Shown one piece after another: positions 1-64,000 of a stretch of DNA of 64,000 nt. The stretch lies in assembly GCF_006716885.1 (NCBI RefSeq), contig NZ_VFPU01000001.1, positions 1,612,001 through 1,676,000 on the forward strand, read 5' to 3'. A program made the position numbers and the translations under genes. The DNA is from Ornithinimicrobium humiphilum (lineage in GTDB: Bacteria > Actinomycetota > Actinomycetes > Actinomycetales > Dermatophilaceae). Under the pieces are notes generated by a model, which had not been told where the DNA came from, did no database searches, and saw nothing but the letters and a program-made list of their open reading frames with translations. Position 1 is the stretch's first letter, and every line of letters begins with the position of its first letter.

Positions 1-1
1 C

Positions 2-292
2 TTCGGCACCGTCGACGCCCTGCGCGAGCGCGGCGCCCAGGTGCTGGTCCACGACCCCATGTACACGCCCGAGGAGCTCGCGGCCTACGGCTGGGAGCCC
101 TACACCCTCGGCTCCGGCGACACCGTGGACGTCGCGATCGTCCAGGCCGACCATCCCGAGTACGCCACCCTGTCCGCGACCGACCTGCCCGGCCTGCGCC
201 TGCTCCTCGACGGCCGCCGCGTCACCGACCCCGCCCGCTTCGCCGGCACCCCCCGGCTCACCGTCGGCGGGGGCGAGCCGGGCACCGCATGA
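2..292 (+). CDS. nucleotide-sugar dehydrogenase, C-terminal part (5' end outside window)
   Basis: The last 96 residues of a protein whose start lies left of the window. The reading frame is open from base 2. The pattern of a Rossmann-like strand, then a VLVHDP motif, then AIVQADHPEY, fits the C-terminal UDP-binding domain of UDP-glucose/UDP-ManNAc-type dehydrogenases, which oxidise nucleotide sugars for surface polysaccharides. The stop overlaps the ATG of the next gene by four bases, so the two are probably translationally coupled in a cell-envelope operon. The catalytic Cys and NAD-binding parts are not in view, so substrate cannot be assigned. Confidence 0.7.
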   Translation, partial: FGTVDALRERGAQVLVHDPMYTPEELAAYGWEPYTLGSGDTVDVAIVQADHPEYATLSATDLPGLRLLLDGRRVTDPARFAGTPRLTVGGGEPGTA

Positions 293-2265
293 GCTGGACC
301 GCTGTCCTGCCCGCCACCGTCGGGCTCGCGCTGCTCTGGGTCCTTCCCGGGTATGCCGTGCTCCGGCTGCTCGGGGCCCGTGGGCTGCTGGCGCTGGGCG
401 CCGGTGCCGCGGTGACGACCGGCGTCGCCGGCGTGCTCGGCATCGCCTACGGCCTGGTCGGGATCCCGTGGACCCTGCCCACCGTGCTGCTCGGCCTGCT
501 GCTCGCCGTCGCGGTCGCGGCCGGGATCGGTCGGCTGCTGCGCACCACCACCGACCCGAGCGGCGTCACCGTGGCCGGCGCCCGCCCGCTGCGGCCCGTC
601 GAGCGCGGCGGGCTGACGGCGACCTGGCTCGCGGGCGGCGGCGTGCTGGCGGCCGCGATGGCCACCGGCATGGGTCGGCCCGACCAGCCGCCGCAGGCCT
701 GGGACGCGGTCTTCCACCTCAACGCCCTCTGGTTCGTGCGCGACACGGCCAACGGCAGCTCGCTCGGCGGGCTCGCCCCGATGTACGCCGACACCGTCGC
801 CCCGTTCTACCCGGCCGTCTGGCACGCCCTCGTCGCCGTCGCTCCCGGCTTCGAGCGCGTCACCGAGGCCGCCAACGCCTCCTCGCTGGTCATCGGCTCG
901 GTGATCTGGATCGCCGGGCTGGTCGCCCTGACCCGTCTCGTCTTCCCGGGCCGCTCGCTCCCGGTCGTCCTCGTCCCGGTGCTCGCCGCCACCTACGTCA
1001 CCTTCCCGGCCGTCGCGGTCTCGATGCTCGCGGTCTGGCCCTTCGCCCTCTCGGTGGCCTGCCTGCCCGGCACCCTCGCCCTCGTCATCGCCACCACCCG
1101 CGGTGTGCTGTCCTGGCGGATGCACACCTCGCTGGCCCTCGGGCTGGCGCTGGCGGTGGGCGGCGTCGTGCTGGCGCACCCCTCCGGGCTCTTCTCGCTG
1201 CTGCTCCTGGGCCTGCCGCTGGTGACCGTGCTGCTCGCGCGGCAGCTGCTGCGGCGGGCGCGCCTCGGCTCTCCGCTGCTGGCGGCCCTGGCCTTCGCCG
1301 GCTGGCTGGCGGCGGTCGCCGGCCTGCTCGCCTTCCTGGTCACCTTCCCGCCGGTCCGCTCGATCATGGACTACCGGCGCGGCGGGCAGGACTCCTACCT
1401 GCCCGGCCTGGGGTCGCTGCTCGTCGACCACCCGCTGATCTACGTCTACAAGATCACCTCGGTCAACCTGGTCGTCACGATCCTCGTCCTGCTGGGCGTG
1501 GCGCTGACCGTGCGCCGCGTCCACGCCCGCTGGCTCGTCATCTCGCTGCTGGCGGCGGTGGTCGTCACGCTGCTGGCGGCCGGGCCGCCCGACAACCCGT
1601 GGCGGGTGCTGGCGGGCTTCTGGTACACCCAGGCCTCCCGCGTCAACCAGCTCGTCGTGGTGCCGTCGGTGGTGCTTGCGGCGGGCGCCGGCGCGTGGCT
1701 CGTGCGCCACGCCGCCTCCCGCCTCCGCGTGCCGGTCCCCGCCGTGGCCGCCGGGCTGCTCGTGGTCGTCGCTGTGCTCACCTCCGGGCTGCGCTGGACC
1801 AGCCAGACGCAGGTGATGGCCTCGACCTACACCACCTTCCCGATCGCCTGGGGCACGATCCTGGAGCCGGAGGAGATCGAGATGGTCGACCGGGCGGCCG
1901 AGACGCTGCCCGACGACGCCGTGGTGCTCGGGGAGCCGGTCGCCGGCTCGCCCTACCTGCTGCACCGGGCCGACGTGCAGGTCGTCTACCCCCAGCTCAC
2001 CTCGATCGCGGACTCCCCGGAACGGATGCTCCTGCAGGAGCGCTTCCGTGACTGGCGCAGGGACCCCGAGGTCTGCGAGGCCGTGCGCGCGCTGGGCGTC
2101 ACCCACGTCTACGTCGACAGCCTCACCTTCCACGACGACCTCAACGCCAAGTGGGAGGAGAGCACGCCGGGACTGCGCAACATCGAGCCCGAGGGCGACG
2201 GCTGGCGCCTGGTCGACGAGGGCGGGCACGCCTCCCTGTGGGAGTTCACCGGCTGCGACCGCTGA
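289..2265 (+). CDS. large polytopic membrane protein, DUF6541-like
   Basis: 658 residues. The N-terminal two thirds is a succession of hydrophobic segments rich in Leu, Val and Ala, roughly 12 or more membrane helices. A soluble C-terminal part from about residue 520 includes DDAVVLGEP and ends in FTGCDR. This layout matches the actinobacterial DUF6541 family, often found beside polysaccharide or glycosyltransferase genes and probably with a GT-C-like fold. That family call is from memory of the architecture. The start overlaps the upstream dehydrogenase stop (ATGA), suggesting one envelope operon. No catalytic residue could be picked out. Confidence 0.65.
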   Translation: MSWTAVLPATVGLALLWVLPGYAVLRLLGARGLLALGAGAAVTTGVAGVLGIAYGLVGIPWTLPTVLLGLLLAVAVAAGIGRLLRTTTDPSGVTVAGARPLRPVERGGLTATWLAGGGVLAAAMATGMGRPDQPPQAWDAVFHLNALWFVRDTANGSSLGGLAPMYADTVAPFYPAVWHALVAVAPGFERVTEAANASSLVIGSVIWIAGLVALTRLVFPGRSLPVVLVPVLAATYVTFPAVAVSMLAVWPFALSVACLPGTLALVIATTRGVLSWRMHTSLALGLALAVGGVVLAHPSGLFSLLLLGLPLVTVLLARQLLRRARLGSPLLAALAFAGWLAAVAGLLAFLVTFPPVRSIMDYRRGGQDSYLPGLGSLLVDHPLIYVYKITSVNLVVTILVLLGVALTVRRVHARWLVISLLAAVVVTLLAAGPPDNPWRVLAGFWYTQASRVNQLVVVPSVVLAAGAGAWLVRHAASRLRVPVPAVAAGLLVVVAVLTSGLRWTSQTQVMASTYTTFPIAWGTILEPEEIEMVDRAAETLPDDAVVLGEPVAGSPYLLHRADVQVVYPQLTSIADSPERMLLQERFRDWRRDPEVCEAVRALGVTHVYVDSLTFHDDLNAKWEESTPGLRNIEPEGDGWRLVDEGGHASLWEFTGCDR

Positions 2266-2271
2266 GGCGGG

Positions 2272-3051
2272 TCAGCCCACCCACTGGCCGCGCGCGACCA
2301 GCACCTCCTTGAGGAGGTCGGCCCGGTCGGTCATGATCCCGTCGACGCCGAGGTCGAGCAGCCGCACCATCTCCGGCACCTCGTTGACCGTCCAGACGTG
2401 GACGAACCGGCCGACCTCGTGCGCCGCGGCGACAGTCGTGGGGTTGACGACCTCGATCCCGTAGCGCTGGGGCGGCACCTGCACGCCGTCGACGTGGCGC
2501 AGCGCCTTGGCGACCACGGCGGGCCGCACGAGGGGAGGCAGCGAGGCCGCCGCGCGGAAGGCCGCGGTCGTGTTCTGGCCGGCCGAGGTGGCGACCGGCG
2601 CGGTGAGGCGCATGATCGCGGCCTCGCGCCGCTGGTCGGAGAAGGAGGTCACGCACACCCGGTCGTGGGCACGGGTGCGCTCGATGGCGCGCACCAGGGG
2701 CAGGACGGCGCCCGAGGACTTGATGTCGATGTTGAGGCGCAGCTCGGGGAAGGTGCCGAGGAGGTCCTCCAGCAGCGGCACCGGCTCCTTCCCGCCGATC
2801 CGGGCCCGTGACACCTGGCGCCAGGACATCTCGGTGATCGTGCCAGTGCTGTCGGTGACCCGGTCGAGCGTGTCGTCGTGGAAGGCGACGAGCTGCCCGT
2901 CACGGGTGGCGTGCACGTCGGTCTCGACGTAGCGGTAGCCCAGGCGCACGGCGGCCTCGAAGGCCTTCATGGTGTTCTCGAGCCCGTCGAGGTCGAACCC
3001 CCGGTGCGCCATGGGGACGGGGCCGGGGTGGTCCAGGTATGCCGTGCGCAC
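2272..3051 (-). CDS. glycerophosphodiester phosphodiesterase
   Basis: 259 residues and GTG start. It hydrolyses glycerophosphodiesters to glycerol-3-phosphate plus an alcohol. The GDPD TIM-barrel motifs are present in order: AHRGFD near residue 15, ETDVH near 38, FHDDTLDR near 53, NIDIKSS near 91, and a C-terminal WTVNE followed by GIMTDRADLL. No signal peptide is visible, so it is probably cytoplasmic. It is convergent with the upstream membrane gene, with only six bases between the stops. Confidence 0.88.
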   Translation of the reverse strand: MRTAYLDHPGPVPMAHRGFDLDGLENTMKAFEAAVRLGYRYVETDVHATRDGQLVAFHDDTLDRVTDSTGTITEMSWRQVSRARIGGKEPVPLLEDLLGTFPELRLNIDIKSSGAVLPLVRAIERTRAHDRVCVTSFSDQRREAAIMRLTAPVATSAGQNTTAAFRAAASLPPLVRPAVVAKALRHVDGVQVPPQRYGIEVVNPTTVAAAHEVGRFVHVWTVNEVPEMVRLLDLGVDGIMTDRADLLKEVLVARGQWVG

Positions 3052-3086
3052 GCCGCCAGCCTACGGCTCGCGGGGGCCCGATCGCG

Positions 3087-3881
3087 TCAGCGCAACCGCA
3101 GTTTCCCCGCGTCGGGCGGCGCGGGCGACGGTTCGCCGATCTCCCCGAACGGCCGGACCCCGGCGAGGGCCCGCGCGACCTGCGCGCTGCCGCGCCACTC
3201 GGACGGGAAGGCGGCCCGGGCGGCGGCCCGGGACAGGCTCACGTCGTCGAGCGGCCGGCGCGAGGCGACGACCACGACGTTGCCGTAGCGGCGGCCCTTG
3301 GCGACCTCCCGGAGCACCAGCTGGCCCACGTGCGAGAAGCGTCCGGACAGGGTGGCGCACAGCCGGGCGACCCACCGCAGCCCGGGCTCGTCGGCGGCGT
3401 TGACGAGCACCAGCCCGTCGGTGGCCAGCACCCGGTCGAGCTCGCGCACCCAGGCCTGGCCCGCCAGCCCCGGCGGCACCCGGCCGTCGTCGAAGGCGTC
3501 GACGACGACCACGTCCGCCGAGCCGTCGCGCAGCGCGCCGATCCCCTCCTGGCCCGGGACGGGGCGCACCCGGATCCGGTGGCCGCGGGGGAGCGGCAGC
3601 TCGCGTCGCACCAGCTCGGTGAGGGCGACGTCGGGCTCCAGCACGATCTGCGGGGAGCCCGGGTGCATCCGGTGCACCCAGCGGGCGAGCGTCATACCCG
3701 CACCGCCGACGTGGGTGACCGCCAGCGGCGCGGGATCGGGGCGCAGCGCCTCGAGGACCAGGGCGAACTGCTGGACGTACTCGAAGACGAGCAGCAGCGG
3801 GTCGTCGGGATCGACGTAGGACTGCGGGTGGCCGTCGCGCTCGACGGTGGCCCCGCCACGCTCGTCCCAGACGATGCTCAT
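3087..3881 (-). CDS. spermidine-synthase-like methyltransferase-fold protein
   Basis: 264 residues. It has the SAM/decarboxylated-SAM binding Rossmann core of the SpeE family: THVGGAGMTLARWV as the glycine-rich loop, a following acidic VLEPD, then VVVVDAFDDG. Actinobacterial proteins of this type are usually annotated as fused or orphan spermidine synthases, and most have no proven polyamine role. The catalytic Asp region resembles the family, but the N-terminal beta domain is short. It lies 28 bases before murA on the same strand and may be co-transcribed with it. Confidence 0.7.
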   Translation of the reverse strand: MSIVWDERGGATVERDGHPQSYVDPDDPLLLVFEYVQQFALVLEALRPDPAPLAVTHVGGAGMTLARWVHRMHPGSPQIVLEPDVALTELVRRELPLPRGHRIRVRPVPGQEGIGALRDGSADVVVVDAFDDGRVPPGLAGQAWVRELDRVLATDGLVLVNAADEPGLRWVARLCATLSGRFSHVGQLVLREVAKGRRYGNVVVVASRRPLDDVSLSRAAARAAFPSEWRGSAQVARALAGVRPFGEIGEPSPAPPDAGKLRLR

Positions 3882-3909
3882 CGTGCGTCGCGCAGCGGGG
3901 CCGCGCGGC

Positions 3910-5439
3910 TCAGATGTCGCGGAAGGTCTGGATGCGGGCGCCGAGGGCGTTGAGCCGGGTGGCGAGGTCCTCGTAGCCGCGGTTGATGACGTAGACGTTG
4001 CGCAGCACCGAGGTGCCCGGGGCGGCGAGCATCGCGAGCAGGATGACCACGCCGGGACGCAGCGCGGGCGGGCACATGATCTCGCCGGCGCGCCAGCGGG
4101 TCGGGCCCTCGATCATCACCCGGTGCGGGTCCATGAGGTGGACCTTCGCGCCGAGGGTGGTGAGCTCGGTCAGGTAGATGGCGCGGTTCTCGTAGACCCA
4201 GTCGTGGATGAGCGTCGAGCCCTGCGCGCAGGCCGCGATGATCGCGAAGAACGGCAGGTTGTCGATGTTCAGGCCGGGGAAGGGCAGCGGGTGGATCTTG
4301 TCCAGCGGCGCCTTCAGCGGGCCGGGGATCGTCGTCAGGTCGACGAGCCGGGTGTGGCCGTTGGCCGAGACGTACTCCTCGGACAGCTCGCACTCGAAGC
4401 CCATCGTCTCGAGGACCGCGAGCTCGATCTCCATGAACTCGATCGGCACGCGGCGGATGGTGATCTCGCTGCCCGTGACGACGCCCGCGGCGAGCAGGCT
4501 CATCGCCTCGATCGGGTCCTCGGAGGGGGAGTACTCGATGTCCTGGTCGATGTGCTCGACGCCGGTGACGGTCAGGGTGGTGGTGCCCAGGCCCTCGATC
4601 TTCACGCCCAGCTGCTGGAGGAAGACGCAGAGGTCCTGGACCATGTAGTTGGACGAGGCGTTGCGGATGACCGTCGTGCCGGGGTGGCGGGCGGCGGCCA
4701 GCAGGACGTTCTCGGTGACCGTGTCGCCGCGCTCGGTGAGCACGATCGGCCGCTTCGGGCTCGTGGAGCGGTCGACGGAGGCGTGGTAGGAGCCGGTCGT
4801 CGCGGTGACGTCGAGGCCGAAGTGGCGCAGCGCGATCATGTGGGGCTCGACCGTGCGGGTGCCGAGGTCGCAGCCACCGGCGTAGGGCAGCTCGAAGCGT
4901 TCGTACTCGTGCAGGAGCGGGCCCAGGAACATGATGATCGTCCGGGTGCGGCGCGCCGCCGTCTCGTCCATGGAGTCGAGGTCGATCTTCTCCGGCGGGA
5001 CGATCTCGAGGTCGGAGGAGTCCGGGAGCCAGCGGATCTTGAAGCCGATCGAGGTCAGCACCTCGGTGATGCGGTTGACCTCCTCGATCCGGGCGAGGTT
5101 GCGCAGGGTCGTCCTGCCCTTGTTGAGGAGGGAGGCGCACAGCAGCGCGACGGCGGCGTTCTTGGAGGTGCGCACGTCGATCTCGCCGGAGAGCTTCACC
5201 CCGCCCTCGATGCGCAGGTTCTGGGGCACGCCGGAGGAGACCTGCACGATCTCGGAGTCCAGCTTCTCGCCGATGCGGGCGATCATCTCGAGCGACAGGT
5301 TCTGCTTGCCCTGCTCGATGCGGGCCACCGCGCTCTGGCTGGTGCCGAGCAGCTCCGCGAGCTCGGCCTGGGTGAGGTCCTTGTGGCGTCGGGCGTCGCG
5401 GATGAGGCCGCCGATACGCGACAGGTAGCTCTCAGTCAT
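3910..5439 (-). CDS. murA: UDP-N-acetylglucosamine 1-carboxyvinyltransferase with N-terminal XRE helix-turn-helix
   Basis: 509 residues from the ATG at 5439, about 90 longer than classic MurA. Residues 1-70 are an XRE DNA-binding domain (LTQAELAELLGTSQSAVARIEQG). From about residue 75 the two-domain EPT fold follows: KLSGEIDVRTSKNAAVALL carries the conserved Lys-Asn pair, YAGGCDLGTRTVEPH carries the phosphoenolpyruvate-attacking Cys, and FPGLNIDNLPF keeps the catalytic Asp. It transfers enolpyruvate to UDP-GlcNAc, the first committed step of peptidoglycan synthesis. The HTH-MurA form is known in actinobacteria, often as a second MurA copy. Its DNA target is unknown. Confidence 0.88.
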   Translation of the reverse strand: MTESYLSRIGGLIRDARRHKDLTQAELAELLGTSQSAVARIEQGKQNLSLEMIARIGEKLDSEIVQVSSGVPQNLRIEGGVKLSGEIDVRTSKNAAVALLCASLLNKGRTTLRNLARIEEVNRITEVLTSIGFKIRWLPDSSDLEIVPPEKIDLDSMDETAARRTRTIIMFLGPLLHEYERFELPYAGGCDLGTRTVEPHMIALRHFGLDVTATTGSYHASVDRSTSPKRPIVLTERGDTVTENVLLAAARHPGTTVIRNASSNYMVQDLCVFLQQLGVKIEGLGTTTLTVTGVEHIDQDIEYSPSEDPIEAMSLLAAGVVTGSEITIRRVPIEFMEIELAVLETMGFECELSEEYVSANGHTRLVDLTTIPGPLKAPLDKIHPLPFPGLNIDNLPFFAIIAACAQGSTLIHDWVYENRAIYLTELTTLGAKVHLMDPHRVMIEGPTRWRAGEIMCPPALRPGVVILLAMLAAPGTSVLRNVYVINRGYEDLATRLNALGARIQTFRDI

Positions 5440-5504
5440 GGGGCCCGAGTCTAGATCACATATATGAGATAAGGCTGGGCGAACCGCTGGGGGCGCGAGG
5501 CTCG

Positions 5505-6842
5505 TCAGGGGTGCTCGTCGACGGCGGCGACCACGATCGGCGTGATGAGCTCGCGCTGCCAGGGGCGGGCCCCGAGGTCGGCGAAGGCCCGGTCGACGGC
5601 CTCGTGGGTGGCGGGGCGCGGCGGGCGCCAGAGCACCCGCCGGACGGTGTCGGGGGTCATGAGGTTCTCGACCGGGATGTCGAGCCGCCCGGACAGCCGC
5701 GCGATCTCCTCCTTGGCCATCGCGAGCCGGGCCGCGGCCGCAGGGTCGCGGTCGGCCCACGCCCGCGGCGGTGGCGGCCCCTCGCCGCGCGGGGGCGGGT
5801 CGGGCAGCTCGTCGTCGGGCAGCTCGACGGCCGCGCGGATGGCCGTCAGCCAGGTGCGCTGGTGGCGCAGCAGGCCCTGCTCGGCGCGGCGCTGGCGGGA
5901 GCGGGAGCGGTCGGGCTTCTCGGAAGCGAGCCCGGAGGCCTGTTTCGGCATGCGCGCGGCGAGGTCGACGAGCGTGCTGTCGGGCACGATCCGGCCGGGG
6001 GAGACGTCGCGCTCCCGGGCGATCGCGTCGCGCGCCAGCCACAGCTCGCGCAGGGCGGCGTTCTGGCGCGGGGTGCGGAGCCGGTGGATGCCCGAGGTGC
6101 GGCGCCAGGCCTCGCCGTCGTCGCGCCGGGGCGCGAAGTCCACGAGCGCGGCGAACTCCTGCCGGGCCCACTCCAGCTTGCCCTGCTCGGCGAGGTCGCG
6201 CTCCATGCGGTCGCGCAGCTCGACGAGCATCTCGACGTCGAGCGCGGCGTAGCGCAGCCAGGGCTCGGGCAGCGGCCGGGTCGACCAGTCGACGGCCGAG
6301 TGCTCCTTGGCCAGCGTGACGCCGAGGTAGTACTCCAGGGAGGCGGAGAGCCCGACGCGCGGCAGCCCCGCCAGGCGGGCGCCGAGCTCGGTGTCGAAGA
6401 GCGCCCGCGGGTGCATGCCGGCCTCGTCGAGGCAGGGGATGTCCTGGGTGGCGGCGTGCAGCACCCACTCGGAGGAGGAGAGCACCTCGTCGAGGACCGA
6501 GAGGTCCTCGAAGGGCACGGGGTCGACGAGCCAGGTGCCGGACCCGGCGCGGCGCAGCTGCACGAGATAGGCGCGCTGGCCGTAGCGGAAGCCGGAGGCG
6601 CGCTCCGCGTCGACCGCCACGGGGCCGGAGCCCTCGCGCAGCGCGGCGACGGCGTCGGCCAGCGCCTCCTCGGTGTCGACGACCGGCGGAACTCCCCCGG
6701 CGGGGATGTCCACCTTCTGGTAGTCGGAGGTCGGGTCGGGGTCGAGGTCCAGGTCGAGCCCCAGCTCGGCGAGAAGAGGGTGGACCATGCCCTCGCCGCC
6801 GTCGTCGCCGACACCCCGGGCGTCGGTGCCGTCCACGCTCAC
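5505..6842 (-). CDS. rnd: ribonuclease D (DEDD exonuclease plus HRDC)
   Basis: About 445 residues. The GTG at 6842 overlaps the stop of the DUF3000 gene (GTGA), which is why I prefer it; an internal ATG at 6788 is the alternative. DEDD exonuclease motifs are visible: VAVDAERASGFRY (Exo I, DxE), LHAATQDIPCL (Exo II), and YAALDVEMLVEL (Exo III, YxxxD). HRDC-like helices follow (RTPRQNAALRELW and onward) with a C-terminal extension. Family role: 3'-5' trimming of stable RNA precursors. The RNase D/DUF3000/hemE order is typical of actinobacteria. Confidence 0.9.
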   Translation of the reverse strand: MSVDGTDARGVGDDGGEGMVHPLLAELGLDLDLDPDPTSDYQKVDIPAGGVPPVVDTEEALADAVAALREGSGPVAVDAERASGFRYGQRAYLVQLRRAGSGTWLVDPVPFEDLSVLDEVLSSSEWVLHAATQDIPCLDEAGMHPRALFDTELGARLAGLPRVGLSASLEYYLGVTLAKEHSAVDWSTRPLPEPWLRYAALDVEMLVELRDRMERDLAEQGKLEWARQEFAALVDFAPRRDDGEAWRRTSGIHRLRTPRQNAALRELWLARDAIARERDVSPGRIVPDSTLVDLAARMPKQASGLASEKPDRSRSRQRRAEQGLLRHQRTWLTAIRAAVELPDDELPDPPPRGEGPPPPRAWADRDPAAAARLAMAKEEIARLSGRLDIPVENLMTPDTVRRVLWRPPRPATHEAVDRAFADLGARPWQRELITPIVVAAVDEHP

Positions 6843-7486
6843 CGGCGGGGGCCGGAGAGCGCGACGACGCCCTCGGGCAGGGGTGGGAGGCCGGCCAGGG
6901 TGCACAGCAGGTCGCCCCAGGCGCCCAGGTGGCCGGCCAGGCCGGGGCCCTCGGCACCGGGGGTCAGGACCGGGGTCCAGGAGGCGCGGATCTCGAGCTC
7001 CACGCTGGGCTCGCGCTCGGACAGCGCCCCGAAGCTCTCGGAGGTCACGCAGGTGACCGTCCCGGCCGGGGCGCTCCACTCGAGGTCGCCGGCCTGCATG
7101 GCGTCGGTCAGCCACGACCAGCCGGCCTGGCCGGCGAGCGGGTCCTGACCGACCTCGGGCTCCATCTGCGCCTTGGCGTAGGTGACGACGCGCCACTCGC
7201 CCTCCCAGGGCTCCGGCGCTGCGGGGTCGTGCAGCAGGACGAAGCGGCCGGTCGCGGCGGGGTCGTCGTCCTCGGTGAGGTAGGAGGGCACGACCTCGCC
7301 GGAGAGGGCGACGGCGTGCGGGGCGAGCCGGGTGGGGGCGGGCACCTCCTCGAGCACCAGCTCGGGGCGCACCGCCACGGAGCGCAGGCCCTCCAGGGCC
7401 CGGGCGAAGGGGCCGGGGTCACCGGGCAGGAGGGCAGAGCCCGCGGTGCGTGCCCGCGGGCGAGATCCCGTCGTCCGGCTCACCAC
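6839..7486 (-). CDS. DUF3000 domain-containing protein
   Basis: 215 residues. The sequence [21 protein letters not shown] followed by [14 protein letters not shown] and a central [10 protein letters not shown] block matches the actinobacteria-specific DUF3000 family. Function is unknown. It overlaps rnd by four bases and is divergent from hemE, an arrangement conserved in many actinomycetes. No membrane helix or signal peptide is visible. Confidence 0.8.
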
Positions 7487-7628
7487 ACCGACCAGCCTAG
7501 ATCCGCGGGAGGCTCCGTGGCAGCAGCGCCACGCCCGGGGGAGCGGGCCGGCACACCGGCCGAGGACGTCCGGGGGGCCGGGGTCACCGGCAGGAGGAGG
7601 TCAGGGGCCTCGTGCGAGGATCGGAGGC

Positions 7629-8687
7629 GTGAGCACCCCCGTCGCCAGCCCTGGCCCCTCAGACAGCGTCCTGGTCCGTGCCGCCCGCCGTCAGGAGGTG
7701 TCGCACACCCCGGTGTGGTTCATGCGCCAGGCCGGGCGGTCGCTGCCCGAGTACCGCGCGATCCGCGCGGACGTGCCGATGCTCGAGTCCTGCCGCACGC
7801 CCGACCTCGTCAGCGAGATCACCCTGCAGCCGGTGCGCCGTCACGGCGTCGACGCGGCGATCTTCTTCAGCGACATCGTCGTGCCGCTGCAGGCCGTCGG
7901 GGTCGACCTCGACATCGTCGCCGGGACCGGCCCCGTCGTCGCCCACCCGGTGCGCACCCGCGCCGATCTCGAGCGGCTGCCCGAGCTCACCCCCGACCAG
8001 GTGCCCGACATCACCGAGTCGGTGACGCGCCTCGTCGCCGAGCTGGGCGACACCCCGCTCATCGGCTTCGCCGGGGCCCCGTTCACCCTCGCCTCCTATC
8101 TCGTCGAGGGCGGCCCGTCGAAGAACCACGAGCGCACCAAGGCGCTCATGCACGGCGACCCCGAGCTCTGGCACGACCTGTGCGCCCGCCTCGCACAGAT
8201 CTCCCTGGCCTTCCTGCGGGTGCAGGCCGACGCCGGGGCGAGCGTCGTCCAGCTCTTCGACTCCTGGGCGGGGCACCTGTCCCGGGCCGACTACCTGCGC
8301 CACGTCGAGCCGCACAGCCGCGCGGTGCTCGAGGGCATCCACGCCACGCACCCCGACGTGCCCCGCATCCACTTCGGCGTCGGCACCGGCGAGCTGCTCA
8401 CCTCGATGGCCGAGGCCGGCGCCGACGTCATCGGCGTCGACTACCGGGTCAGCCTGACCGACGCGGTCGAGCGCACCGGCGGCCGGTATGCCGTGCAGGG
8501 CAACCTCGACCCGGCCCTGCTCTTCGCCCCGTGGCCCGCGCTGGAGCACCGGGTCCGCGAGATCGTCGAGGAGGGGCGGCAGGCCCCCGGCCACATCTTC
8601 AACCTGGGGCACGGCGTGCTGCCGAGCACCGACCCCGACGTGATCACCCGGGTCGTCGAGCTGGTCCACGAGGTCTCCGCGCGCTGA
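7629..8687 (+). CDS. hemE: uroporphyrinogen decarboxylase
   Basis: 352 residues from a GTG at 7629. It removes four carboxyls from uroporphyrinogen III to give coproporphyrinogen III in haem synthesis. Family signatures are present: [17 protein letters not shown] near the start with the conserved Arg residues, then [20 protein letters not shown], and [11 protein letters not shown] with the conserved Asp. The C-terminus has [14 protein letters not shown]. An intrinsic terminator follows 27 bases after the stop. The upstream leader is long and the ORF could open further upstream, but the signature begins just after the chosen GTG. Confidence 0.93.
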
Positions 8688-8713
8688 CGCCCGCGTCCTT
8701 CCCGCAGCACGCG

Positions 8714-8750
8714 AAGGGGCGCCCCGGCCGCTGGCCCGGGGCGCCCCTTT
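8714..8750. terminator. bidirectional intrinsic terminator between hemE and nadE
   Basis: A GC-rich hairpin whose arms AAGGGGCGCCCC and GGGGCGCCCCTT pair around a short loop, ending in a T run on the plus strand and, read on the minus strand, also in T residues. It sits between two convergent genes and can serve both. Confidence 0.8.
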
Positions 8751-8774
8751 CGTCGTCGGTGTCGTGGGGTCGCG

Positions 8775-9620
8775 TCAGCGGTCGCCGAGGTAGCCGTCCG
8801 GGGTGACCGGGAGCTCGCGCTTGTGCCCGGTGCGGCGGTACCACCCGAGGATCGTGCGCTCGTCCTCCTCGGAGACCTGCTTGCCCTCGAGGTAGTCGTC
8901 GACGGCCTCGTAGGTGACGCCGAGGGCGACCTCGTCGGCGATGAGGGGCTTGTCGCTCTCCAGGTCGGCGGTCGGCACCTTGGCGAGAAGCTCCTCGGGT
9001 GCGCCGAGGTGGCGGCCGATCTCGCGCACGCGGCGCTTGGGCAGGCCGAAGAGCGGGGTCAGGTCGGCCGCGCCGTCGCCGAACTTGGTGAAGAAGCCGA
9101 CGGCGGCCTCGGCGGCCTGGTCGGTGCCGACGACGAGCATGCCGCGGGCGCCGGCGATCGCGAACTGGGCGACCATCCGGTGCCGGGCCTTGACGTTGCC
9201 CTTGTGGTAGTGCTCGCGGTCGTCGGACAGCTCCAGGCCCGCGGCCAGGATCGCGTCCCACTGGGCGTCCACGCCGGGCTGGATGTCGATCGTCATCGTC
9301 TCGTCGGCCTCGATGAACGCCACGGCGTGGCGGGCGTCCTCCTCGTCGGCCTGCGCGCCGTAGGGGAGGCGGACCGCCACGAAGCGGGCGTCGCCGCCCT
9401 CCTCGCGCACCCGCGCGCAGGCGAGCTGGGAGAGGCGGCCGGCGACGGTCGAGTCGACCCCGCCGCTGATGCCCAGGACCAGGCCCTTGGCGCCGGTGTC
9501 GCGCAGGTAGGCGGCCAGGAAGCCGATGCGGCGTTCGGCCTCGGCTGCGGCGTCGAAGCCCTCGGGGTCGACGACCTCGAGGGCGGCACGGATCTCCTGC
9601 TGCGTCTGGATGTCGGTCAC
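8775..9620 (-). CDS. nadE: ammonia-dependent NAD+ synthetase
   Basis: 281 residues. It amidates nicotinic acid adenine dinucleotide to NAD+ using [13 protein letters not shown] near residue 50 is the N-type ATP-pyrophosphatase loop. [10 protein letters not shown] and [23 protein letters not shown] are the substrate-binding blocks, and the C-terminus KRELPVTP is typical. There is no glutaminase domain, so ammonia is the expected nitrogen donor. The length matches the E. coli NadE type. Confidence 0.95.
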
Positions 9621-9736
9621 GTCGCGACTCTATCGGCGCGCGGGCGTCGCAGCAGGTGGGAGGGTCACCAGGGTCCGGGCCGGGCGGCAGGGGCCGGCGC
9701 GTTCCGGTGACGGGGCGAGGTGAGACGCTTGACCAC

Positions 9737-11152
9737 ATGACGAGCTACCTCGTGCTGGGTGCCGGGATCAGCGGTCTGACGGCGGCCGACGACCTCCTGC
9801 GGGCCGATCCCGCGGCGGAGGTCACGGTGCTGGAGGGGGCCGACCGGGTCGGCGGCAAGCTGCGCGGCGAGCGGGTGGCCGGGCGGCGCCTGGACGTCGG
9901 TGCCGAGGCCGTCCTCTTCCGCCGTCCCGAGGCGATGGAGATGATCGACCGGGCCGGCCTCGCGGCCGACGTCGTGCACCCCACGGCGGCCCGCGCCCAG
10001 ATCTGGTCCCGCGGCCGGCTCCACCCGCTGCCCGCCCGCACCGTCATGGGCGTGCCCGCCGACCCCGCGGACCTCCACGGCCTCCTCACCGAGGACGAGG
10101 TGAGCCGCGCCGCCACGGAGGTCGTGGCCCCCGTCCGCGAGCCGGACGTCTCGGTCGGCGAGCTCGTCGCCTCCCGGCTGGGCCGCGCCGTCGTCGACCG
10201 TCTCGTCGAGCCGCTGCTCGGCGGTGTCTACGCCGGTCACGCCGACCTCCTCTCCGCGGCCTCCTCGATCCCCGCCCTGCTGGCCGCCGCCCAGGCGGGG
10301 GAGCCCCTCCTGTCCGCCGCGGGCCGGATGGTCCCGCCGCCCCCGCGGTCCGGCGCCGCGCCGGTGGCCCGCCATCCCGTCTTCGCGACCGTCTCCGGCG
10401 GGCTCCACCGCTTGCCCGAGGCCCTGGCCGCGCGGCTCGTCGAGCGGGGCGCCCGCGTCGTGACCGGCACGCTCGTGCGCGAGCTGCACCACACCGACGA
10501 CGGCGGCTGGACGGTCGTCACCGGCCCGCGCCCCGCTCCCATCACCTACCGTGCGGACCGGGTCGTGCTGGCCCTGCCGGCGGCGCCCGCGGCCCGGCTG
10601 CTGGCCCGGGTGGCCCCCGACGCCGCCGAGCAGCTGGCCTCGGTCGAGACCGCCTCGACCGCGGTGATCACCCTGGCCTACCGCTCCGAGGACGTCGGCG
10701 TGCTCGGAGGCTCCGGCTTCCTCGTGCCGCCGGTTGACGGCCGGAGCGTCAAGGCGTCCACCTTCAGCGCCACCAAGTGGGACTGGGTGGCCGAGGCGGG
10801 CGAGGGCGCGGCCCCTGGCGGCGGTGACCTGACCTTCCTGCGCCTGTCCGTGGGCCGGCACCGCGAGGAGTCCTCGCTGCAGGTCGACGACGACGAGCTC
10901 GTGCGCCTCTCGCGCGCCGACCTGTCCGAGGCCCTGGGGCGCGAGCTGCCCGCTCCCGTCGACGCCCACGTGCAGCGCTGGGGCGGGGCCCTGCCGCAGT
11001 ACGCCGTCGGGCACCAGGCCCGCGTCGCGGCCGTCCGGCACGTCCTCGCCGGCGTGCCCGGCCTCGTGGCCTGCGGCGCCGTCTACGACGGGGTCGGCGT
11101 GCCCGCCTGCATCCAGTCGGCCCACCGGGCGGTCGAGCAGCTGCTCGCCTGA
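9737..11152 (+). CDS. hemY: coproporphyrinogen III / protoporphyrinogen oxidase (HemY type)
   Basis: 471 residues from the ATG at 9737. The FAD-binding motif [13 protein letters not shown] lies at residues 7-19 and [10 protein letters not shown] at about 33-42. The C-terminal [17 protein letters not shown] is the second FAD-contact motif of the amine-oxidase superfamily. In actinobacteria this oxidase works on coproporphyrinogen in the coproporphyrin-dependent haem branch. The chdC gene directly downstream supports that reading. Confidence 0.9.
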
Positions 11153-11241
11153 CCCGGGTCCGCCAGCCGCGCACCCGCCCGCGCGACGGCACGGCATACC
11201 CGGTGGCCGTCCGGAAGAGCGCCCGACCCACAATGGAGAGC

Positions 11242-11949
11242 ATGAGCGACTACACGCACCCGACCCCCGACCAGGTCGAGCAGATCAACAGCGCCATCCG
11301 CTACGCGGCCTACTCCGTCTTCTCGGCCGTCGTGCCGCTGCCGGAGGACAGGGGTGCGCTGGTCGAGGAGGTGCGCGCGCTCTTCGCCGAGCTCGAGGGC
11401 GAGGGCCTGGTCGTGCGCGGCGTCTACGACGTCTCGGCGCTGCGGGCCGACGCCGACGTGATGATCTGGTGGCACGCGGAGGACGTCGAGACCGTCCAGT
11501 CGGCCTACCAGCGCTTCCGCCGCACCGAGCTCGGCCGCCACCTGGAGCCGGTGTGGTCGAGCGTCGGCCTGCACCGCCCGGCGGAGTTCAACCGCGGTCA
11601 CGTGCCGGCGTTCCTCTCGGGCCACGCGCCGGGCCGCTACCTGTGCGTCTACCCGTTCGTGCGCTCCTACGACTGGTACGTCCTCGACCCGGCCGAGCGC
11701 GGCCGGATGCTGCGCGAGCACGGCCAGGCCGCCGCGGGCTACAAGGACGTGCTGGCCAACACCATCTCCTCCTTCGCGCTCGGCGACTACGAGTGGCTGC
11801 TGGCGTTCGAGGCCGAGGAGCTGCACCGCATCGTCGACCTGATGCGCGACCTGCGGGCCACCGACGCGCGTCTGCACGTCCGCGAGGAGATCCCGTTCTT
11901 CACCGGCCCCCGTGTGGAGGTCGAGGAGCTGGTGGCGCGCCTGCCCTGA
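11242..11949 (+). CDS. chdC: coproheme decarboxylase (HemQ/ChdC)
   Basis: About 235 residues from the ATG at 11242; an ATG at 11233 is also possible. It performs the final step of the coproporphyrin-dependent haem pathway, decarboxylating coproheme III to haem b. The chlorite-dismutase-like fold is recognised by [19 protein letters not shown], which contains the conserved Tyr region, and by [19 protein letters not shown] followed by [11 protein letters not shown]. It is immediately downstream of hemY. A perfect inverted repeat terminates the pair. Confidence 0.93.
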
Positions 11950-11966
11950 GGCATCCCCGACGCACG

Positions 11967-12000
11967 CGAGGGGCCCGGCACGATCGTGCCGGGCCCCTCG
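11967..12000. terminator. bidirectional terminator hairpin between chdC and msrB
   Basis: A perfect 34-nt palindrome (arms CGAGGGGCCCGGCACGA and its complement) located between convergent genes, 17 bases after the chdC stop and 14 before the msrB stop. There is little T tract. Confidence 0.7.
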
Positions 12001-12014
12001 CTGCGTGGGTGCGG

Positions 12015-12464
12015 TCAGTCCTGCTTCGGCGACAGCGTCATCGCGATGCTGTTCATGCAGTAGCGCAGGTCGGTCGGGGTCTCGTAGCCCTCGCCCTCGA
12101 AGACGTGGCCGAGGTGGGAGCCGCAGGAGGCGCAGCGCACCTCGGTGCGGGTGCGGCCGAGGGAGGTGTCCTCGATGTACTGCACACGGTCCTCGGCCAG
12201 CGGCGCGTAGAAGCTGGGCCAGCCGCAGTGGCTCTCGAACTTGGTCTCGGAGCGGAACAGCTCCGCGCCGCACGCGCGGCAGCTGTAGACGCCCTCGGTG
12301 AAGGTGTCGGTGTACTCACCCGTGAAGGGGCGCTCGGTGCCGGCCTCCCGGAGCACGTGGTACTCGGCGGGGGAGAGCTCCTCGCGCCACTGCTCCTCGG
12401 TCTTCGCGGTGGGGTATGCCGTGGCGCCCTTGCTGGCGTCGGTCGCGGGGGTGCTGTGGGTCAT
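12015..12464 (-). CDS. msrB: peptide-methionine (R)-S-oxide reductase
   Basis: 149 residues from the ATG at 12464. It reduces methionine-R-sulfoxide in proteins. Two CxxC pairs (CRACG and CASCG) make the structural zinc site. SHCGWPSFYAP and GHVFEGEG are family signatures, and RYCMNSIAM carries the catalytic Cys. A longer ORF exists upstream but lacks homology, so I use this start. It is probably cytoplasmic. Confidence 0.95.
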   Translation of the reverse strand: MTHSTPATDASKGATAYPTAKTEEQWREELSPAEYHVLREAGTERPFTGEYTDTFTEGVYSCRACGAELFRSETKFESHCGWPSFYAPLAEDRVQYIEDTSLGRTRTEVRCASCGSHLGHVFEGEGYETPTDLRYCMNSIAMTLSPKQD

Positions 12465-12589
12465 ACCTGAGTCAACCACGGTGGGCCGCAGATGTTCCCA
12501 CCTGCCTGGGCGGCCACGCTGACCAGCGATAAGGACCCGCCACCGGGGCCGCGCGGCCCCGCGCACCTCCGTCGAAAGGACCTCCTGCC

Positions 12590-12963
12590 GTGACCGACCA
12601 GCACGACGGCGCCGACGCGCCCGTGGCCCAGACCCTTCCCGCCCAGCTGACGCACACGGTCGTGGCCGGCGACACCCTCGGCGGGATCGCCGAGGCCCAC
12701 GGCCTGACCCTGGAGGTCTGCTCCGCTGGAACCCGATCAGCGACCCCGACGTGATCCAGGTCGGCCAGGAGATCAACCTCTACGACCCCCAGCAGGACTT
12801 CGAGTACACCGTCGTCGAGGGTGACACGGTCTCGGCTCTGGCGGAGCGCTTCGGCAAGCGCTGGGTCGACATCGCCGCGGTGAACAAGCTGGACGACGTC
12901 GACCTCATCCTCGTCGGGCAGAAGCTGCTCATCCCGGCCCAGGGCGTCGCCCGCGGCCGCTGA
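12590..12963 (+). pseudogene. two-LysM-domain protein interrupted by a one-base frameshift
   Basis: A GTG at 12590 with an AAAGGA ribosome site upstream opens a frame containing a LysM repeat (HTVVAGDTLGGIAEAHG). It runs into a stop after about position 12720. The other frame from about 12720 encodes RWNPISDPDVIQVGQEI and a second LysM (YTVVEGDTVSALAERFG), ending at 12963. Adding one C near 12717 restores a single protein of about 124 residues. It has no signal peptide, so it is a small cytoplasmic or non-classically exported LysM protein. Either a true lesion or a sequencing error. Confidence 0.7.
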
Positions 12964-13051
12964 CGACGCACGGACGCGGCGGTGCCCCCCCGGTCACCGC
13001 CGCGTCCCCACGGTCGGGCCCCGGGAGCGCAGCGGTGGGTAGGTTGGGGCC

Positions 13052-14146
13052 ATGGCTGCGGACGCGACGACGCTGACGGCGACCGGACCCGACGGCGAGA
13101 CCGTCGAGGTCCGCCTGAGCAGTCCCGACAAGGTGGTCTGGCCGGCCACCGACCGGGGCGCGGCGATCACCAAGGCCGACCTGGCGGCATACCTGAGCGC
13201 GGTGTCGGAGCCGATGCTGCGCGGCCTCGCCGACCGGCCGGTCACCCTGCAGCGGGTGCGCGGCGGCATCGAGGGGGAGGAGTTCTACTCCAAGAACCCG
13301 CCCAAGGGGGTCCCCGCCTGGTCGCGGACCACGATGGTGACCTATCCCTCCGGGCGCAGCCACCCCCAGCTCGTCATCGACGACGAGGCGACGCTGCTGT
13401 GGACCGCCCAGATGGGCACCGTCACCTGGCACCCCTGGCCCGTCCGCAGCGGCGACAACGACCACCCCGACGAGGTCCGCATCGACCTCGACCCCCAGCC
13501 CGGGCGGGCCTTCGCTGACGTGGTCGAGGCGGCACGGGGCCTGCGGGAGGTGATGACCGAGGCCGGGCTGACCCCCCACGTCAAGACCACCGGCAGCCGG
13601 GGCGTGCACGTCTTCGCGGCGGTGCGCCCGCGCCTGGAGTTCCTCGAGGTGCGCCACGCCGTCATCGGGCTCGCCCGCGAGCTCGAGCGCCGGATGCCCG
13701 ACCTGGTCACCACCGCCTGGTGGAAGGAGGAGCGTGGCGAGCGGATCTTCGTCGACTTCAACCAGGCCACCCGCGACCGCACGCTGGCCGCGGCGTGGAG
13801 CCCCCGGATCCTGTCCGGCGCGCCGGTCTCGGTGCCGATGACCTGGGAGCAGCTGGGCGGGGTCGGCCCGGGCGAGCTCACCGTGCACACCGTGCCCGAG
13901 TGGTATGCCGTGCACGGCGACGCGTGGGAGCACCTGCACGACGAGCCCGGGGAGGTCGACGGTGCTTACTCGCTGTGGGAGGCCGATCTGGAGCGCGGCC
14001 TGGGCGAGCTCAACTTCCCGCCCGACCACCCCAAGATGCCGGGCGAGCCGCCGCGCGTGCAGCCGAGCAAGAAGGTCGCCGAGCACTGGGACGAGGAGGG
14101 CAACCGCGTCGAGCCCGAGGTCCGTCGCCGTGGTGGGGCAGACTGA
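13052..14146 (+). CDS. ligD: LigD-type DNA polymerase/primase domain protein
   Basis: 364 residues. It matches the stand-alone LigD polymerase (archaeo-eukaryotic primase fold) of bacterial end joining, adding (ribo)nucleotides at DNA breaks. RIDLDPQPGRAF carries the catalytic Asp pair, TTGSRGVHVFA is the conserved SxGxH loop, and FVDFNQATRDRT plus APVSVPMTWEQL close the domain. It is four bases upstream of an ATP-dependent ligase, giving a split LigD arrangement. No Ku gene lies in the window. Confidence 0.88.
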   Translation: MAADATTLTATGPDGETVEVRLSSPDKVVWPATDRGAAITKADLAAYLSAVSEPMLRGLADRPVTLQRVRGGIEGEEFYSKNPPKGVPAWSRTTMVTYPSGRSHPQLVIDDEATLLWTAQMGTVTWHPWPVRSGDNDHPDEVRIDLDPQPGRAFADVVEAARGLREVMTEAGLTPHVKTTGSRGVHVFAAVRPRLEFLEVRHAVIGLARELERRMPDLVTTAWWKEERGERIFVDFNQATRDRTLAAAWSPRILSGAPVSVPMTWEQLGGVGPGELTVHTVPEWYAVHGDAWEHLHDEPGEVDGAYSLWEADLERGLGELNFPPDHPKMPGEPPRVQPSKKVAEHWDEEGNRVEPEVRRRGGAD

Positions 14147-14150
14147 CGTC

Positions 14151-15233
14151 GTGGACCTGCCTGTGCTGCCGCCCGTCTCGCCGATGCTGGCCAAGCCGAT
14201 GTCGAGCCTGCCCGCCGGCTGGCTCTACGACCTGAAGTGGGACGGCTTCCGCTCGATCGTCTTCCGCGACGGCGACGAGGTCGAGCTGGGCAGCCGCAAC
14301 GAGCGGCCGATGACGCGCTACTTCCCCGAGCTGGTGGAGTCGATGCGCAGCGAGCTGCCGCCCCGGTGCGTGGTCGACGGCGAGATCGTCGTGGCGACCC
14401 CCGACGGGTCCCGGCTCGACTTCGAGGCCCTCCAGCAGCGGGTGCACCCGGCCGACTCGCGGGTGCGGATGCTCGCCGAGCAGACCCCGGCGGCGTTCGT
14501 CGCCTTCGACCTGCTCGCGCTCGGCGACGAGGACCTCACCGGACTGCCGTTCCGCGAACGGCGCGCCCGGCTGGAGGAGGCGCTGAGCGCCTCGCTGCCG
14601 GCCGAGGGCGGCCGGGTCCACCTCTCACCCGTGACCGACGACGAGGAGGTGGCCATGCGCTGGTTCCGCGACTTCGAGGGAGCCGGTCTCGACGGCCTCA
14701 TCGCCAAGGACCCCGAGGCGCCCTACCAGCCCGGCAAGCGGGTGCTCACCAAGCTCAAGCACGAGCGCACCGCCGACTGCGTGGTCGCCGGCTACCGCAC
14801 CCACAAGACCGACGACCACGCCATCGGCTCCCTGCTGCTCGGGATCTACACCGACGACGGCACGCTGGCCCACGTCGGCGTCTCCTCGTCCTTCCCGATG
14901 GCCCGCCGCCGCGAGCTCTTCACCGAGCTGCAGCCCCTGGTGACCGACCTCGAGGGCCACCCGTGGGACTGGGTGCGACACCTCGAGGGCGAGCGCACGC
15001 CGAGCAAGAGCGTCGGCTCGCGGTGGAGCGGGGGCAAGGACCTGTCGTTCACGCCGCTACGGCCGGAGCGGGTCGTCGAGGTGCGCTACGACTACCTCGA
15101 GGGGGAGCGCTTCCGGCACACGACGCACTTCGTGCGCTGGCGTCCCGACCGCGACCCGCGCAGCTGCACCTACGACCAGCTGGACCGTCCTGCCGACTAC
15201 GACCTCGCCGACGTCCTGGGGGTGGGCCGATGA
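14151..15233 (+). CDS. ATP-dependent DNA ligase (LigD/LigC-like)
   Basis: About 360 residues from the GTG at 14151; in-frame GTGs lie slightly upstream. It seals nicks with ATP. Nucleotidyltransferase motif I is YDLKWDGFR, whose Lys is the adenylation site. RCVVDGEIV is motif III, FVAFDLLALG is motif IIIa, GLIAKDPEAPYQPG is motif IV, and LTKLKHERTADCV is motif V. An OB-fold C-terminus follows. It is coupled to the polymerase gene upstream and overlaps the hydrolase downstream, so it belongs to an NHEJ-like operon. Confidence 0.9.
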   Translation: MDLPVLPPVSPMLAKPMSSLPAGWLYDLKWDGFRSIVFRDGDEVELGSRNERPMTRYFPELVESMRSELPPRCVVDGEIVVATPDGSRLDFEALQQRVHPADSRVRMLAEQTPAAFVAFDLLALGDEDLTGLPFRERRARLEEALSASLPAEGGRVHLSPVTDDEEVAMRWFRDFEGAGLDGLIAKDPEAPYQPGKRVLTKLKHERTADCVVAGYRTHKTDDHAIGSLLLGIYTDDGTLAHVGVSSSFPMARRRELFTELQPLVTDLEGHPWDWVRHLEGERTPSKSVGSRWSGGKDLSFTPLRPERVVEVRYDYLEGERFRHTTHFVRWRPDRDPRSCTYDQLDRPADYDLADVLGVGR

Positions 15234-16438
15234 CGACCGCGCGCAAGGCCGCCACCGTCGGCACCGGCGTGGCCGTGGGGGCCGCGGTGGGCGGTGCGGT
15301 GTCGATGGGCACCGCGACCTACTTCGCCCACCGGATCATCACGCCCGAGCACGAGAAGCGCGACGACGTCGTCGTCGTCGAGGTGGGGGAGGACACCGTC
15401 ACCCTGCGCGCGACGCCGCAGACGACCTCCCCGGGGCGCTACGGCCTGTGGCTCGACCGCGGGCAGGGCCACGCGCGCCTCGGTGAGATCGTCGACCCGC
15501 CGGCCGAGGCGGCTCCCGAGGGGCGGCGCGGCACCCACCGTCCTCCGCGACCAGGGCGTCACGCCACCGTGACCCGCACGGTCCTCGGGGTCGACGCGGG
15601 CACCCTGGCGCCCGGTCCGGCGCGCTGGAACAAGTACTTCTACTGCGGCACGCCCCGCTCGGCCCTCGGGCTCGAGCACGAGGACGTGCTCGTGACGAGC
15701 GACGTCGGCGAGCTGCCCGCCTGGAAGGTGGCGCCCCCCGCCGACCGCGACAACGGCGACTGGGCGATCCTCGTGCACGGGCGCAGCGCGCAGCGCGAGG
15801 AGTGCCTGCGGGCGCTGCCGGTGCTGCACCGGGCGGGCTTCACCAGCCTGGTGCCGATGTATCGCAACGACGTCGGTGCCCCGCCGAGCGCCGACGGCCG
15901 CTACAGCCTCGGCCTGTCGGAGTGGCGCGACGTCGACGCGGCGATGCGCTACGCCCTCGACCACGGGGCCAGGCGGCTCGTGCTGCTCGGGTGGTCGATG
16001 GGCGGCGCGATCGTGCTGCAGGCGCTCAACCGCTCCGGCGTCGCCTCGCAGGTGCAGCGGGTCGTGCTGGACGCCCCCGTGATCGACTGGGGCTCGGTCC
16101 TGGCGCACCAGGCGGACCTTCACTTCATACCCCGGCCGATCGACCACCTGGCCCGCTCGCTCATGCGCAGCCGGCTCTCGCGCCACCTGCTGCGCATCGC
16201 CGAGCCGGTCGACGTCGCGGCGACCAACTGGGTCGACCGGGCCGACGAGGTCACCCACCGCATCTTCATCATCCACTCGGCGACCGACGAGACGGTGCCC
16301 TACCAGCCGTCCCAGGACCTCGCGCGGCGCCGGCCCGGCCTGGTGCACACCTTCGTCTGGCCGCGGTCGCGGCACTGCCAGGAGTGGAACACCAACCCCT
16401 CGCTGTGGGAGGACCTCGTCGCCAGCTTCCTGCGCTGA
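15230..16438 (+). CDS. membrane-anchored alpha/beta hydrolase
   Basis: 402 residues. ATG overlaps the ligase stop (ATGA). An N-terminal hydrophobic stretch (GVAVGAAVGGAVSMG) looks like a membrane anchor. GWSMGGAIV holds the nucleophile Ser, IHSATDETVP the acid Asp, and WPRSRHCQEW the His. Proteins of this type are generic serine hydrolases and the substrate is unknown. Residues about 85-110 (AAPEGRRGTHRPPRPGR) look low-complexity and unlike the rest, so a compensated frameshift there is possible. Confidence 0.75.
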   Translation: MTTARKAATVGTGVAVGAAVGGAVSMGTATYFAHRIITPEHEKRDDVVVVEVGEDTVTLRATPQTTSPGRYGLWLDRGQGHARLGEIVDPPAEAAPEGRRGTHRPPRPGRHATVTRTVLGVDAGTLAPGPARWNKYFYCGTPRSALGLEHEDVLVTSDVGELPAWKVAPPADRDNGDWAILVHGRSAQREECLRALPVLHRAGFTSLVPMYRNDVGAPPSADGRYSLGLSEWRDVDAAMRYALDHGARRLVLLGWSMGGAIVLQALNRSGVASQVQRVVLDAPVIDWGSVLAHQADLHFIPRPIDHLARSLMRSRLSRHLLRIAEPVDVAATNWVDRADEVTHRIFIIHSATDETVPYQPSQDLARRRPGLVHTFVWPRSRHCQEWNTNPSLWEDLVASFLR

Positions 16439-16466
16439 GGCGAGGGCCCCCGGCCCGGGTATGCCG

Positions 16467-17105
16467 TCAGCGCAGGCGGGTGCGCACCAGCACGTCCCCG
16501 CCCCAGACGAGGACGTGCGTAGCCCGGCCCACGAGGTCGTCGAAGCGCGCCGAGGCGGGCACCAGGAGCGGTCCGTCGCCGCCGACGAGCACGGGTCGCA
16601 CGGTGACGCACAGCTCGTCGACCAGGCCGGCCCGCACCCAGGGCGCGAAGAGCGAGGGTCCGCCCTCGATGACGACGCTGCGCCAGCCGCGGCGGCCGAC
16701 CTCGTCCAGCACCTGCCGAGGGGTGACCTCGGCGCCGTCGCCGCTGATCACCACCACCTCGCCGTCGCCGGGGGAGCGGTCGAGCACCTTGTCGGGGACG
16801 TCCCCGCTGCGCGTGACCACGGCGAGGTTGACCCGGGGGAGCGGGCCGTAGCCCTCGGAGCGGATCGTGCCGGCCCCGACCACGACGACGTCGGCCTGCT
16901 CGCGGACGTGGTGGAAGGCGGCGTGGTCGCCCTCCGACCCGGCGTTGAGCCCGCCGCTGAGCCCGCCCGGCCCGGTGGCCCGCCCGTCGAGAGAGGTGAT
17001 GAAGCTGCCCCGCACCCAGGTGCGGTCCCGGGCCTCCGGCGGCACGGCATACCACTCGGCGAGGCGGTCGGCGTCGAGGGGGCCGGTGGCGGTGCGCACG
17101 TCCAT
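16467..17105 (-). CDS. RibD C-terminal / dihydrofolate-reductase-like pyrimidine reductase
   Basis: 212 residues from the ATG at 17105. It has the RibD C-terminal fold: GSFITSLDGRATG, then DVVVVGAGTIRSEGYGPL (NADPH loop), and VIEGGPSLFAPWVRAGLVDELCVTV. Such stand-alone reductases in actinobacteria may act on riboflavin-type pyrimidines, but most are uncharacterised. It is divergent from ppk2 with 39 bases between starts. Confidence 0.82.
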   Translation of the reverse strand: MDVRTATGPLDADRLAEWYAVPPEARDRTWVRGSFITSLDGRATGPGGLSGGLNAGSEGDHAAFHHVREQADVVVVGAGTIRSEGYGPLPRVNLAVVTRSGDVPDKVLDRSPGDGEVVVISGDGAEVTPRQVLDEVGRRGWRSVVIEGGPSLFAPWVRAGLVDELCVTVRPVLVGGDGPLLVPASARFDDLVGRATHVLVWGGDVLVRTRLR

Positions 17106-17144
17106 TAGCCCATTGTTCACCCGCTGCGTGCCAGGATGTGCGCC

Positions 17145-18014
17145 ATGGCCACGACGACGAAGGCCCAGGAGGCCTCCACCACGCCGTTCAGCGACGCCCT
17201 GCGCGTGACCGAGGGTTTCGTGCTGGCGGACCGCGACCCCCACTCGACCCCCGCGTTCGACGGTGACAAGGCCGCCGGCCAGAAGGCCCTCGCCGCCGCC
17301 GACGAGGAGCTGGACGACCTGCAGGAGCGGCTCTACGCCCGGTCCCGGGTGGGCGTCGACCGGCAGCGGGTGCTGCTCGTCGTGCAGGGCATGGACACCT
17401 CCGGCAAGGGCGGGATCATGCGCCACGTCGTCGGTGCGGTCGACCCGCAGGGCGTGCAGCTGACCTCCTTCAAGAAGCCGACCGAGGAGGAGCTGGCGCA
17501 CGACTTCCTGTGGCGCATCCGCAAGGCCCTGCCGGAGCCGGGGATGATCGGCGTCTTCGACCGCTCCCACTACGAGGACGTGCTCGTGGTGCGCGTCCAC
17601 GACCTCGTGCCGCAGGAGGAGTGGGAGCAGCGCTACGACGTCATCAACGCCTTCGAGCAGGAGCTCGTCGACGACGACATCACCCTGATCAAGGTGATGA
17701 TGCACATCTCCCCCGAGGAGCAGAAGGAGCGCCTGCAGGAGCGGCTGGACCGCCCCGACAAGCACTGGAAGTTCAACCCCGGTGACCTCGACGAGCGCGC
17801 CCACTGGGACGCTTACCAGGAGGCCTACCAGGCCGTCATGGACCGGTGCAGCCCGCCGGGCGCGCCGTGGTACGTCGTGCCGGCCGACCGCAAGTGGTAC
17901 GCCCGACTGGCGGTGCAGCAGCTGCTGCTGGAGCACCTGCGCCAGCTGGACCTGGAGTGGCCGGAGGCCGACTTCGACGTGGAGGCCGAGAAGGCGCGGC
18001 TCGCCGCGATGTGA
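17145..18014 (+). CDS. polyphosphate kinase 2 family protein
   Basis: 289 residues from the ATG at 17145, with AGGA eight bases upstream. It transfers phosphate between polyphosphate and (d)NDP/NMP. QGMDTSGKGGIMRHV is the Walker A loop, VFDRSHYEDVLVVRVH is the Walker B/lid region, and PEEQKERLQERLDRPDKHWKF is the family block. Single-domain length fits class I or III; which nucleotide it prefers cannot be read from sequence here. It is convergent with glgX, with two bases between stops. Confidence 0.9.
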   Translation: MATTTKAQEASTTPFSDALRVTEGFVLADRDPHSTPAFDGDKAAGQKALAAADEELDDLQERLYARSRVGVDRQRVLLVVQGMDTSGKGGIMRHVVGAVDPQGVQLTSFKKPTEEELAHDFLWRIRKALPEPGMIGVFDRSHYEDVLVVRVHDLVPQEEWEQRYDVINAFEQELVDDDITLIKVMMHISPEEQKERLQERLDRPDKHWKFNPGDLDERAHWDAYQEAYQAVMDRCSPPGAPWYVVPADRKWYARLAVQQLLLEHLRQLDLEWPEADFDVEAEKARLAAM

Positions 18015-18016
18015 CC

Positions 18017-20146
<2,130 letters not shown>

Positions 20147-20272
20147 GGGTGGGGAAGCCTCCAGGTGGGTGGGGAGCGGCGGGACCCGCCGCGCTCTCGC
20201 TCGCCCATTGTGCGCGAAACCGCGCAACGGTGCGGTTCCTGGCGCCTCGCGACACTCGGGAGGGGGGTGGAT

Positions 20273-20301
20273 TTGGACCTTCGCGGGACGTTGGGTAATG
20301 T
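20273..20301 (+). promoter_or_regulatory. promoter of the tRNA Gly-Cys-Val cluster
   Basis: TTGGAC at 20273-20278, a 17-base spacer and TAATGT at 20296-20301 make a good sigma-70-type promoter. It sits about 40 bases before tRNA-Gly. Confidence 0.75.
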
Positions 20302-20340
20302 TCTTTCTCGCGCCCCACCGGGAACGGAGGGAAGCGAAGT

Positions 20341-20413
20341 GCGGACGTAGCTCAGTTGGTAGAGCGCAACCTTGCCAAGGTTGAGGTCGCCGGTTCGAGA
20401 CCGGTCGTCCGCT
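20341..20413 (+). tRNA. tRNA-Gly (GCC)
   Basis: Complete cloverleaf. The acceptor stem GCGGACG/CGTCCGC and the anticodon loop TTGCCAA give anticodon GCC. CCA is not encoded. First of three chromosomal tRNAs in the conserved actinobacterial Gly-Cys-Val order. Confidence 0.95.
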
Positions 20414-20443
20414 CGGAGGCACCACCACCGAGATGCCTCAAAT

Positions 20444-20514
20444 GGTGGCGTGGCCGAGAGGCGAGGCAACGGCCTGCAAAGCCGTCTACACGGGTTCAAA
20501 TCCCGTCGCCACCT
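20444..20514 (+). tRNA. tRNA-Cys (GCA)
   Basis: Acceptor stem GGTGGCG/CGCCACC and anticodon loop CTGCAAA give anticodon GCA. The T-arm GGGTTCAAATCCC is intact. Confidence 0.95.
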
Positions 20515-20542
20515 CGCAACACCGGCCAGCATCACCGGCCAC

Positions 20543-20614
20543 GGGCGATTGGCGCAGTGGTAGCGCGCTTCCTTGACACGGAAGAGGTCACTGGTTCAAA
20601 CCCAGTATCGCCCA
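20543..20614 (+). tRNA. tRNA-Val (GAC), integration target
   Basis: Acceptor stem GGGCGAT/ATCGCCC and anticodon loop TTGACAC give anticodon GAC. The 3' CCA is encoded at 20615-20617. The 3' half, from the anticodon stem to CCA, is repeated at 35497-35547, showing that a mobile element integrated here while restoring the intact tRNA. Confidence 0.95.
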
Positions 20615-20617
20615 CCA
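20567..20617 (+). repeat. attL core (51-bp direct repeat, copy 1)
   Basis: Begins GCTTCCTTGACACGG and ends ATCGCCCACCA. It is identical to 35497-35547 and forms the 3' part of the functional tRNA-Val. Confidence 0.92.
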
Positions 20618-20621
20618 CACA

Positions 20622-20668
20622 GAAACCCCCTCCGACCTGCGGAAACGCGGAGTCGGAGGGGGTTTTCT
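20622..20668 (+). terminator. terminator after tRNA-Val, supplied by the element
   Basis: Arms AACCCCCTCCGAC and GTCGGAGGGGGTT around CTGCGGAAACGCGGA, followed by a TTTT run. The loop GCGGAAACGCGG also occurs in the terminator beyond attR, although the stem sequences differ. Confidence 0.85.
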
Positions 20669-20688
20669 CGTTGGTGCCGACGGGCATT

Positions 20689-20806
20689 TGTCTACATTTG
20701 TCTACGCTTCTGGAGGCCCCTCTGTAGACACGGCGGGCGCCTGAAGGCCCTCCAGGCGCGGCCAACGAGCTCGTGTCTACGGTGCCGGGGCGCGAAAGCG
20801 TAGACA
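20689..20806. repeat. left arm-type heptamer cluster TGTCTAC/GTAGACA
   Basis: Five copies: 20689-20695, 20699-20705 and 20774-20780 as TGTCTAC; 20724-20730 and 20800-20806 as GTAGACA. The same heptamer recurs four times near attR. The arrangement fits arm-binding sites of a tyrosine recombinase, or sites for its accessory protein. Confidence 0.65.
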
Positions 20807-20851
20807 CGCCTCCCGGGCGTTGACCCTGAACGCGACCTGGTCGTGGCGCGC

Positions 20852-21052
20852 CTACGGCCCGACGACGGACTGCGGGTCGAGGTCGTCGCGGACCCGCAGG
20901 AAGCGCACCTGGTGCCTGAAGGCGAACCCCTGCCGGGCGGTGTCGGCCGCCACCTCCACCACGACCGGGACCACCCGGGTGAGGACCACCGGGGCCTTGT
21001 CCGGGGTGTAGCGGTCGAACCACGACGGCGGTACCTGGGTCGGCCACGGGTG
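20852..21052 (-). pseudogene. remnant of an ATP-dependent DNA ligase C-terminus
   Basis: 66 codons open on the minus strand with no plausible start and a stop codon immediately upstream. The peptide begins HPWPTQVPPSWFDR and continues VVVEVAADTARQGFAFRHQV then RFLRVRDDLDPQSV. That pattern matches the end of the OB-fold domain of actinobacterial ATP-dependent DNA ligases, where V-EV-AD-A-----RH--RF-R-R-DL-P is conserved. It is a fragment, so not functional. The remainder of 20807-21239 shows no other supported gene. Confidence 0.5.
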
Positions 21053-21239
21053 CTACGGGCCGGACGAGTTCCCGCCTGACTACTGCGACATGTGCGAGGG
21101 CGACCACGAGGACGAGTACTGACCGGCTCCGCCATACCCGGACAGGCATGGGAATCGTCCAGACAGCAGCGTCCGGGCACTGAAGCACTGCCCGGATGTT
21201 GGATGAAAGTAAGGCCTTGCGCCCCTTGGTTGCCCCCAC

Positions 21240-21245
21240 TACTGT
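21240..21245 (+). promoter_or_regulatory. -10 box for a leaderless gene
   Basis: TACTGT, six bases before the ATG at 21252, fits the TANNNT spacing of leaderless actinobacterial transcripts. No ribosome site is present. Confidence 0.45.
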
Positions 21246-21251
21246 CTGCTC

Positions 21252-21845
21252 ATGGGGAAACTAAAATCGCAATTTCGTCGAGCAGCCCTCGGAGTCATCA
21301 TCTGCGGATTCGCCGGCGCCAGCAGCTTGACTGGGGTGGCGAGTGCAACAAACTGGGGCTCCACAGGAACACCATCAACGGCCGGCAACGACAGTCAAGT
21401 CTCTCTGCTTCCAGACCGGAACATGAACATCAAACGCGTGGCCTTGACCACAAACTACAACGGCGCTGTGCTCAACAGGGCGAACAACGTCTACGATCCT
21501 ACCGACCTGGTGGTAACTGTCAGTTCCGCCGCGACGTGCGGCTCGGGCAAGCAGATCTGCGTCTTCGATCAGGACTATGGCAACAATAATCTGTACGGGT
21601 GGGTGGCCTGTCGAGCCGGCTCGTCCGGTGCGAATCCCAACCGCACCTGCGAACACCAGTGGGTGCGGTTCAATCTTGCGTACACCCCGCCGAGCTATCA
21701 GCGGCTCGCTTGCCATGAGCTGGCCCACACCGTCGGCCTCCGACACGGCACGGAGACGGCCTCTTGTGTGTTTCCAAACATAGCGCAGGCCACAACCAGT
21801 GCACTCACAACGCACGACAGAGCCCACATCAACGCGAGGTACTGA
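21252..21845 (+). CDS. secreted metzincin-type metalloprotease
   Basis: 197 residues. An N-terminal signal peptide (basic RRAALG, hydrophobic VIICGFAGASSL, cleavage near VASA) directs it outside. Near the C-terminus ACHELAHTVGLRHG gives the HExxHxxGLxH zinc site of metzincins, as in matrixin-like proteases. Cysteine spacing suggests disulfides. Codon use is AT-richer than in chromosomal neighbours (AACAACGTC and AATAATCTG occur), suggesting separate acquisition. It is followed after one base by a lipoprotein gene. Substrate unknown. Confidence 0.75.
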   Translation: MGKLKSQFRRAALGVIICGFAGASSLTGVASATNWGSTGTPSTAGNDSQVSLLPDRNMNIKRVALTTNYNGAVLNRANNVYDPTDLVVTVSSAATCGSGKQICVFDQDYGNNNLYGWVACRAGSSGANPNRTCEHQWVRFNLAYTPPSYQRLACHELAHTVGLRHGTETASCVFPNIAQATTSALTTHDRAHINARY

Positions 21846-21846
21846 G

Positions 21847-22446
21847 ATGGTGCGAAAGTTCATGCGGGGAGCAGCGCTTCTCGCGGTGACATCTTTGACG
21901 TCGGCATGTGTAGTGGCTGACTCCGGAGCAGACGAATCCTCGACCAATCCCCAGTCAGCAGTCTATGACTGGGGTTGGGCCGTGATCGAGGGATCAGAAG
22001 TGTTCATCGACGATTCGCTGACGGGCATGGCCGCCGAGGCGGACGTTGTGGCGGTCGGGAGGTTTGTCGCCCAGTGTGACGACCGACAGATGGGCGGGGG
22101 GAGCGAAGGCGATCTGGTTACCTACAAGTGTCTTACCTTCGAGCCCTCTGAGGTCATCTCAGGGGTAGTAACGGAACCGCTACCGGTGGAGTTCTTGGGT
22201 TCACCAACCGATGGGACCGTGCCCCCAGACGAAGTAGCCGTCTTCCTGTTGGATAAGGGAGGTTCCGAGTCAGGTCGTTACCGTGTGGTGAACTCCTTCG
22301 GCCTTTTCACGAGCACGCAACGTGCGCAGGTGGACCAGCCTATGCGCGCAAGTGCAGACCAGGCAGTGTCGGGCCTGGACGACCTTCCGCGCGACGACTG
22401 GGATCAGTTCAAGCGGCACCTCAGACGGGAGGTCGGAGCGAGGTAG
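21847..22446 (+). CDS. lipoprotein of unknown function
   Basis: 199 residues. A signal peptide with lipobox LTSAC at about residues 17-21 implies anchoring to the outer face of the membrane. The mature part is acidic, with AEADVVAVGRFVAQC and a strand-rich middle (KCLTFEPSEVISGVV). I do not recognise the family. One base separates the stop of the metalloprotease gene from this start (TGAGATG), so the two are coupled. The minus-strand lipoprotein at 22590-23126 has a comparable layout (FDGTVVRVG, then EWFLGG), and the two may be distant relatives. Confidence 0.6.
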   Translation: MVRKFMRGAALLAVTSLTSACVVADSGADESSTNPQSAVYDWGWAVIEGSEVFIDDSLTGMAAEADVVAVGRFVAQCDDRQMGGGSEGDLVTYKCLTFEPSEVISGVVTEPLPVEFLGSPTDGTVPPDEVAVFLLDKGGSESGRYRVVNSFGLFTSTQRAQVDQPMRASADQAVSGLDDLPRDDWDQFKRHLRREVGAR

Positions 22447-22589
22447 GCGATCCTCGCTCAAACGACTCTGTGACCCTGGCGGCGTGAGACGACCTGCTGC
22501 ACGGGGCGCCGTGCCCGAACGGTCGCCCTTCAATCCAGCGGCAACGACTTCATGATGCGGTACAAGGGTAGGTCGGCGGCCACCTAGCG

Positions 22590-23126
22590 CTAGGGGTGTG
22601 TGCTCCTACGCCACGAAGCGGCTGTGTCTTCGTCGTAGAGCCGACTGAAGCCACATCCCCACGCGACCGGCTGGTCCAAGGGCCCGCCACCCCACCGAGG
22701 CTCACCGCTCAACAACAGGCGCGATCCTTCACGGATGAGTAGGTCTCCCTCCCCGGTCTCCCCGAGACCTTGCATGTCGACCGTGATCTCCTCGGAGGCT
22801 CCGCCCAGAAACCACTCATTGACCGCGAACGTCACTCCCGGCATCCCCAGGTCTCCGGCGTCGCCCCTGTCAGAGACCGATGGTCCGACGCGGACCACCG
22901 TCCCGTCGAAAGCAAACGCGCGGCTCCGAAGCGCATCGGGCGAGTAGAACTCAACGCACGCCCCTGAACCACCACCTGCCAAGTCTTCCTGCGTACCAGG
23001 CGAGGTATCGCTGCTCGGGGCCTTGACCGCGCCATCGCTCTGCAGCGCGTCTCCGTTGTCCACTACGCCACAGGCCGCAAGCACGAACGTGAGACCAACA
23101 AGACGCCAGCTCCTGGACATCTGCAT
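22590..23126 (-). CDS. lipoprotein of unknown function
   Basis: 178 residues from the ATG at 23126, with AGGAG six bases upstream. The lipobox is VLAACG. The mature part includes AFAFDGTVVRVGPSV and TFAVNEWFLGG, resembling the small secreted beta-rich proteins that actinobacterial genomes carry in islands. Function is unknown. Composition is AT-richer than in surrounding genes, like the other exported genes of this element. Confidence 0.6.
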   Translation of the reverse strand: MQMSRSWRLVGLTFVLAACGVVDNGDALQSDGAVKAPSSDTSPGTQEDLAGGGSGACVEFYSPDALRSRAFAFDGTVVRVGPSVSDRGDAGDLGMPGVTFAVNEWFLGGASEEITVDMQGLGETGEGDLLIREGSRLLLSGEPRWGGGPLDQPVAWGCGFSRLYDEDTAASWRRSTHP

Positions 23127-23221
23127 GATGAGCTCCTGACTTCGCGGGTTCACAGGTAGGACGAAGACTCGATCTGCGTAGTTCCGCTGCAAGGCGGACT
23201 TCGTGTTCGAGTTGAAGCCGG

Positions 23222-23461
23222 TCAGTCGATGCGCTGCCAGGTGCCGTTGCGCACCCGCTGCCAGACCTCGGCCCGGGCACCGGGCAGTGACCACAGGGAG
23301 TTGCTGACGGCGCTGCGGGCCTGGCCGAGCCCGTTGTGCAGCTTCCACTCGGGCGTCCGGCCGGGGACACGGCTGGCGAAGGAGGGGATGACGAACGCCG
23401 GCGGGGGCGTGCCGGCCGGCTCGGGATCCGCCGCGATGCGCGGATCCTTCCTACGAGCCAT
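23222..23461 (-). CDS. small hypothetical protein with CCACAC-box start
   Basis: 79 residues, proline-rich N-terminus (PEPAGTPPPAFV) and basic, Trp-containing C-terminus (GTWQRID). No known domain. It overlaps the 3' end of the kinase gene by 11 bases. It has no Shine-Dalgarno sequence; CCACAC lies nine bases before the ATG, as for other cargo genes. Confidence 0.5.
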   Translation of the reverse strand: MARRKDPRIAADPEPAGTPPPAFVIPSFASRVPGRTPEWKLHNGLGQARSAVSNSLWSLPGARAEVWQRVRNGTWQRID

Positions 23462-24080
23462 GGCTGGCCGGTGTGGCGGGCATGACGAGGTCGGCCCGGT
23501 CGCGGGTGGCCTCGACGGTGCGCCCGTTGGGAAGGTCGACGGCGTGCACCCAGGCCCGGGATGCGTCGGGGCGGTGCCCGTCGGCGATGCGGCGCAGGGT
23601 GAGGCGCTCGGCGTGCACGTCCTGGGGCACGTCGAGGAACCACGTCTCGTCGATCAGGGCCCGCACGTCCCGCCATCCGTCGTCCTCGAGCAGCAGGTAG
23701 TTGCCCTCGACGACGACCAGGGTGGCCGCGGCGTCGACCTGGACGGCGCCGGCGACCGCGACCTCGCGGGACCGGTCGAGCCTGGGGGCGTAGACGGTGT
23801 GCGTGGCAGTGCGGATCCGGGTGAGCGTGGCGACCAGCCCGTCGACGTCGAAGGTGTCGGGTGCTCCCTTGCGGTGGAGCCGGCCCAGGCGCGCGAGGAC
23901 GGGGTCGTCGAGGTGGAAGCCGTCCATCGGGACGACGACGCAGCGGGCGCCGAGCCGGTCCTGCAGGAGGGCGGCCAGCGTGGACTTCCCGGCTCCGGGC
24001 GCACCGGCGATCCCGAGGAGGGTGCGGCCGGGGGTCTCGGCCAGGGTGGCGGCCCGGGTGAGCAGCTCGGCTGTGTCCAT
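23451..24080 (-). CDS. uridine-kinase-like nucleoside/nucleotide kinase
   Basis: 209 residues from the ATG at 24080; an ATG at 24092 is also possible. GIAGAPGAGKSTLAALL is the P-loop, VVPMDGFHLDD is the conserved acidic substrate loop of the phosphoribulokinase/uridine kinase family, and VVVEGNYLLL is the Walker B-like strand. Actinobacterial relatives include FrcK-like sugar kinases and uridine kinases, so the substrate is open. It lies just downstream of tRNA-Arg(CCT) on the same strand. Confidence 0.8.
   Translation of the reverse strand: MDTAELLTRAATLAETPGRTLLGIAGAPGAGKSTLAALLQDRLGARCVVVPMDGFHLDDPVLARLGRLHRKGAPDTFDVDGLVATLTRIRTATHTVYAPRLDRSREVAVAGAVQVDAAATLVVVEGNYLLLEDDGWRDVRALIDETWFLDVPQDVHAERLTLRRIADGHRPDASRAWVHAVDLPNGRTVEATRDRADLVMPATPASHGS
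23471..23476 (-). promoter_or_regulatory. CCACAC start-associated box (gene at 23461)
   Basis: Minus-strand CCACAC with exactly nine bases to the ATG and no ribosome-binding site between. Confidence 0.5.
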
Positions 24081-24116
24081 GATCCCCAACATGCCCGAAC
24101 CGGCAGGGTGCACTGG

Positions 24117-24189
24117 TGTCCCCGGCAGGACTCGAACCTGCGACGCCCGACGTAGGAGGTCGGCGCTCTTTCCGCTGAGCTACGGGGAC
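24117..24189 (-). tRNA. tRNA-Arg (CCT)
   Basis: Acceptor GTCCCCG/CGGGGAC and anticodon loop CTCCTAC give anticodon CCT for AGG. The 3' CCA is encoded (24114-24116). All arms pair well. Confidence 0.93.
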
Positions 24190-24259
24190 TGTCCGGATAG
24201 GAGTACATTCGCCGGATCGGTCGGGTTCGGGGCCGGCGCTGTTCGAGGAGGGGAGCGGC

Positions 24260-24542
24260 ATGGTCCTGAGCAGTTCTCCCCGCCCTGGTCTGCCTGACCG
24301 TGCTGACCGCGTGCGAGGAGGAGGAGCCGGTCCACGTCCCGACCTCCGAGGAGCTCTACAAGATGCACCTCAACTCGGCCTTCGACAAGTTGTCGGAGTA
24401 CCGGCTCGAGAAGTACTGCGAGAACTTCCAAGAGGGACGTGAGGAGCAGATCGCTGCCCTGCGCGAAGAAATGGGCCCCGAGAACGGGGACCGGGTCAGG
24501 TGGACCGTGGAGGTCTGGGACGAGCGGTGCGCCGACCAGTGA
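24260..24542 (+). pseudogene. small lipoprotein with a frameshift in the signal peptide
   Basis: The ATG at 24260 has a strong AGGAGGGG ribosome site but its frame diverges after about four codons. The adjacent frame encodes a lipoprotein signal (LPALVCLTVLTAC) and then an acidic 70-residue protein with NSAFDKLSEYRLEKYCENF. A one-base change near 24272 would join them. Translation could also start at the GTG at 24300, but that would lose the signal peptide. Function unknown. The stop abuts the 3' end of tRNA-Thr on the opposite strand. Confidence 0.55.
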
Positions 24543-24615
24543 GCCCCTGGCCGGTCTCGAACCGGCGACCTGACGCTTACAAGGCGTCCGCTCTGACCGT
24601 CTGAGCTACAGGGGC
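24542..24615 (-). tRNA. tRNA-Thr (TGT)
   Basis: Acceptor GCCCCTG/CAGGGGC and anticodon loop CTTGTAA give anticodon TGT for ACA. The D-arm GCTCAGACGGTCAGAGC and T-arm are regular. CCA is not encoded. Its first ten bases overlap the end of the minus-strand gene at 24606. Confidence 0.93.
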
Positions 24616-24989
24616 ACGCCCGCCGGGTCCGGCGCCGGGGGAGTCCAGGCCGGGCCGGGCGGGGTCTTGGGGGTGAGGGGCCGGCCGGTGATGTCGCGCG
24701 CCATGCCCGAGGGCATCCGGCCGAAGACGGCACGGTCGGTCTGGCGCATGTAGAGCGTGCCGCCGGAGAAGTCGATGGGGGAGCGGGTGAGGTACTCGCG
24801 GCCCTGGCGGTCCAGGAGGATGCGCTCCTCGACGGTCTCGTACCCGTTGTCGACGGTCTGACGACGGCCGGTGTCGACGAGGCGCTTGACCTGGACGTAG
24901 GTGATGCGGTGCTCGGCGCCGAAGTGGCAGGACTCGGTGATCTCGCCGACGCGGCGGGCGACGGCGACGGGGACGGTCTTGGTGGTCAT
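24606..24989 (-). CDS. hypothetical protein, CCACAC-box gene
   Basis: 127 residues with no recognised domain. It begins MTTKTVPVAVARRVGEITES and contains HRITYVQVKRLVDTG, then a proline-rich tail. No ribosome-binding site; CCACAC lies nine bases before the ATG. Its stop codon is inside the 5' end of tRNA-Thr, so this mRNA and the tRNA may share a transcript that is processed by RNase P. It lies directly downstream of rtcB on the same strand. Confidence 0.6.
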   Translation of the reverse strand: MTTKTVPVAVARRVGEITESCHFGAEHRITYVQVKRLVDTGRRQTVDNGYETVEERILLDRQGREYLTRSPIDFSGGTLYMRQTDRAVFGRMPSGMARDITGRPLTPKTPPGPAWTPPAPDPAGVPL

Positions 24990-24998
24990 GCCGACCGG

Positions 24999-25004
24999 GT
25001 GTGG
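24999..25004 (-). promoter_or_regulatory. CCACAC start-associated box (gene at 24989)
   Basis: Nine bases before the ATG. It immediately follows a 28-nt perfect palindrome. Confidence 0.5.
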
Positions 25005-25005
25005 C

Positions 25006-25033
25006 GGGGCCGGAGGTGCGCACCTCCGGCCCC
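25006..25033. terminator. perfect 28-nt palindrome after rtcB
   Basis: GGGGCCGGAGGTGC and its exact complement, seven bases beyond the rtcB stop. There is no T tract, so termination may be weak. It could also be an operator next to the CCACAC box. Confidence 0.5.
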
Positions 25034-25040
25034 TCTCACG

Positions 25041-26237
25041 TCAGCCCTTCACGCACAGGCGCGTGTCGAGCTTCTCCACGACCTCGACCAGGTCGGCCTG
25101 GGCGGCCATCACCTCGTCCAGGTCCTTGTACGCGGCCGGGAGCTCTTCGACGACCCCGGAGTCCTTGCGGCACTCGATGCCGGCGGTCTGCGCGGCCAGG
25201 TCGTCGGCGGTGAACTGCCGCTTCGCCTTCGACCGCGACATGCGCCGGCCGGCCCCGTGCGAGGCCGACCAGTACGACTCCGGGTTGCCCAGGCCGCGGA
25301 CGATGTAGGCGCCCGTGCCCATGGAGCCGGGGATCATGCCCAGGTCGCCGTTGCCGGCCCGGATCGCGCCCTTGCGGGTCACGAGCAGGTCCACCCCGTC
25401 GACCGTCTCGGTCGCCACGTAGTTGTGGTGCACGTTGATGGCCGGCTCGAAGGTGACCGCCTTGCCACGAGCCTCGAAGTGTCCGGCGACGGTGCGCTGC
25501 ACCAGCTGGAGCATGATGGCCCGGTTCCGGGCTGCGTACTCCTGCGCCCAGTCCAGGTCGCGCCGGTAGGCCACCATCTCCGGGGTGCCGGCGAGGAACA
25601 CCGCCAGGTCGCTGTCGGGCAGGCCGGCGTTGTGCGCGAGCTTCTTGGCGACGGCGATGTGACGCTCGGCGATCTCCTTGCCGATGTTCCTCGAGCCGGA
25701 GTGCAGCGTCAGCCACACCTGCCCGTCCTGGCCGGTGCACAGCTCGATGAAGTGGTTCCCGCCACCGAGGGTGCCCGCCTGGGCCCGGGCCTTGCCCTCC
25801 CGGTCCTGCACGCCGGGGTGCAGGTAGGAGAACCGGGACCAGAAGCCGGAGTCGTCGCCGAGGCCGAGACGGCGGGTGTCGACCTGGCCGTCGTGGGCGT
25901 GGAATCCGACCGGGACTGCGCCCTCGATCGCCAGCCGCAACGACCGCAGGTCGTCCGGCAGGTCGTCGGCGGTCAGCGAGGTGCGCACGGCGGCGACACC
26001 GCAGCCGATGTCGACACCGACGGCCGAGGGGGAGACGGCGTCGCGCATGGCGATGACGGACCCGACGGTCGCGCCCTTGCCGGCGTGGGCGTCGGGCATG
26101 ACCCGCACACCCTCCACCCACGGCAGCTCGGCGACGTTGCGCAGCTGCGTGATCGCGGAGTAGTCGGTGTCGTGCTCGTGCAGCCACATCTTCACCGGTG
26201 CGGTCGTGCCGAGCAGGGTGATCGGGAACTGTCCCAT
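25041..26237 (-). CDS. rtcB: RNA-splicing ligase RtcB
   Basis: 398 residues. It joins RNA 3'-phosphate or 2',3'-cyclic phosphate ends to 5'-OH ends using GTP and Mn, the end chemistry left by many anticodon nucleases. Motifs in order: MPDAHAGKGATVGS, GVDIGCGVAAVRT (metal ligands), GTLGGGNHFIE, LHSGSRN, NVHHNYV, VTRKGAI, IPGSMGTGAYI, and SHGAGRRMSRSKA with the His that is guanylylated. All key residues appear intact. It has a true ribosome site (AAGGAAGG). The gene sits inside a tRNA-carrying mobile element, suggesting repair of damaged tRNA. There is no archease gene nearby. Confidence 0.95.
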   Translation of the reverse strand: MGQFPITLLGTTAPVKMWLHEHDTDYSAITQLRNVAELPWVEGVRVMPDAHAGKGATVGSVIAMRDAVSPSAVGVDIGCGVAAVRTSLTADDLPDDLRSLRLAIEGAVPVGFHAHDGQVDTRRLGLGDDSGFWSRFSYLHPGVQDREGKARAQAGTLGGGNHFIELCTGQDGQVWLTLHSGSRNIGKEIAERHIAVAKKLAHNAGLPDSDLAVFLAGTPEMVAYRRDLDWAQEYAARNRAIMLQLVQRTVAGHFEARGKAVTFEPAINVHHNYVATETVDGVDLLVTRKGAIRAGNGDLGMIPGSMGTGAYIVRGLGNPESYWSASHGAGRRMSRSKAKRQFTADDLAAQTAGIECRKDSGVVEELPAAYKDLDEVMAAQADLVEVVEKLDTRLCVKG

Positions 26238-26269
26238 GGGTCCTGCCTTCCTTCTTGGAGTGGTCTGAG

Positions 26270-26275
26270 GTGTGG
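26270..26275 (-). promoter_or_regulatory. CCACAC box upstream of rtcB
   Basis: 32 bases before the rtcB ATG, with a Shine-Dalgarno sequence in the interval. This contrasts with the nine-base spacing at the SD-less genes. Confidence 0.4.
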
Positions 26276-26289
26276 CGCCGGCGGCAACC

Positions 26290-26295
26290 GCACAG
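26290..26295 (+). promoter_or_regulatory. GCACAG start-associated box (gene at 26306)
   Basis: CCGCACAGT with ten bases from GCACAG to the ATG and no ribosome site. The same variant box precedes the other two RGRF-motif genes. Confidence 0.5.
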
Positions 26296-26305
26296 TAGGT
26301 CCTGC

Positions 26306-27310
26306 ATGAGCGCGACGACCCAGCAGTTCGACGAGACGAAGCACCCCCGCGGTGAGGGCGGCCGGTTCACGACCAAGCCCTGCAGCGAGGCCGACGTGGA
26401 CCTCGCCGGACCCGCCGCCCCCGGCGAGCACCTGTTCGGGGAGGCCAGCGTCCGTGCCGACCGCTGGGGCCAGGTCGTGACCGTCCAGGGCCCGACGCTC
26501 TTCCTCGGCGCGGCCATCCCGGAGGAGCACGCCCAGGACCCGGAGTACCTGGACCGCCGCTGGCACCGCATCGAGGCGTTCGTCGCCGAGGAGTACGACG
26601 CGAAGGTCTCCCGCACCCCCGGCGACGACGGCCCCGTCATGGACGTCCAGCTCTCCTGGGAGATGTCGTTCGAGGACGCCAAGGCCGAGGACGCCGAGAA
26701 GCTCATCGCCCAGGCACGCCAGCGCCTGCTCGACCCCGCCTCCCAGCTGCCGGAGCACCTTCGCGACCACGTGCAGCCTCGCTCCGGCGTGCAGGAGCTC
26801 CAAGACGCGCTGGAGGAGGAGGACTTCGACGGCCGCACCCGCTTCAGCAGCGAGCTGGACCAGTACCTGACCCGCACCGACGCCGAGGCGCAGACGCCGC
26901 GCGGCATCACGCTCGACCCCGACGAGGCCGGTCTCACCTACCCGGCCGACGTCGACCAGGAGTCTTTGGACCGGGCCGTGGCCTCGGCCCGCGACTACCT
27001 CGAGATCCTGCACACGGTCAGGCGGCCCGAGGCCCGCGACGGTCTCTTCATCGCCGTCGAGCCCACCGGCCGCCTGGCGATGTTCGCCCCGACCGCGTGG
27101 CGGCAGCCGACCGAGCAGCCGCTCCTGCCGTGGCGCGCACCGAACGCCATGCCGGTCGCGAAGGTCGACATGGACGGCCACGCCAGCCTCCTCACCGTCG
27201 AGGAGACACCCTGCAAGGACTGCGGGGAGCCGCTGGAGGACAAGGCCAGCCCGAACATGCGCCGGGTCTGCATGGCGTGCACGGGGGAGTGGGACGACGA
27301 GGCCCCCTGA
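26306..27310 (+). CDS. RGRF-motif protein with C-terminal zinc ribbon
   Basis: 334 residues from the ATG at 26306. The N-terminus FDETKHPRGEGGRFTTKP followed by EADVDLA matches the N-termini of the proteins at 30826 and 30323 (HRDPRGRFGTQPATEADIDL). A central acidic helical region follows (LQDALEEEDFDGRTRF). The C-terminus carries CKDCGEPL and RRVCMAC, a probable zinc ribbon. No family assigned. It is divergent from rtcB with 68 bases between starts, so the two may be co-regulated. Confidence 0.65.
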   Translation: MSATTQQFDETKHPRGEGGRFTTKPCSEADVDLAGPAAPGEHLFGEASVRADRWGQVVTVQGPTLFLGAAIPEEHAQDPEYLDRRWHRIEAFVAEEYDAKVSRTPGDDGPVMDVQLSWEMSFEDAKAEDAEKLIAQARQRLLDPASQLPEHLRDHVQPRSGVQELQDALEEEDFDGRTRFSSELDQYLTRTDAEAQTPRGITLDPDEAGLTYPADVDQESLDRAVASARDYLEILHTVRRPEARDGLFIAVEPTGRLAMFAPTAWRQPTEQPLLPWRAPNAMPVAKVDMDGHASLLTVEETPCKDCGEPLEDKASPNMRRVCMACTGEWDDEAP

Positions 27311-27483
27311 CGGGCGGCCGGTCGGCGGCCGCGGGGCGGCGCCTTCCAGGGCGGGGAGGTCGCGGTGAAGGGCCTCTCAGTAAAGGTTTGGTATGTATCT
27401 TCGAGATTCCGACGCCGACGTCTCCCGCACTGCTACCTTCGCACTTATCGCCCAATGGGGGGCGATTCGAAGCGGGGGTTGAG

Positions 27484-28248
27484 ATGAAGACGATGAAGAC
27501 ATTTCTCGCGGCGCCGCTGGGTGTTGCGATGGTCCTGGCGCCTCCACTGACGGCGACGACAGCGCAGGAGTCCGTCAGTTCGTCCCAACGGGCCGAACTC
27601 CCAGACCAAGCTGCGTCGAAGGCGGAGATAAGCCAGTTCCGGTCCAGCTTGAGCGGTCATGCGGCCAGTCGAAAGGGGATGGTGTCAGGATCCAACGACG
27701 CATACTCCGTGACAGTGTCCGTCGAGCCCGACGGGTCAGTGAGTACCAACGTGGTGCAACATGCGCCTGATGACGGCACTAACGACTGGGTCACGCTGGA
27801 GGGTGGACTTCAGCTGGACATCTCTGAGGCGACGTCCGATGACTCCTACGCCGACCTCGGCGGGTTCGCGTCCGGAGGCATGGTCGAATCGATGCGGGTC
27901 TCGGACTGTCAGGCGCTGTCGAACAAGGACGGCTGGATCCGACGGGCCAACTGCAAGGTGTTCGACCAGAACGCCGGGCCCACAATCGTGTCGGGCACCT
28001 TCTACGCGGACTACTCGGTCAAGACGGGACGCGGCCGGATCGACAAGGTGTTCGCCAACCGCGAGCAGTGCGGCACGGGGGGCGGCGATAGTCCTTCGCT
28101 GTACATCAACCGCAAGTATGACGATGGAGCAGTCCCGGCCCAGGCTATCCACAGCTGGAGATGCAAGGCCGTGGGATTGCCGGTCTACCGCAACGTCAGG
28201 CACGATCTGCTGGTCGACGGCAGTGCCTGGTCCGTTATCGTCGAGTGA
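27484..28248 (+). CDS. secreted protein of unknown function
   Basis: 254 residues from the ATG at 27484; a second ATG lies three codons on. The signal peptide is KTFLAAPLGVAMVLAPPLTAT with cleavage near TAQE. The mature domain is strand-rich with several Cys (SDCQALSNKDGWIRRANCKV and SWRCKAVG), suggesting disulfides. No family recognised. Lower GC than neighbours, and an AT-rich upstream stretch (GTAAAGGTTTGGTATGTATC) probably holds its own promoter. It is followed 11 bases later by a tiny membrane protein. Confidence 0.6.
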   Translation: MKTMKTFLAAPLGVAMVLAPPLTATTAQESVSSSQRAELPDQAASKAEISQFRSSLSGHAASRKGMVSGSNDAYSVTVSVEPDGSVSTNVVQHAPDDGTNDWVTLEGGLQLDISEATSDDSYADLGGFASGGMVESMRVSDCQALSNKDGWIRRANCKVFDQNAGPTIVSGTFYADYSVKTGRGRIDKVFANREQCGTGGGDSPSLYINRKYDDGAVPAQAIHSWRCKAVGLPVYRNVRHDLLVDGSAWSVIVE

Positions 28249-28259
28249 AGGAGAGGGAA

Positions 28260-28370
28260 ATGACACCCACGAACACCTGGATCTTCGCCCTGGCTTCGGC
28301 GGCCACACTGGCCTTCTTTGGGTTCATCGCCTACCTCGGCATTCGCGTGCTGTGGAAGTTGGGCCGCTGA
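28260..28370 (+). CDS. 36-residue single-pass membrane peptide
   Basis: MTPTNTWIFALASAATLAFF continues to a second hydrophobic part (GFIAYLGIRVLW) and a basic end. It has an excellent ribosome site (GAAGGAGAGGGA). It directly follows the secreted-protein gene, so the two are probably an operon. The short membrane span and basic tail resemble small holin-like or type I toxin peptides, but that is only a resemblance. Confidence 0.5.
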   Translation: MTPTNTWIFALASAATLAFFGFIAYLGIRVLWKLGR

Positions 28371-28505
28371 GGCTTGCGCTTGGCCTGGGACTCACCGAGC
28401 GGTGGAGCCCGTTCGATCGCCTCGGGCCTGCCGCGCGGCTCGTCACTCTTGTGAACCTCACGGTCCAGCGCTGCTGACGAACCAGGGACGCATGGGGCCA
28501 TGGCG

Positions 28506-28511
28506 CCACAC
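28506..28511 (+). promoter_or_regulatory. CCACAC start-associated box (gene at 28521)
   Basis: GCGCCACACC with exactly nine bases from CCACAC to the ATG. Confidence 0.5.
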
Positions 28512-28520
28512 CGAGACCCC

Positions 28521-29216
28521 ATGACCATTCAGTCCGAGCCCGTGCCGTTCAACCCCACCGACGAGCAGGCCAGGGAGATCTTCGCCAAGCTCGGCTCCGT
28601 CGCCGTCGAGGAGCGCCCCTACGCCGACAAGGTCGTCGACCCGGGGCAGCTCGACCTCACCGACGAGCAGCTGACGTGGGCGCTGCAGGCCGGGTACGCC
28701 TACCGCGGCTGGGACGGGGCACGCCTGTTCCTGCCCAGGCTGGCCAAGGTCTACGCCTACCAGCCGGGCACCCCGGACGAGTTCTACCACGTCGACGTCG
28801 CGCTCGACCGGTCCTTCTCTCCCGGCGGCGGCCCCGGCTCCGATGCCCACCTGCTGCGGCTGGGGCGTGCCGCGGTCGAGCACCGCGACGACACGATCGT
28901 CATCAAGGCCTACACCGCGACCGGCGCGGCGGACGTCGACCACTCCACGGCCCGGACCGCCCACCTCGTCGTCGAGGGCGTCGCCGGTCTGAAGCTCCTC
29001 GACCGCGGCTACGTCGAGGCCGTCGGCTTCCTGACCGAGTCGAGGATGTACCCGACCGGTCAGGACACCGAGATCGCCGTGGAGCGGGACGGCTCGACCT
29101 ACCTGTGCGAGTCCTGCTCGACCCCGCACGCCTTCACCGACCACTGGCTGCCGCCGAGCAACCTCGTCAGCCAGGTCATCAAGGTGAAGGTGACGATGTT
29201 CCCGGCGACCTCCTGA
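28521..29216 (+). CDS. hypothetical protein, CCACAC-box gene
   Basis: 231 residues from the ATG at 28521. No known domain. DEQAREIFAKLGSVAVEE suggests an N-terminal helix. The middle has FYHVDVALDRSFSPGGG and TIVIKAYTATGAADVDH. The C-terminal CESCSTPHAFTDHW may bind a metal through Cys and His. It is convergent with the XRE regulator at 29239. Highly GC-biased codons, unlike the secreted cargo next to it. Confidence 0.6.
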   Translation: MTIQSEPVPFNPTDEQAREIFAKLGSVAVEERPYADKVVDPGQLDLTDEQLTWALQAGYAYRGWDGARLFLPRLAKVYAYQPGTPDEFYHVDVALDRSFSPGGGPGSDAHLLRLGRAAVEHRDDTIVIKAYTATGAADVDHSTARTAHLVVEGVAGLKLLDRGYVEAVGFLTESRMYPTGQDTEIAVERDGSTYLCESCSTPHAFTDHWLPPSNLVSQVIKVKVTMFPATS

Positions 29217-29238
29217 CCGGGCCGCCCCGGCCGGCGGG

Positions 29239-29532
29239 TTACGTGGCCGGCGGGACGACGGTGTAGGTGACGATGCAGCCGACCGCGTGGCAGTAGCGAC
29301 GCATCATCGACAGCGACGGGTCGACCGTACCGTTCTCGATGCCGAGCACCACGCCCTTGGACCAGCCGGTGCGGTCGCTCACGTCCTGCACGGTGACGCC
29401 GGCGGCCTCACGGACCGCGGCCAGGTCGCGGCGCAGGTCGCCCTGGGCGTTGATGATGCGGTCGGCGCGCTGCTGCTCGGGGCTGTCGGGGTCGATCCCC
29501 AGCAGCTCCTTCAGGTCGGTGACGTGCGACAT
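29239..29532 (-). CDS. XRE-family transcriptional regulator
   Basis: 97 residues from the ATG at 29532, with GAGGAGG upstream. The helix-turn-helix is AAGVTVQDVSDRTGWSKGVVLGIENG, typical of Cro/C1-type DNA binding. The C-terminus CHAVGCIVTYTVVPPAT is short. It may regulate the cargo genes. A CCACAC box lies 49 bases upstream. Confidence 0.75.
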   Translation of the reverse strand: MSHVTDLKELLGIDPDSPEQQRADRIINAQGDLRRDLAAVREAAGVTVQDVSDRTGWSKGVVLGIENGTVDPSLSMMRRYCHAVGCIVTYTVVPPAT

Positions 29533-29581
29533 GGTCCTCCTCGGGCTCGGCCGGGGCACGGCGCCCCGACGAGCTGACCGG

Positions 29582-29587
29582 GTGTGG
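29582..29587 (-). promoter_or_regulatory. CCACAC box upstream of the XRE gene
   Basis: 49 bases before the ATG at 29532. The gene has its own ribosome site. Confidence 0.4.
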
Positions 29588-29597
29588 CGTGCCCGGC

Positions 29598-30323
29598 TCA
29601 GAACGGCGGCGGGTCGTACTGCTGGTCGCCGGCCGGGGCCCGGTGGATGCCCCACGGGTCGGGGTCCGGGGTCGGGCCGGCGTGGATGTCGTCCTGGAAG
29701 ACGGGCCAGGCGCTGCCGCCGTGGCCGTCGTCGTCGAGGCTGGCGGCCTCCTCGGACACCTTCGACATCATCAGGGCGACGTCGTCGGTGCCGTAGCAGA
29801 TGGTGGTGCGGGTGTCCTCGGACTGGCCGTCGCGGTCCATCGACCAGGAGACCCGCTCGGCGGTGTACCAGGTCTGCCCGGAATGCCCCTCGTCGGCGAA
29901 CACCTCGATGGCCAGGCCGTGGAACCCGTTGGCCGGCTGGATGGTGACGTGGTCGTCGTGGACGGTGACGGCGTCGCCGGAGAAGCCGACACCGACGAGC
30001 AGGTCGCGGGTGCTGCCGAGCCGGCTGTCGGGGTCGACCTGGGTGCCGGCGAACCGCTCCCGATCGACGGTGGCGGTGTCGTAGTCCCGGAGCGCGGCGG
30101 CGAGCTGGTCGATCTGGTCGGGGCTCCAGTCGTCGGCGGTGCCGAGGTCCCGGGCGATGCGGTTCAGGGTGTCCTGCAGCTCGCGCATGGCGGTGGTGTC
30201 GTCGATGGGCGGCTCGCCCAGGGTGACCGCGGTCGCCTCGGTCGCGGGCTGGACACCGAAGCGGCCGTCGGGGGCGCGGTGCGCCTCGCGGGAGGCCTGT
30301 GCGACATCGCTGATCTGGGTCAT
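29598..30323 (-). CDS. RGRF-motif protein of unknown function
   Basis: 241 residues. N-terminus SREAHRAPDGRFGVQPATEA is shared with the protein encoded just upstream. Then a helical segment (MRELQDTLNRIARDLG) and a C-terminal domain with TWYTAERVSWSMDRDG and TTICYGTDDVALMMSKV. The tail is Pro/Asp-rich. Its ATG overlaps the stop of the upstream gene (ATGA). No family recognised. Confidence 0.6.
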   Translation of the reverse strand: MTQISDVAQASREAHRAPDGRFGVQPATEATAVTLGEPPIDDTTAMRELQDTLNRIARDLGTADDWSPDQIDQLAAALRDYDTATVDRERFAGTQVDPDSRLGSTRDLLVGVGFSGDAVTVHDDHVTIQPANGFHGLAIEVFADEGHSGQTWYTAERVSWSMDRDGQSEDTRTTICYGTDDVALMMSKVSEEAASLDDDGHGGSAWPVFQDDIHAGPTPDPDPWGIHRAPAGDQQYDPPPF

Positions 30324-30826
30324 GCCGGTTGCACTGTGCGGGGGCCGAGGACGCGCGCCGAGGGGGCCCGGGCCTCCAGGAGGTCGAAGGAGCGGCCCTG
30401 GTCGGCCAGGCAGGTCCGCCAGGGGGTGACGTCGCCGACTGGTTCGACCTCCAGGACGACGGCCTGGTCGGGGTCGAGCCCCTGGGCCTGGGCGGCCTGG
30501 CGGGCCCAGAAGTTGGCGACGGCGGGGTCGGAGGTGAGGGAGACGGCGTCGTGCGCGGACTGGGCGTGGTTGGCGGGGGAGGCGCCGGGGCGCAGCTCCT
30601 CGCCGGGCGTCAGGGGGCGGGCCGTGCCGTGGTAGAGCCGGCCGCCGGGGACGTCGCCGAGGGTGAAGGACCGGCCCATGACGACGACGCGAACGTGCCG
30701 CCAGTCGGTCTGGTCGTCCTGGGCGAGGTCGATGTCCGCCTCGGTCGCCGGTTGGGTCCCGAACCTTCCCCGCGGGTCACGGTGGGCCTCGCGGGCGGCG
30801 CGGGCTGCGGCGTTCACGTCGGTCAC
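30320..30826 (-). CDS. RGRF-motif protein with an Arr-like ADP-ribosyltransferase domain
   Basis: 168 residues from the GTG at 30826, chosen by analogy with the paralogous N-terminus of the next gene; GTG 30838 is possible. After REAHRDPRGRFGTQPATEAD the domain reads GRLYHGTARPLTPGEELRPG, then AVSLTSDPAVANFWARQAA, then VVLEVEPVGDVTPW. This follows the order seen in rifampin ADP-ribosyltransferase (Arr): YHGT with the NAD-contact His, a T-x-D/E-x-A-x-x-W block, then V-VEP-G. Family assignment is by eye. Target is unknown; it could modify a small molecule, protein or RNA. Confidence 0.55.
   Translation of the reverse strand: MTDVNAAARAAREAHRDPRGRFGTQPATEADIDLAQDDQTDWRHVRVVVMGRSFTLGDVPGGRLYHGTARPLTPGEELRPGASPANHAQSAHDAVSLTSDPAVANFWARQAAQAQGLDPDQAVVLEVEPVGDVTPWRTCLADQGRSFDLLEARAPSARVLGPRTVQPA
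30334..30339 (-). promoter_or_regulatory. GCACAG start-associated box (gene at 30323)
   Basis: CCGCACAGT, ten bases before the ATG, lying inside the 3' end of the upstream coding region. Confidence 0.4.
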
Positions 30827-30837
30827 GTCCTGGGCCA

Positions 30838-30843
30838 CTGTGC
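30838..30843 (-). promoter_or_regulatory. GCACAG start-associated box (gene at 30826)
   Basis: CCGCACAGT, eleven bases before the GTG at 30826, and directly beside the 3' end of tRNA-Arg(TCT). Confidence 0.4.
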
Positions 30844-30845
30844 GG

Positions 30846-30919
30846 CGCCCCCGGCAGGGATCGAACCTGCGACCGGCGGGGTAGAAGCCCGCTGCGCTCT
30901 CCAGCTGCGCCACGGGGGC
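30846..30919 (-). tRNA. tRNA-Arg (TCT), array member 8
   Basis: Acceptor GCCCCCG/CGGGGGC and loop CTTCTAC give TCT for AGA. Last in transcription order of the eight-gene array. CCA not encoded. Confidence 0.92.
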
Positions 30920-30922
30920 TGG

Positions 30923-30996
30923 TCGCGCCGGCTGGGCTCGAACCAGCGACCCCACGCCTTATGAGGGCGGTGCTCTTCCGCCTGAGCTACGGCGCG
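30923..30996 (-). tRNA. tRNA with CAT anticodon (Met elongator or Ile2), array member 7
   Basis: Acceptor CGCGCCG/CGGCGCG and loop CTCATAA. Position 1-72 is a C-G pair and the three G-C anticodon-stem pairs of initiators are absent, so it is not tRNA-fMet. It could be elongator Met or lysidine-modified Ile. One C-U mismatch at 27-43. 3' CCA is encoded at 30920-30922. Confidence 0.88.
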
Positions 30997-30997
30997 G

Positions 30998-31071
30998 TGA
31001 TCCCGGCTGGATTTGAACCAGCGACCTCCTCCTTATCAGGGAGGCGCTCTGACCTGCTGAGCTACGGGATC
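30998..31071 (-). tRNA. tRNA-Ile (GAT), array member 6
   Basis: Acceptor GATCCCG/CGGGATC and loop CTGATAA give GAT. Only one base separates it from the next tRNA, so 3' ends must be trimmed and CCA added. Confidence 0.92.
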
Positions 31072-31073
31072 GG

Positions 31074-31147
31074 GGTGAACGACGGGGCTCGAACCCGCGA
31101 CCTCCTGGATCACAACCAGGCGCTCTGCCGACTGAGCTACGTCCACC
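31074..31147 (-). tRNA. tRNA-His (GTG), array member 5
   Basis: Loop TTGTGAT gives GTG. Base 31147 supplies the G at position -1 and the discriminator is C, both hallmarks of tRNA-His. The acceptor has one G-T wobble. Confidence 0.92.
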
Positions 31148-31177
31148 ATGTCGGCGACGCTGCGTGCGTCACCTCGG

Positions 31178-31261
31178 TACCCCGGGCCGGAGTCGAACCG
31201 GCACGCCCGTGCGGGCACACGGGTCTGAGCCGTGCGCGTCTGCCAGTTCCGCCACCGGGGC
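31178..31261 (-). tRNA. tRNA-Leu (CAG), array member 4
   Basis: 84-nt class II tRNA with long variable arm (TGCCCGCACGGGCG). Loop CTCAGAC gives CAG. The 1-72 pair is G-T. Confidence 0.9.
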
Positions 31262-31266
31262 CTGCG

Positions 31267-31339
31267 TGATCGCGGCAGGGCTCGAACCTGCGGCCTCCTC
31301 GGTGTGAACGAGGCGCTCTGCCGACTGAGCTACGCGATC
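31267..31339 (-). tRNA. tRNA-Val (CAC), array member 3
   Basis: Acceptor GATCGCG/CGCGATC and loop TTCACAC give CAC. Confidence 0.93.
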
Positions 31340-31345
31340 AGGGAG

Positions 31346-31418
31346 TGGGTCCGGCAGGGCTCGAACCTGCGACCACCTGCGCGTCGAGCAGGCGCTCTGC
31401 CATCTGAGCTACGGATCC
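31346..31418 (-). tRNA. aberrant Val-like tRNA (GAC with C33), array member 2
   Basis: Cloverleaf arms pair, but the anticodon loop is TCGACGC. Positions 34-36 read GAC, yet position 33 is C instead of the near-universal U and position 37 is G. The acceptor GGATCCG/CGGACCC has an A-C mismatch at 3-70. The T-arm is normal. It may be a decayed Val(GAC) copy, a decoy, or a specialised RNA. Confidence 0.75.
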
Positions 31419-31423
31419 ACGGG

Positions 31424-31496
31424 CTCCTCCAGCAGGGCTCGAACCTGCGACACCTCGGTTAACAGCCGAGTGCTCTGCCGACTGAGCTATGGAGGA
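31424..31496 (-). tRNA. tRNA-Asn (GTT), array member 1
   Basis: Acceptor TCCTCCA/TGGAGGA and loop CTGTTAA give GTT. Discriminator G as expected for Asn. First tRNA of the array in transcription order. Confidence 0.93.
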
Positions 31497-31528
31497 ATGG
31501 GTGCCGGATCGGCTCCGGCGGGCCTTCG

Positions 31529-31621
31529 TCAGGCGGCGACGACGAACACGGTGCCGCCGCAGGCGCCGCACCAGGCGCTGGTGGCGCCGGGCATGACGGG
31601 CAGCCTGTGCCCGCAGTCCAT
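31529..31621 (-). CDS. 30-residue zinc-ribbon-like peptide
   Basis: ATG at 31621 opens MDCGHRLPVMPGATSAWCGA followed by CGGTVFVVAA. The DCGH and WCGACGG pattern offers three Cys and a His for a metal. It lies 32 bases upstream of the first tRNA of the array on the same strand, so it may be co-transcribed. The length is small and no ribosome site is clear, so coding status is uncertain. Confidence 0.4.
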   Translation of the reverse strand: MDCGHRLPVMPGATSAWCGACGGTVFVVAA

Positions 31622-31646
31622 CTCTGGTGACCGGCCGGCTCGCCTG

Positions 31647-31652
31647 TAGCCT
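31647..31652 (+). promoter_or_regulatory. -10 box for leaderless XRE gene
   Basis: TAGCCT six bases before the ATG at 31659, with no ribosome site. Confidence 0.5.
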
Positions 31653-31658
31653 CACCGG

Positions 31659-31940
31659 ATGACCGAGAGGACGCCGTCAAGGGGTGCGCCGGCCAGGCCG
31701 CACACCCCGCTGACCCGTTCCATCGCGCTACAGGTGAAGCTGGTCCGGATCGAGCCCGGAATGACGCAGGCGGATATGGCCGCCGCGGCGGGCCTGCACG
31801 TCAACACCCTGTCGAACATCGAGAAGTGCCACCGGTCCCCGACGATCGCCCAGGTCGAGGCCATCGCCGGCGTTGCCGGGATGTCCTTCTCGAAGCTCGC
31901 GCGCCGCGCCGAGGAACGGCTCAAGGACATCGGGGACTGA
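31659..31940 (+). CDS. XRE-family transcriptional regulator
   Basis: 93 residues. The HTH is MTQADMAAAAGLHVNTLSNI followed by EKCHRSPTIAQVEAIA, with C-terminal MSFSKLARRAEERL. A small Cro/C1-type repressor candidate. It is divergent from the tRNA array, in a good position to control it. Probably transcribed leaderless. Confidence 0.8.
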   Translation: MTERTPSRGAPARPHTPLTRSIALQVKLVRIEPGMTQADMAAAAGLHVNTLSNIEKCHRSPTIAQVEAIAGVAGMSFSKLARRAEERLKDIGD

Positions 31941-31949
31941 CCTGCCGGG

Positions 31950-32823
31950 TCACCCCTCCTGGCCGAACAGGTCCTCCTCGTCACGCGCCGGGGCGTGCTC
32001 CTCGCAGAACCACTCCTCGCCGCGCTGGGAGTAGAAGCAGCCGACCCCGCACACCGAGCACGGATGGCCGACCTCCCGGACGTCGAACGCCCCCGACCGC
32101 GACATGCCCCAGTCGGTGCAGAAGCCGAGGCCGTTGCGGTAGCCGCGGGTCTCGAACGTCGAGTGACCGGTGGGGCAGGACCGGATGGCCTCCAGCTGCG
32201 CCCAGGCGGCGTCCTCGGCCTCGGGCACCGTCGCGCCCTCGCCGCGGATGAACGTGCGCGGCTCGGCGACGAACGCCTCGCACGAACGTGGTGCGGTAGG
32301 TCGGGCGGTCCGGGTCGCGCGTGATCACCAGACCGTTCCCGCCGCCCTGCACCTTCGCGTCGTCCGGCCACGGGTGCCGGGCCTGGACGTCGGTGTTCTC
32401 GATGACCCGGGCGACGCCGTGCTCCCGCATCCACCGGCGCCGCTCCCGGGCGAACCCGTCGGCGGTCTCGGCGTCCCACTCGACCAGCAGGTCGCCCAGG
32501 CGCACCACGGCACGGAACGGGCCGGTCCTGTCGGCCCCGGGCAGGCCCGGGGCCGACAGGACGATCAGGTGGTGCAGCTCGTCGACGTGCCGCGCATCGG
32601 ACCCGACGCCCCCGAGAACCACCTGCACGAGCACCTCGACGGGTTGCTCGGCCAGACCGGGGGCCGCTGCCAACCACTCCGGGTCGGTCAGGTCGGTCAG
32701 CGGTGTGGAGACGATCCACCCGCCGGCCCACCAGGTGCGGGGTGCGTCCGGGTGCGCCGGGCGCGGGGGAGTGCGGCCCTGGACGTCTTCGATGGCGTCG
32801 GCCGGGACGACGTAGTGGGTCAT
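31950..32823 (-). pseudogene. hypothetical Cys-rich protein split by a frameshift
   Basis: ATG at 32823 opens MTHYVVPADAIEDVQGRTPP and stays convincing until YRTTFV near 32285. The sensible sequence then continues in another frame as EAFVAEPRTFIRGEGATVPE down to the stop at 31950. That C-terminal part has FCTDWG, CSVCGVGC and FCEEH, likely a zinc-binding module. One missing base near 32280 explains the break. Intact length would be about 290 residues. No family recognised. CCACAC lies nine bases before the ATG. Confidence 0.6.
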
Positions 32824-32832
32824 GCGCTGCGG

Positions 32833-32838
32833 GTGTGG
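32833..32838 (-). promoter_or_regulatory. CCACAC start-associated box (gene at 32823)
   Basis: GCGCCACACC with exactly nine bases to the ATG. Confidence 0.5.
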
Positions 32839-32975
32839 CGCGGCAACGGGGGCGCACCCCGGTCGAGAGGGCATGAGCCAGGGGCCGGCTCCCGAGACGA
32901 CCTCGGGCACCGGATGCCGGGGATCGAAGGGCGGTGTGGCATAGGCGAATCCGGCCGGTCGGAAAGTCGTCTGCA

Positions 32976-33011
32976 CCACACCTGCGACACCCCGCCACAC
33001 CTCCGCCACAC
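32976..33011 (+). repeat. three tandem CCACACCT boxes before xis-int
   Basis: CCACAC at 32976, 32995 and 33006, each followed by CT. They occupy the control region between the minus-strand cargo gene and xis, along with a GTGTGG at 33034. They may be operators or stacked promoters. The rest of 32839-33120 shows no supported gene; a 7-codon ORF (MGQWCGA) starts ten bases after the third box. Confidence 0.45.
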
Positions 33012-33120
33012 CTGCCTCCCGATGGGTCAATGGTGTGGTGCATGAGCACCATCACCCTCACCACAGGTAGACCGGCCAGCACCGTCCGACGGCAAGCCGT
33101 GCACTTTGCCGTCCTCCCCG

Positions 33121-33126
33121 CCACAC
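33121..33126 (+). promoter_or_regulatory. CCACAC start-associated box (xis)
   Basis: CCGCCACACC with ten bases from CCACAC to the ATG at 33137 and no ribosome site. Confidence 0.5.
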
Positions 33127-33136
33127 CACCGGCGGC

Positions 33137-33454
33137 ATGTCTGAGGCACCAACTCCCACCATCCCCGCCGCACCTCCTGGCGCCGCCCAACTCCCTGTCC
33201 ACTTCGGGGTCGAAGAGCTCGCCGAATACCTCGGCTGCTCGAAGTGGTACATCTACAAGCTCACCTCGAAGGGCCGCATCTCGTACTTCAAGGCCGCGGG
33301 CCGGGTCCGGTTCACCCACGACCAGGTCGCCACGTACCTGGCCTCCATCGGCGCGCCGGTGCCCATCCCCGGCTCGGGGCTGCCCGGTGGAAACGGCAGG
33401 AAGGGGCGCGTCGGTCGCCCCGCTCGCAGCCTGGCCGAACTCGGCATCGAATGA
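33137..33454 (+). CDS. xis: excisionase / helix-turn-helix directionality factor
   Basis: 105 residues. A MerR-like HTH_17 domain: HFGVEELAEYLGCSKWYIYK followed by KGRISYFKAAGRVRF and THDQVATYL. Such proteins bend att DNA and steer the recombinase toward excision. It lies directly upstream of the integrase, 11 bases from its start. The C-terminal tail is basic. Confidence 0.85.
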   Translation: MSEAPTPTIPAAPPGAAQLPVHFGVEELAEYLGCSKWYIYKLTSKGRISYFKAAGRVRFTHDQVATYLASIGAPVPIPGSGLPGGNGRKGRVGRPARSLAELGIE

Positions 33455-33465
33455 GGACGTCTGAG

Positions 33466-34635
33466 ATGGCGAGCACCCGCAGGACGGTGGCGCCATACAT
33501 CAAGGAGACCACCAACAAGGACGGCGTCAGCTACCTCGTCTACATCCCCCGCATGGAGAACGGGAAGCCGGAGTCGGTGACCGTCTACGACGTGCACACC
33601 GCGTACGCGGTCAGGGACAAGCTGCTCAAGAAGCGCGAGCAGCTCCACGCCGCCGAGCGCGCCCTGAAGAAGAAGGTCAAGAAGAACCCTGACGCCCTCA
33701 CCCTCGAGGAGTGGATGACGAAGTGGCTCACGGTCATCAGGGGCTCCGTCACCGAGGAGACGTACAAGTGCTACGAGTCCCTCAGCCGTAACCACATCGT
33801 CCCCAACGTCGGGCACATGGCGCTCGTCGAGATCACCATGTTCGACGTCCGGGCACTGCGGAACGACCTGGACAAGAAGAAGGCGCGCGAGACCGTCGAC
33901 AAGATCCTCGGCCGCGTCCTCGCCCAGGCGCTCGACCAGGCGGTGGCCGACCGCATCATCCCGGGCAACCCGGCCAGGGGCCTGCCGTCCCGCCCCCGGC
34001 GGCGCGCCCACCGCGACCAGGGGCAGGGCAAGAGCCTCCTGGTCGAGCAGGTCGGACGGTTCCTCGACTGCATGGACCCGTGGTGGCGGCTCATGTGCCA
34101 GGTCCAGGTGGACACCGGCCTGCGCATCGGTGAGCTCGGAGCGCTCCAGGTCCGACACCTGGACCTCGGACGCGCGTCGGTGACGGTCGAGCAGTCTCTG
34201 ACGAAGGCCGGGACGATCGGCCCGCCGAAGACGTCGGCGGGCTACCGGACCGTGCCCATGCTGCAGCCCGCCACGGTCGCCTCCCTGCGGCAGCACATCA
34301 AGGGCCGGGGGCTCACGAGCAGCGACTTCGTGTTCACGGGACCCCGCGGTGGGCGCCTCAACATGGACACCTTCCGCCGTCGTAAGTTCGCGCCGGCCGT
34401 CGAGGCGGCCGGGCTCGGGGACCTCCGGTTCGAGGGACACAGGGTCAGCCCGCACTGGCTCCGTCACAGCGCGATTACCTCGTGGGCGATGGCCTCCGGC
34501 CTCACCGACATGCAGATCGCTGCGATGGCGGGCCACGAGGACAGCCGACTGACCCAGGCTGTCTACACCCACCTGCGCACGGCCGACCTCGGTCACGCGC
34601 GGGACAACATGGCGGGCTTCTGGGCTGCCGCCTGA
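33466..34635 (+). CDS. int: tyrosine recombinase (integrase)
   Basis: 389 residues from the ATG at 33466, with GAGGA upstream; an ATG at 33451 overlaps the xis stop but lacks a ribosome site. An arm-binding N-terminus is followed by a SAM-like core-binding domain (LTLEEWMTKWL). Catalytic residues: Arg in DTGLRIGELGAL, Lys in PPKTSAGYR, HxxR in PHWLRHSAIT, His in AGHEDSRLTQ, and nucleophile Tyr in AVYTHLR. All appear intact, so the element may still be mobile. It ends in a strong hairpin. Confidence 0.95.
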   Translation: MASTRRTVAPYIKETTNKDGVSYLVYIPRMENGKPESVTVYDVHTAYAVRDKLLKKREQLHAAERALKKKVKKNPDALTLEEWMTKWLTVIRGSVTEETYKCYESLSRNHIVPNVGHMALVEITMFDVRALRNDLDKKKARETVDKILGRVLAQALDQAVADRIIPGNPARGLPSRPRRRAHRDQGQGKSLLVEQVGRFLDCMDPWWRLMCQVQVDTGLRIGELGALQVRHLDLGRASVTVEQSLTKAGTIGPPKTSAGYRTVPMLQPATVASLRQHIKGRGLTSSDFVFTGPRGGRLNMDTFRRRKFAPAVEAAGLGDLRFEGHRVSPHWLRHSAITSWAMASGLTDMQIAAMAGHEDSRLTQAVYTHLRTADLGHARDNMAGFWAAA

Positions 34636-34648
34636 CCCGTTCCACGAA

Positions 34649-34680
34649 GAGGGGCACGACGCGCGCGCGTCGTGCCCCTC
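34649..34680. terminator. bidirectional terminator after the integrase
   Basis: GAGGGGCACGACGCG pairs with CGCGTCGTGCCCCTC, between convergent genes. Confidence 0.75.
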
Positions 34681-34698
34681 TCGCGTTGCCCGCCCGGG

Positions 34699-35163
34699 CT
34701 AGCTGGCCAGCTTGCGGTGGCGGTCGATGGCCTCGTCCCAGGCGTCCAGTTCGGCGACCGAGAAGTGGTGCCGGTTCTGCTCGCTCACGATGTAGCCGAG
34801 CTCGCGCACCGCGGCGCCCACCTCGGGCATCCCGGCCCGGGCGCTGGCACGTTCCACCTCGGCGAGGAACTTGTCAGGGTCCAGCGGGGCCGGCTCGTCC
34901 TGGTCGGGGTCGAACAGGAGCGGGTCGTCCGGGCCGGGCGGCCGACCGAACCGCTCCTCGAAGAGGACGATCTGGTGACGACCAGCCTCGGCCAGCTCGT
35001 CGGTCATCGTCACGGTCGCCGACCCGTCGGCGTGCCTCGTCAGGGCAGAGAAGCGTGGGTCGCCCTCCCTGTCTGCCCGGAGCTGGAGGTGCTCCTCGAT
35101 CAGCCTTTCGCGTTCGGCTGCTTCGGCCTCGCGTTGGCGACGGATGCGCTGTGCCTTTCCCAT
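34699..35163 (-). CDS. hypothetical protein, element right end
   Basis: 154 residues from the ATG at 35163, with GAGGAG upstream. A basic coiled-coil-like N-terminus (KAQRIRRQREAEAAERERL) is followed by an acidic domain (FDPDQDEPAPLDPDKFLAEV) and YIVSEQNRHHFSVAELDAWD. No family recognised. A CCACAC box lies 51 bases upstream. It is the last gene before the attR arm. Confidence 0.6.
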   Translation of the reverse strand: MGKAQRIRRQREAEAAERERLIEEHLQLRADREGDPRFSALTRHADGSATVTMTDELAEAGRHQIVLFEERFGRPPGPDDPLLFDPDQDEPAPLDPDKFLAEVERASARAGMPEVGAAVRELGYIVSEQNRHHFSVAELDAWDEAIDRHRKLAS

Positions 35164-35214
35164 CTGGTCTCCTCTGTCGTAGCGAGGCCGTGGTCGGCCG
35201 CGACTACCTGTCGG

Positions 35215-35220
35215 GTGTGG
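35215..35220 (-). promoter_or_regulatory. CCACAC box upstream of gene at 35163
   Basis: 51 bases before the ATG, with a ribosome site in the leader. Confidence 0.4.
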
Positions 35221-35340
35221 CGCATTCTGCCGCGACCTACCGACCCAGCGGGCCGAAGTAGAGCTGAAGCGAGGGGTCCAGCGAGAGCAAAACGGCCGGA
35301 AAACCGTCAACCTTCGGATGCCTTCGGCGGCCCGATCTCA

Positions 35341-35436
35341 TGTCTACGGATCCGGCGTAGACAAAGTCCCACACGTCGAAAAAAGGGCAAAAGAGGGCAA
35401 AAAGGGAGAGATGTCTACAAACCCTAGGTGTAGACA
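35341..35436. repeat. right arm-type heptamer cluster
   Basis: Two inverted pairs: TGTCTAC 35341-35347 with GTAGACA 35357-35363, and TGTCTAC 35412-35418 with GTAGACA 35430-35436. Between them are three AGGGCAAAA-type direct repeats (35382-35405). Confidence 0.65.
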
Positions 35437-35496
35437 CAGCGAGGGGGTGGTCTGGTATCGTCGCAGGTCAGAGCATGTTCTCGTCGTTTGGCGCAG

Positions 35497-35547
35497 GCTT
35501 CCTTGACACGGAAGAGGTCACTGGTTCAAACCCAGTATCGCCCACCA
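35497..35547 (+). repeat. attR core (51-bp direct repeat, copy 2)
   Basis: Identical to 20567-20617. Further left, TTGGCGCAG of the tRNA D-arm is also present, but nine bases (TGGTAGCGC) are missing between it and the core. It lacks an acceptor 5' half, so it is not a functional tRNA. Confidence 0.92.
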
Positions 35548-35554
35548 GCAGGAG

Positions 35555-35591
35555 ACAGCCCCTGACCAGCGGAAACGCGGTCAGGGGCTTT
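35555..35591 (+). terminator. original tRNA-Val terminator beyond attR
   Basis: AGCCCCTGACC and GGTCAGGGGCT around AGCGGAAACGC, followed by TTTG. It probably terminated tRNA-Val before insertion. Confidence 0.75.
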
Positions 35592-35829
35592 GTCGTTCCC
35601 GCGGTCCGGACGATATCCGGACCATAAGCGGGGCGATACGCACCACAACCGCGGCCAACAGAAACGGCCCGCAGCAGTCCCTTACTGGGATCCCGAGCTG
35701 TGGGACCAGGCAAGTGCTGCATAGGCGGCCGACCTTCGCTACGACCCGAGGGCGCCGGCCACCTTCGACCAGTGGCTGCACCGCTCGCTCGAGGAGTACG
35801 CCCACCGCGGCCCGCGAGGGCGGGCCACG

Positions 35830-36348
35830 GTGAGCCTCAGCCCGCCACAGCGACGGTGCCTCGGTGAGGGCCAGGGGCGCAGCCGCATGAGCCCACTGCG
35901 CACCAGCACCCTCGAGCTCGTCGACGAAGCGGTCCGCCAGGACCTCGATCAGGTCGGCAAGCCCAGCAACCGATCCGGGTTCGTCCAGGAGGCCGTCACC
36001 CTCGCTGTCGAGACCGCCCGCAACCGCTGCCCCAACGGCGTGCTGCCGCCAGCACCAGCCAGGTTGAACACCAACCCGCACCCGCGCCGACCGTGCGCCG
36101 CCTGCGCGCAGTTGAGGTGTCCTGATGGCAGCGAGCTCATCGCCGACCGCATGCCCATGACGCAGGACCGACGACCTTGGAAGCGCTACTCACACCGTTC
36201 ATCGGGCACTCCTGATGCAGCAGTCTCAACTGGGGCCGTTCACTGTCGGTGTGCTGATTCCAGGGGGGGCCAGGCGGACGTCGTGTCTGCGCGGTATCAT
36301 CACGATCAGCCAGTCGCACTCGCACATGGAGTCAAGGGAATCCGGTGA
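35830..36348 (+). CDS. degenerate hypothetical protein, plasmid/ICE-like
   Basis: 172-codon frame from a GTG; an ATG at 35887 is a better start. MSPLRTSTLELVDEAVRQDL continues with GFVQEAVTLAVETARNR, resembling small ribbon-helix-helix-like proteins of actinobacterial plasmids and integrative elements. The same frame extends upstream (FDQWLHRSLEEYAHRG) but has a stop, and the C-terminus runs into the riboswitch region, so the gene is probably truncated at both ends. The stretch 35592-35829 shows only this remnant. Confidence 0.35.
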   Translation: MSLSPPQRRCLGEGQGRSRMSPLRTSTLELVDEAVRQDLDQVGKPSNRSGFVQEAVTLAVETARNRCPNGVLPPAPARLNTNPHPRRPCAACAQLRCPDGSELIADRMPMTQDRRPWKRYSHRSSGTPDAAVSTGAVHCRCADSRGGQADVVSARYHHDQPVALAHGVKGIR

Positions 36349-36476
36349 GAATCCGGAACTGACGCGCAGCGGTGAGGGGACGGGACGGACACGCCGGCGA
36401 CGGCAGCCACTGGGTCTGCGGATCCTGGGAAGGCGTCCGCGCCCGGATGATCTAAGTCCGAAGACCTGCTGGCCCT
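36305..36476 (+). promoter_or_regulatory. cobalamin riboswitch 1 (controls cobG-cobH-cobIJ-cobM)
   Basis: GGGAATCCGGTGAGAATCCGG, the B12 box GCCACTGGG and the closing AAGTCCGAAGACCTGC follow the consensus. GCCAG at 36309-36313 can pair with CTGGC at 36469-36473 to close P1. A small hairpin GACGACAACCGTCGTC downstream may be the expression platform. Confidence 0.88.
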
Positions 36477-36545
36477 GACGACAACCGTCGTCGGGTCTTG
36501 ATGGGTCACGCGTACGGACCCGGACTCGAAACGTGGTGATCTACG

Positions 36546-37391
36546 GTGACTCGGTCACGTCCCGACCGCTGCCCAGGCGCTCTGCGCCCCTGGCCTGCTG
36601 ATGACGGACTCCTGGTCCGGTTGCGCCTCCCTGGCGGCAACGTCAGTGCGGACGCGTTGCTGGCCCTGGTGGCCGTGGCCGAGCGGTACGGCGACGGCCA
36701 TGTGCACGTGACGACGCGGACGAATCTGCAGGTTCGGGGTCTTCCAGCCAAGCCCGGCACCACACAGCTCGCCCAGCCCGCGCTCGCGGCCATCGAGGAC
36801 ACCGGCCTGCTGCCTAGCCGAACCCACGACCTGGCGCGCAACGTCATGGCATCCCCCCAGACGGGACTCTTCGGCGGCCGCGCCGACCTGCGTCCTGTCG
36901 TACGGGCGCTTGACGCGGCTCTCCTGGCCGAGCCGGCGCTCGGGGCCCTGCCCGGCCGCTTCCTGTTCGTGCTCGACGACGGCCGCGGCGACCTCCTCGA
37001 CCGCACGTGCGACCTCGGCCTCGTGGCACTCGGTCCCGAGGCAGGACAGCTACGGATCGGCACCGGCTGGGGTCCGGTGCTTCCACTCGTGGGAGTGGAG
37101 GAACGGCTCGTCGGCCTGGCCCTCAGGTTCCTCGACGCACGCGGTGGCGGACCGCGTGCTCCCTGGCACGTCCACGAGCTCCCGGTGCCGTTGGTCGGAC
37201 CTGTGGCCGCGTCCGGCCTGTTGCCGCACCCCTCACCACCTCTTCCATACGGAACTGTCCCCGGCGGACAGCACGTGCCCGTACCGGAGGACGGTCTCGA
37301 CCGTCCGGCCGTGGAACGCCTGTGCGCGGCGGCACCGGCCCTCGTCGTCACCCCTTGGCGTGGCGTTCTCGTCCCTCAGGAGACTCTGTGA
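36546..37391 (+). CDS. cobG: precorrin-3B synthase, C-terminally short
   Basis: 281 residues, GTG start. CobG makes precorrin-3B by oxygen-dependent hydroxylation and ring contraction in the aerobic pathway. RPDRCPGALRPW, LLVRLRLPGGNVS and VHVTTRTNLQVRGL are N-terminal family signatures of the sulfite/nitrite-reductase-like fold. The usual C-terminal block with cysteines that bind the 4Fe-4S/sirohaem centre is missing; the protein stops after VVTPWRGVLVPQ. The next gene starts inside the stop, so the missing part is not simply in another frame downstream. Function is doubtful. Confidence 0.75.
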   Translation: MTRSRPDRCPGALRPWPADDGLLVRLRLPGGNVSADALLALVAVAERYGDGHVHVTTRTNLQVRGLPAKPGTTQLAQPALAAIEDTGLLPSRTHDLARNVMASPQTGLFGGRADLRPVVRALDAALLAEPALGALPGRFLFVLDDGRGDLLDRTCDLGLVALGPEAGQLRIGTGWGPVLPLVGVEERLVGLALRFLDARGGGPRAPWHVHELPVPLVGPVAASGLLPHPSPPLPYGTVPGGQHVPVPEDGLDRPAVERLCAAAPALVVTPWRGVLVPQETL

Positions 37392-38068
37392 GCTGCTCTG
37401 CCACCCACCTTCCCCGGCGTCCGAACCGCCACTACCCATACATCGACCGCGGCGCGGCCATCTACCACGACTCGTTCGCCACGATTCGACGCGAGGCCGA
37501 CCTCTCCCGGGTGCCTGAGAGCGCCGAGAAGGTCGCTGTGCGGATGATCCACGGCAGCGGACAGGTGGATCTGGTCGATGACCTCGTGATCCACCCAGAC
37601 CTCGTCCCGGCGGCCCGCGCCGCCCTCGAGGTGGGGGCGCCCATACTCTGCGACGCGACGATGGTGGTGAAAGGCGTGACGCGCAGCCGGCTCCCCGCGG
37701 AGAACGAAGTAGTCTGCACCCTCAACCACCCTGAGGTGCCTGCCCTGGCGGAAGAGTGGGGAACCACCCGCACCGCGGCGGCGATCTCGTTCTGGGAGCC
37801 GTACCTCGAGGGCTCGGTGGTCGCCATCGGGAATGCACCGACCGCCCTCTTCCACCTGCTGGAGATGTTGGTGGACGGCGCCCCGCGCCCTGCGGCGATC
37901 GTCGGCTGCCCGGTGGGATTCATCGGTGCCGCCGAGTCGAAGCAGGCCCTCGAGGACTTCCGCGTCGACCACGGCATCGACATCCCGTTCGTCACGGTGC
38001 GCGGCCGCCGAGGTGGATCCGCCATGACATCGTCGGCCCTCAACGCACTTGCCCAGGAGCAGGAATGA
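37388..38068 (+). CDS. cobH: precorrin-8X methylmutase
   Basis: 226 residues from the GTG overlapping the cobG stop. It moves the C-11 methyl to C-12, giving hydrogenobyrinate. YIDRGAAIYHDSFATIR, VAVRMIHGSGQVDL (catalytic His), ILCDATMVVKGVTR and AIVGCPVGFIGAAESKQAL are the family blocks. Typical length. Confidence 0.95.
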   Translation: MSCSATHLPRRPNRHYPYIDRGAAIYHDSFATIRREADLSRVPESAEKVAVRMIHGSGQVDLVDDLVIHPDLVPAARAALEVGAPILCDATMVVKGVTRSRLPAENEVVCTLNHPEVPALAEEWGTTRTAAAISFWEPYLEGSVVAIGNAPTALFHLLEMLVDGAPRPAAIVGCPVGFIGAAESKQALEDFRVDHGIDIPFVTVRGRRGGSAMTSSALNALAQEQE

Positions 38069-39594
38069 GCACGTCCAGCTTGGCCATCGGCCACTTCGCC
38101 GGCGTCGGCGTCGGACCCGGGGACCCCGAACTGATCACCCGCAAGGCAGCGCGCCTGATCGGGGAGGCCGACGTCATTGCCTACCACGCGGCGCGGGGTA
38201 AGCAGTCCAACGCGCGCCGCATCGCCGCCGACCTCTTCCCGGCCGAGGTCCTGGAGGAGGAGCTGATCTACCCGGTCACCACCGGCACGACCGACCACCC
38301 GGGCGGGTACGCCGGGGTGCTTGCGGAATTCTACGAGGAGTCAGCCGATCGCCTAGCCGTCCACCTCCTGGCTGGTCGCAACGTCGTCCTCCTCTCGGAG
38401 GGCGACCCACTCTTCTACGGCTCGTACATGTACATGCACGACCGCCTCGCCGACAACTTCCCGACCGAGATCGTGCCCGGCGTTCCTGCCTTCCTGGCGG
38501 CCACCGCCTCGACCGCGAGTCCGCTGGTCCGTCAGACCGATGTGCTCACCGTGTTGCCCGGCACGCTGCCCGAGCCCGAGCTCGCGCGGCGGCTGGCCGA
38601 CACCGACGGCGCGATCATCATGAAGCTGGGACGGACGTTCCCCGCCGTACGTCGCGCGCTGACCGCTGCTGGTCGCCTTGAGCACGCCCTGTACGTGGAG
38701 CGGGCGTCGATGCCGGAGCAACGCTGGGTCCCGGTGACCGAGGTAGACGAAGCATCAGTTCCGTACTTCTCTCTGATCGTGGTCACCGGAGACAGCCTGA
38801 ACGGACGGCGTTCCCGCGAGACGAGCGGACAGACGGCGGTCGCTGCATCAGCCGACAAGGTCGAGCCGGCCGACCTGCTCGTCTTGGGGCTCGGCCCCGG
38901 GCCAGATGGCTGGCTGACGCACGAGGTGAGCGCGGCGCTGGCAGAGGTCGACCACGTCGTGGGGTATGCGCCGTACGTGAACCGGGTGCCGCAGCGCGAG
39001 GGGCTGACCCGCCACGCCTCGGGCAACACCGTCGAGCTGGACCGCGCAACGTTTGCCCTGGACCTCGCGAAGCGCGGCGCGAAGGTGGCGGTTGTCTCGG
39101 GTGGCGACGCCGGTGTCTTCGGCATGGCCGCTGCAGTGTTCGAGGCGGCCGAGGATCCGGCGTACGCAGACGTGCGGGTCCGGGTGCTCCCCGGCGTGAG
39201 CGCAGTGCAGGCCGTGGCCGCCCGGGCCGGCGCCCCTGTCGGGGGCGACTTCGCGGTGATGAGCCTCTCGGACCGCCTCAAGTCGTGGGAAGTCGTCGAG
39301 AAGAGGCTTCGGGCAGTCGCCGAGGCGGACCTCGTCCTTGCGATCTACAACCCGGCGTCGCGGAGTCGTACCGAGCAGGTCACCACGGCCAAGCAAGTAC
39401 TGCTGGAGCACAAGAGCCCGGAGACGGTCGTCGTGGTGGGCCGCGACGTCGGACGTGCCGAGGAGGCACTCACGGTGACGACCCTGGGCGAGCTCGATCC
39501 CATCACCATCGACATGAAGTGCCTGCTGATCGTGGGTGCCTCATCGACCCGTGTCTCCTCGGCGGGCGTCTGGACGCCGAGGTTCGTGCGATGA
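38065..39594 (+). CDS. cobIJ: fused precorrin-2 C20-methyltransferase / precorrin-3B C17-methyltransferase
   Basis: 509 residues. The N-terminal half (1-245) is CobI: GVGVGPGDPELITRKA and LLSEGDPLFYGSYMY. The C-terminal half is CobJ: LLVLGLGPGPDGWLTHE, VVSGGDAGVFGMAA and LAIYNPASRSRTEQ. Both halves keep the SAM-binding GxGPGD-like and GDP/GDA loops, although the CobJ half has GPGPDG. The fusion is common in actinobacteria. ATG overlaps the cobH stop. Confidence 0.95.
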   Translation: MSTSSLAIGHFAGVGVGPGDPELITRKAARLIGEADVIAYHAARGKQSNARRIAADLFPAEVLEEELIYPVTTGTTDHPGGYAGVLAEFYEESADRLAVHLLAGRNVVLLSEGDPLFYGSYMYMHDRLADNFPTEIVPGVPAFLAATASTASPLVRQTDVLTVLPGTLPEPELARRLADTDGAIIMKLGRTFPAVRRALTAAGRLEHALYVERASMPEQRWVPVTEVDEASVPYFSLIVVTGDSLNGRRSRETSGQTAVAASADKVEPADLLVLGLGPGPDGWLTHEVSAALAEVDHVVGYAPYVNRVPQREGLTRHASGNTVELDRATFALDLAKRGAKVAVVSGGDAGVFGMAAAVFEAAEDPAYADVRVRVLPGVSAVQAVAARAGAPVGGDFAVMSLSDRLKSWEVVEKRLRAVAEADLVLAIYNPASRSRTEQVTTAKQVLLEHKSPETVVVVGRDVGRAEEALTVTTLGELDPITIDMKCLLIVGASSTRVSSAGVWTPRFVR

Positions 39595-40358
39595 CCGTCC
39601 ACTTCGTGGGAGCCGGCCCAGGAGCTGCCGATCTGTTGACCGTGCGGGCGACGCGGCTGCTCGCCGAGGCGGACCTCGTGCTCTACCCGGGGACCTACCT
39701 GGATCCCGAGGTGCTTGTCCACTGCGGCCCGCAGGCCACGTTGGTGGACACCCAGGACCTGGACCTCGACCAGATCACCAGGCACCTCGTCGACGGCTTC
39801 AACGCCGGCCGCCAGGTCGTGCGCCTCACCTCTGGAGATCCGTCCCTGTACTCCGCCCTGCACGAGCAGACGAGCCGACTGGACGCTGCCGGGGTCAACT
39901 GGCAGGTCACGCCCGGCGTCCCGGCCTATTCGGCGGCGGCCGCTCGGGTGGGCCGCGAGCTGACGGTGCCGCTGGTGACGCAATCGGTGGTGCTGACCCG
40001 GACGCAGGCACGGTCTACTCCGATGGGAGATGGGGAGTCGCTGTCCCGGTTCGCCGCCACCGGCGCAACCCTGGTGTTGCACCTGGCGATCACCCGGACC
40101 CGGAACCTGATGGCCGAGCTCGAACCGGTCGTCGGTGGGGACTGCCCAGTGGTGGTCGTGTACCGGGCCAGCCAGCCGGAGGAGTTGGTGTTGCGCGGGA
40201 TCGTCGGCACCATTGCCGATCAGGTGGAGGCGGCCGGGATGCGCCAGGCGGCTGTCATCCTGGTCGGACGCGCGCTGGCTGAGGCGCCCGCCCGCGCAGG
40301 AGGGGAGTCATACCTGTACAGCCGTGAGCGGTCCAGGTTCACGAAGCGACCCTTGTAG
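39591..40358 (+). CDS. cobM: precorrin-4 C11-methyltransferase
   Basis: 255 residues. VHFVGAGPGAADLLTVRATR, VVRLTSGDPSLYSALHEQ and TPGVPAYSAAAARVGRELT are CobM signatures. It methylates C-11 of precorrin-4. The start overlaps the cobIJ stop. Last gene of the first riboswitch operon; it is convergent with cobL, with a 33-base gap. Confidence 0.95.
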   Translation: MTVHFVGAGPGAADLLTVRATRLLAEADLVLYPGTYLDPEVLVHCGPQATLVDTQDLDLDQITRHLVDGFNAGRQVVRLTSGDPSLYSALHEQTSRLDAAGVNWQVTPGVPAYSAAAARVGRELTVPLVTQSVVLTRTQARSTPMGDGESLSRFAATGATLVLHLAITRTRNLMAELEPVVGGDCPVVVVYRASQPEELVLRGIVGTIADQVEAAGMRQAAVILVGRALAEAPARAGGESYLYSRERSRFTKRPL

Positions 40359-40391
40359 ACCATGGTCGTCGCGTGACGCCGCCCTACGGGT

Positions 40392-41627
40392 TCAAAGGCG
40401 CAGGCACCACTGCGTCACGGTCCGCAGCGGCGTCCAGCCCGTGAATGAGCCGACCGGGTGCGTCGTCTCGAGGGCGAGGCGGGTGAGCTCGCCGCCGTGC
40501 GTCCGGTAGGCTTCGGCGAGAAGCCACTCCGTCTCGAGCGTCACACCGTGCACGACGAGGCGTCCGCCCGGACGCAGCGCAGCCAGGCATGCGTCGAGGA
40601 CGCCGGTGCGCGTGGCCCCGCCACCGATGAAGATCGCGTGCGGAGGCTCGAGACCTCCGAGTGCGTCAGGGGCGCGACCTTCCACCACACGGAGATCGGG
40701 CACGCCGAGACGCGTCGCGTTGCGTGCCACTCGGGCGGCGCGTACGGGTTCTGCCTCTACCGCGGTCGTCCGGCACGTGGGATGTGCGCGCATCCACTCG
40801 ATGCCCACCGAGCCGGCACCTGCACCGACGTCCCAGAGGTGCTGGCCCGGCGCAGGGGAAAGACGGGCCAGAGCTGATGCCCGTAGGTCGCGCTTGGTGA
40901 GCTGCCCGTCGTGCTCAAAGGCTTCGTCGGGCAAGCCTGCCACCCACGACGAGCGCCACGCCGAGGCGTCCGCGGGGATCTCGATCGCCAGGACGTGCAG
41001 CGGGGGGACGTTGTCGGCGGCCGTCCCAGCCCACTCCTGGGCGTTCTTCGTGTGCCGCGACTCGGTATCGCTGCCGAGGTTCCCGAGCAGGGTGATGGCA
41101 GCGTCCGGATGGCCCATCTCAGTCAGCAGCCTGCCCACGATCGAAGGTGTGTGGGACCCGGCCGTCAGGACCAGGATCCGTCGCCCCGGAGCGATCTCCC
41201 GCAGCACCCGTGCCTCGTGTCGTCCGACCAGCGTGACAACCACCGACTCCTCGGCTGGCCAGCGCATTCGTGCGCGTGCCAGAGCCACGGAGGAGATGGA
41301 CGGGAGGACGTGGACGGACTCGGCTCCAAGAACGCGTACAAGCGTCGTTCCGATGCCCGAGAGCATCGGGTCGCCGGACGCCAGCGCGACCACCTGGCGT
41401 CCGCGCAGCTCCGCCATCAGGGCGGGCAGCGCAGGTCCCAGGGGAGCGGGCCATGGACGCCGTTCCTGACCTGATACGGGAGCCACGAGCTCTAGATGGC
41501 GTCGACCGCCCAGGACCACGTCCGCCTTCCGCAGCACTGCCTCGCCTGTGGGCGCGAGCGACCCGTCGGCGCCCACTCCGACCACAGTCACGAGGTGTTC
41601 ACGGGGAGGGGGGGTCAAGTCATCCAC
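40392..41627 (-). CDS. cobL: precorrin-6Y C5,15-methyltransferase (decarboxylating)
   Basis: About 411 residues. The GTG at 41627 is preceded by a possible -10 TAGCCT for leaderless initiation; the GTG at 41591 (VTVVGVGADG) is the conservative alternative. The N-terminal CbiE-like methyltransferase has VALASGDPMLSGIGTTLVR. The C-terminal CbiT-like domain has LWDVGAGAGSVGIEWMR. It methylates C-5 and C-15 and decarboxylates the C-12 acetate. It has no riboswitch of its own on its strand. Confidence 0.92.
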   Translation of the reverse strand: MDDLTPPPREHLVTVVGVGADGSLAPTGEAVLRKADVVLGGRRHLELVAPVSGQERRPWPAPLGPALPALMAELRGRQVVALASGDPMLSGIGTTLVRVLGAESVHVLPSISSVALARARMRWPAEESVVVTLVGRHEARVLREIAPGRRILVLTAGSHTPSIVGRLLTEMGHPDAAITLLGNLGSDTESRHTKNAQEWAGTAADNVPPLHVLAIEIPADASAWRSSWVAGLPDEAFEHDGQLTKRDLRASALARLSPAPGQHLWDVGAGAGSVGIEWMRAHPTCRTTAVEAEPVRAARVARNATRLGVPDLRVVEGRAPDALGGLEPPHAIFIGGGATRTGVLDACLAALRPGGRLVVHGVTLETEWLLAEAYRTHGGELTRLALETTHPVGSFTGWTPLRTVTQWCLRL

Positions 41628-41664
41628 GAGTGGGGAGGCTATCGTGAGCTCAACACGTGAGGTG

Positions 41665-41815
41665 CCCCCGCGCCCCAGCCATCGGAAACGGTGGGGACGA
41701 GCAACGGGGAGAATCTGGGAAGCCGGTGAGAGTCCGGCACAGGCCCGCTGCGGTGAGTTGAGCACTCCGCCAGGAGTGACTCGACGAGTCCGAAGACCGG
41801 CCTCGCGTGAGCCAA
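41665..41815 (+). promoter_or_regulatory. cobalamin riboswitch 2 (controls the chlID operon)
   Basis: GGGAAGCCGGTGAGAGTCCGG, CACAGGCCCGCTGCGGTGAG and GAGTCCGAAGACCGGCC match the consensus core. It ends about 30 bases before the chlID start. Confidence 0.85.
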
Positions 41816-41844
41816 TCCATGGCCAACGAGCGGGAGCCTCCAAC

Positions 41845-43944
41845 GTGCCACTGAAGTACCCATTTTCTGCCGTCGTCGGGTGCGAGCCCGACCCCACAAC
41901 CACCTCCGGTCTCGACGGCATGGGCCTCGCCCTCGTGCTGACCGCGATCAGTCCTGAGATCGGCGGCGTCCTCGTCCGCGGCGAGAAGGGCACCGCCAAG
42001 TCGACGACTGTTCGCGGGCTGGCAGAGGTGCTGCCTCGGATCGACGTCCGGGACGGCGACCGGTTCTCCGCCGACCCGCACGACCCGGCCGCGACCTCGC
42101 CCGACCTCCCTGACAGTTCCGGTGCGGTCGTGAGCCGTCCGGTCCGTCTGGTGGAACTGCCTGTCGGCGCCACGGAGGACCGGGTGCTCGGCTCGCTCAA
42201 CCTCGAGAAGGCGCTCACTGCCGGCGCCGTCGAGTTCGAGCCTGGGCTCCTGGCTCGCGCGCACCGCGGCGTCCTGTACGTCGACGAGGTCAACCTGCTC
42301 CACGACCACCTCGTCGACCTGCTGCTCGACGCCGCCGCCACTGGTCAGGTCACGGTCGAGCGTGACGGCGTCTCGATCGGCCACAGCGCCCGGTTCGTGC
42401 TGATCGGCACGATGAATCCGGAGGAGGGGGAGCTCCGCCCGCAGCTGCTCGACCGCTTCGGCCTCACCGTCGAGGTAGCCGCCCCACGCGATCCCTCGCT
42501 GCGCGTCGAGGTGGTGCGGCGCCGGCTCGCCTTCGACCGCGACCCCGGGGGCTTCGTCGCGCGGTACGCGGCCAGTCAGGCCGAGCTCACCCGGCGGATC
42601 GCGCTGGCTCGCGAGCGCGTCGCGGAGGTCACCCTGGGGGATGCGGCGATGCTCAAGGTCGCCGAGGTCTGCGCCGCGTTCGAGGTGCACGGCCTGCGGG
42701 CCGACATCGTCACCGCCCGTACGGCCGTGGCGCACGCCGCGTGGGTCGGCCGTCGGTTCGTCACTCGTGCAGACATCCGCGCCGCGGCCCTGCTCGCACT
42801 TCCGCACCGCCGTCGCCGCAACCCGTTCGACGCCCCCGGCCTGGATGAGAGGCTGCTCGATGAGGTCCTGGGGGACGATGAGCTCCCCGAGCCACCCGAG
42901 CCGGACGGCCCCACTCCGACGCAGGACCCTACGAGTACCCCCGCCGAGACACCGGACAGTCAGGACCATCCACCTGCAGTCCCCGAGCCGGGAGGCCACG
43001 AGGGAACGGACCCGAGGGCGAACGAGGCCGAGCAGGCGGGCCCAGAGACCGCGCACGAAGAAGCCTCCAACAGCACCCAGGAGTCCAGGCCCCGGCGGCC
43101 ACAGTCCACCGGCGACGGAGTCTCCAGCGCGGTGAAGTCTGGTGACGCGTACCGGCCTCGCCTTTTCACCGTCGAGGGACTCGGGCAGGGCACGCCGGGA
43201 CGGCGTAGTCGGGCTCTGGGTTCCACGGGCCGCCGGGTGGGAGCCGGACCGGGCCGCGGTGCGGGGGCTCTGCACCTGGTCGAGACCTTGCGTGCTGCTG
43301 CCGAGCGCCACGCCACCGATGCGTCCGGGTCGGCCGAGGGCCGCTTCGTCCTGCATGCCTCCGACCTGCGCACCGCCGTACGCGAAGGGCGTGAGGCCAA
43401 CCTGCTCCTGTTCTGCGTGGACGCCTCCGGCTCGATGGCTGCCCGGCGCCGCATGGTCCAGGTGAAGACCGCGATCCTGTCGTTGCTCACCGATGCGTAC
43501 CGACGCCGGGACAAGGTGGCGATGATCAGCTTCCGCGGCACTGACGCGGAGGTGACGTTGCCGCCGACCGGCTCGGTCGAGGTGGCTGCAGCCCTGCTCG
43601 ACGAGCTCCCCGCAGGGGGGCGCACCCCTCTGGCGGAGGGTTTGCTCACCGCGGCGGACGTCGTTCGTCGGGAGCGACTCCGGGACGACCGGCTGCGGCC
43701 GCTGCTCGTGGTCGTGACGGACGGCCGTGCGACCTCCGGGGCCGACGCTGTCGACCGGTCCCGGTTGGCGGCCGCCCACGTTGCGGTGATGCGGGTACCC
43801 AGCATCGTCGTCGACTGCGAAGAGGGACCGCTGCGGCTCGGGCTCGCGCGCAGGCTCTCCGCGCACCTGCAGGCCGAGCACGTTCCCATGGCCCGGATCA
43901 GCGCGACCGGGCTCGTCGACGTCGTGAACGGGCGGGTGGCGTGA
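41845..43944 (+). CDS. putative cobaltochelatase subunit, ChlI-ChlD fusion (AAA+ and VWA)
   Basis: 699 residues from the GTG at 41845, with GGGAG eight bases upstream. The N-terminal AAA+ part has Walker A GEKGTAKST, Walker B VLYVDEVNLL, and the sensor LIGTMNPEEGELRPQLLDRF. An acidic Pro-rich linker runs from about 350 to 430. The C-terminal VWA domain has the MIDAS FCVDASGSMAARRRM. It probably partners with CobN for ATP-driven Co insertion, replacing CobS/CobT. First gene of riboswitch unit 2. Confidence 0.9.
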   Translation: MPLKYPFSAVVGCEPDPTTTSGLDGMGLALVLTAISPEIGGVLVRGEKGTAKSTTVRGLAEVLPRIDVRDGDRFSADPHDPAATSPDLPDSSGAVVSRPVRLVELPVGATEDRVLGSLNLEKALTAGAVEFEPGLLARAHRGVLYVDEVNLLHDHLVDLLLDAAATGQVTVERDGVSIGHSARFVLIGTMNPEEGELRPQLLDRFGLTVEVAAPRDPSLRVEVVRRRLAFDRDPGGFVARYAASQAELTRRIALARERVAEVTLGDAAMLKVAEVCAAFEVHGLRADIVTARTAVAHAAWVGRRFVTRADIRAAALLALPHRRRRNPFDAPGLDERLLDEVLGDDELPEPPEPDGPTPTQDPTSTPAETPDSQDHPPAVPEPGGHEGTDPRANEAEQAGPETAHEEASNSTQESRPRRPQSTGDGVSSAVKSGDAYRPRLFTVEGLGQGTPGRRSRALGSTGRRVGAGPGRGAGALHLVETLRAAAERHATDASGSAEGRFVLHASDLRTAVREGREANLLLFCVDASGSMAARRRMVQVKTAILSLLTDAYRRRDKVAMISFRGTDAEVTLPPTGSVEVAAALLDELPAGGRTPLAEGLLTAADVVRRERLRDDRLRPLLVVVTDGRATSGADAVDRSRLAAAHVAVMRVPSIVVDCEEGPLRLGLARRLSAHLQAEHVPMARISATGLVDVVNGRVA

Positions 43945-44717
43945 TGGGCTCATTGGCCCCCTTGCTCCCCGGCACCGTCGCGCTGGTCGGTGGTGGTCCC
44001 GGCGATGCCGGTTTGATGACGGTCGCCGGACGGGCCGCCGTCGAGCAGGCGGACGTCCTGCTGGTCGACCACCTCGCACCGAAGGAGGCGCTGGCCTGGG
44101 CCCGGCCCGACGCGCTGGTCGTGGACGTCGCGAAGCTGCCGCGCGGAGCTTTTACCCCGCAGGAACGCATCAACGACCTCCTGGTGGAGCATGCTCGAAG
44201 CGGTCGCCGCGTCGTCCGTCTCAAGGGTGGCGACGGGTTTGTCTTCGGCCGCGGGATGGAGGAGTTCCTAGCCTGCACCGAGGCGGCCGTCCCGGTGCGG
44301 GTCATCCCCGGGGTCACCTCGTCGGTGGCCGTCCCCGCGCTCGGCGGCATCCCGGTCACACACCGCGGAGTCGTCCAGGGCTTCAGCGTCATCTCGGGTC
44401 ACGTGCCGCCTGGGCACCCAGCTTCCACTCTCGACTACGGTGCCCTCGCTCGCTCCGGCACCACGTTGATCGTCCTCATGGGCGTAGCCACCCTGCCGGA
44501 GATCACAGAGGCACTCCTGCGCAACGGGCTTGACCCAGCCACTCCGGCGGCGGTCATCGCGCGTGGGGGTCACCCGGACCAGCAAGTGGTGAGTGGGTCC
44601 GTTGCCGACATCGCCGTCCGGGCTGCACAGGTCGGTCCGCCTGCCATCACCGTCATCGGAGAGGTTGCCTCGTTCGCGGCTGCCGCCGATGCCAACGTCA
44701 CAGAAGAGGTCATCTGA
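43944..44717 (+). CDS. cobA: uroporphyrinogen-III C-methyltransferase
   Basis: 257 residues from the ATG at 43944; a GTG three bases earlier overlaps the previous stop. It makes precorrin-2 from uroporphyrinogen III. VALVGGGPGDAGLMTVAG, VVRLKGGDGFVFGRGMEE and VIPGVTSSVAVPALGGIPVT are SUMT signatures. No CysG dehydrogenase/ferrochelatase domain is attached. Coupled to its neighbours by TGATG junctions. Confidence 0.95.
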   Translation: MGSLAPLLPGTVALVGGGPGDAGLMTVAGRAAVEQADVLLVDHLAPKEALAWARPDALVVDVAKLPRGAFTPQERINDLLVEHARSGRRVVRLKGGDGFVFGRGMEEFLACTEAAVPVRVIPGVTSSVAVPALGGIPVTHRGVVQGFSVISGHVPPGHPASTLDYGALARSGTTLIVLMGVATLPEITEALLRNGLDPATPAAVIARGGHPDQQVVSGSVADIAVRAAQVGPPAITVIGEVASFAAAADANVTEEVI

Positions 44718-45331
44718 TGCCCCAGGGCCAACCGCTCACCGTCCCTGATGACGGTCTTTCGACCCGCCAGCGCCGCAACCGCCCACTCCTGATGGTCCAC
44801 ACTGGCGACGGCAAGGGGAAGTCCACCGCCGCCTTCGGCCTCTCTATCAGGGCGTGGAACCAGGGCTGGAACATCGGGGTCTTCCAGTTCGTGAAATCCG
44901 CGAAGTGGCGCATCGGCGAGCAGACCGTCCTCGAACGGCTCGGTCGCCTCCATGACGAGACCGGGGAGGGCGGCCCGGTCGAGTGGCACAAGATGGGGGC
45001 GGGCTGGTCCTGGGCCAAGAAGCAGGGCGACGCCGAGGACCACGCGCGGGCTTCAGCTGAAGGATGGCAGGAGATCAAGCGCCGCCTCGCAGCTGAGACG
45101 CACGACCTGTATGTGCTTGACGAGTTCACGTACCCGATCGCCTGGGGCTGGGTAGATCTCGACGACGTCGTCGCCACGCTGCGGGACCGTCCCGGAAGAC
45201 AGCATGTCGTGATCACGGGTCGCCGTGCCGCCTCCGAGTTGATCGACGTGGCCGATCTCGTCACCGAGATGGCCAAGGTCAAGCACCCCATGGACGTGGG
45301 CCAGAAGGGGCAACGGGGAATCGAGTGGTAA
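44717..45331 (+). CDS. cobO: cob(I)yrinic acid a,c-diamide adenosyltransferase
   Basis: 204 residues. MVHTGDGKGKSTAAFGLSIR is the P-loop, VFQFVKSAKWRIGE and WHKMGAGWSW are substrate blocks, and LYVLDEFTYPIAWGW is the conserved acidic strand. It adds the adenosyl ligand to cobalt. BtuR/CobO type. The stop overlaps the next start. Confidence 0.95.
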   Translation: MPQGQPLTVPDDGLSTRQRRNRPLLMVHTGDGKGKSTAAFGLSIRAWNQGWNIGVFQFVKSAKWRIGEQTVLERLGRLHDETGEGGPVEWHKMGAGWSWAKKQGDAEDHARASAEGWQEIKRRLAAETHDLYVLDEFTYPIAWGWVDLDDVVATLRDRPGRQHVVITGRRAASELIDVADLVTEMAKVKHPMDVGQKGQRGIEW

Positions 45332-47805
45332 CGGTGGCCGACCCCACAACGTCCGAGCCGGGATCGTCGGGCTTGACCACCCTGCCGCGCGTTGTGCTGG
45401 CAGCTCCGTCGACGGGCCAGGGCAAGACCGCTATCTCCACCGGCCTCATGGCTGCCCTGCGGGCCCGCGGCCTGGAGGTGTCGGGCCACAAGGTCGGGCC
45501 CGATTACATCGACCCCAGCTATCACGCCCTCGCCACCGGGCGTCCCGGCCGCAACCTTGACCCGCACCTGGTGGGGGAGGAACGCATCACCCCGCTGCTG
45601 CTGCACGGCGCCCGAGGCGCCGAGGTCGCGGTGGTTGAAGGGGTGATGGGGCTGCACGACGGCCGGATTGGGACCGACGGTTTCGCGTCGACGGCCCACG
45701 TCGCGAAGTTGACCCGCACCCCGGTTGTGCTCGTTGTGGACATCGCCCGGATGTCACGCTCCGTGGGAGCCGTCGTCACGGGCATGGCCGCCTACGACCC
45801 GGGCGTGGAGGTGGTCGGCGTGATCCTCAACCGGGCCGGTTCGCCGCGCAACGTCGCCGAGGTGGAGCGGAGCCTGCGTCTGCCGGTGCTCGGTGTCGTC
45901 CCGCGCGACGACGCGATCTCATCGCCGTCGCGCCACCTCGGGTTGGTCCCGGCAGAGGAGCTGTTTGAGTCGGCCGACCTGATCGCCCGCCTCGGCGAGC
46001 AGGTGGCCCGCCACGTCGACTTGGACGCCGTGCTCGATGTGGCGCGCGGGGCCCCCGACCTCAGCGACGCGGTGTGGGACCCGTGTCACGAGGTACGCCG
46101 GGTGGAGGGCGAGTCTCCGGTGGTGGCCGTTGCCGGCGGACGAGCGTTCACCTTCGCGTACGCCGAGACGGAGGAGCTGCTGCGGGCAGCCGGCTGCACG
46201 GTCGTCCCTTTCGACCCCCTGCGTGACCGAGGGCTCCCGGACGGAACTCAGGCGCTGCTGCTCGGCGGCGGCTTCCCCGAGGTGCATGTTCAGCAACTGG
46301 CGCAGAACCGGGCGCTGCTCCACCAGGTGCGTGACGCTGTCAGGGCGGGGTTGCCGACGGTCGCCGAGTGCGCCGGACTACTCTACCTTCTCGACGACCT
46401 GGACGGGGCCACCATGGCCGGGGTGATCGGGACCGGTGCCGTCATGTCGAAGCGTCTGACCCTGCGTTACCCGACGGCGGTCGCGGCCGGTGACAACCTG
46501 CTCACGCGGGCCGGGGAACGGGTGCACGGGCACGAGTTCCACCGCACCACCCTGACCGCCCCCAGCCGCGGGTGGGCGCCGGCCTGGGAGGTCGATGGCG
46601 AGCTCATGGGCGTCGCCACCCCCACGCTCCACGCCTCCTACCTCCATACCCACTGGGCCGGGCACCCGGCGATGGCCGAACGGCTGGCGCACGCGGCGTC
46701 CAGGGCAACGCCGGTTGTGGCTCCCGCCCCACAGGCTACCGTCGTGTCTCGCCCGAAGCCGGACCGTGCCCTCGTCGATCCGCTGCTCCACCACGGGGAT
46801 GTCGAGACCGGACGTGGGCTGCTCGACTTCGCGGTGAACGTCCATCCGGAGCCGCGTCCGGCGTGGCTCGAGGCAGCGTTGCGGGACGGCCTTGAGCGCT
46901 CGACCATGTACCCGGACGTGGCCCCGGCTCGCGGGGCCATCGCGAACCTGCATCACCGACGCGCCGACGAGGTTCTCGTGACTGCCGGCGCGGCTGAGGC
47001 GTTCGAGCTGATCGCCCGGTGGAAGCCGTGGCGGCACCCTGTTGTGGTGCATCCGCAGTTCACCGAGCCCCATGCCGCGCTCGAGCGCGCAGGTCACCAG
47101 GTGGCGGTCGTCAGCTGCCGTCCCGAGGACGGCTTCCGCCTCGCCGCGTCGGCAGTCCCCGAGGATGCCGACCTGGTGTTCGTGGGCAACCCGACCAACC
47201 CCACCGGGGTCATGCACCCGGCCGAGGAGATCCTCAAGCTGCGCCGGCCCAAGCGCGTCGTCGTTGTGGACGAGGCGTTCATGGACGCCGTGGCCGACCA
47301 GGGCCAGTCCCTCTCGAAGGACCGGCGGCGAGGCCTCCTGGTCGTGCGGAGCCTGACCAAGCACTGGTCGATCCCAGGCATCCGGGTCGGCTACGTGCTC
47401 GGGAACGAGCGCGCCATCGCGGGGCTCGCCGCTAGGCAGGTGCCCTGGTCGGTCTCCACGCCGGCCATCGCCGCGGCCATTGCCTGCACCACCGGGGAGG
47501 CCGCGGCCGAAGCGGCGCGTCGGGCGGAGCGGATCGAGCACTGGCGCACCGAGCTCGTCGCAGCCCTGCAGCATCGTGGCTACGAGGTCGTGGACTCACG
47601 CACCTCCTTCGTGCTCGCGCGCTTGGGCTGCGGAACTCGCGAAGCGTTGCGCGCCCACGGCGTCGCAGTACGCCGCGCGGACACCTTCCCCGGGCTGGAC
47701 GGTACTTGGGCCAGGATCGCCGTCCGACCGCCGGGCACGATGGCCGAACTGCTCCGGGCGCTCGACGACGTACGGGAGGGCCAGCCGTCGGCCATCGACG
47801 CATGA
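45325..47805 (+). CDS. cobBC: fused cobyrinate a,c-diamide synthase and CobC-like aminotransferase
   Basis: 826 residues. Residues 1-455 are CobB/CbiA: LAAPSTGQGKTAISTGL (P-loop), HKVGPDYIDPSYH, and the glutaminase core LLLGGGFPEVH with ECAGLLYL holding the nucleophile Cys. Residues about 480-826 are a class I/II PLP aminotransferase of the CobC/CobD type: FVGNPTNPTGVMHP, VVDEAFMDA, and VRSLTKHWSIPGIRVGY with the PLP Lys. It links cobyrinate amidation to supply of the aminopropanol side arm. Confidence 0.93.
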   Translation: MVTVADPTTSEPGSSGLTTLPRVVLAAPSTGQGKTAISTGLMAALRARGLEVSGHKVGPDYIDPSYHALATGRPGRNLDPHLVGEERITPLLLHGARGAEVAVVEGVMGLHDGRIGTDGFASTAHVAKLTRTPVVLVVDIARMSRSVGAVVTGMAAYDPGVEVVGVILNRAGSPRNVAEVERSLRLPVLGVVPRDDAISSPSRHLGLVPAEELFESADLIARLGEQVARHVDLDAVLDVARGAPDLSDAVWDPCHEVRRVEGESPVVAVAGGRAFTFAYAETEELLRAAGCTVVPFDPLRDRGLPDGTQALLLGGGFPEVHVQQLAQNRALLHQVRDAVRAGLPTVAECAGLLYLLDDLDGATMAGVIGTGAVMSKRLTLRYPTAVAAGDNLLTRAGERVHGHEFHRTTLTAPSRGWAPAWEVDGELMGVATPTLHASYLHTHWAGHPAMAERLAHAASRATPVVAPAPQATVVSRPKPDRALVDPLLHHGDVETGRGLLDFAVNVHPEPRPAWLEAALRDGLERSTMYPDVAPARGAIANLHHRRADEVLVTAGAAEAFELIARWKPWRHPVVVHPQFTEPHAALERAGHQVAVVSCRPEDGFRLAASAVPEDADLVFVGNPTNPTGVMHPAEEILKLRRPKRVVVVDEAFMDAVADQGQSLSKDRRRGLLVVRSLTKHWSIPGIRVGYVLGNERAIAGLAARQVPWSVSTPAIAAAIACTTGEAAAEAARRAERIEHWRTELVAALQHRGYEVVDSRTSFVLARLGCGTREALRAHGVAVRRADTFPGLDGTWARIAVRPPGTMAELLRALDDVREGQPSAIDA

Positions 47806-48397
47806 ACGGGTCGCGTGGTCTGTCCAGGACGTCGGGTCTCTTGCCCGGGCTTCCGCCGGAGATCGCCTCCTGGGCGACCCTCGTCGGGGCACCCGGTGGC
47901 GGCTTCCCGCACTGTCGCAGCGGGTCTCGTGCGGAGCGTCCACGCCGATCCTCGGGCGCGCAGCGTGCCCAACACCGCGCTCGTCGTGGGGTGGGTGCGC
48001 GGCGCCCAAGGGCCGGACTCGAGCGGGGCACGCGGGGTCGGCCCGTGCTGCACGCCACAGCCGCGGCCACCTGGTCCGTTGTAGGCGGACGCCACGCGGT
48101 TCCTCTCGCCGCCGCAGATCGCCCGGGCGGTGATCGAGTCGGTTGCCGAGAACACCTTGGACGCCCTCACGGCCCCGCTGGTCTGGGGCGCTGTGGCAGG
48201 GGTGACGGGTCTGCTGGCCCACCGCGCTTCGAACACCCCGGACGCGATGGTGGGGTAACGCAGCGAGCGTCACCAGAACTTCGGCTAGGCGTCTGCCCGG
48301 CTCGAGGACCTGCTCAACCTTCCCAGTTCCCAGCTGGCGGGTCTCGCCGTGATGGTCGCAGCGCCGTCGCTCGCCCGGGACGCGTGGCGGCTCTGAA
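47802..48397 (+). pseudogene. cbiB: adenosylcobinamide-phosphate synthase CbiB/CobD, degraded
   Basis: An ATG overlapping the cobBC stop opens a short frame that soon breaks. Homologous pieces appear in different frames: GHPVAAS-like text near 47890, VHADPRARSVPNTALVVG near 47940, then ARAVIESVAENTLDALTAPL and AHRASNTPDAMVG ending at a stop near 48257, and finally ASARLEDLLNLPSSQLAGLA after an in-frame stop. At least three frameshifts and a stop are present, so no functional CbiB can be made. The sequence 48398-48626 shows no supported gene. Confidence 0.8.
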
Positions 48398-48626
48398 GGC
48401 TGGACGCAGGCGGTCCCCTAGCCAACGGTGGCGTGGAGTCAGCCATTCTCGGCTGCCCTGGCGACCATGCTGATCGGTACGAACAGGTAGTCCGACAGTA
48501 TCGACCACCGTCCCACGAGGAGACGGGACGCCAAGGCGTGGTTGGCTCTCGGAGGGCACCTGTCGTCCGTCGACGCGTGGGCGTGTCGGCGGGGCACGCT
48601 CGTCCGGCTGACGTCGAGAGCGACTG

Positions 48627-49316
48627 TCAGGCCTTGCGACGTCGGGGGAGCCGCAGCCGCTGCACCGACACCCCGCCGACCAGGTGCTCCGAGACGATGG
48701 CGCCCGCCGCCTCCTGGTCGACGCCGCCGTACCAGACGTCGTCGGGCTGGACAGTGACCACCGGAGCGTGGTTGCACGGGAACTGGCACCCGGTCTGGGT
48801 GACCAGGACGTCGTCGTCGCCGAGACCGGCCCCCATGAGCCCCAGCACGACTCCCCTCCAGGCCTGCTCCGCGCCGGCCGCCGTGCAGCGCGGCCCGCGA
48901 CAGACGAACACCTGGTGACGGTGCTCGGGGACGTCCTCCCACGCGGCCGACGTCAGTCCCGGGCCGCCGTGGGTGATCGGCCGTGCCAGTTGCACCAGCG
49001 CCCGCCACTGCGACATCTCCTCCATGAAAGTAGGCGCGGTGCTGACCCGTGGCGCGCCGTCGCCGAACGCCCGCCACCAGTCGGCCGCGACCCGTCGCAG
49101 CCAGGAGATGCCCGGGCCACCCAAGCCACCGGAGACACCGACGAGCACCACCTCGGCCTCGCCGCTCTTCGCGAGCCGCTCGAGGACGTCTCCCAAGGTG
49201 GGGGAGGCCAGCTGCAGGAACGCGAGCTCGGCGTCGAGCTTGTCGGCGAGCGCCGCCAGGTCTGCGCGTCTGGCCGCGTCGGCAGGCGACGTGCCCACGA
49301 GGACGTGGACGGTCAT
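48627..49316 (-). CDS. CbiX-like domain fused to thioredoxin-like [2Fe-2S] ferredoxin
   Basis: 229 residues. The N-terminal 100 resemble CbiX/sirohydrochlorin chelatase-like proteins (VHVLVGTSPADAARRADLAA, then LAFLQLASPTLGDVLERL). The C-terminal domain has VCRGPRCTAAG and TGCQFPCNHAPVV, the four Cys of a thioredoxin-like [2Fe-2S] ferredoxin. It is last in the btuFCD operon, overlapping btuD by four bases. It may handle cobalt or reduce corrinoids; the exact role is unknown. Confidence 0.75.
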   Translation of the reverse strand: MTVHVLVGTSPADAARRADLAALADKLDAELAFLQLASPTLGDVLERLAKSGEAEVVLVGVSGGLGGPGISWLRRVAADWWRAFGDGAPRVSTAPTFMEEMSQWRALVQLARPITHGGPGLTSAAWEDVPEHRHQVFVCRGPRCTAAGAEQAWRGVVLGLMGAGLGDDDVLVTQTGCQFPCNHAPVVTVQPDDVWYGGVDQEAAGAIVSEHLVGGVSVQRLRLPRRRKA

Positions 49317-50131
49317 GAGTGCTCCTCGACGTGGCCGTCCCAGACCAGGTGATGACGGTCCAGGCGGGGGTGGGGGTCCAGCGAGGCCTCCACGTGGTAG
49401 ACCTCGCGTAGCAACGAGGCGGTGAGGGTGGAGGCGACCGGTCCCTGGTCGTGCACACGGCCGTGGTTGAGCACGACCACGTCGTCGCAGAACGCCGTCG
49501 CGAGCTCAAGGTCGTGCAAGGCGGCGACGGTGGTCAGGCCAAGGTCTCGAGCCAGAGCGAGGAACCGGAGCTGCTGCCCGAGATCCAGGTGGTTGGTCGG
49601 CTCGTCCAAGAGCAGGACCGCCGGCTGCTGGGCCAGGGTACGGGCCAGGTGGGCGCGCTGGCGCTCACCGCCGGACAGCGTGGTCCACCCGCGGTCGGCA
49701 AGGTGCGTGAGCCCGACGAGGTCCATGACCGTGTCGACCACGTCGGCACCGGAGTCGCCGGGCGCGCCGCCCAACATTCGTCGGTGGGGGAGGCGGCCCA
49801 GCGCGACCACCTGGCGCACGGTGAGGTCCGTGGTCGTCGTGGCATGCTGCTCGACGAGGGCGACGGTCTGGGCGCGGCGGCGGTGCGACAACGAGCGGAT
49901 CGCCACGTCTCCGACCAGGACGGTGCCGCGCTCGGGCTTCCGCAGGCCGGCCAGGACGTGCAGCAGGGTCGTCTTGCCGGACCCGTTGGGCCCCAGCAGT
50001 GCAGTGACCCGGCCGCCTCGAGCGAAGACATCGACGTCGTCCAGCACGACGTCGACGCCGAGCCGGACGACGACTCCAATTGCCCGCAGGTCGGGCGTCG
50101 ATGAGTGCACGCACAGGTCGCGATGTGTCAT
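49313..50131 (-). CDS. btuD: cobalamin/iron-siderophore-type ABC transporter ATPase
   Basis: 272 residues from the ATG at 50131. ALLGPNGSGKTTLL is Walker A, TLSGGERQRAHLARTLAQ the ABC signature, and AVLLLDEPTNHLDL Walker B. It energises import by the BtuCF system. The riboswitch upstream of the operon points to corrinoids as the substrate. The start overlaps the permease stop. Confidence 0.92.
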   Translation of the reverse strand: MTHRDLCVHSSTPDLRAIGVVVRLGVDVVLDDVDVFARGGRVTALLGPNGSGKTTLLHVLAGLRKPERGTVLVGDVAIRSLSHRRRAQTVALVEQHATTTTDLTVRQVVALGRLPHRRMLGGAPGDSGADVVDTVMDLVGLTHLADRGWTTLSGGERQRAHLARTLAQQPAVLLLDEPTNHLDLGQQLRFLALARDLGLTTVAALHDLELATAFCDDVVVLNHGRVHDQGPVASTLTASLLREVYHVEASLDPHPRLDRHHLVWDGHVEEHS

Positions 50132-51171
50132 GCGCGAGGCCTCCTTGCCATCAGCCAGACCAGGACGGGTACGCCGAGCACGGCGGTGAGCGCGCCCACG
50201 GGGATTTCTTGGCTGTCGACCAGCGAGCGTGCGGCGGTGTCGGCCCACATCAGCAGGAGCGATCCACCCGCTGCCGACGCGGGCAGGACCGCCGCGTGTC
50301 GGTGGCCCACCAGCGGGCGGACGAGGTGAGGAACCACCAACCCCACGAAGCCGATCACTCCGACGTAGGCGACTGTGGTCGCGGTCACCACGGCGGTGCC
50401 TACCATGAGCACCCAGCGCGTCGGGGCGACAGGGACGCCCAAGGATTGTGCGGAAACCTCCCCGAAGGTGAAGGCGTCCAGCCGTTCGGCGTAGGCCAAG
50501 AACCAGAGCAACGCCACCACCGCAGCCCCCAGGAGGAGGACGGTGCTGTCCCAGCGGAGCCCCGCGAGCGAGCCGAGGGTCCAGTTCAGCACCCTGCGGG
50601 CGGCATCGCCCTCGCCATGCATGATGAGCACGACCGAGGTGTAGGCGCTGCACAGGTAGGCCACAGCGACGCCGGCCAGCACGGTGCGGTGCGGGCTTAG
50701 CCCCCGACCGCCGGCGGACGCGATCACCAGGACCACGGCGAGGGCGGCCAGCGCCCCGGCAAAGGCGGCCGCAGACACGGCGGCACTGGCGGCGAGCCCG
50801 CCGAGTCCGATGCCTAGAACCATGATGGTCACCGCGCCCACCGTGGCGCCGCTGGAGACGCCGAGCAGGAAGGGGTCGGCCAGGTCGTTCCTCGTGAGGG
50901 ACTGGAGGACGGCCCCGCACAGGGCGAGGACCGCCCCTGCCGCAATGGCCCCGAGCACTCTTGGCAGCCTCAACTGCCAGACGAGCTGGTCCTCCAGGAC
51001 CGTGACCTCGCCGCCGGCCCCGAGTCGGCGCAGGAGGACGGCCAGGACGCGTGCCACGGGCACCTCCACCGATCCCAGGGAGAGCGCCACCGCGGCGCTG
51101 GCCACGAGTGCCGCTGACGTGAGCGTCACCACGACCACAGCCCTGCCCCCTGCGAGGCGGGCCACGCTCAC
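50128..51171 (-). CDS. btuC: FecCD/BtuC-family ABC transporter permease
   Basis: 347 residues with about ten membrane helices and a GTG start. QLRLPRVLGAIAAGAVLALC and the coupling block FVGLVVPHLVRPLVGHRHA are family signatures. It forms the membrane channel of the corrinoid importer. The start overlaps the btuF stop by four bases. Confidence 0.92.
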   Translation of the reverse strand: MSVARLAGGRAVVVVTLTSAALVASAAVALSLGSVEVPVARVLAVLLRRLGAGGEVTVLEDQLVWQLRLPRVLGAIAAGAVLALCGAVLQSLTRNDLADPFLLGVSSGATVGAVTIMVLGIGLGGLAASAAVSAAAFAGALAALAVVLVIASAGGRGLSPHRTVLAGVAVAYLCSAYTSVVLIMHGEGDAARRVLNWTLGSLAGLRWDSTVLLLGAAVVALLWFLAYAERLDAFTFGEVSAQSLGVPVAPTRWVLMVGTAVVTATTVAYVGVIGFVGLVVPHLVRPLVGHRHAAVLPASAAGGSLLLMWADTAARSLVDSQEIPVGALTAVLGVPVLVWLMARRPRA

Positions 51172-52166
51172 GGCCGGAGATCGAGATCTGCCAGCTGGCT
51201 GGCCACAGAAACCGCGCCGTCGACCATGCGAACTCCGGGCGTGGCCTCGGAGTAGGCCACGGTCACGAAGGCGCCGGTCTTTACGGCGGTCAGCTCGCGC
51301 AGCACCGGGTCCTTCTCCAGATAGGCCTTCTTCTCCTCGGCCGACGACCAGCTGGCGTCGGCGAGGACGATGAAGTCGGGATCGGTCGCCAGGACGTCCT
51401 CCCAGCTGCCCTCGCCCCAGCCCCGGTCGATGTCGGAGAACACGTTCGCGGCGCCGACCGCGTCGAGGATCAGCTGCGGTCCGCTCTGGCCGCCACCGAC
51501 CAGCGGCGTCTTGTCACCGGAGTCGTACCACAGGGCAGTCAAGCCCTGTCCGGGTGCTTCGTCGCGGACGCTGCGGAGAGACTCCTTCTGCTCGGCCACA
51601 AGAGCCTTAGAGCTGTCAGGCTCACCAAGCAGCTCCGCGACGTCGTCCAACTCCTGCCACACGGCGTCGAAGGTGGGGGTCGGGCGCTGACTGTCGTCCG
51701 GGCATCCGAAAGGAGACAGGTACGACTGCGTTCCCGATTCCGCCAGGATGGTCCGGTCGCCCGCCACGCCCCTGTCGAAGGCGGAGGCGTACGACGCGTA
51801 CACCAGGTCGGGTTCTGCCTTCAGCAGCGCCTCGTTCGTGGGGTACTCCTCAGCCAGCACCGGTACCTTCTCGTACTCCTGGGCCCACCGGTCCGAGATC
51901 GCGTCGTCGAGGTAGGCGGTGCCAGCGAGGCGGTCACCCAGCCCGAGGGCGAGCACCACCTCGGTGGCGCCCTGATTCAGAGTTACCACACGCTCGGGCG
52001 CGGACTCCACGACGACCTCGTGGTCGCAGTTGACGAGCTCGACAGGGAAGCGGTCGCCGCTCTCAGCGGTCGCCGACTCCTTCTCCGGGGCGCCGGCGCA
52101 ACCGGCGAGGAGCAGGACGGCGCCTGCGGCGAGTGACATTCCGGGCATGATGGCACGGCGAATCAT
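51168..52166 (-). CDS. btuF: corrinoid-binding lipoprotein of an ABC importer
   Basis: 332 residues from the ATG at 52166, with GGAG eight bases upstream. Lipobox LLLAGC. The mature protein has the helical-backbone fold of metal-siderophore/B12 binding proteins: VVVESAPERVVTLNQGATEV, ALGLGDRLAGTAYLDD and KTGAFVTVAYSEATPGVRM. It is the first gene after riboswitch 3. Anchored outside the membrane. Confidence 0.9.
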   Translation of the reverse strand: MIRRAIMPGMSLAAGAVLLLAGCAGAPEKESATAESGDRFPVELVNCDHEVVVESAPERVVTLNQGATEVVLALGLGDRLAGTAYLDDAISDRWAQEYEKVPVLAEEYPTNEALLKAEPDLVYASYASAFDRGVAGDRTILAESGTQSYLSPFGCPDDSQRPTPTFDAVWQELDDVAELLGEPDSSKALVAEQKESLRSVRDEAPGQGLTALWYDSGDKTPLVGGGQSGPQLILDAVGAANVFSDIDRGWGEGSWEDVLATDPDFIVLADASWSSAEEKKAYLEKDPVLRELTAVKTGAFVTVAYSEATPGVRMVDGAVSVASQLADLDLRP

Positions 52167-52204
52167 GGGATCTTTCTCCAAGGACCTCGTTGGATACGAA
52201 ACGC

Positions 52205-52385
52205 GCCGTGGCCGGTCTCCTGGCTCGCGCATCGCCGTCCTGCGACCGACCTTCCCAGGTGTGTGCACCCAGTGGTCCCGACACCGGAGTGTCGGTGAGG
52301 TCGCGGAACTCCGCGCTCACAGTGGCGAGGGCCGCGCCGGTCTTCCACCGGCTTCCCGTGCACCACGGCACCTGCAACCTATCAC
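52205..52385 (-). promoter_or_regulatory. cobalamin riboswitch 3 (controls btuFCD)
   Basis: On the minus strand: ACGGGAAGCCGGTGGAAGACC, the B12-box-like GCCACTGTGAGCGCGG, GGGACCACTGGGTG, and GGGAAGGTCGG with GCGAGCCAGGAGACCGGCC. All follow the consensus. Confidence 0.88.
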
Positions 52386-52424
52386 TCCGTGGGTCGGCGT
52401 CATCAGGGGGCGGCACACCGCCTA

Positions 52425-52520
52425 CGCTGGCCCCAGCAAATGCCATGGAAGCCGGTGTGAGTCCGGCACAGCCGCGCTGTTGTGACACCGTCCTCGGAGG
52501 GTGAAGTCAGACCCGGGCGT
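52425..52520 (+). promoter_or_regulatory. cobalamin riboswitch 4 (controls cbtB-cbtA)
   Basis: GGAAGCCGGTGTGAGTCCGG, CACAGCCGCGCTGTTGTGAC and GGTGAAGTCAGACCC are the compact form usually seen before cobalt transporter genes. It is back to back with riboswitch 3, about 40 bases apart. Confidence 0.85.
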
Positions 52521-52565
52521 TCGTCCATCCCACATCACCTGGGCGCAGAACGCTGAGGAGGAAAC

Positions 52566-52799
52566 ATGTCGCACACTGTTGCCACGCCGCTTCCCGGCGC
52601 CACGGCCATTCCCGCCGTCGAGATCCCGACGGTTGACCTTCGTGAGCTCGCCCCGTGGGCGCTGTTCGCTGGGCTGCTCGGCCTCCTGGTTGTCTTCCGC
52701 GTCAGCGCCGACCAGGGTGCGGTCTCGCTCTTCGCCGGCACCGCTGTGCACGAGTGGGCCCACGACGGTCGTCACCTTCTCGGCTACCCCTGCCACTGA
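52566..52799 (+). CDS. cbtB: cobalt transporter small subunit CbtB
   Basis: 77 residues with GAGGAGGAAAC before the ATG. One membrane helix (PWALFAGLLGLLVVFRVSA) and a His-rich end HEWAHDGRHLLGYPCH, the putative metal-binding tail of CbtB. It works with CbtA. Confidence 0.92.
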   Translation: MSHTVATPLPGATAIPAVEIPTVDLRELAPWALFAGLLGLLVVFRVSADQGAVSLFAGTAVHEWAHDGRHLLGYPCH

Positions 52800-52947
52800 T
52801 CTCCTCGAGGGATCTGGGCTGTTGAGCCTGCGCCGTCCGTGAGGCGGTCTCCCTTCCCGACCCCTGCGCCGATCACGGCGCTGGGACGTCGGTGTGCCGT
52901 GCAGCGTGCGTGGCGAATTCGACGGCTACAGAAAACTGGGATCTCAC

Positions 52948-53673
52948 GTGAGTGCACGTACTTTCCTGGTCCGCGGCCTTCTCGCGGGTCTCATCGGCGG
53001 CATCGCGGCCCTCGGCGTGGCCTTCACGGTTGGCGAGCCGCCGATCGACACCGCCATCGGGTGCGAGGAGGCGGCAGTGGAGCCTCCCGCTGAGCCCGCC
53101 GCGGATGAGGCGCACACCCATGCCGAGGGTGATGCCGTCCACACGCACGCCGCGGCCGACACGGAGGAGGGCCACACCCACTCGCACGGCAACGAAGAGG
53201 AGGGCGGCATCACCCGCACCACCCAGAAGACCTGGGGCCTGGCCACCGTGACGATCGCCATCGGCGTCGCTCTGGGCGGGATCACCGCCCTCATCGCCGC
53301 CGCCGTTGCCGGGCGTCTGGGACGGCTGACGGTCGTCGGTTCGACCGCGCTGGTCACCGCACTCGGCTCCGTCGCCTACGCGCTGATGTCCATCGTCGCG
53401 ATGGTCGCAACGGTGTTCCTGGACCGCTGGCTCGTCGCCGCACGTGGTGCGTGGACCGGTGTCGTCGTGGCCGGGGTCGCCTACGTCATCGTGGTCACCG
53501 TCGCGGCACTCGCCATGCCGACAGTCAACGAGCTCGGCGACTTCCCCGCCTACGTGCTGTGGGAGTTCTGGATCTCCTCGGTCCTCACCCTGGCCGCGCT
53601 CTGGGGCACCCTGGGCGTGGCCCTGACGTGGCTGCTCGAACGGGTCGACACCACCGCGAATGCGGTCGCCTGA
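52948..53673 (+). CDS. cbtA: cobalt transporter subunit CbtA
   Basis: 241 residues from the GTG at 52948. About five membrane helices. After the first helix there is a His-rich loop (DEAHTHAEGDAVHTHAAADT, then GHTHSHG) likely to bind cobalt. The gap from cbtB (148 bases) holds no gene. Convergent with cobK, one base apart. Confidence 0.88.
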   Translation: MSARTFLVRGLLAGLIGGIAALGVAFTVGEPPIDTAIGCEEAAVEPPAEPAADEAHTHAEGDAVHTHAAADTEEGHTHSHGNEEEGGITRTTQKTWGLATVTIAIGVALGGITALIAAAVAGRLGRLTVVGSTALVTALGSVAYALMSIVAMVATVFLDRWLVAARGAWTGVVVAGVAYVIVVTVAALAMPTVNELGDFPAYVLWEFWISSVLTLAALWGTLGVALTWLLERVDTTANAVA

Positions 53674-53674
53674 G

Positions 53675-54400
53675 TCAGCGGTGCGACAGCACCCACTCAA
53701 GAGCCGGGCCCACCGCGTGCACGACCTGCGCGCGGGGGTCCGGCTCCGGTCGTTCGACGACGACCACAGCGACGCCGAGCTGCGCAGCGGCCTGCAACTT
53801 CGGCCAGGTGTACGTGCCGCCGGAGTCCTTGGTGACCAGGACGTCGCTGCCGTGCTCCCGCATCACCTCGAGGTCACCCTGAAGCGTGTACGGCCCGCGG
53901 CTGGTGAGCAGACGCCACGGCGCGGGGAGCTCCATGTCGGGGGCATCAACAACCCGGGCCAGCACCGGAGCCTGGCCCAGGTTGGGCACGAACCGGGCCA
54001 GTTCCTGTCTGCCTACGGTCAAGAAGGGACGTTGCCCCAGCGTTGCCGCCACCTGCGCTGCCTCGGCATGCGAACGGACGTAGGACCACGCGGGGTCGCG
54101 CTCCCAGCCCGGACGCTCGAAGCGCAGCAGCGGGACCTGCTCGACCGTGCAAGCCTCGACCGCGTTGGCGCTCATGCCGCGGGCGAACGGGTGGGTGGCG
54201 TCGACCACCAGGTCGTAGACGGCCAACGCGGCTCGCAACCCTGCGACGCCGCCGAAGCCGCCGATGCGGACCTGTCCCACCGGCAGACGAGGCCGGGCCA
54301 CGCGACCGGCGAGCGACGAGGTGACGTCCACCCCGGTCTCCACCAGCAGGCGGGCCAGGTCGCGCGCCTCCGCGGTGCCACCGAGCAGCAGGACCTTCAT
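53675..54400 (-). CDS. cobK: precorrin-6A reductase
   Basis: 241 residues. VLLLGGTAEARDLARLL (nucleotide loop), VDATHPFARGMSANAVEAC, LLRFERPGWE and LVTKDSGGTYTWPKLQAA are CobK signatures. It reduces precorrin-6A with NADPH. ATG overlaps the cobQ stop. Last gene of the cobN operon. Confidence 0.94.
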   Translation of the reverse strand: MKVLLLGGTAEARDLARLLVETGVDVTSSLAGRVARPRLPVGQVRIGGFGGVAGLRAALAVYDLVVDATHPFARGMSANAVEACTVEQVPLLRFERPGWERDPAWSYVRSHAEAAQVAATLGQRPFLTVGRQELARFVPNLGQAPVLARVVDAPDMELPAPWRLLTSRGPYTLQGDLEVMREHGSDVLVTKDSGGTYTWPKLQAAAQLGVAVVVVERPEPDPRAQVVHAVGPALEWVLSHR

Positions 54401-55893
54401 CGTGCACCTTCCTGGGGGAGTGCGGGGACGGTGAGCACCGGCAGCGAACCAGGCGCTCCGTCACGGGCCAGTGCCAGCAGCATCTCGACGTCGAGATGCT
54501 CCTCGACGAGGTCGGCGAGGAGCTCCATCCGGCGCTCCCGGGCAGCCGGGAAGCTGGCGCCGGAGGGGGCCAGAGCGGCGACCTCGGCGAGGAAGGCAGC
54601 CCGGAAGGCGTCCCCCTCCAGGCTGCCGTGCCACATCGTGCCGAACACCTGACCGGAGCGTGCCCCGCCGAGGAACTCCTCAGCGCCTGCGTCGCGGCTG
54701 ATCCGCCCGTGATGGATCTCGTAGCCGGCCGTGGCCGCACCGAGCGCCTCGCCAACGGGCAGGCGCAGCGCCTTCTCCAGGGCGAACCTGGTGGTCACGG
54801 GGAGCAGGCCCAGCCCATCGGCGTGCGCACCGACGGCCCCCTCGACGCCGTCGGGGTCGCTCACCGTGCGGCCGAGCATCTGGAAGCCACCGCAGATCCC
54901 GAGCACCGGACGTCCCGCCGCGGCGTGGGCCGTGATCGCGGCGTCGAGGCCGCGCGAGCGCAGCCAGGCGAGGTCGGCGAGCGTGGCGCGCGTACCCGGG
55001 AGCACCACGAGGTGAGCGTCGGCGAGGTCACGCGGGTCGGAGACGAAGACGACGTCGAGGTCCGGCTCGAGACCCAGGGCGTCGACGTCGGTGAAGTTGC
55101 TGATCCGGGGGAGCCGTACGACCGCGACCCGCACCCGAGCGCCGTCCCTGCTGCGGCGACCCTCCAGGTCGAGGGCGTCCTCGGAGTCGAGCCACAGGTC
55201 GGGGTGCCACGGCAGCACCCCGTGCACGGGCCGACCGGTCATTCGCTCCAGCTGGTCCAGGCCCGGGCGCAGCAGACCGGGGTCGCCGCGGAACTTGTTG
55301 ACCACAAAGCCAGCCACCAGCGCCTGGTCCGCCGGCTCCAGCAGCGCCAGGGTGCCGAACATCGAGGCGAAGAGGCCGCCCCGGTCGATGTCGCCGACCA
55401 GCACGACCGGCAGGTCAGCGTGGCGGGCCAGGCCCATGTTGACGTAGTCGCTGGAGCGCAGGTTGATCTCGGCCGGGCTGCCCGCACCCTCGGCCACCAC
55501 GACGTCGAAGCGCGCGGCGAGGGCATCGTACGCGGCGTGCGCCGCCGCGGCCAGGTGCCGTCGCCCGGTGGCGAAGTCGGTGGCGGAGACCTCCCCGGCG
55601 GGGTGCCCCATGACCACGACGTGGCTGCGTCGGTCGGAGCCGGGCTTGAGAAGGACGGGGTTCATGGCGGGCTCGGGAGTCACCCGGGCGGCGAGGGCCT
55701 GGACCCACTGCGCCCGGCCGATCTCGGCGGTGCCTCCCGCGGGGTCCTGGCAGACCATGGAGTTGTTGGACATGTTCTGCGCCTTGTACGGCGCCACCCG
55801 GACCCCGCGGCGCGCGAACGCTCTGCACAGTCCGGTGGTCACCACCGACTTGCCGGCGTCCGACGTGGTGCCGGCCACCAGCAGCCCGCTCAC
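54397..55893 (-). CDS. cobQ: cobyric acid synthase (glutamine-hydrolysing)
   Basis: 498 residues from the GTG at 55893. LLVAGTTSDAGKSVVTTGL is the P-loop, YKAQNMSNNSM a signature, VVAEGAGSPAEINLR follows, and the glutaminase domain has PVLGICGGFQMLG (Cys) and YEIHHGRI (His). It amidates four side chains of adenosylcobyrinate a,c-diamide. Overlaps cobF and cobK by four bases each. Confidence 0.95.
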   Translation of the reverse strand: MSGLLVAGTTSDAGKSVVTTGLCRAFARRGVRVAPYKAQNMSNNSMVCQDPAGGTAEIGRAQWVQALAARVTPEPAMNPVLLKPGSDRRSHVVVMGHPAGEVSATDFATGRRHLAAAAHAAYDALAARFDVVVAEGAGSPAEINLRSSDYVNMGLARHADLPVVLVGDIDRGGLFASMFGTLALLEPADQALVAGFVVNKFRGDPGLLRPGLDQLERMTGRPVHGVLPWHPDLWLDSEDALDLEGRRSRDGARVRVAVVRLPRISNFTDVDALGLEPDLDVVFVSDPRDLADAHLVVLPGTRATLADLAWLRSRGLDAAITAHAAAGRPVLGICGGFQMLGRTVSDPDGVEGAVGAHADGLGLLPVTTRFALEKALRLPVGEALGAATAGYEIHHGRISRDAGAEEFLGGARSGQVFGTMWHGSLEGDAFRAAFLAEVAALAPSGASFPAARERRMELLADLVEEHLDVEMLLALARDGAPGSLPVLTVPALPQEGAR

Positions 55894-56642
55894 GCGTCGC
55901 CCTCCGGCCCTCGTAGTAGGTAGACGTCCATCACCCAACCGGCGAGTTCTCGGGCTCGGGCGCGGGCCTCGCGCACCTGCGGCAGGACGTGGCGGACCGT
56001 GCCGGCCACCAGCTGTTCGCCGTCCGAGCCGAGGTTGGCGCCCCACCAAATGTTCCAGCCGGGGAGCTCCTCGAGCTGGTCGAGGCTGGCCTCGGAGCCA
56101 AGCATGACCAGCACGTTGCGCTGGCCCGCAGCGACGGTGTCGCGCAGGCGACGGGCAGTGGTGACGTGCACTGGCGTGCCGACCGGGTGCAGCACGATGC
56201 GGTGCCGGGCGGCCAGCAGCTGGGGGGCGCTGATGCCGGGCACGACGTCCCAGGTGAGGCCGGTCAGGCGGGGGTCGGCCGACATCCCCTCGACCACGCG
56301 CAGGGTCGAGTCGTACAGCGAGGGGTCGCCCCACACCAGGAAGGTCGCCCGTCCACTCCGCTCGGCCACCGCGTCGGCGAACGCCGCCACCCGGGCGGCG
56401 TGCCAGTCGCGCACTGCGGCGGGGTAGTCGCTCGGGTCGTCCCGGTCACGCTGCGGGTCGGGCACCTCGACCAACTCGACCTCGAACTCCTGGCAGATCG
56501 CGCGGCGCACCTGCAGCAGCTCGTCGTCCTCGTGCTTGCGGACGGCGAGCACGTAATCGGTGTCCAGCAAGGCGCGGACGGCGTCCCGGGTCAGGTGGTC
56601 GGGACCCGTGCCGAAGCCGACGACGTGCAGGTGGGCACTCAC
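55890..56642 (-). CDS. cobF: precorrin-6A synthase (deacetylating)
   Basis: 250 residues from the GTG that overlaps the cobN stop. VVGFGTGPDHLTRDAVRALL, FLVWGDPSLYDSTLRVVE and VVPGISAPQLLAARHRIVL define CobF. It methylates C-1 with acetate loss, a step specific to the aerobic pathway. This marks the cluster as oxygen-dependent. Confidence 0.94.
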   Translation of the reverse strand: MSAHLHVVGFGTGPDHLTRDAVRALLDTDYVLAVRKHEDDELLQVRRAICQEFEVELVEVPDPQRDRDDPSDYPAAVRDWHAARVAAFADAVAERSGRATFLVWGDPSLYDSTLRVVEGMSADPRLTGLTWDVVPGISAPQLLAARHRIVLHPVGTPVHVTTARRLRDTVAAGQRNVLVMLGSEASLDQLEELPGWNIWWGANLGSDGEQLVAGTVRHVLPQVREARARARELAGWVMDVYLLRGPEGDA

Positions 56643-59600
56643 GCCTCGTCCTCCAGGTCCCCCTCGACCTCGAGGTACACCTTCTGCAGCTGCGACAGCG
56701 TCTCCGGGTCGGGCTCCGCCCACAGACCACGCTCGGCGGCCTCGTGCAGCCGCTCGACGATGCCGCGCAGGGCCCACGGGTTCGAGGTACGCAGGAACGC
56801 TTGGTTGGTCTCGTCCAGCACGTACGAACTGGCGAGCGACTCGTACATCCAGTCGTGGACGACCCCGGCGGTGGCGTCGAACCCGAACAGGTAGTCGACG
56901 GTAGCTGCGAGCTCGAAGGCGCCCTTGTAGCCGTGGCGCTGCATCGCCCCGATCCAGCGGGGGTTGACCACGCGGGCCCGGAAGACGCGGTTCGTCTCCT
57001 CTTGCAGCGAGCGAGTCCGGACGGCGTCGGGGGAGGACGAGTCGCCGACGTAGGCCTTCGGGTCGGAGCCGGTGAGAGCCCGCACGGTGGCCACCATTCC
57101 GCCGTGGTACTGGAAGTAGTCGTCGGAGTCCGCGATGTCGTGCTCAGTGCTGTCCACGTTCTTCGCAGCCACCTTGATCCGTCGGTACGCGGTGCGCATG
57201 TCCTCGGCCGCGGCGACTCCGTCCAGGCCTCGGCCGTATGCGAAACCGCCCCACGCGGTGTACACCTCGGCGAGGTCCTTGTCGTCGCGCCACGAGCCCG
57301 ACTCGACCACCTGGAGGATGCCCGCCCCGTAGGAGCCGGGCTTGGAGCCGAAGATGCGGGTCGTGGCCCGGCGCTCGTCCCCGTGCTCAGCCAGGGCGGC
57401 CCGGCTGTGGGCGCGGACGAAGTTCATCTCGTCCGGCTCGTCCAAAGCGGCGACCAGTTGCACCGCGTCGTCCAGCATCGCCACGACGTGCGGGAAGGCG
57501 TCGCGGAAGAAGCCCGAGATGCGGATGGTGACGTCGATGCGCGGCCGGCCGAGCTCGGCCAGGTCGATCACCTGCAGGTTGTTCACCCGGCGGGACATGT
57601 CGTCCCAGTCGGGGCGGACGCCGAGCAGCGCGAGCACCTCGGCGACGTCGTCACCGGAGGTGCGCATCGCGCTGGTGCCCCACACCGACAGGCCGACCGA
57701 GCTCGGGTACTCGCCGGTCTCGTCCAGGTAGCGCTGCACGAGGGACTCGGCCATCGCCTGACCGGTCTGCCAGGCGAGGCGCGAGGGGATGGCGCGGGGG
57801 TCGACGGTGTAGAAGTTGCGGCCGGTCGGCAGCACGTTGACCAGGCCGCGCAGCGGCGAGCCGGACGGGCCGGCGGGCACGTAGCCACCCTCGAGGGCGT
57901 GCAGCAGCACGTCCATCTCGTCGGTCGTGCTAGCCAGGCGCGGCACCACCTCGGTGGCGGCGAAGCTCAGCGCGGCCCTCACGTCGGCGTCCTCGTGGAG
58001 CAGGGGCACCACTGTGGGGTCCCAGTGCGCTGCGGCCAAGGCCTCTACGAGACCTCGTGCCTCGGCCTCGGAGGCGTCCACCTGCGCGGTCGAGGCGCCA
58101 TCGCAGAGGCCGAGTGCTGCCCGGAGCCCGGGGACGGCGTTGCCGACCCCGCCCCAGACCTGCGAGGCGCGCAGCACCGCGAGGACCAGGTTCACCAGGG
58201 CCTCGTCGGAGGGTGCCTGACCCAGGACGTGGAGCCCGTCGCGGATCTGGACGTCCTTGATCTCGCACAACCAGCCGTCGACGTGCAGCAGGAAGTCGTC
58301 GAACTCCTCGTCGCCGGGACGCTCGTCGAGACCGAGGTCCCGGTGCATCTCGGCGGCCTTCATCAGCTGCCAGATCTCCCCACGGATCGCGGGCAGTTTG
58401 GCCGGATCCATCGCGGCGATGTTGCCGTACTCGTCTAGCAGCTGCTCGAGGCGGGCGATGTCGCCGTACGTCTCGGCGCGCGCCATCGGCGGGATCAGGT
58501 GGTCGACGATGGTGGCGTGGGCGCGTCGCTTCGCCTGTGCCCCCTCGCCGGGGTCGTTGACGAGGAACGGGTAGAAGAGGGGCAGATTGCCTAGTACCGC
58601 GTCGGTGCCGCACTCGGCGGAGAGCGCCGCGTTCTTGCCCGGCAGCCACTCCAGGGAACCGTGCTTGCCGACGTGCACGACGGCGTGCGCGCCGAAGCCG
58701 CCGGACTCCGGGGACTCCTCCAACCAGCGGTAGGCCGCCATGTAGTGGTGGGTCGGGGCGAGGTCGGGGTCGTGGTAGATCGCCACGGGGTTCTCGCCGA
58801 AGCCGCGGGGCGGTTGGATCATGATGACCACGTTCCCGGCGACGAGCGTGGCGATCACGATCTCACCAGCGTCGTTGACGAAGAGGGAACCAGGAGCCTC
58901 GCCCCACGCCGCGGCCATGGAGGCGCGCAGGGCCTGCGGCAGGTGGGCGGTCCAACGACGGTACTGCTCGGCGTCGATGCGCACGTGCGCGTCGGTGAGC
59001 TGTCCGGACGTCAACCACTCCTCGTCCTGCCCACCTGCGGCAATCATCGCGTGGATCAGGGTGTCGCCCGCCTGGGTGTCGTCCTCGAGGTCGAGGCCCG
59101 GTACGGCGCCGGGGCCGCCCAGGTCGTACCCGGCGTCACGGAGCCGTCGGAGCAGACGGATCGTGGAGACCGGGGTGTCCAGCCCGACGGCGTTGCCGAT
59201 ACGGGAGTGCTTGGTCGGGTACGCCGACAGGACGAGTGCGACCTTCTTCTCCGCGTTCGGGACGTAACGCAGTCGCGCGTGGTTGACCGCGATGGCGGCC
59301 ACGCGGGCACAACGCTCGGGATCGGCGACGTAACGGGGAAGGCCCTCGTCGTCGATCTCCTTGAAGGAGAACGGTGCGGTGATGATGCGCCCGTCGAACT
59401 CCGGAATGGCGATCTGGTTCGCGGAGTCGAGCGGCGTGACTCCGTCGTCGTTGGCTTCCCACTCCCCACGGCTGCTGGTCAGGCACAGTCCCTGGAGGAC
59501 GGGGATGTCGAGGGCGGCGACGCGCTCGACGTCCCAGGTTTCGTCGTCGCCGCCGGCACTGACCGAGGCCGGAACGCTGCCGCCGGCGGCCAGGACGGTC

Positions 59601-60247
59601 ACCACGACGGCATCGAGCTGGCCGAGGGCGTCGAAGAGTTCGTCGGGGGCGCTGCGAAGCGAGCCGGCGAAGATGGGTACGCCCACGGCCTGACTGGTGG
59701 CGTCGACGGCGTCCGCCAGGGCGTGCGCGAAGGCGGTGTTCCCGCTGGCCTGGTGGGCGCGGTAGTAGAGGATGCCCACCTTCGGCAGCGAGGGGTCGGA
59801 GGGTGCGCCTCGCTCGGCGAAGCCCCATGACGGCACGACCGCCGGGGGCTCGAAGCCTTCGCCGGTGAGCAGGACGGTGTCGGAGAGGAATGCGTGCATC
59901 TGGGCCAGGTTGGCCGGCCCGCCCTCGGCCAGGTAGCGGTGCGCCTCGGTCGCGACGCCGATCGGGACGGTGCTGAGCTCCATCAGCTCGGCGCTGGGCT
60001 GTTGCTCACCGCCGAGCACGACCAGCGGTGTGCCGGTGGCGCGGACGGCCGCCAGCCCCTCCCACAGGTCGTGGGGCGAGCCCAGTTGACGTACGACGAC
60101 GAGGTCGGCGCCCTCGAGGGCCGCATGGAGCTCGCTGCTCGTGCTGCGCGACGGGTTGGCGAGCGCGAAGCTCGCGCCGCTGGCCCGGGCCGAGAGCAGG
60201 TCGGTGTCGGACGTGGAGAGCAGGCAGACGTGTGCGGACGCGGCCAT
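56639..60247 (-). CDS. cobN: cobaltochelatase subunit CobN
   Basis: About 1202 residues from the ATG at 60247, with GGAGGAGGAA upstream. An ATG at 60301 would lie beside the riboswitch core and is less likely. It inserts Co into hydrogenobyrinate a,c-diamide with ATP. GILYYRAHQASGNTAFAHAL, ALVLSAYPTKHSRIGNAVGL, AVVHVGKHGSLEWLPGK and RVNNLQVIDLAELGRPRIDV are family blocks. Full length for the family. First gene of riboswitch unit 5. Confidence 0.95.
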   Translation of the reverse strand: MAASAHVCLLSTSDTDLLSARASGASFALANPSRSTSSELHAALEGADLVVVRQLGSPHDLWEGLAAVRATGTPLVVLGGEQQPSAELMELSTVPIGVATEAHRYLAEGGPANLAQMHAFLSDTVLLTGEGFEPPAVVPSWGFAERGAPSDPSLPKVGILYYRAHQASGNTAFAHALADAVDATSQAVGVPIFAGSLRSAPDELFDALGQLDAVVVTVLAAGGSVPASVSAGGDDETWDVERVAALDIPVLQGLCLTSSRGEWEANDDGVTPLDSANQIAIPEFDGRIITAPFSFKEIDDEGLPRYVADPERCARVAAIAVNHARLRYVPNAEKKVALVLSAYPTKHSRIGNAVGLDTPVSTIRLLRRLRDAGYDLGGPGAVPGLDLEDDTQAGDTLIHAMIAAGGQDEEWLTSGQLTDAHVRIDAEQYRRWTAHLPQALRASMAAAWGEAPGSLFVNDAGEIVIATLVAGNVVIMIQPPRGFGENPVAIYHDPDLAPTHHYMAAYRWLEESPESGGFGAHAVVHVGKHGSLEWLPGKNAALSAECGTDAVLGNLPLFYPFLVNDPGEGAQAKRRAHATIVDHLIPPMARAETYGDIARLEQLLDEYGNIAAMDPAKLPAIRGEIWQLMKAAEMHRDLGLDERPGDEEFDDFLLHVDGWLCEIKDVQIRDGLHVLGQAPSDEALVNLVLAVLRASQVWGGVGNAVPGLRAALGLCDGASTAQVDASEAEARGLVEALAAAHWDPTVVPLLHEDADVRAALSFAATEVVPRLASTTDEMDVLLHALEGGYVPAGPSGSPLRGLVNVLPTGRNFYTVDPRAIPSRLAWQTGQAMAESLVQRYLDETGEYPSSVGLSVWGTSAMRTSGDDVAEVLALLGVRPDWDDMSRRVNNLQVIDLAELGRPRIDVTIRISGFFRDAFPHVVAMLDDAVQLVAALDEPDEMNFVRAHSRAALAEHGDERRATTRIFGSKPGSYGAGILQVVESGSWRDDKDLAEVYTAWGGFAYGRGLDGVAAAEDMRTAYRRIKVAAKNVDSTEHDIADSDDYFQYHGGMVATVRALTGSDPKAYVGDSSSPDAVRTRSLQEETNRVFRARVVNPRWIGAMQRHGYKGAFELAATVDYLFGFDATAGVVHDWMYESLASSYVLDETNQAFLRTSNPWALRGIVERLHEAAERGLWAEPDPETLSQLQKVYLEVEGDLEDEA

Positions 60248-60300
60248 TGCCGAGTTCCTCCTCCGGGGTTCTCGCCCCGTGTAGCGGTCGGATTCGTCCA

Positions 60301-60415
60301 TGGCCAGTGTCTGGCTTCGAGCACGTGTGCTCGGTCACAGTGGCGGAACCGCCCCGGAGTCTCACCGGGTTCCTGCGCCGTGGATCGTCAGCAGCCTACG
60401 GGAGGACGGCGGACC
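60301..60415 (-). promoter_or_regulatory. cobalamin riboswitch 5 (controls cobN-cobF-cobQ-cobK)
   Basis: Minus strand: CAGGAACCCGGTGAGACTCCGG, B12 box CCGCCACTGTGA, a hairpin GAGCACACGTGCTC and GAAGCCAGACACTGGCC match the consensus. Confidence 0.88.
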
Positions 60416-60437
60416 TGAAGCAGCCGGTCTAGCTGTA

Positions 60438-60462
60438 GGGACTGCTGCACGGGTAGGTGACA
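60438..60462 (+). repeat. left inverted repeat of the IS
   Basis: 25 bases beginning GGGACTGCTGCACGG, an exact complement of 61680-61704. Confidence 0.92.
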
Positions 60463-60497
60463 TCTGATCTGTGACGCTTGGAGGCGTCGCTGGAAGG

Positions 60498-60800
60498 ATG
60501 TGCACCGTGCCCAAGCCCTATCCCCAGGAGTTCCGTGACGACGTCGTGAACGTCGCTCGGAGTCGTGAGCCTGGACAGACGATCAAGCAGATCGCGGCCG
60601 ACTTCGGCATCGCCGAGTCGTGTCTGCGCAACTGGATGCGCGCGGCCGACGTCGCCGACGGTGCCCGGCCCGGGACCACCGCGGCCGAGAACGCCGAGCT
60701 GCGCGAGGCCAAGAAGCGGATCCGGTTGCTGGAGCAGGAGAACGAGGTCCTGCGCCGCGCCGCGGCCTACCTGTCCCAGGCGAACCTGCCGGGAAAATGA
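60498..60800 (+). CDS. IS3-family transposase OrfA
   Basis: 100 residues from the ATG at 60498. A helix-turn-helix (IKQIAADFGIAESCLRNWM) and a leucine-zipper-like helix (LREAKKRIRLLEQENEVLRR) are typical. GGGAAAATGATG at the end overlaps the orfB start by four bases. Confidence 0.92.
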   Translation: MCTVPKPYPQEFRDDVVNVARSREPGQTIKQIAADFGIAESCLRNWMRAADVADGARPGTTAAENAELREAKKRIRLLEQENEVLRRAAAYLSQANLPGK

Positions 60801-61673
60801 TGTACCCGCTCGTCCGCGAGCTGGCCGGCGACGGGATCCCCGTCACGGTGACGTGCCGGGTGCTCAGGATCGCTCGCCAGCCCTACTACCGGTGGCTCGC
60901 GGACCCGGTCACCGATGCCGAGCGGGCGGCCGCCTACCGCGCCAACGCCCTGTTCGACGCGCACGAGGACGACCCCGAGTTCGGCTACCGGTACCTGGCC
61001 GACGAGGCCCGCGACGTTGGTCAGGACATGTGCGAGCGGACCGCGTGGCGACTGTGCTCACAGAACGGCTGGTGGTCCGCCTTCGGCAAGAAGCGCGGCA
61101 AGAACGCCCAAGTTGCCCGGGCCTCCGGTGCACGACGACCTGGTCGAGCGCGACTTCACCGCGCAGGCACCGAACCGGCTGTGGCTGGCCGACATCACCG
61201 CGCACCGCACGGGCGAGGGCAAGCTCTACCTGTGCGCCGTCAAGGACGTCTTCTCCAACCGGATCGTGGGCTACTCGATCAGCGACCGGATGAAGTCACG
61301 CCTGGCCGTCGACGCACTCAACAGTGCCGTCACCCGGCGCGGTGACGTCGCCGGCTGCATCCTGCACACCGATCGAGGGTCCCAATTTCGCAGCCGGAAG
61401 CACGTCCGCGCCCTGCACCGCCACGGCATGGTCGGCTCCATGGGCAAGGTCGGCGCAGCCGGCGACAACGCCGCCATGGAGTCCTTCTTCGCCCTGCTCC
61501 AGAAGAACGTCCTGGACCGCCGCACCTGGACCACGCGCCAGGAGCTGCGCATCGCGATCGTCACCTGGATCGAGCGCACCTACCACCGACGCCGCCGGCA
61601 GGAGGCCCTCGGCCGGTTGACCCCCATCGAGTACGAGACCATCATGACCACACCGGCCGCTCACGCAGCCTGA
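60797..61673 (+). pseudogene. IS3-family transposase OrfB with a frameshift
   Basis: Starts MMYPLVRELAGDGIPVTVTC in one frame and continues to KKRGKNAQ. The rest (KLPGPPVHDDLVERDFTAQA onward) is in another frame, so a one-base shift lies near 61090-61110. The DDE triad is otherwise visible: WLADITAHRTGEGK (D), ILHTDRGSQFRS (D) and AAMESFFALLQKN (E). Unless the base is a sequencing error, this copy cannot transpose on its own. Confidence 0.85.
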
Positions 61674-61679
61674 CCCCCC

Positions 61680-61704
61680 TGTCACCTACCCGTGCAGCAG
61701 TCCC
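61680..61704 (-). repeat. right inverted repeat of the IS
   Basis: Begins TGTCACCTACCCGTGC and is the exact complement of the left repeat. Confidence 0.92.
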
Positions 61705-62003
61705 CTCCTCCAACCGGCGGACCTGGGCCTTGAGCCTCTTGATCTCGGCCAGCTCCTCGCCGGTGGCGCCCTGGCGTTGCCCGCCATCGATCTGGGCCTG
61801 GACAACCCAGCGGCGCACGGTCTCCTTGCCCAGGCCTTCCCGGCGGGCGGCGGCCTCAGCGGCCGCGGTCAGCGAGGAGTACTCGCCCTGGTGCTCCAGC
61901 ACCAGGCGCACGCACCGCTCCTTGACCTTCGGATCGATCTTCTTCGGCACGAACTGCATCCTTCCAACTCACAAGGATGCCGCACCAAACCTGGGGCGCT
62001 TCA
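61705..62003 (-). mobile_element. remnant of a second IS3-family element (orfA start and one end)
   Basis: ATG at 61959 encodes MQFVPKKIDPKVKERCVRLV and KRLKAQVRRLEE, an OrfA cut off at the first IS. On the minus strand the terminal sequence TGAAGCGCCCCAGGTTTGG starts at 62003, as in IS3 ends. The orfB half is missing. The 200 bases to 62203 contain no supported gene. Confidence 0.8.
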
Positions 62004-62203
62004 CTCGAAGGATCACGCGGTGGCCGCGTCTACGTCCAAGCCAGGGACGGTCTCGGCGACCGCGCTACACCACTATGCGGGACTCAACCTCATCCTTGGG
62101 GTTGACCGATAAATCCCAGTGGTTCTCACCAACCTCATGAGTACGCCATACCCGTGGATGGACGGTGGGAGGCCGGCACCACGCGGCTGTACGAGCTCTC
62201 CGC

Positions 62204-63201
62204 TCAGGGCACGAGGACGGCCGCACCCTCGTAGGCATCTGCGGCGAGATCGCGCAGGGTGTCGTCAGCCTCGACGAACCGGCGGGCCGTGACCGTCGGG
62301 TCGAGCCCGAGCGTGACGGCGAGCGTGAGAAGTTCCTCGCCGTCGGCCCTGGTGTTGGCCGTGACGCTCCGCAGCTCCTTCTCGTAGAAGAGCTCGCGCT
62401 CGTAGACCAGCGGCGGGACGTCGGTCAGGTGGATCCCGGCGACGACGGCGATCCCGCCACGATCCAGGGCGCGCAGCGCCGGTGGCACCAGGTCACCGAC
62501 CGGGGCGAACAGGATCGCGGCGTCCAGCGGCTCCGGGGGAGCGTCGGCAGCGCCGGTCACGGAGGCCGCCCCGAGCCGCAGAGCCAGCTCCTGGGCCCGG
62601 GGCGAGCGGGTCATGACGTGGACGACCGCGCCCTGTTTGATGGCGATCTGGGCCACCAGGTGGGCGGAGGCGCCGAAGCCGTAGATGCCCAGCCGCCCGC
62701 CGGGTGGCAGCTGCGCCCGCTTGAGCGCCCGGTAGCCGACGATGCCCGAGCACAGGAGGGAGCGGCGCGGGGGGCCTCGAGGTGCTCCGGTATGCGGTAG
62801 GCGAACGCCTCGTTTACCACGGCGAGCTCGGCGTAGCCGCCGTCGGCGTCCCACCCGGTGAAGTTCGCGCGCGGGCAGAGGTTCTCGGCCCCGCTCCGGC
62901 ACCAGCGGCACCGGCCGCAGGTGCCGCGCAGCCAGGCGATGCCGACCCGGTCACCGACGGCGAACCGGTCGCAGCCCGGACCGAGGGAGTCGACCCGTCC
63001 GATCACCTCGTGCCCGGGCACGGTGCCGGGGCGGCGGGGCTGCAGGTCGCCCTCGGCCAGGTGGAGGTCCGTGCGGCAGACACCGCAGGCCTCGACCCGC
63101 ACCCGGACCTGGCCCGGTCCCGGGATGGGGTCGGGCATCTCGACCATGCGCAGCGGCCCTTCGCCGATCGGCCGCGGCTCCGCGACGATCCACGCCTTCA
63201 C
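62204..63201 (-). pseudogene. zinc-dependent alcohol dehydrogenase with a one-base frameshift
   Basis: GTG at 63201 opens VKAWIVAEPRPIGEGP. CGVCRTDLHLAEG and VPGHEVIGRV hold catalytic Zn ligands, and [15 protein letters not shown] the structural Zn. The frame breaks at HLEAPRAAP near 62770. The downstream frame continues [15 protein letters not shown] with the nucleotide-binding [11 protein letters not shown] and ends at 62204. One missing C in a short C run explains it. Intact length is about 332 residues. Confidence 0.85.
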
Positions 63202-63376
63202 ATCCTCATCCTGGCACGCGGACGAGATGGTCGGCAGGTCCCGACGAGCGCGCCAGCAGGAAGCGGTGCCGATCTGTCGCAGGCGCGGCACGGCGAGCAC
63301 GACCACGGCCGCGAGGGACGCTTCTGCGCTGCTCCCGCGACCCTGGTGGTAGCGCCCCTTTCGTGGGGGTTCGACC

Positions 63377-64000
63377 TCAGACCAGGGCGCCGACGACCAG
63401 CCCCGCCCCCAGCAGGGCCACCACCCCGTTGCCGACGACGCTGGTGACGCGGCGGGCGCGTGTGCCGCCGCGCCACCCAAGGGCCGCCCCGAGGGCGACG
63501 AGGAGCAGCTGCCAGGCCGACGAGGCGACCGCCACTCCGAGCACGAAGAGCGCCCCGGTGCCCACGGACCCGACCACCGAGGTCAGCCCGGTGACGATCG
63601 CGGCGAAGTAGACGAGCGTGGCGGGGTTGACGGCCGTCAGGCCGACGAACAGGGCGAAGCGGCCCCACGCCTGGCCTGTGGCGACATCGGCGCCCGCCCG
63701 GTTCGGTGACGCCGACGAGGAGGAGCGCAGCCGCAGCAGTCCTCGCGCCGCGAGGGCCACGAGCAGGAGCCCACCCACCACCTGGGGCCAGGGGGAGATG
63801 CCCTCGACGAGAGGGGCCAGGGCCGCGCCCGCCATCACCGCGCCCAGGGAGTATGCCGTGTCCACGGTGGCCACGGCCGCGGCGGCGGGTGCACCGCGCC
63901 GCCAGCCGCGGGTCGTGCCCTCCTGCACGAGGAGGACGCCGATCGCGCCGAGGGGGACGGCGACGGCGAGCCCGGCGGCGAGGCCCGCACCCAGGGCGAC
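63377..64000 (-). CDS. LysE-family exporter, 5' end outside window
   Basis: At least 208 residues; the frame is open to base 64000. GLAAGLAVAVPLGAIGVLLV and FALFVGLTAVNPATLVYFAA match the LysE/RhtB translocator family, which exports amino acids. About five helices are visible. The N-terminal methionine is beyond the window. The 175 bases between it and the dehydrogenase hold no clear gene. Confidence 0.85.
   Translation of the reverse strand, partial: VALGAGLAAGLAVAVPLGAIGVLLVQEGTTRGWRRGAPAAAAVATVDTAYSLGAVMAGAALAPLVEGISPWPQVVGGLLLVALAARGLLRLRSSSSASPNRAGADVATGQAWGRFALFVGLTAVNPATLVYFAAIVTGLTSVVGSVGTGALFVLGVAVASSAWQLLLVALGAALGWRGGTRARRVTSVVGNGVVALLGAGLVVGALV

Follow-up and report, generated by a model that had tools for sequence, protein, structure and literature searches.

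A 15-kb element with ten tRNA genes and rtcB in a tRNA-Val gene of Ornithinimicrobium humiphilum, a probable small relative of giant Micrococcales elements

In the window analysed here, a stretch of 64,000 nt from Ornithinimicrobium humiphilum, a 15-kb segment is likely to be a small and probably non-autonomous member (either a satellite or a reduced relative) of a lineage of giant Micrococcales integrative elements and plasmids with tRNA arrays. Since the att site, int and xis, further genes and two short signals in front of start codons agree, it very probably belongs to the same lineage as an integrated element of 303 kb in O. murale.

The segment is bounded by a direct repeat of 51 bp, the identical copies of which are 14,930 bp apart. 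The left copy is the 3' part of a tRNA-Val(GAC) gene. The att repeat restores the 3'-end of this tRNA, and int and xis are located between the repeats, as expected for a tRNA-integrated element with a tyrosine integrase. Thus, the bounded element of ~15 kb with intact-looking xis and int, which a sequence-only reading had suggested, is substantiated by the att repeat and by Pfam and NCBIfam matches. In a related genome (G127), tRNA-Val directly precedes a sequence with 88.5% identity over 61 bp to the right flank in the window, which fits the expectation for an insertion. Near both ends, clusters of GTAGACA/TGTCTAC repeats are likely to serve as arm sites for the integrase or Xis. The sequence TGTAGACA occurs five times in the element, both strands counted, and not at all in the window flanks. 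Apart from the element's tRNA genes, the features are:

20543..20617 (+): tRNA-Val(GAC), intact copy, target of integration (ARAGORN, Rfam)
20567..20617 (+): att repeat, left copy
20690..20810 (no strand): GTAGACA/TGTCTAC repeats, left cluster, putative integrase or Xis arm sites
21252..21845 (+): matrixin-like metalloprotease, low-GC cargo (PF00413, E 1.4e-5; GC 0.606 at 21-22 kb)
21847..22446 (+): lipoprotein-like cargo (translation)
22590..23126 (-): lipoprotein-like cargo (translation)
23222..23461 (-): 79-aa protein with start-locked signal I
23451..24080 (-): nucleoside/nucleotide kinase family protein (NCBIfam NF006743 above cut-off, E 2.3e-74)
24300..24542 (+): lipoprotein-like ORF whose start region is not in frame
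24606..24989 (-): 127-aa protein between rtcB and tRNA-Thr, signal I at 17 nt
25041..26237 (-): rtcB RNA ligase (PF01139, E 5.1e-119, model positions 1-426 of 426), signal I 40 nt upstream at 26277
26306..27310 (+): tagged protein, KHPRG type, rare family
27484..28248 (+): secreted-type cargo protein (translation)
28521..29216 (+): 231-aa protein, signal I at 17 nt
29239..29532 (-): XRE-type regulator 1 (HTH_31, E 5.7e-10), signal I at 29589, 57 nt before the ATG
29598..30323 (-): tagged protein, REAHR type, signal II
30320..30826 (-): tagged Arr-like protein, 168 aa, GTG start 19 nt from signal II
31659..31940 (+): XRE-type regulator 2 (HTH_3, E 1.3e-9)
31950..32823 (-): gene broken across two frames, signal I; the two parts match a single predicted gene in the O. 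murale element
33137..33454 (+): xis, excisionase (HTH_17, E 2e-9; NCBIfam 'excise' above cut-off), signal I at 18 nt
33466..34635 (+): int, tyrosine integrase (Pfam Phage_integrase, E 1.1e-18)
34699..35163 (-): 154-aa protein, signal I 59 nt upstream
35340..35445 (no strand): GTAGACA/TGTCTAC repeats, right cluster
35497..35547 (+): att repeat, right copy

No virion or replication family was found among the element ORFs scanned, a subset of all its ORFs, and to this extent the earlier statement that such genes are absent holds. Relaxase, type IV secretion (T4SS) and FtsK-type transfer genes were likewise lacking among the ORFs scanned with Pfam, which argues against an ICE. The PHROGs scan of ten element proteins returned RtcB, the integrase, regulators and otherwise only weak kinase or unknown matches; it gave no terminase, portal, capsid or packaging gene, hence no indication of a prophage or phage satellite. 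The 127-aa protein had no match among the Pfam and PHROG families. One gene is broken across two reading frames, and the lipoprotein-like ORF at 24300-24542 has a signal peptide without an in-frame start; therefore, either the element or its assembly is imperfect. The Arr-like protein is a weak candidate for an ADP-ribosyltransferase: it matches Arr-ms (PF12120) with E 4.5e-4 and 20.8 bits, and a homologue scores 20.3 bits, against a curated cut-off of 25. Its AlphaFold model (pLDDT 50.6) is too poor for a comparison with the Arr fold.

ARAGORN identified 13 tRNAs in the window, all of which also attain the Rfam tRNA gathering score. Three are chromosomal and on the plus strand; the other ten are the minus-strand genes already recognized in the element by the sequence-only reading:

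24114..24189 (-): tRNA-Arg(CCT) (ARAGORN, Rfam)
24541..24615 (-): tRNA-Thr(TGT) (ARAGORN, Rfam)
30844..30919 (-): tRNA-Arg(TCT) (ARAGORN)
30920..30996 (-): tRNA-Met(CAT) (ARAGORN)
30996..31071 (-): tRNA-Ile(GAT) (ARAGORN)
31072..31146 (-): tRNA-His(GTG) (ARAGORN)
31176..31261 (-): tRNA-Leu(CAG) (ARAGORN)
31266..31339 (-): tRNA-Val(CAC) (ARAGORN)
31345..31418 (-): tRNA-Val(GAC), C replacing the usual U33 (ARAGORN)
31421..31497 (-): tRNA-Asn(GTT) (ARAGORN)

Eight of them lie within 654 nt and two further outside, a dense but small set. A tRNA array unit is a dense cluster of at least 20 tRNA genes, a number which the 15-kb element with its ten does not reach. The anticodon loops are changed no more than the rest of the gene: when nine of the tRNAs are set beside their host isoacceptors, 8 of the 36 loop positions outside the anticodon are different, against 17-37% across whole genes.

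The element of O. murale is integrated in the same tRNA-Val, is flanked by an exact att repeat of 44 bp and carries 32 tRNAs. The comparison concerns these two integrated elements, which have five related genes in common: int (43% over 313 aa), xis (46% over 52 aa), the KHPRG-type gene (43% over 329 aa, the homologue being close to the main tRNA array), the Arr-like gene (59% over 155 aa) and the split gene, whose pieces are 37% (75 aa) and 49% (79 aa) identical to the predicted O. murale gene. The KHPRG-type family is rare, with three proteins in 5.8 billion, the window's included. Among 84,980 genomes only O. murale has a member, none was found in IMG/VR, and one of 396 genomes of the order gave a weak match (E 2.7e-4); homologues of 59% and 44% identity come from metagenome contigs of 3.9 and 1.4 kb. 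The O. murale element also encodes a TrwC relaxase, a T4SS coupling protein and an AAA_10-domain ATPase, which we read as VirB4-type. Two similar recombinase ORFs overlap its tRNAs at 156026-156362 and 201627-201702; by Pfam, the first is a serine recombinase.

Both elements possess two signals which are absent from the flanks examined. Signal I is CGCCACACC with a start codon 17 nt on, signal II is CCGCACAGT with a start codon 18 nt on. Their sites in the window are:

24986..25006 (-), 28504..28524 (+), 32820..32840 (-): signal I, pattern CGCCACACC-N7-CATGA
23478, 26277, 29589, 35222 (-); 32993, 33004, 33119 (+): signal I, bare 9-mer
26288..26305 (+); also 30341, 30845 (-): signal II, CCGCACAGT

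Signal I occurs 10 times in the window element and 71 times in the O. murale element, signal II 3 and 32 times, and neither is found in ~49 kb and ~96 kb of the respective flanks. Counting from signal I, an open frame has its first start codon after exactly 17 nt at 44 of the 71 O. murale and 4 of the 10 window sites; including xis, with 18 nt, five starts of the window element are in register. Signal II mostly precedes genes sharing an N-terminal tag. These numbers exceed chance: the pattern CGCCACACC-N7-CATGA is present three times in the window and in none of 100 window shuffles, and the bare 8-mer GCCACACC was observed 12 times on the window side (first-order model mean 1.3, largest 6 in 100) and 86 times in the O. 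murale element (mean 28, largest 38 in 20). A control of 994 kb from other loci gave one signal I in register and no signal II.

It is probable that the signals drive rtcB, the 127-aa gene and the tagged genes as one regulon. More tentatively, they might constitute a private code for expression and sorting. The simplest explanation would then be leaderless promoters with the signals as their -10-like elements, recognized by a transcription factor that is element-specific or alternative, with class I for general genes and rtcB and class II for products which a common N-terminal tag directs to a single destination. The small element, as a satellite, would use the code of its 303-kb relative and add tRNAs and RtcB of its own. 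The Start Associated Sequences described for cluster K mycobacteriophages and cluster EF Microbacterium phages are likewise short, highly conserved and immediately before many starts of one mobile genome, but have ribosome-site-like consensus sequences (GGGATAGGAGCCC; GGGAAAGGACCCC) (PMC3203893, PMC7302621). The Ornithinimicrobium signals, in contrast, are not purine-rich, keep a fixed distance of 17 or 18 nt and fall into two classes, one of which is tied to a protein tag.

By its full-length domain and conserved motifs, the window protein belongs to the RtcB RNA ligases (PF01139). The motifs DIGCG, GGGNHF, LHSGSR, HHN and SHGAG, which we take to carry the catalytic residues, align with their counterparts in Pyrococcus horikoshii RtcB (1uc2), in agreement with the initial description of an intact rtcB. 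It is the only RtcB of the host assembly. In a tree of 47 rows it groups with six plasmids of Arthrobacter, Pseudarthrobacter and Curtobacterium (375-607 kb) and two phages with long branches (support 98/93), apart from 34 rows of family genomes. A second connection to these plasmids comes from the AAA_10 ATPase of the O. murale element. It matches 19 of 72,556 plasmid records; the eight best matches are Micrococcales plasmids of 375-608 kb and include all six of the RtcB tree, and the two others are absent among the 40 of 172 RtcB records listed. The giant plasmids of the tree are circular, have RtcBs with 61-64% identity to the window's, and differ from the window element in not being integrated in tRNA-Val, and in 297 kb of them neither start-locked signal was found in register.

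All five RtcB-clade plasmids scanned in part (A. caoxuetaonis left out) carry tRNAs. Three Curtobacterium plasmids have 7, 13 and 12 within 31 kb around rtcB; the scanned parts of pACHL01 and zg-Y1110 contain 12 and 15, all but one tens of kb from rtcB. Of the two phages in the window's RtcB clade, Big4 has 43 in 31 kb around rtcB, which lies inside the array, and Cen1621 only one; Weasels2, from outside this clade, has ten near rtcB. Thus, tRNA sets and RtcB recur together on mobile genomes, in the phages alongside virion genes. The grouping of tRNAs, RtcB and an Arr-like gene, which had been thought undescribed, is new in a narrower sense, because RtcB supplementing tRNAs is already reported for jumbo phages, where it is less common than ATP-type ligases (PMC7824862). 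The Arr-like gene is no fixed partner. In O. murale, ~116 kb separate its homologue from the closest tRNA genes and 199 kb from the main array, so that tRNAs, RtcB and Arr do not form a conserved module. The ADP-ribosyltransferase annotated next to rtcB in Big4 is a macro domain (Pfam) without similarity to the Arr-like protein. Furthermore, no rtcB was found in the O. murale element; relatives with tRNAs but without rtcB or the cargo, in unrelated contexts, had been named as evidence for a chance grouping, and this element provides one half of that. Other large elements with tRNA arrays are the Acidithiobacillus ICE and segment (~300 and ~325 kb), similar in size to the O. murale element and 20 times larger than the window element, yet from another phylum and without mention of rtcB in the main text of the paper (PMC5468388). 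The giant linear plasmids of Mycobacterium avium (>300 kb) are actinobacterial and have a tRNA array unit, a VirB4 gene and a suggested antidefence role, but are not integrated and have a T7/T4 hybrid secretion system; neither RtcB nor a ligase appears in the main text (PMC12803027).

If the preferred reading is correct, int and xis would excise the element once activated, signals I and II would switch on their genes together, and a helper element would carry out transfer, because the 15-kb element has no recognized transfer genes. Extra tRNAs and RtcB would sustain translation while tRNAs are being cut or depleted by host nucleases or by stress: RtcB may plausibly reseal the 2',3'-cyclic-phosphate and 5'-OH ends, and the element's tRNAs would replace lost ones. 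That such replacement and repair is the selected function, as first proposed, is a possibility to which we give somewhat less than even weight. The recurrence of RtcB with tRNAs and the signal upstream of rtcB favour it; the missing rtcB in the nearest relative and the unremarkable anticodon loops do not.

Alternatively, the segment may be a decaying island: int, xis and the signals would be left over from a once larger element, with the tRNAs and rtcB surviving as passengers without a present role. The broken gene, the displaced lipoprotein start, the lack of transfer genes among the scanned ORFs and the low-GC cargo at the left end, which carries no signals, would all suit this. We regard it as rather unlikely, as int, xis, rtcB and each of the ten tRNAs seem undamaged and signal I is in register at five starts. 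Somewhat less likely still, the array might serve translation under stress or codon supply through a raised tRNA dose, not RNA repair. There is a precedent in Anabaena, where a megaplasmid trn operon of 26 tRNAs and a chromosomal rtcB are co-repressed by TrcR and released under translational stress (PMC10272220). However, nine of the ten anticodons duplicate host tRNAs, the host copy of the tenth sitting probably in an assembly gap, and ACA, a rare Thr codon, is not used clearly more often in the element (5 of 2565 codons) than in the window's chromosomal parts (20 of 13087).

Two further explanations appear improbable. The arrays could be landing sites which draw other integrative elements away from host tRNA genes, translation being secondary; the recombinase ORFs overlapping O. 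murale tRNA genes, which adjoin two stretches of similar conjugation-type ORFs, point this way, but the window's own array has no insertion. At about the same low level we place the chance acquisition of a chromosomal rtcB. Indeed, 22 RtcB loci in 21 other family genomes are 59-67% identical to the window's, with G151 (67%) above the plasmid RtcBs (61-65%) by plain identity, and most of ten inspected neighbourhoods look chromosomal; the tree position and the signal I 40 nt in front of rtcB argue otherwise.

These results tie a 15-kb island to little-described actinobacterial elements of 0.3-0.6 Mb with tRNA arrays and show that RtcB repeatedly accompanies tRNA sets on plasmids, phages and one integrated element. 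The two signals are exact and easily tested, and can be used to recognize members of the lineage and to study their gene control. As the large relative resides in O. murale DSM 22056, which is available from a culture collection, it becomes possible to test why sets of tRNAs are carried by mobile elements.

The element integrated in tRNA-Val(GAC) was placed by the sequence-only reading exactly where we find it, bounded by an identical repeat. Its main features (window numbering; tRNAs by ARAGORN) are:

20543-20617, tRNA-Val(GAC), completed by the left repeat copy
20567-20617 and 35497-35547, 51-bp identical repeat
24541-24615, minus strand, tRNA-Thr(TGT), preceded in the tRNA order by Arg(CCT)
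eight further tRNAs within 654 nt, minus strand, in the order Arg(TCT), Met, Ile, His, Leu(CAG), Val(CAC), Val(GAC), Asn
25041-26237, rtcB
26306-27310, plus strand, tagged protein, here called KHPRG-type
29239-29532, regulator gene
29598, further tagged gene
30320-30826, minus strand, tagged Arr-like protein

All ten tRNAs between the repeat copies lie on the minus strand and score above the Rfam gathering score. The element's own tRNA-Val(GAC) has C at position 33, where U is the usual base. In genome G127 the tRNA-Val directly continues into sequence resembling the right flank of the window, as expected at an unoccupied integration site. The xis and tyrosine integrase genes, described as intact, both pass curated cut-offs. 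The same was claimed for rtcB and is borne out, as PF01139 is matched end to end (E 5.1e-119) and the conserved motifs align with archaeal RtcB; the host assembly encodes no other RtcB. The proposed ADP-ribosyltransferase stands on less firm ground: an Arr match is present but weak (20.8 bits vs a cut-off of 25), and the predicted structure is poor (pLDDT 50.6 from two sequences) and was left out of fold searches. A defence-family scan of ten element proteins gave only weak HTH and kinase matches. The chromosomal part of the window holds four cobalamin riboswitches (36295-36487, 41645-41819, 52193-52382 and 60284-60433).

A much larger relative occupies the same Gly-Cys-Val tRNA locus in Ornithinimicrobium murale DSM 22056. 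Its ends are 44-bp exact repeats starting at C18:83589 and 387068, 303 kb apart, so that it spans C18:83589-387111. It encodes relatives of the integrase (43% over 313 aa), Xis (46% over 52 aa), the KHPRG-type protein (43% over 329 aa) and the Arr-like protein (59% over 155 aa), and the pieces of a split gene of the window match it at 37% over 75 aa and 49% over 79 aa. The placement of xis and int differs, being next to the intact tRNA in O. murale and at the opposite end in the window. The O. murale element carries 32 tRNAs spread over four places, a DnaE-like gene and transfer genes for a TrwC relaxase, a T4SS coupling protein and an AAA_10 ATPase, which we read as VirB4-type. Conjugation-type ORFs fall into two similar stretches (141-156 kb and 187-202 kb), and at the end of each a recombinase gene overlaps tRNA genes; these stretches may be nested elements, and part of the transfer genes may belong to such elements. 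No rtcB was found in the O. murale element; thus, the tRNAs of this lineage travel with or without rtcB. A search of open-licence literature by title or abstract start gave no description of either element.

Both elements share two short sequences at a fixed distance before start codons. Signal I, CGCCACACC, has 10 sites in the window element, 71 in that of O. murale and none in 49 kb of window flank or 96 kb of flanking C18 sequence. Measured from the motif start to the earliest start codon that opens a frame of 40 aa or more, the distance is exactly 17 nt at 44 of the 71 O. murale sites; six have no qualifying start within 60 nt and the others scatter from 9 to 54. In the window it is 17 nt at four of ten sites, and 18 nt at xis. 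Signal II, CCGCACAGT, occurs three times in the window element and 32 times in the O. murale element, never in the flanks, with a start codon exactly 18 nt on at 21 of the 32 and at 18, 18 and 19 nt in the window. In 994 kb of other loci, signal I was found in register once and signal II never, and neither was in register in nine plasmid pieces (297 kb); 100 dinucleotide shuffles of the window yielded no CGCCACACC-N7-CATGA vs three real ones. The bare 8-mer GCCACACC is observed 86 times in the O. murale element against a model mean of 28, and 12 times against 1.3 in the window element. Because the O. murale element has a composition in which this 8-mer is not rare, the fixed spacing is stronger evidence than these counts.

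Both rtcB and the 127-aa gene that follows it carry these signals, as do xis and the tagged genes; the low-GC cargo at the left end of the element has neither. Start-associated sequences are known from phages (PMC3203893, PMC7302621). The arrangement of signal I fits a promoter with the transcription start a fixed distance on, which would give a leaderless message when that point coincides with the ATG, though it may instead be a translation signal. The promoter reading draws on the genes where signal I lies farther off (40 nt at rtcB, 57 nt before the ATG of the regulator gene, 59 nt at a 154-aa gene), because a purine-rich ribosome site precedes the start in these. Upstream of signal I, no column exceeds 0.4 bit as far as -60 (45 sites).

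Most in-register signal II genes have in addition a common N-terminal tag with two flavours, exemplified by AREAHRDPSGKFGTQPATES and YDETKHPRGPGGKWATKPASES. Judged from N-termini read by eye, it begins 18 of the 21 in-register signal II genes of O. murale and all three in the window (at 26306, 29598 and 30320). C18 has 18 or more tagged genes, at least two of them without signal II, and the proteins are otherwise dissimilar. The flavour differs between the KHPRG-type relatives of the two elements, and the tag therefore behaves as an exchangeable module. A related tag is present on a protein from another genus, where signal II is not nearby.

RtcB is encoded in 75 of 186 family genomes, own genome counted. 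Twenty-two loci in 21 other genomes are 59–67% identical to that of the window, some with tRNA-Met, Arg, Thr or Asn genes nearby, and the remainder are mostly 44–50% identical. A module of rtcB and tRNAs across the family was rejected, as most of ten neighbourhoods inspected from the 59–67% group look chromosomal. In a tree of 47 rows, the RtcB of the window groups with six giant plasmids and the phages Cen1621 and Big4 (support 98/93), apart from 34 family-genome rows; three other phages and an IMG/VR row lie elsewhere in the tree, and the tree program flagged long phage branches. By plain identity the G151 row is nearest (67%), so the plasmid and phage affinity rests on the tree and not on similarity alone.

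The six plasmids (375–607 kb) come from Arthrobacter (two), Pseudarthrobacter and Curtobacterium (three). A tRNA scan covered parts of five, all but the A. caoxuetaonis plasmid. The Curtobacterium plasmids have 7, 13 and 12 tRNAs in 31 kb around rtcB. In pACHL01, the 25 kb surrounding rtcB contain one and the record's first 30 kb contain 11. zg-Y1110 has none in the 41 kb surrounding rtcB or in the adjacent 50 kb to one side, and 15, one without determined type, in 50 kb to the opposite side. Of 72,556 plasmid records, 19 match the AAA_10 ATPase of the O. murale element; the eight best are giant Micrococcales plasmids, all six from the RtcB tree among them, and the other two are absent among the 40 of 172 RtcB plasmid records listed. 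Nineteen of the 285 predicted genes of the O. murale element match within the 297 kb of plasmid pieces, the matched plasmid genes including annotated DnaE, helicase, ATP-binding protein and thymidylate synthase. These giant plasmids look like one replicon group that is little described. By title or abstract start, no description of the rtcB and tRNA content of Micrococcales plasmids was found in open-licence literature. Besides rtcB and tRNA arrays, some carry an ATP-type RNA ligase, Thg1, DnaE, NrdEF, SecY and thymidylate synthase. In phages RtcB is frequent (645 of 50,697 records), and those inspected have 10 (Weasels2), 43 (Big4) and one (Cen1621) tRNAs near rtcB. An 'ADP-ribosyltransferase' beside rtcB in Big4 was rejected as a parallel to the grouping in the window, being a macro domain by Pfam; the gene (14287-14751 of the stretch read) lies within the tRNA array and its annotation looks wrong.

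Searches for further members returned little. The KHPRG-type family was found only in O. murale in the genome contig collection, had no match in IMG/VR or phages and, the host's own aside, a weak one in one of 396 order genomes. The Arr-like protein occurs in four of 186 family genomes, own counted, full-length among the others only in O. murale; G155 has a partial match (40% over 76 aa) and one more genome matches by the tag alone. It was absent from IMG/VR and plasmids, and a protein-database search, not exhaustive as it missed the O. murale homologue, gave one 99% entry. A 231-aa gene has three weak partial matches besides its own in the 186 family genomes and none in plasmids. Scanning IMG/VR for the two signals gave 112 and 19 stretches, with a single match in each one listed (80 of the 112). 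Integrases 37–39% identical are sited in tRNA-Val(CAC) in three congeners, and 40 kb around each contain only an xis-like match, in G111 also a weak Arr-like one (E 8e-4).

Apart from the element's copy, the host assembly, with 44 other tRNAs, has no tRNA-Thr(TGT). Addiction of the host to the element through this tRNA was considered and rejected. An intact native tRNA-Thr(TGT), one of two types, is present in 29 of 30 congeners, and in the remaining one, G131, a contig end truncates the copy. In G122 the native gene lies at C11:18287, about 23 kb before C11:41037, and the counterpart of the latter position is where host contig C2 starts; the host's native copy therefore most likely falls in an assembly gap, and no dependence is claimed. 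In G122 and G120 a gene that by its translation resembles a phage-type integrase lies after the native gene. It is likely that tRNA-Thr(TGT) is another tRNA integration site in Ornithinimicrobium.

Evasion of cleavage through altered anticodon loops (cf. PMC10264068) was rejected for the element tRNAs, as loop changes are not in excess. RtcB seals RNA ends left by metal-independent RNases (PMC7824862), it has been suggested that the tRNA sets of mobile elements counter tRNA-cutting defences (PMC12803027), and in Anabaena a plasmid tRNA array and rtcB are co-regulated under translational stress (PMC10272220). By analogy with these systems, the tRNAs and RtcB of the window element would fit a picture of repair, anti-defence or stress response.
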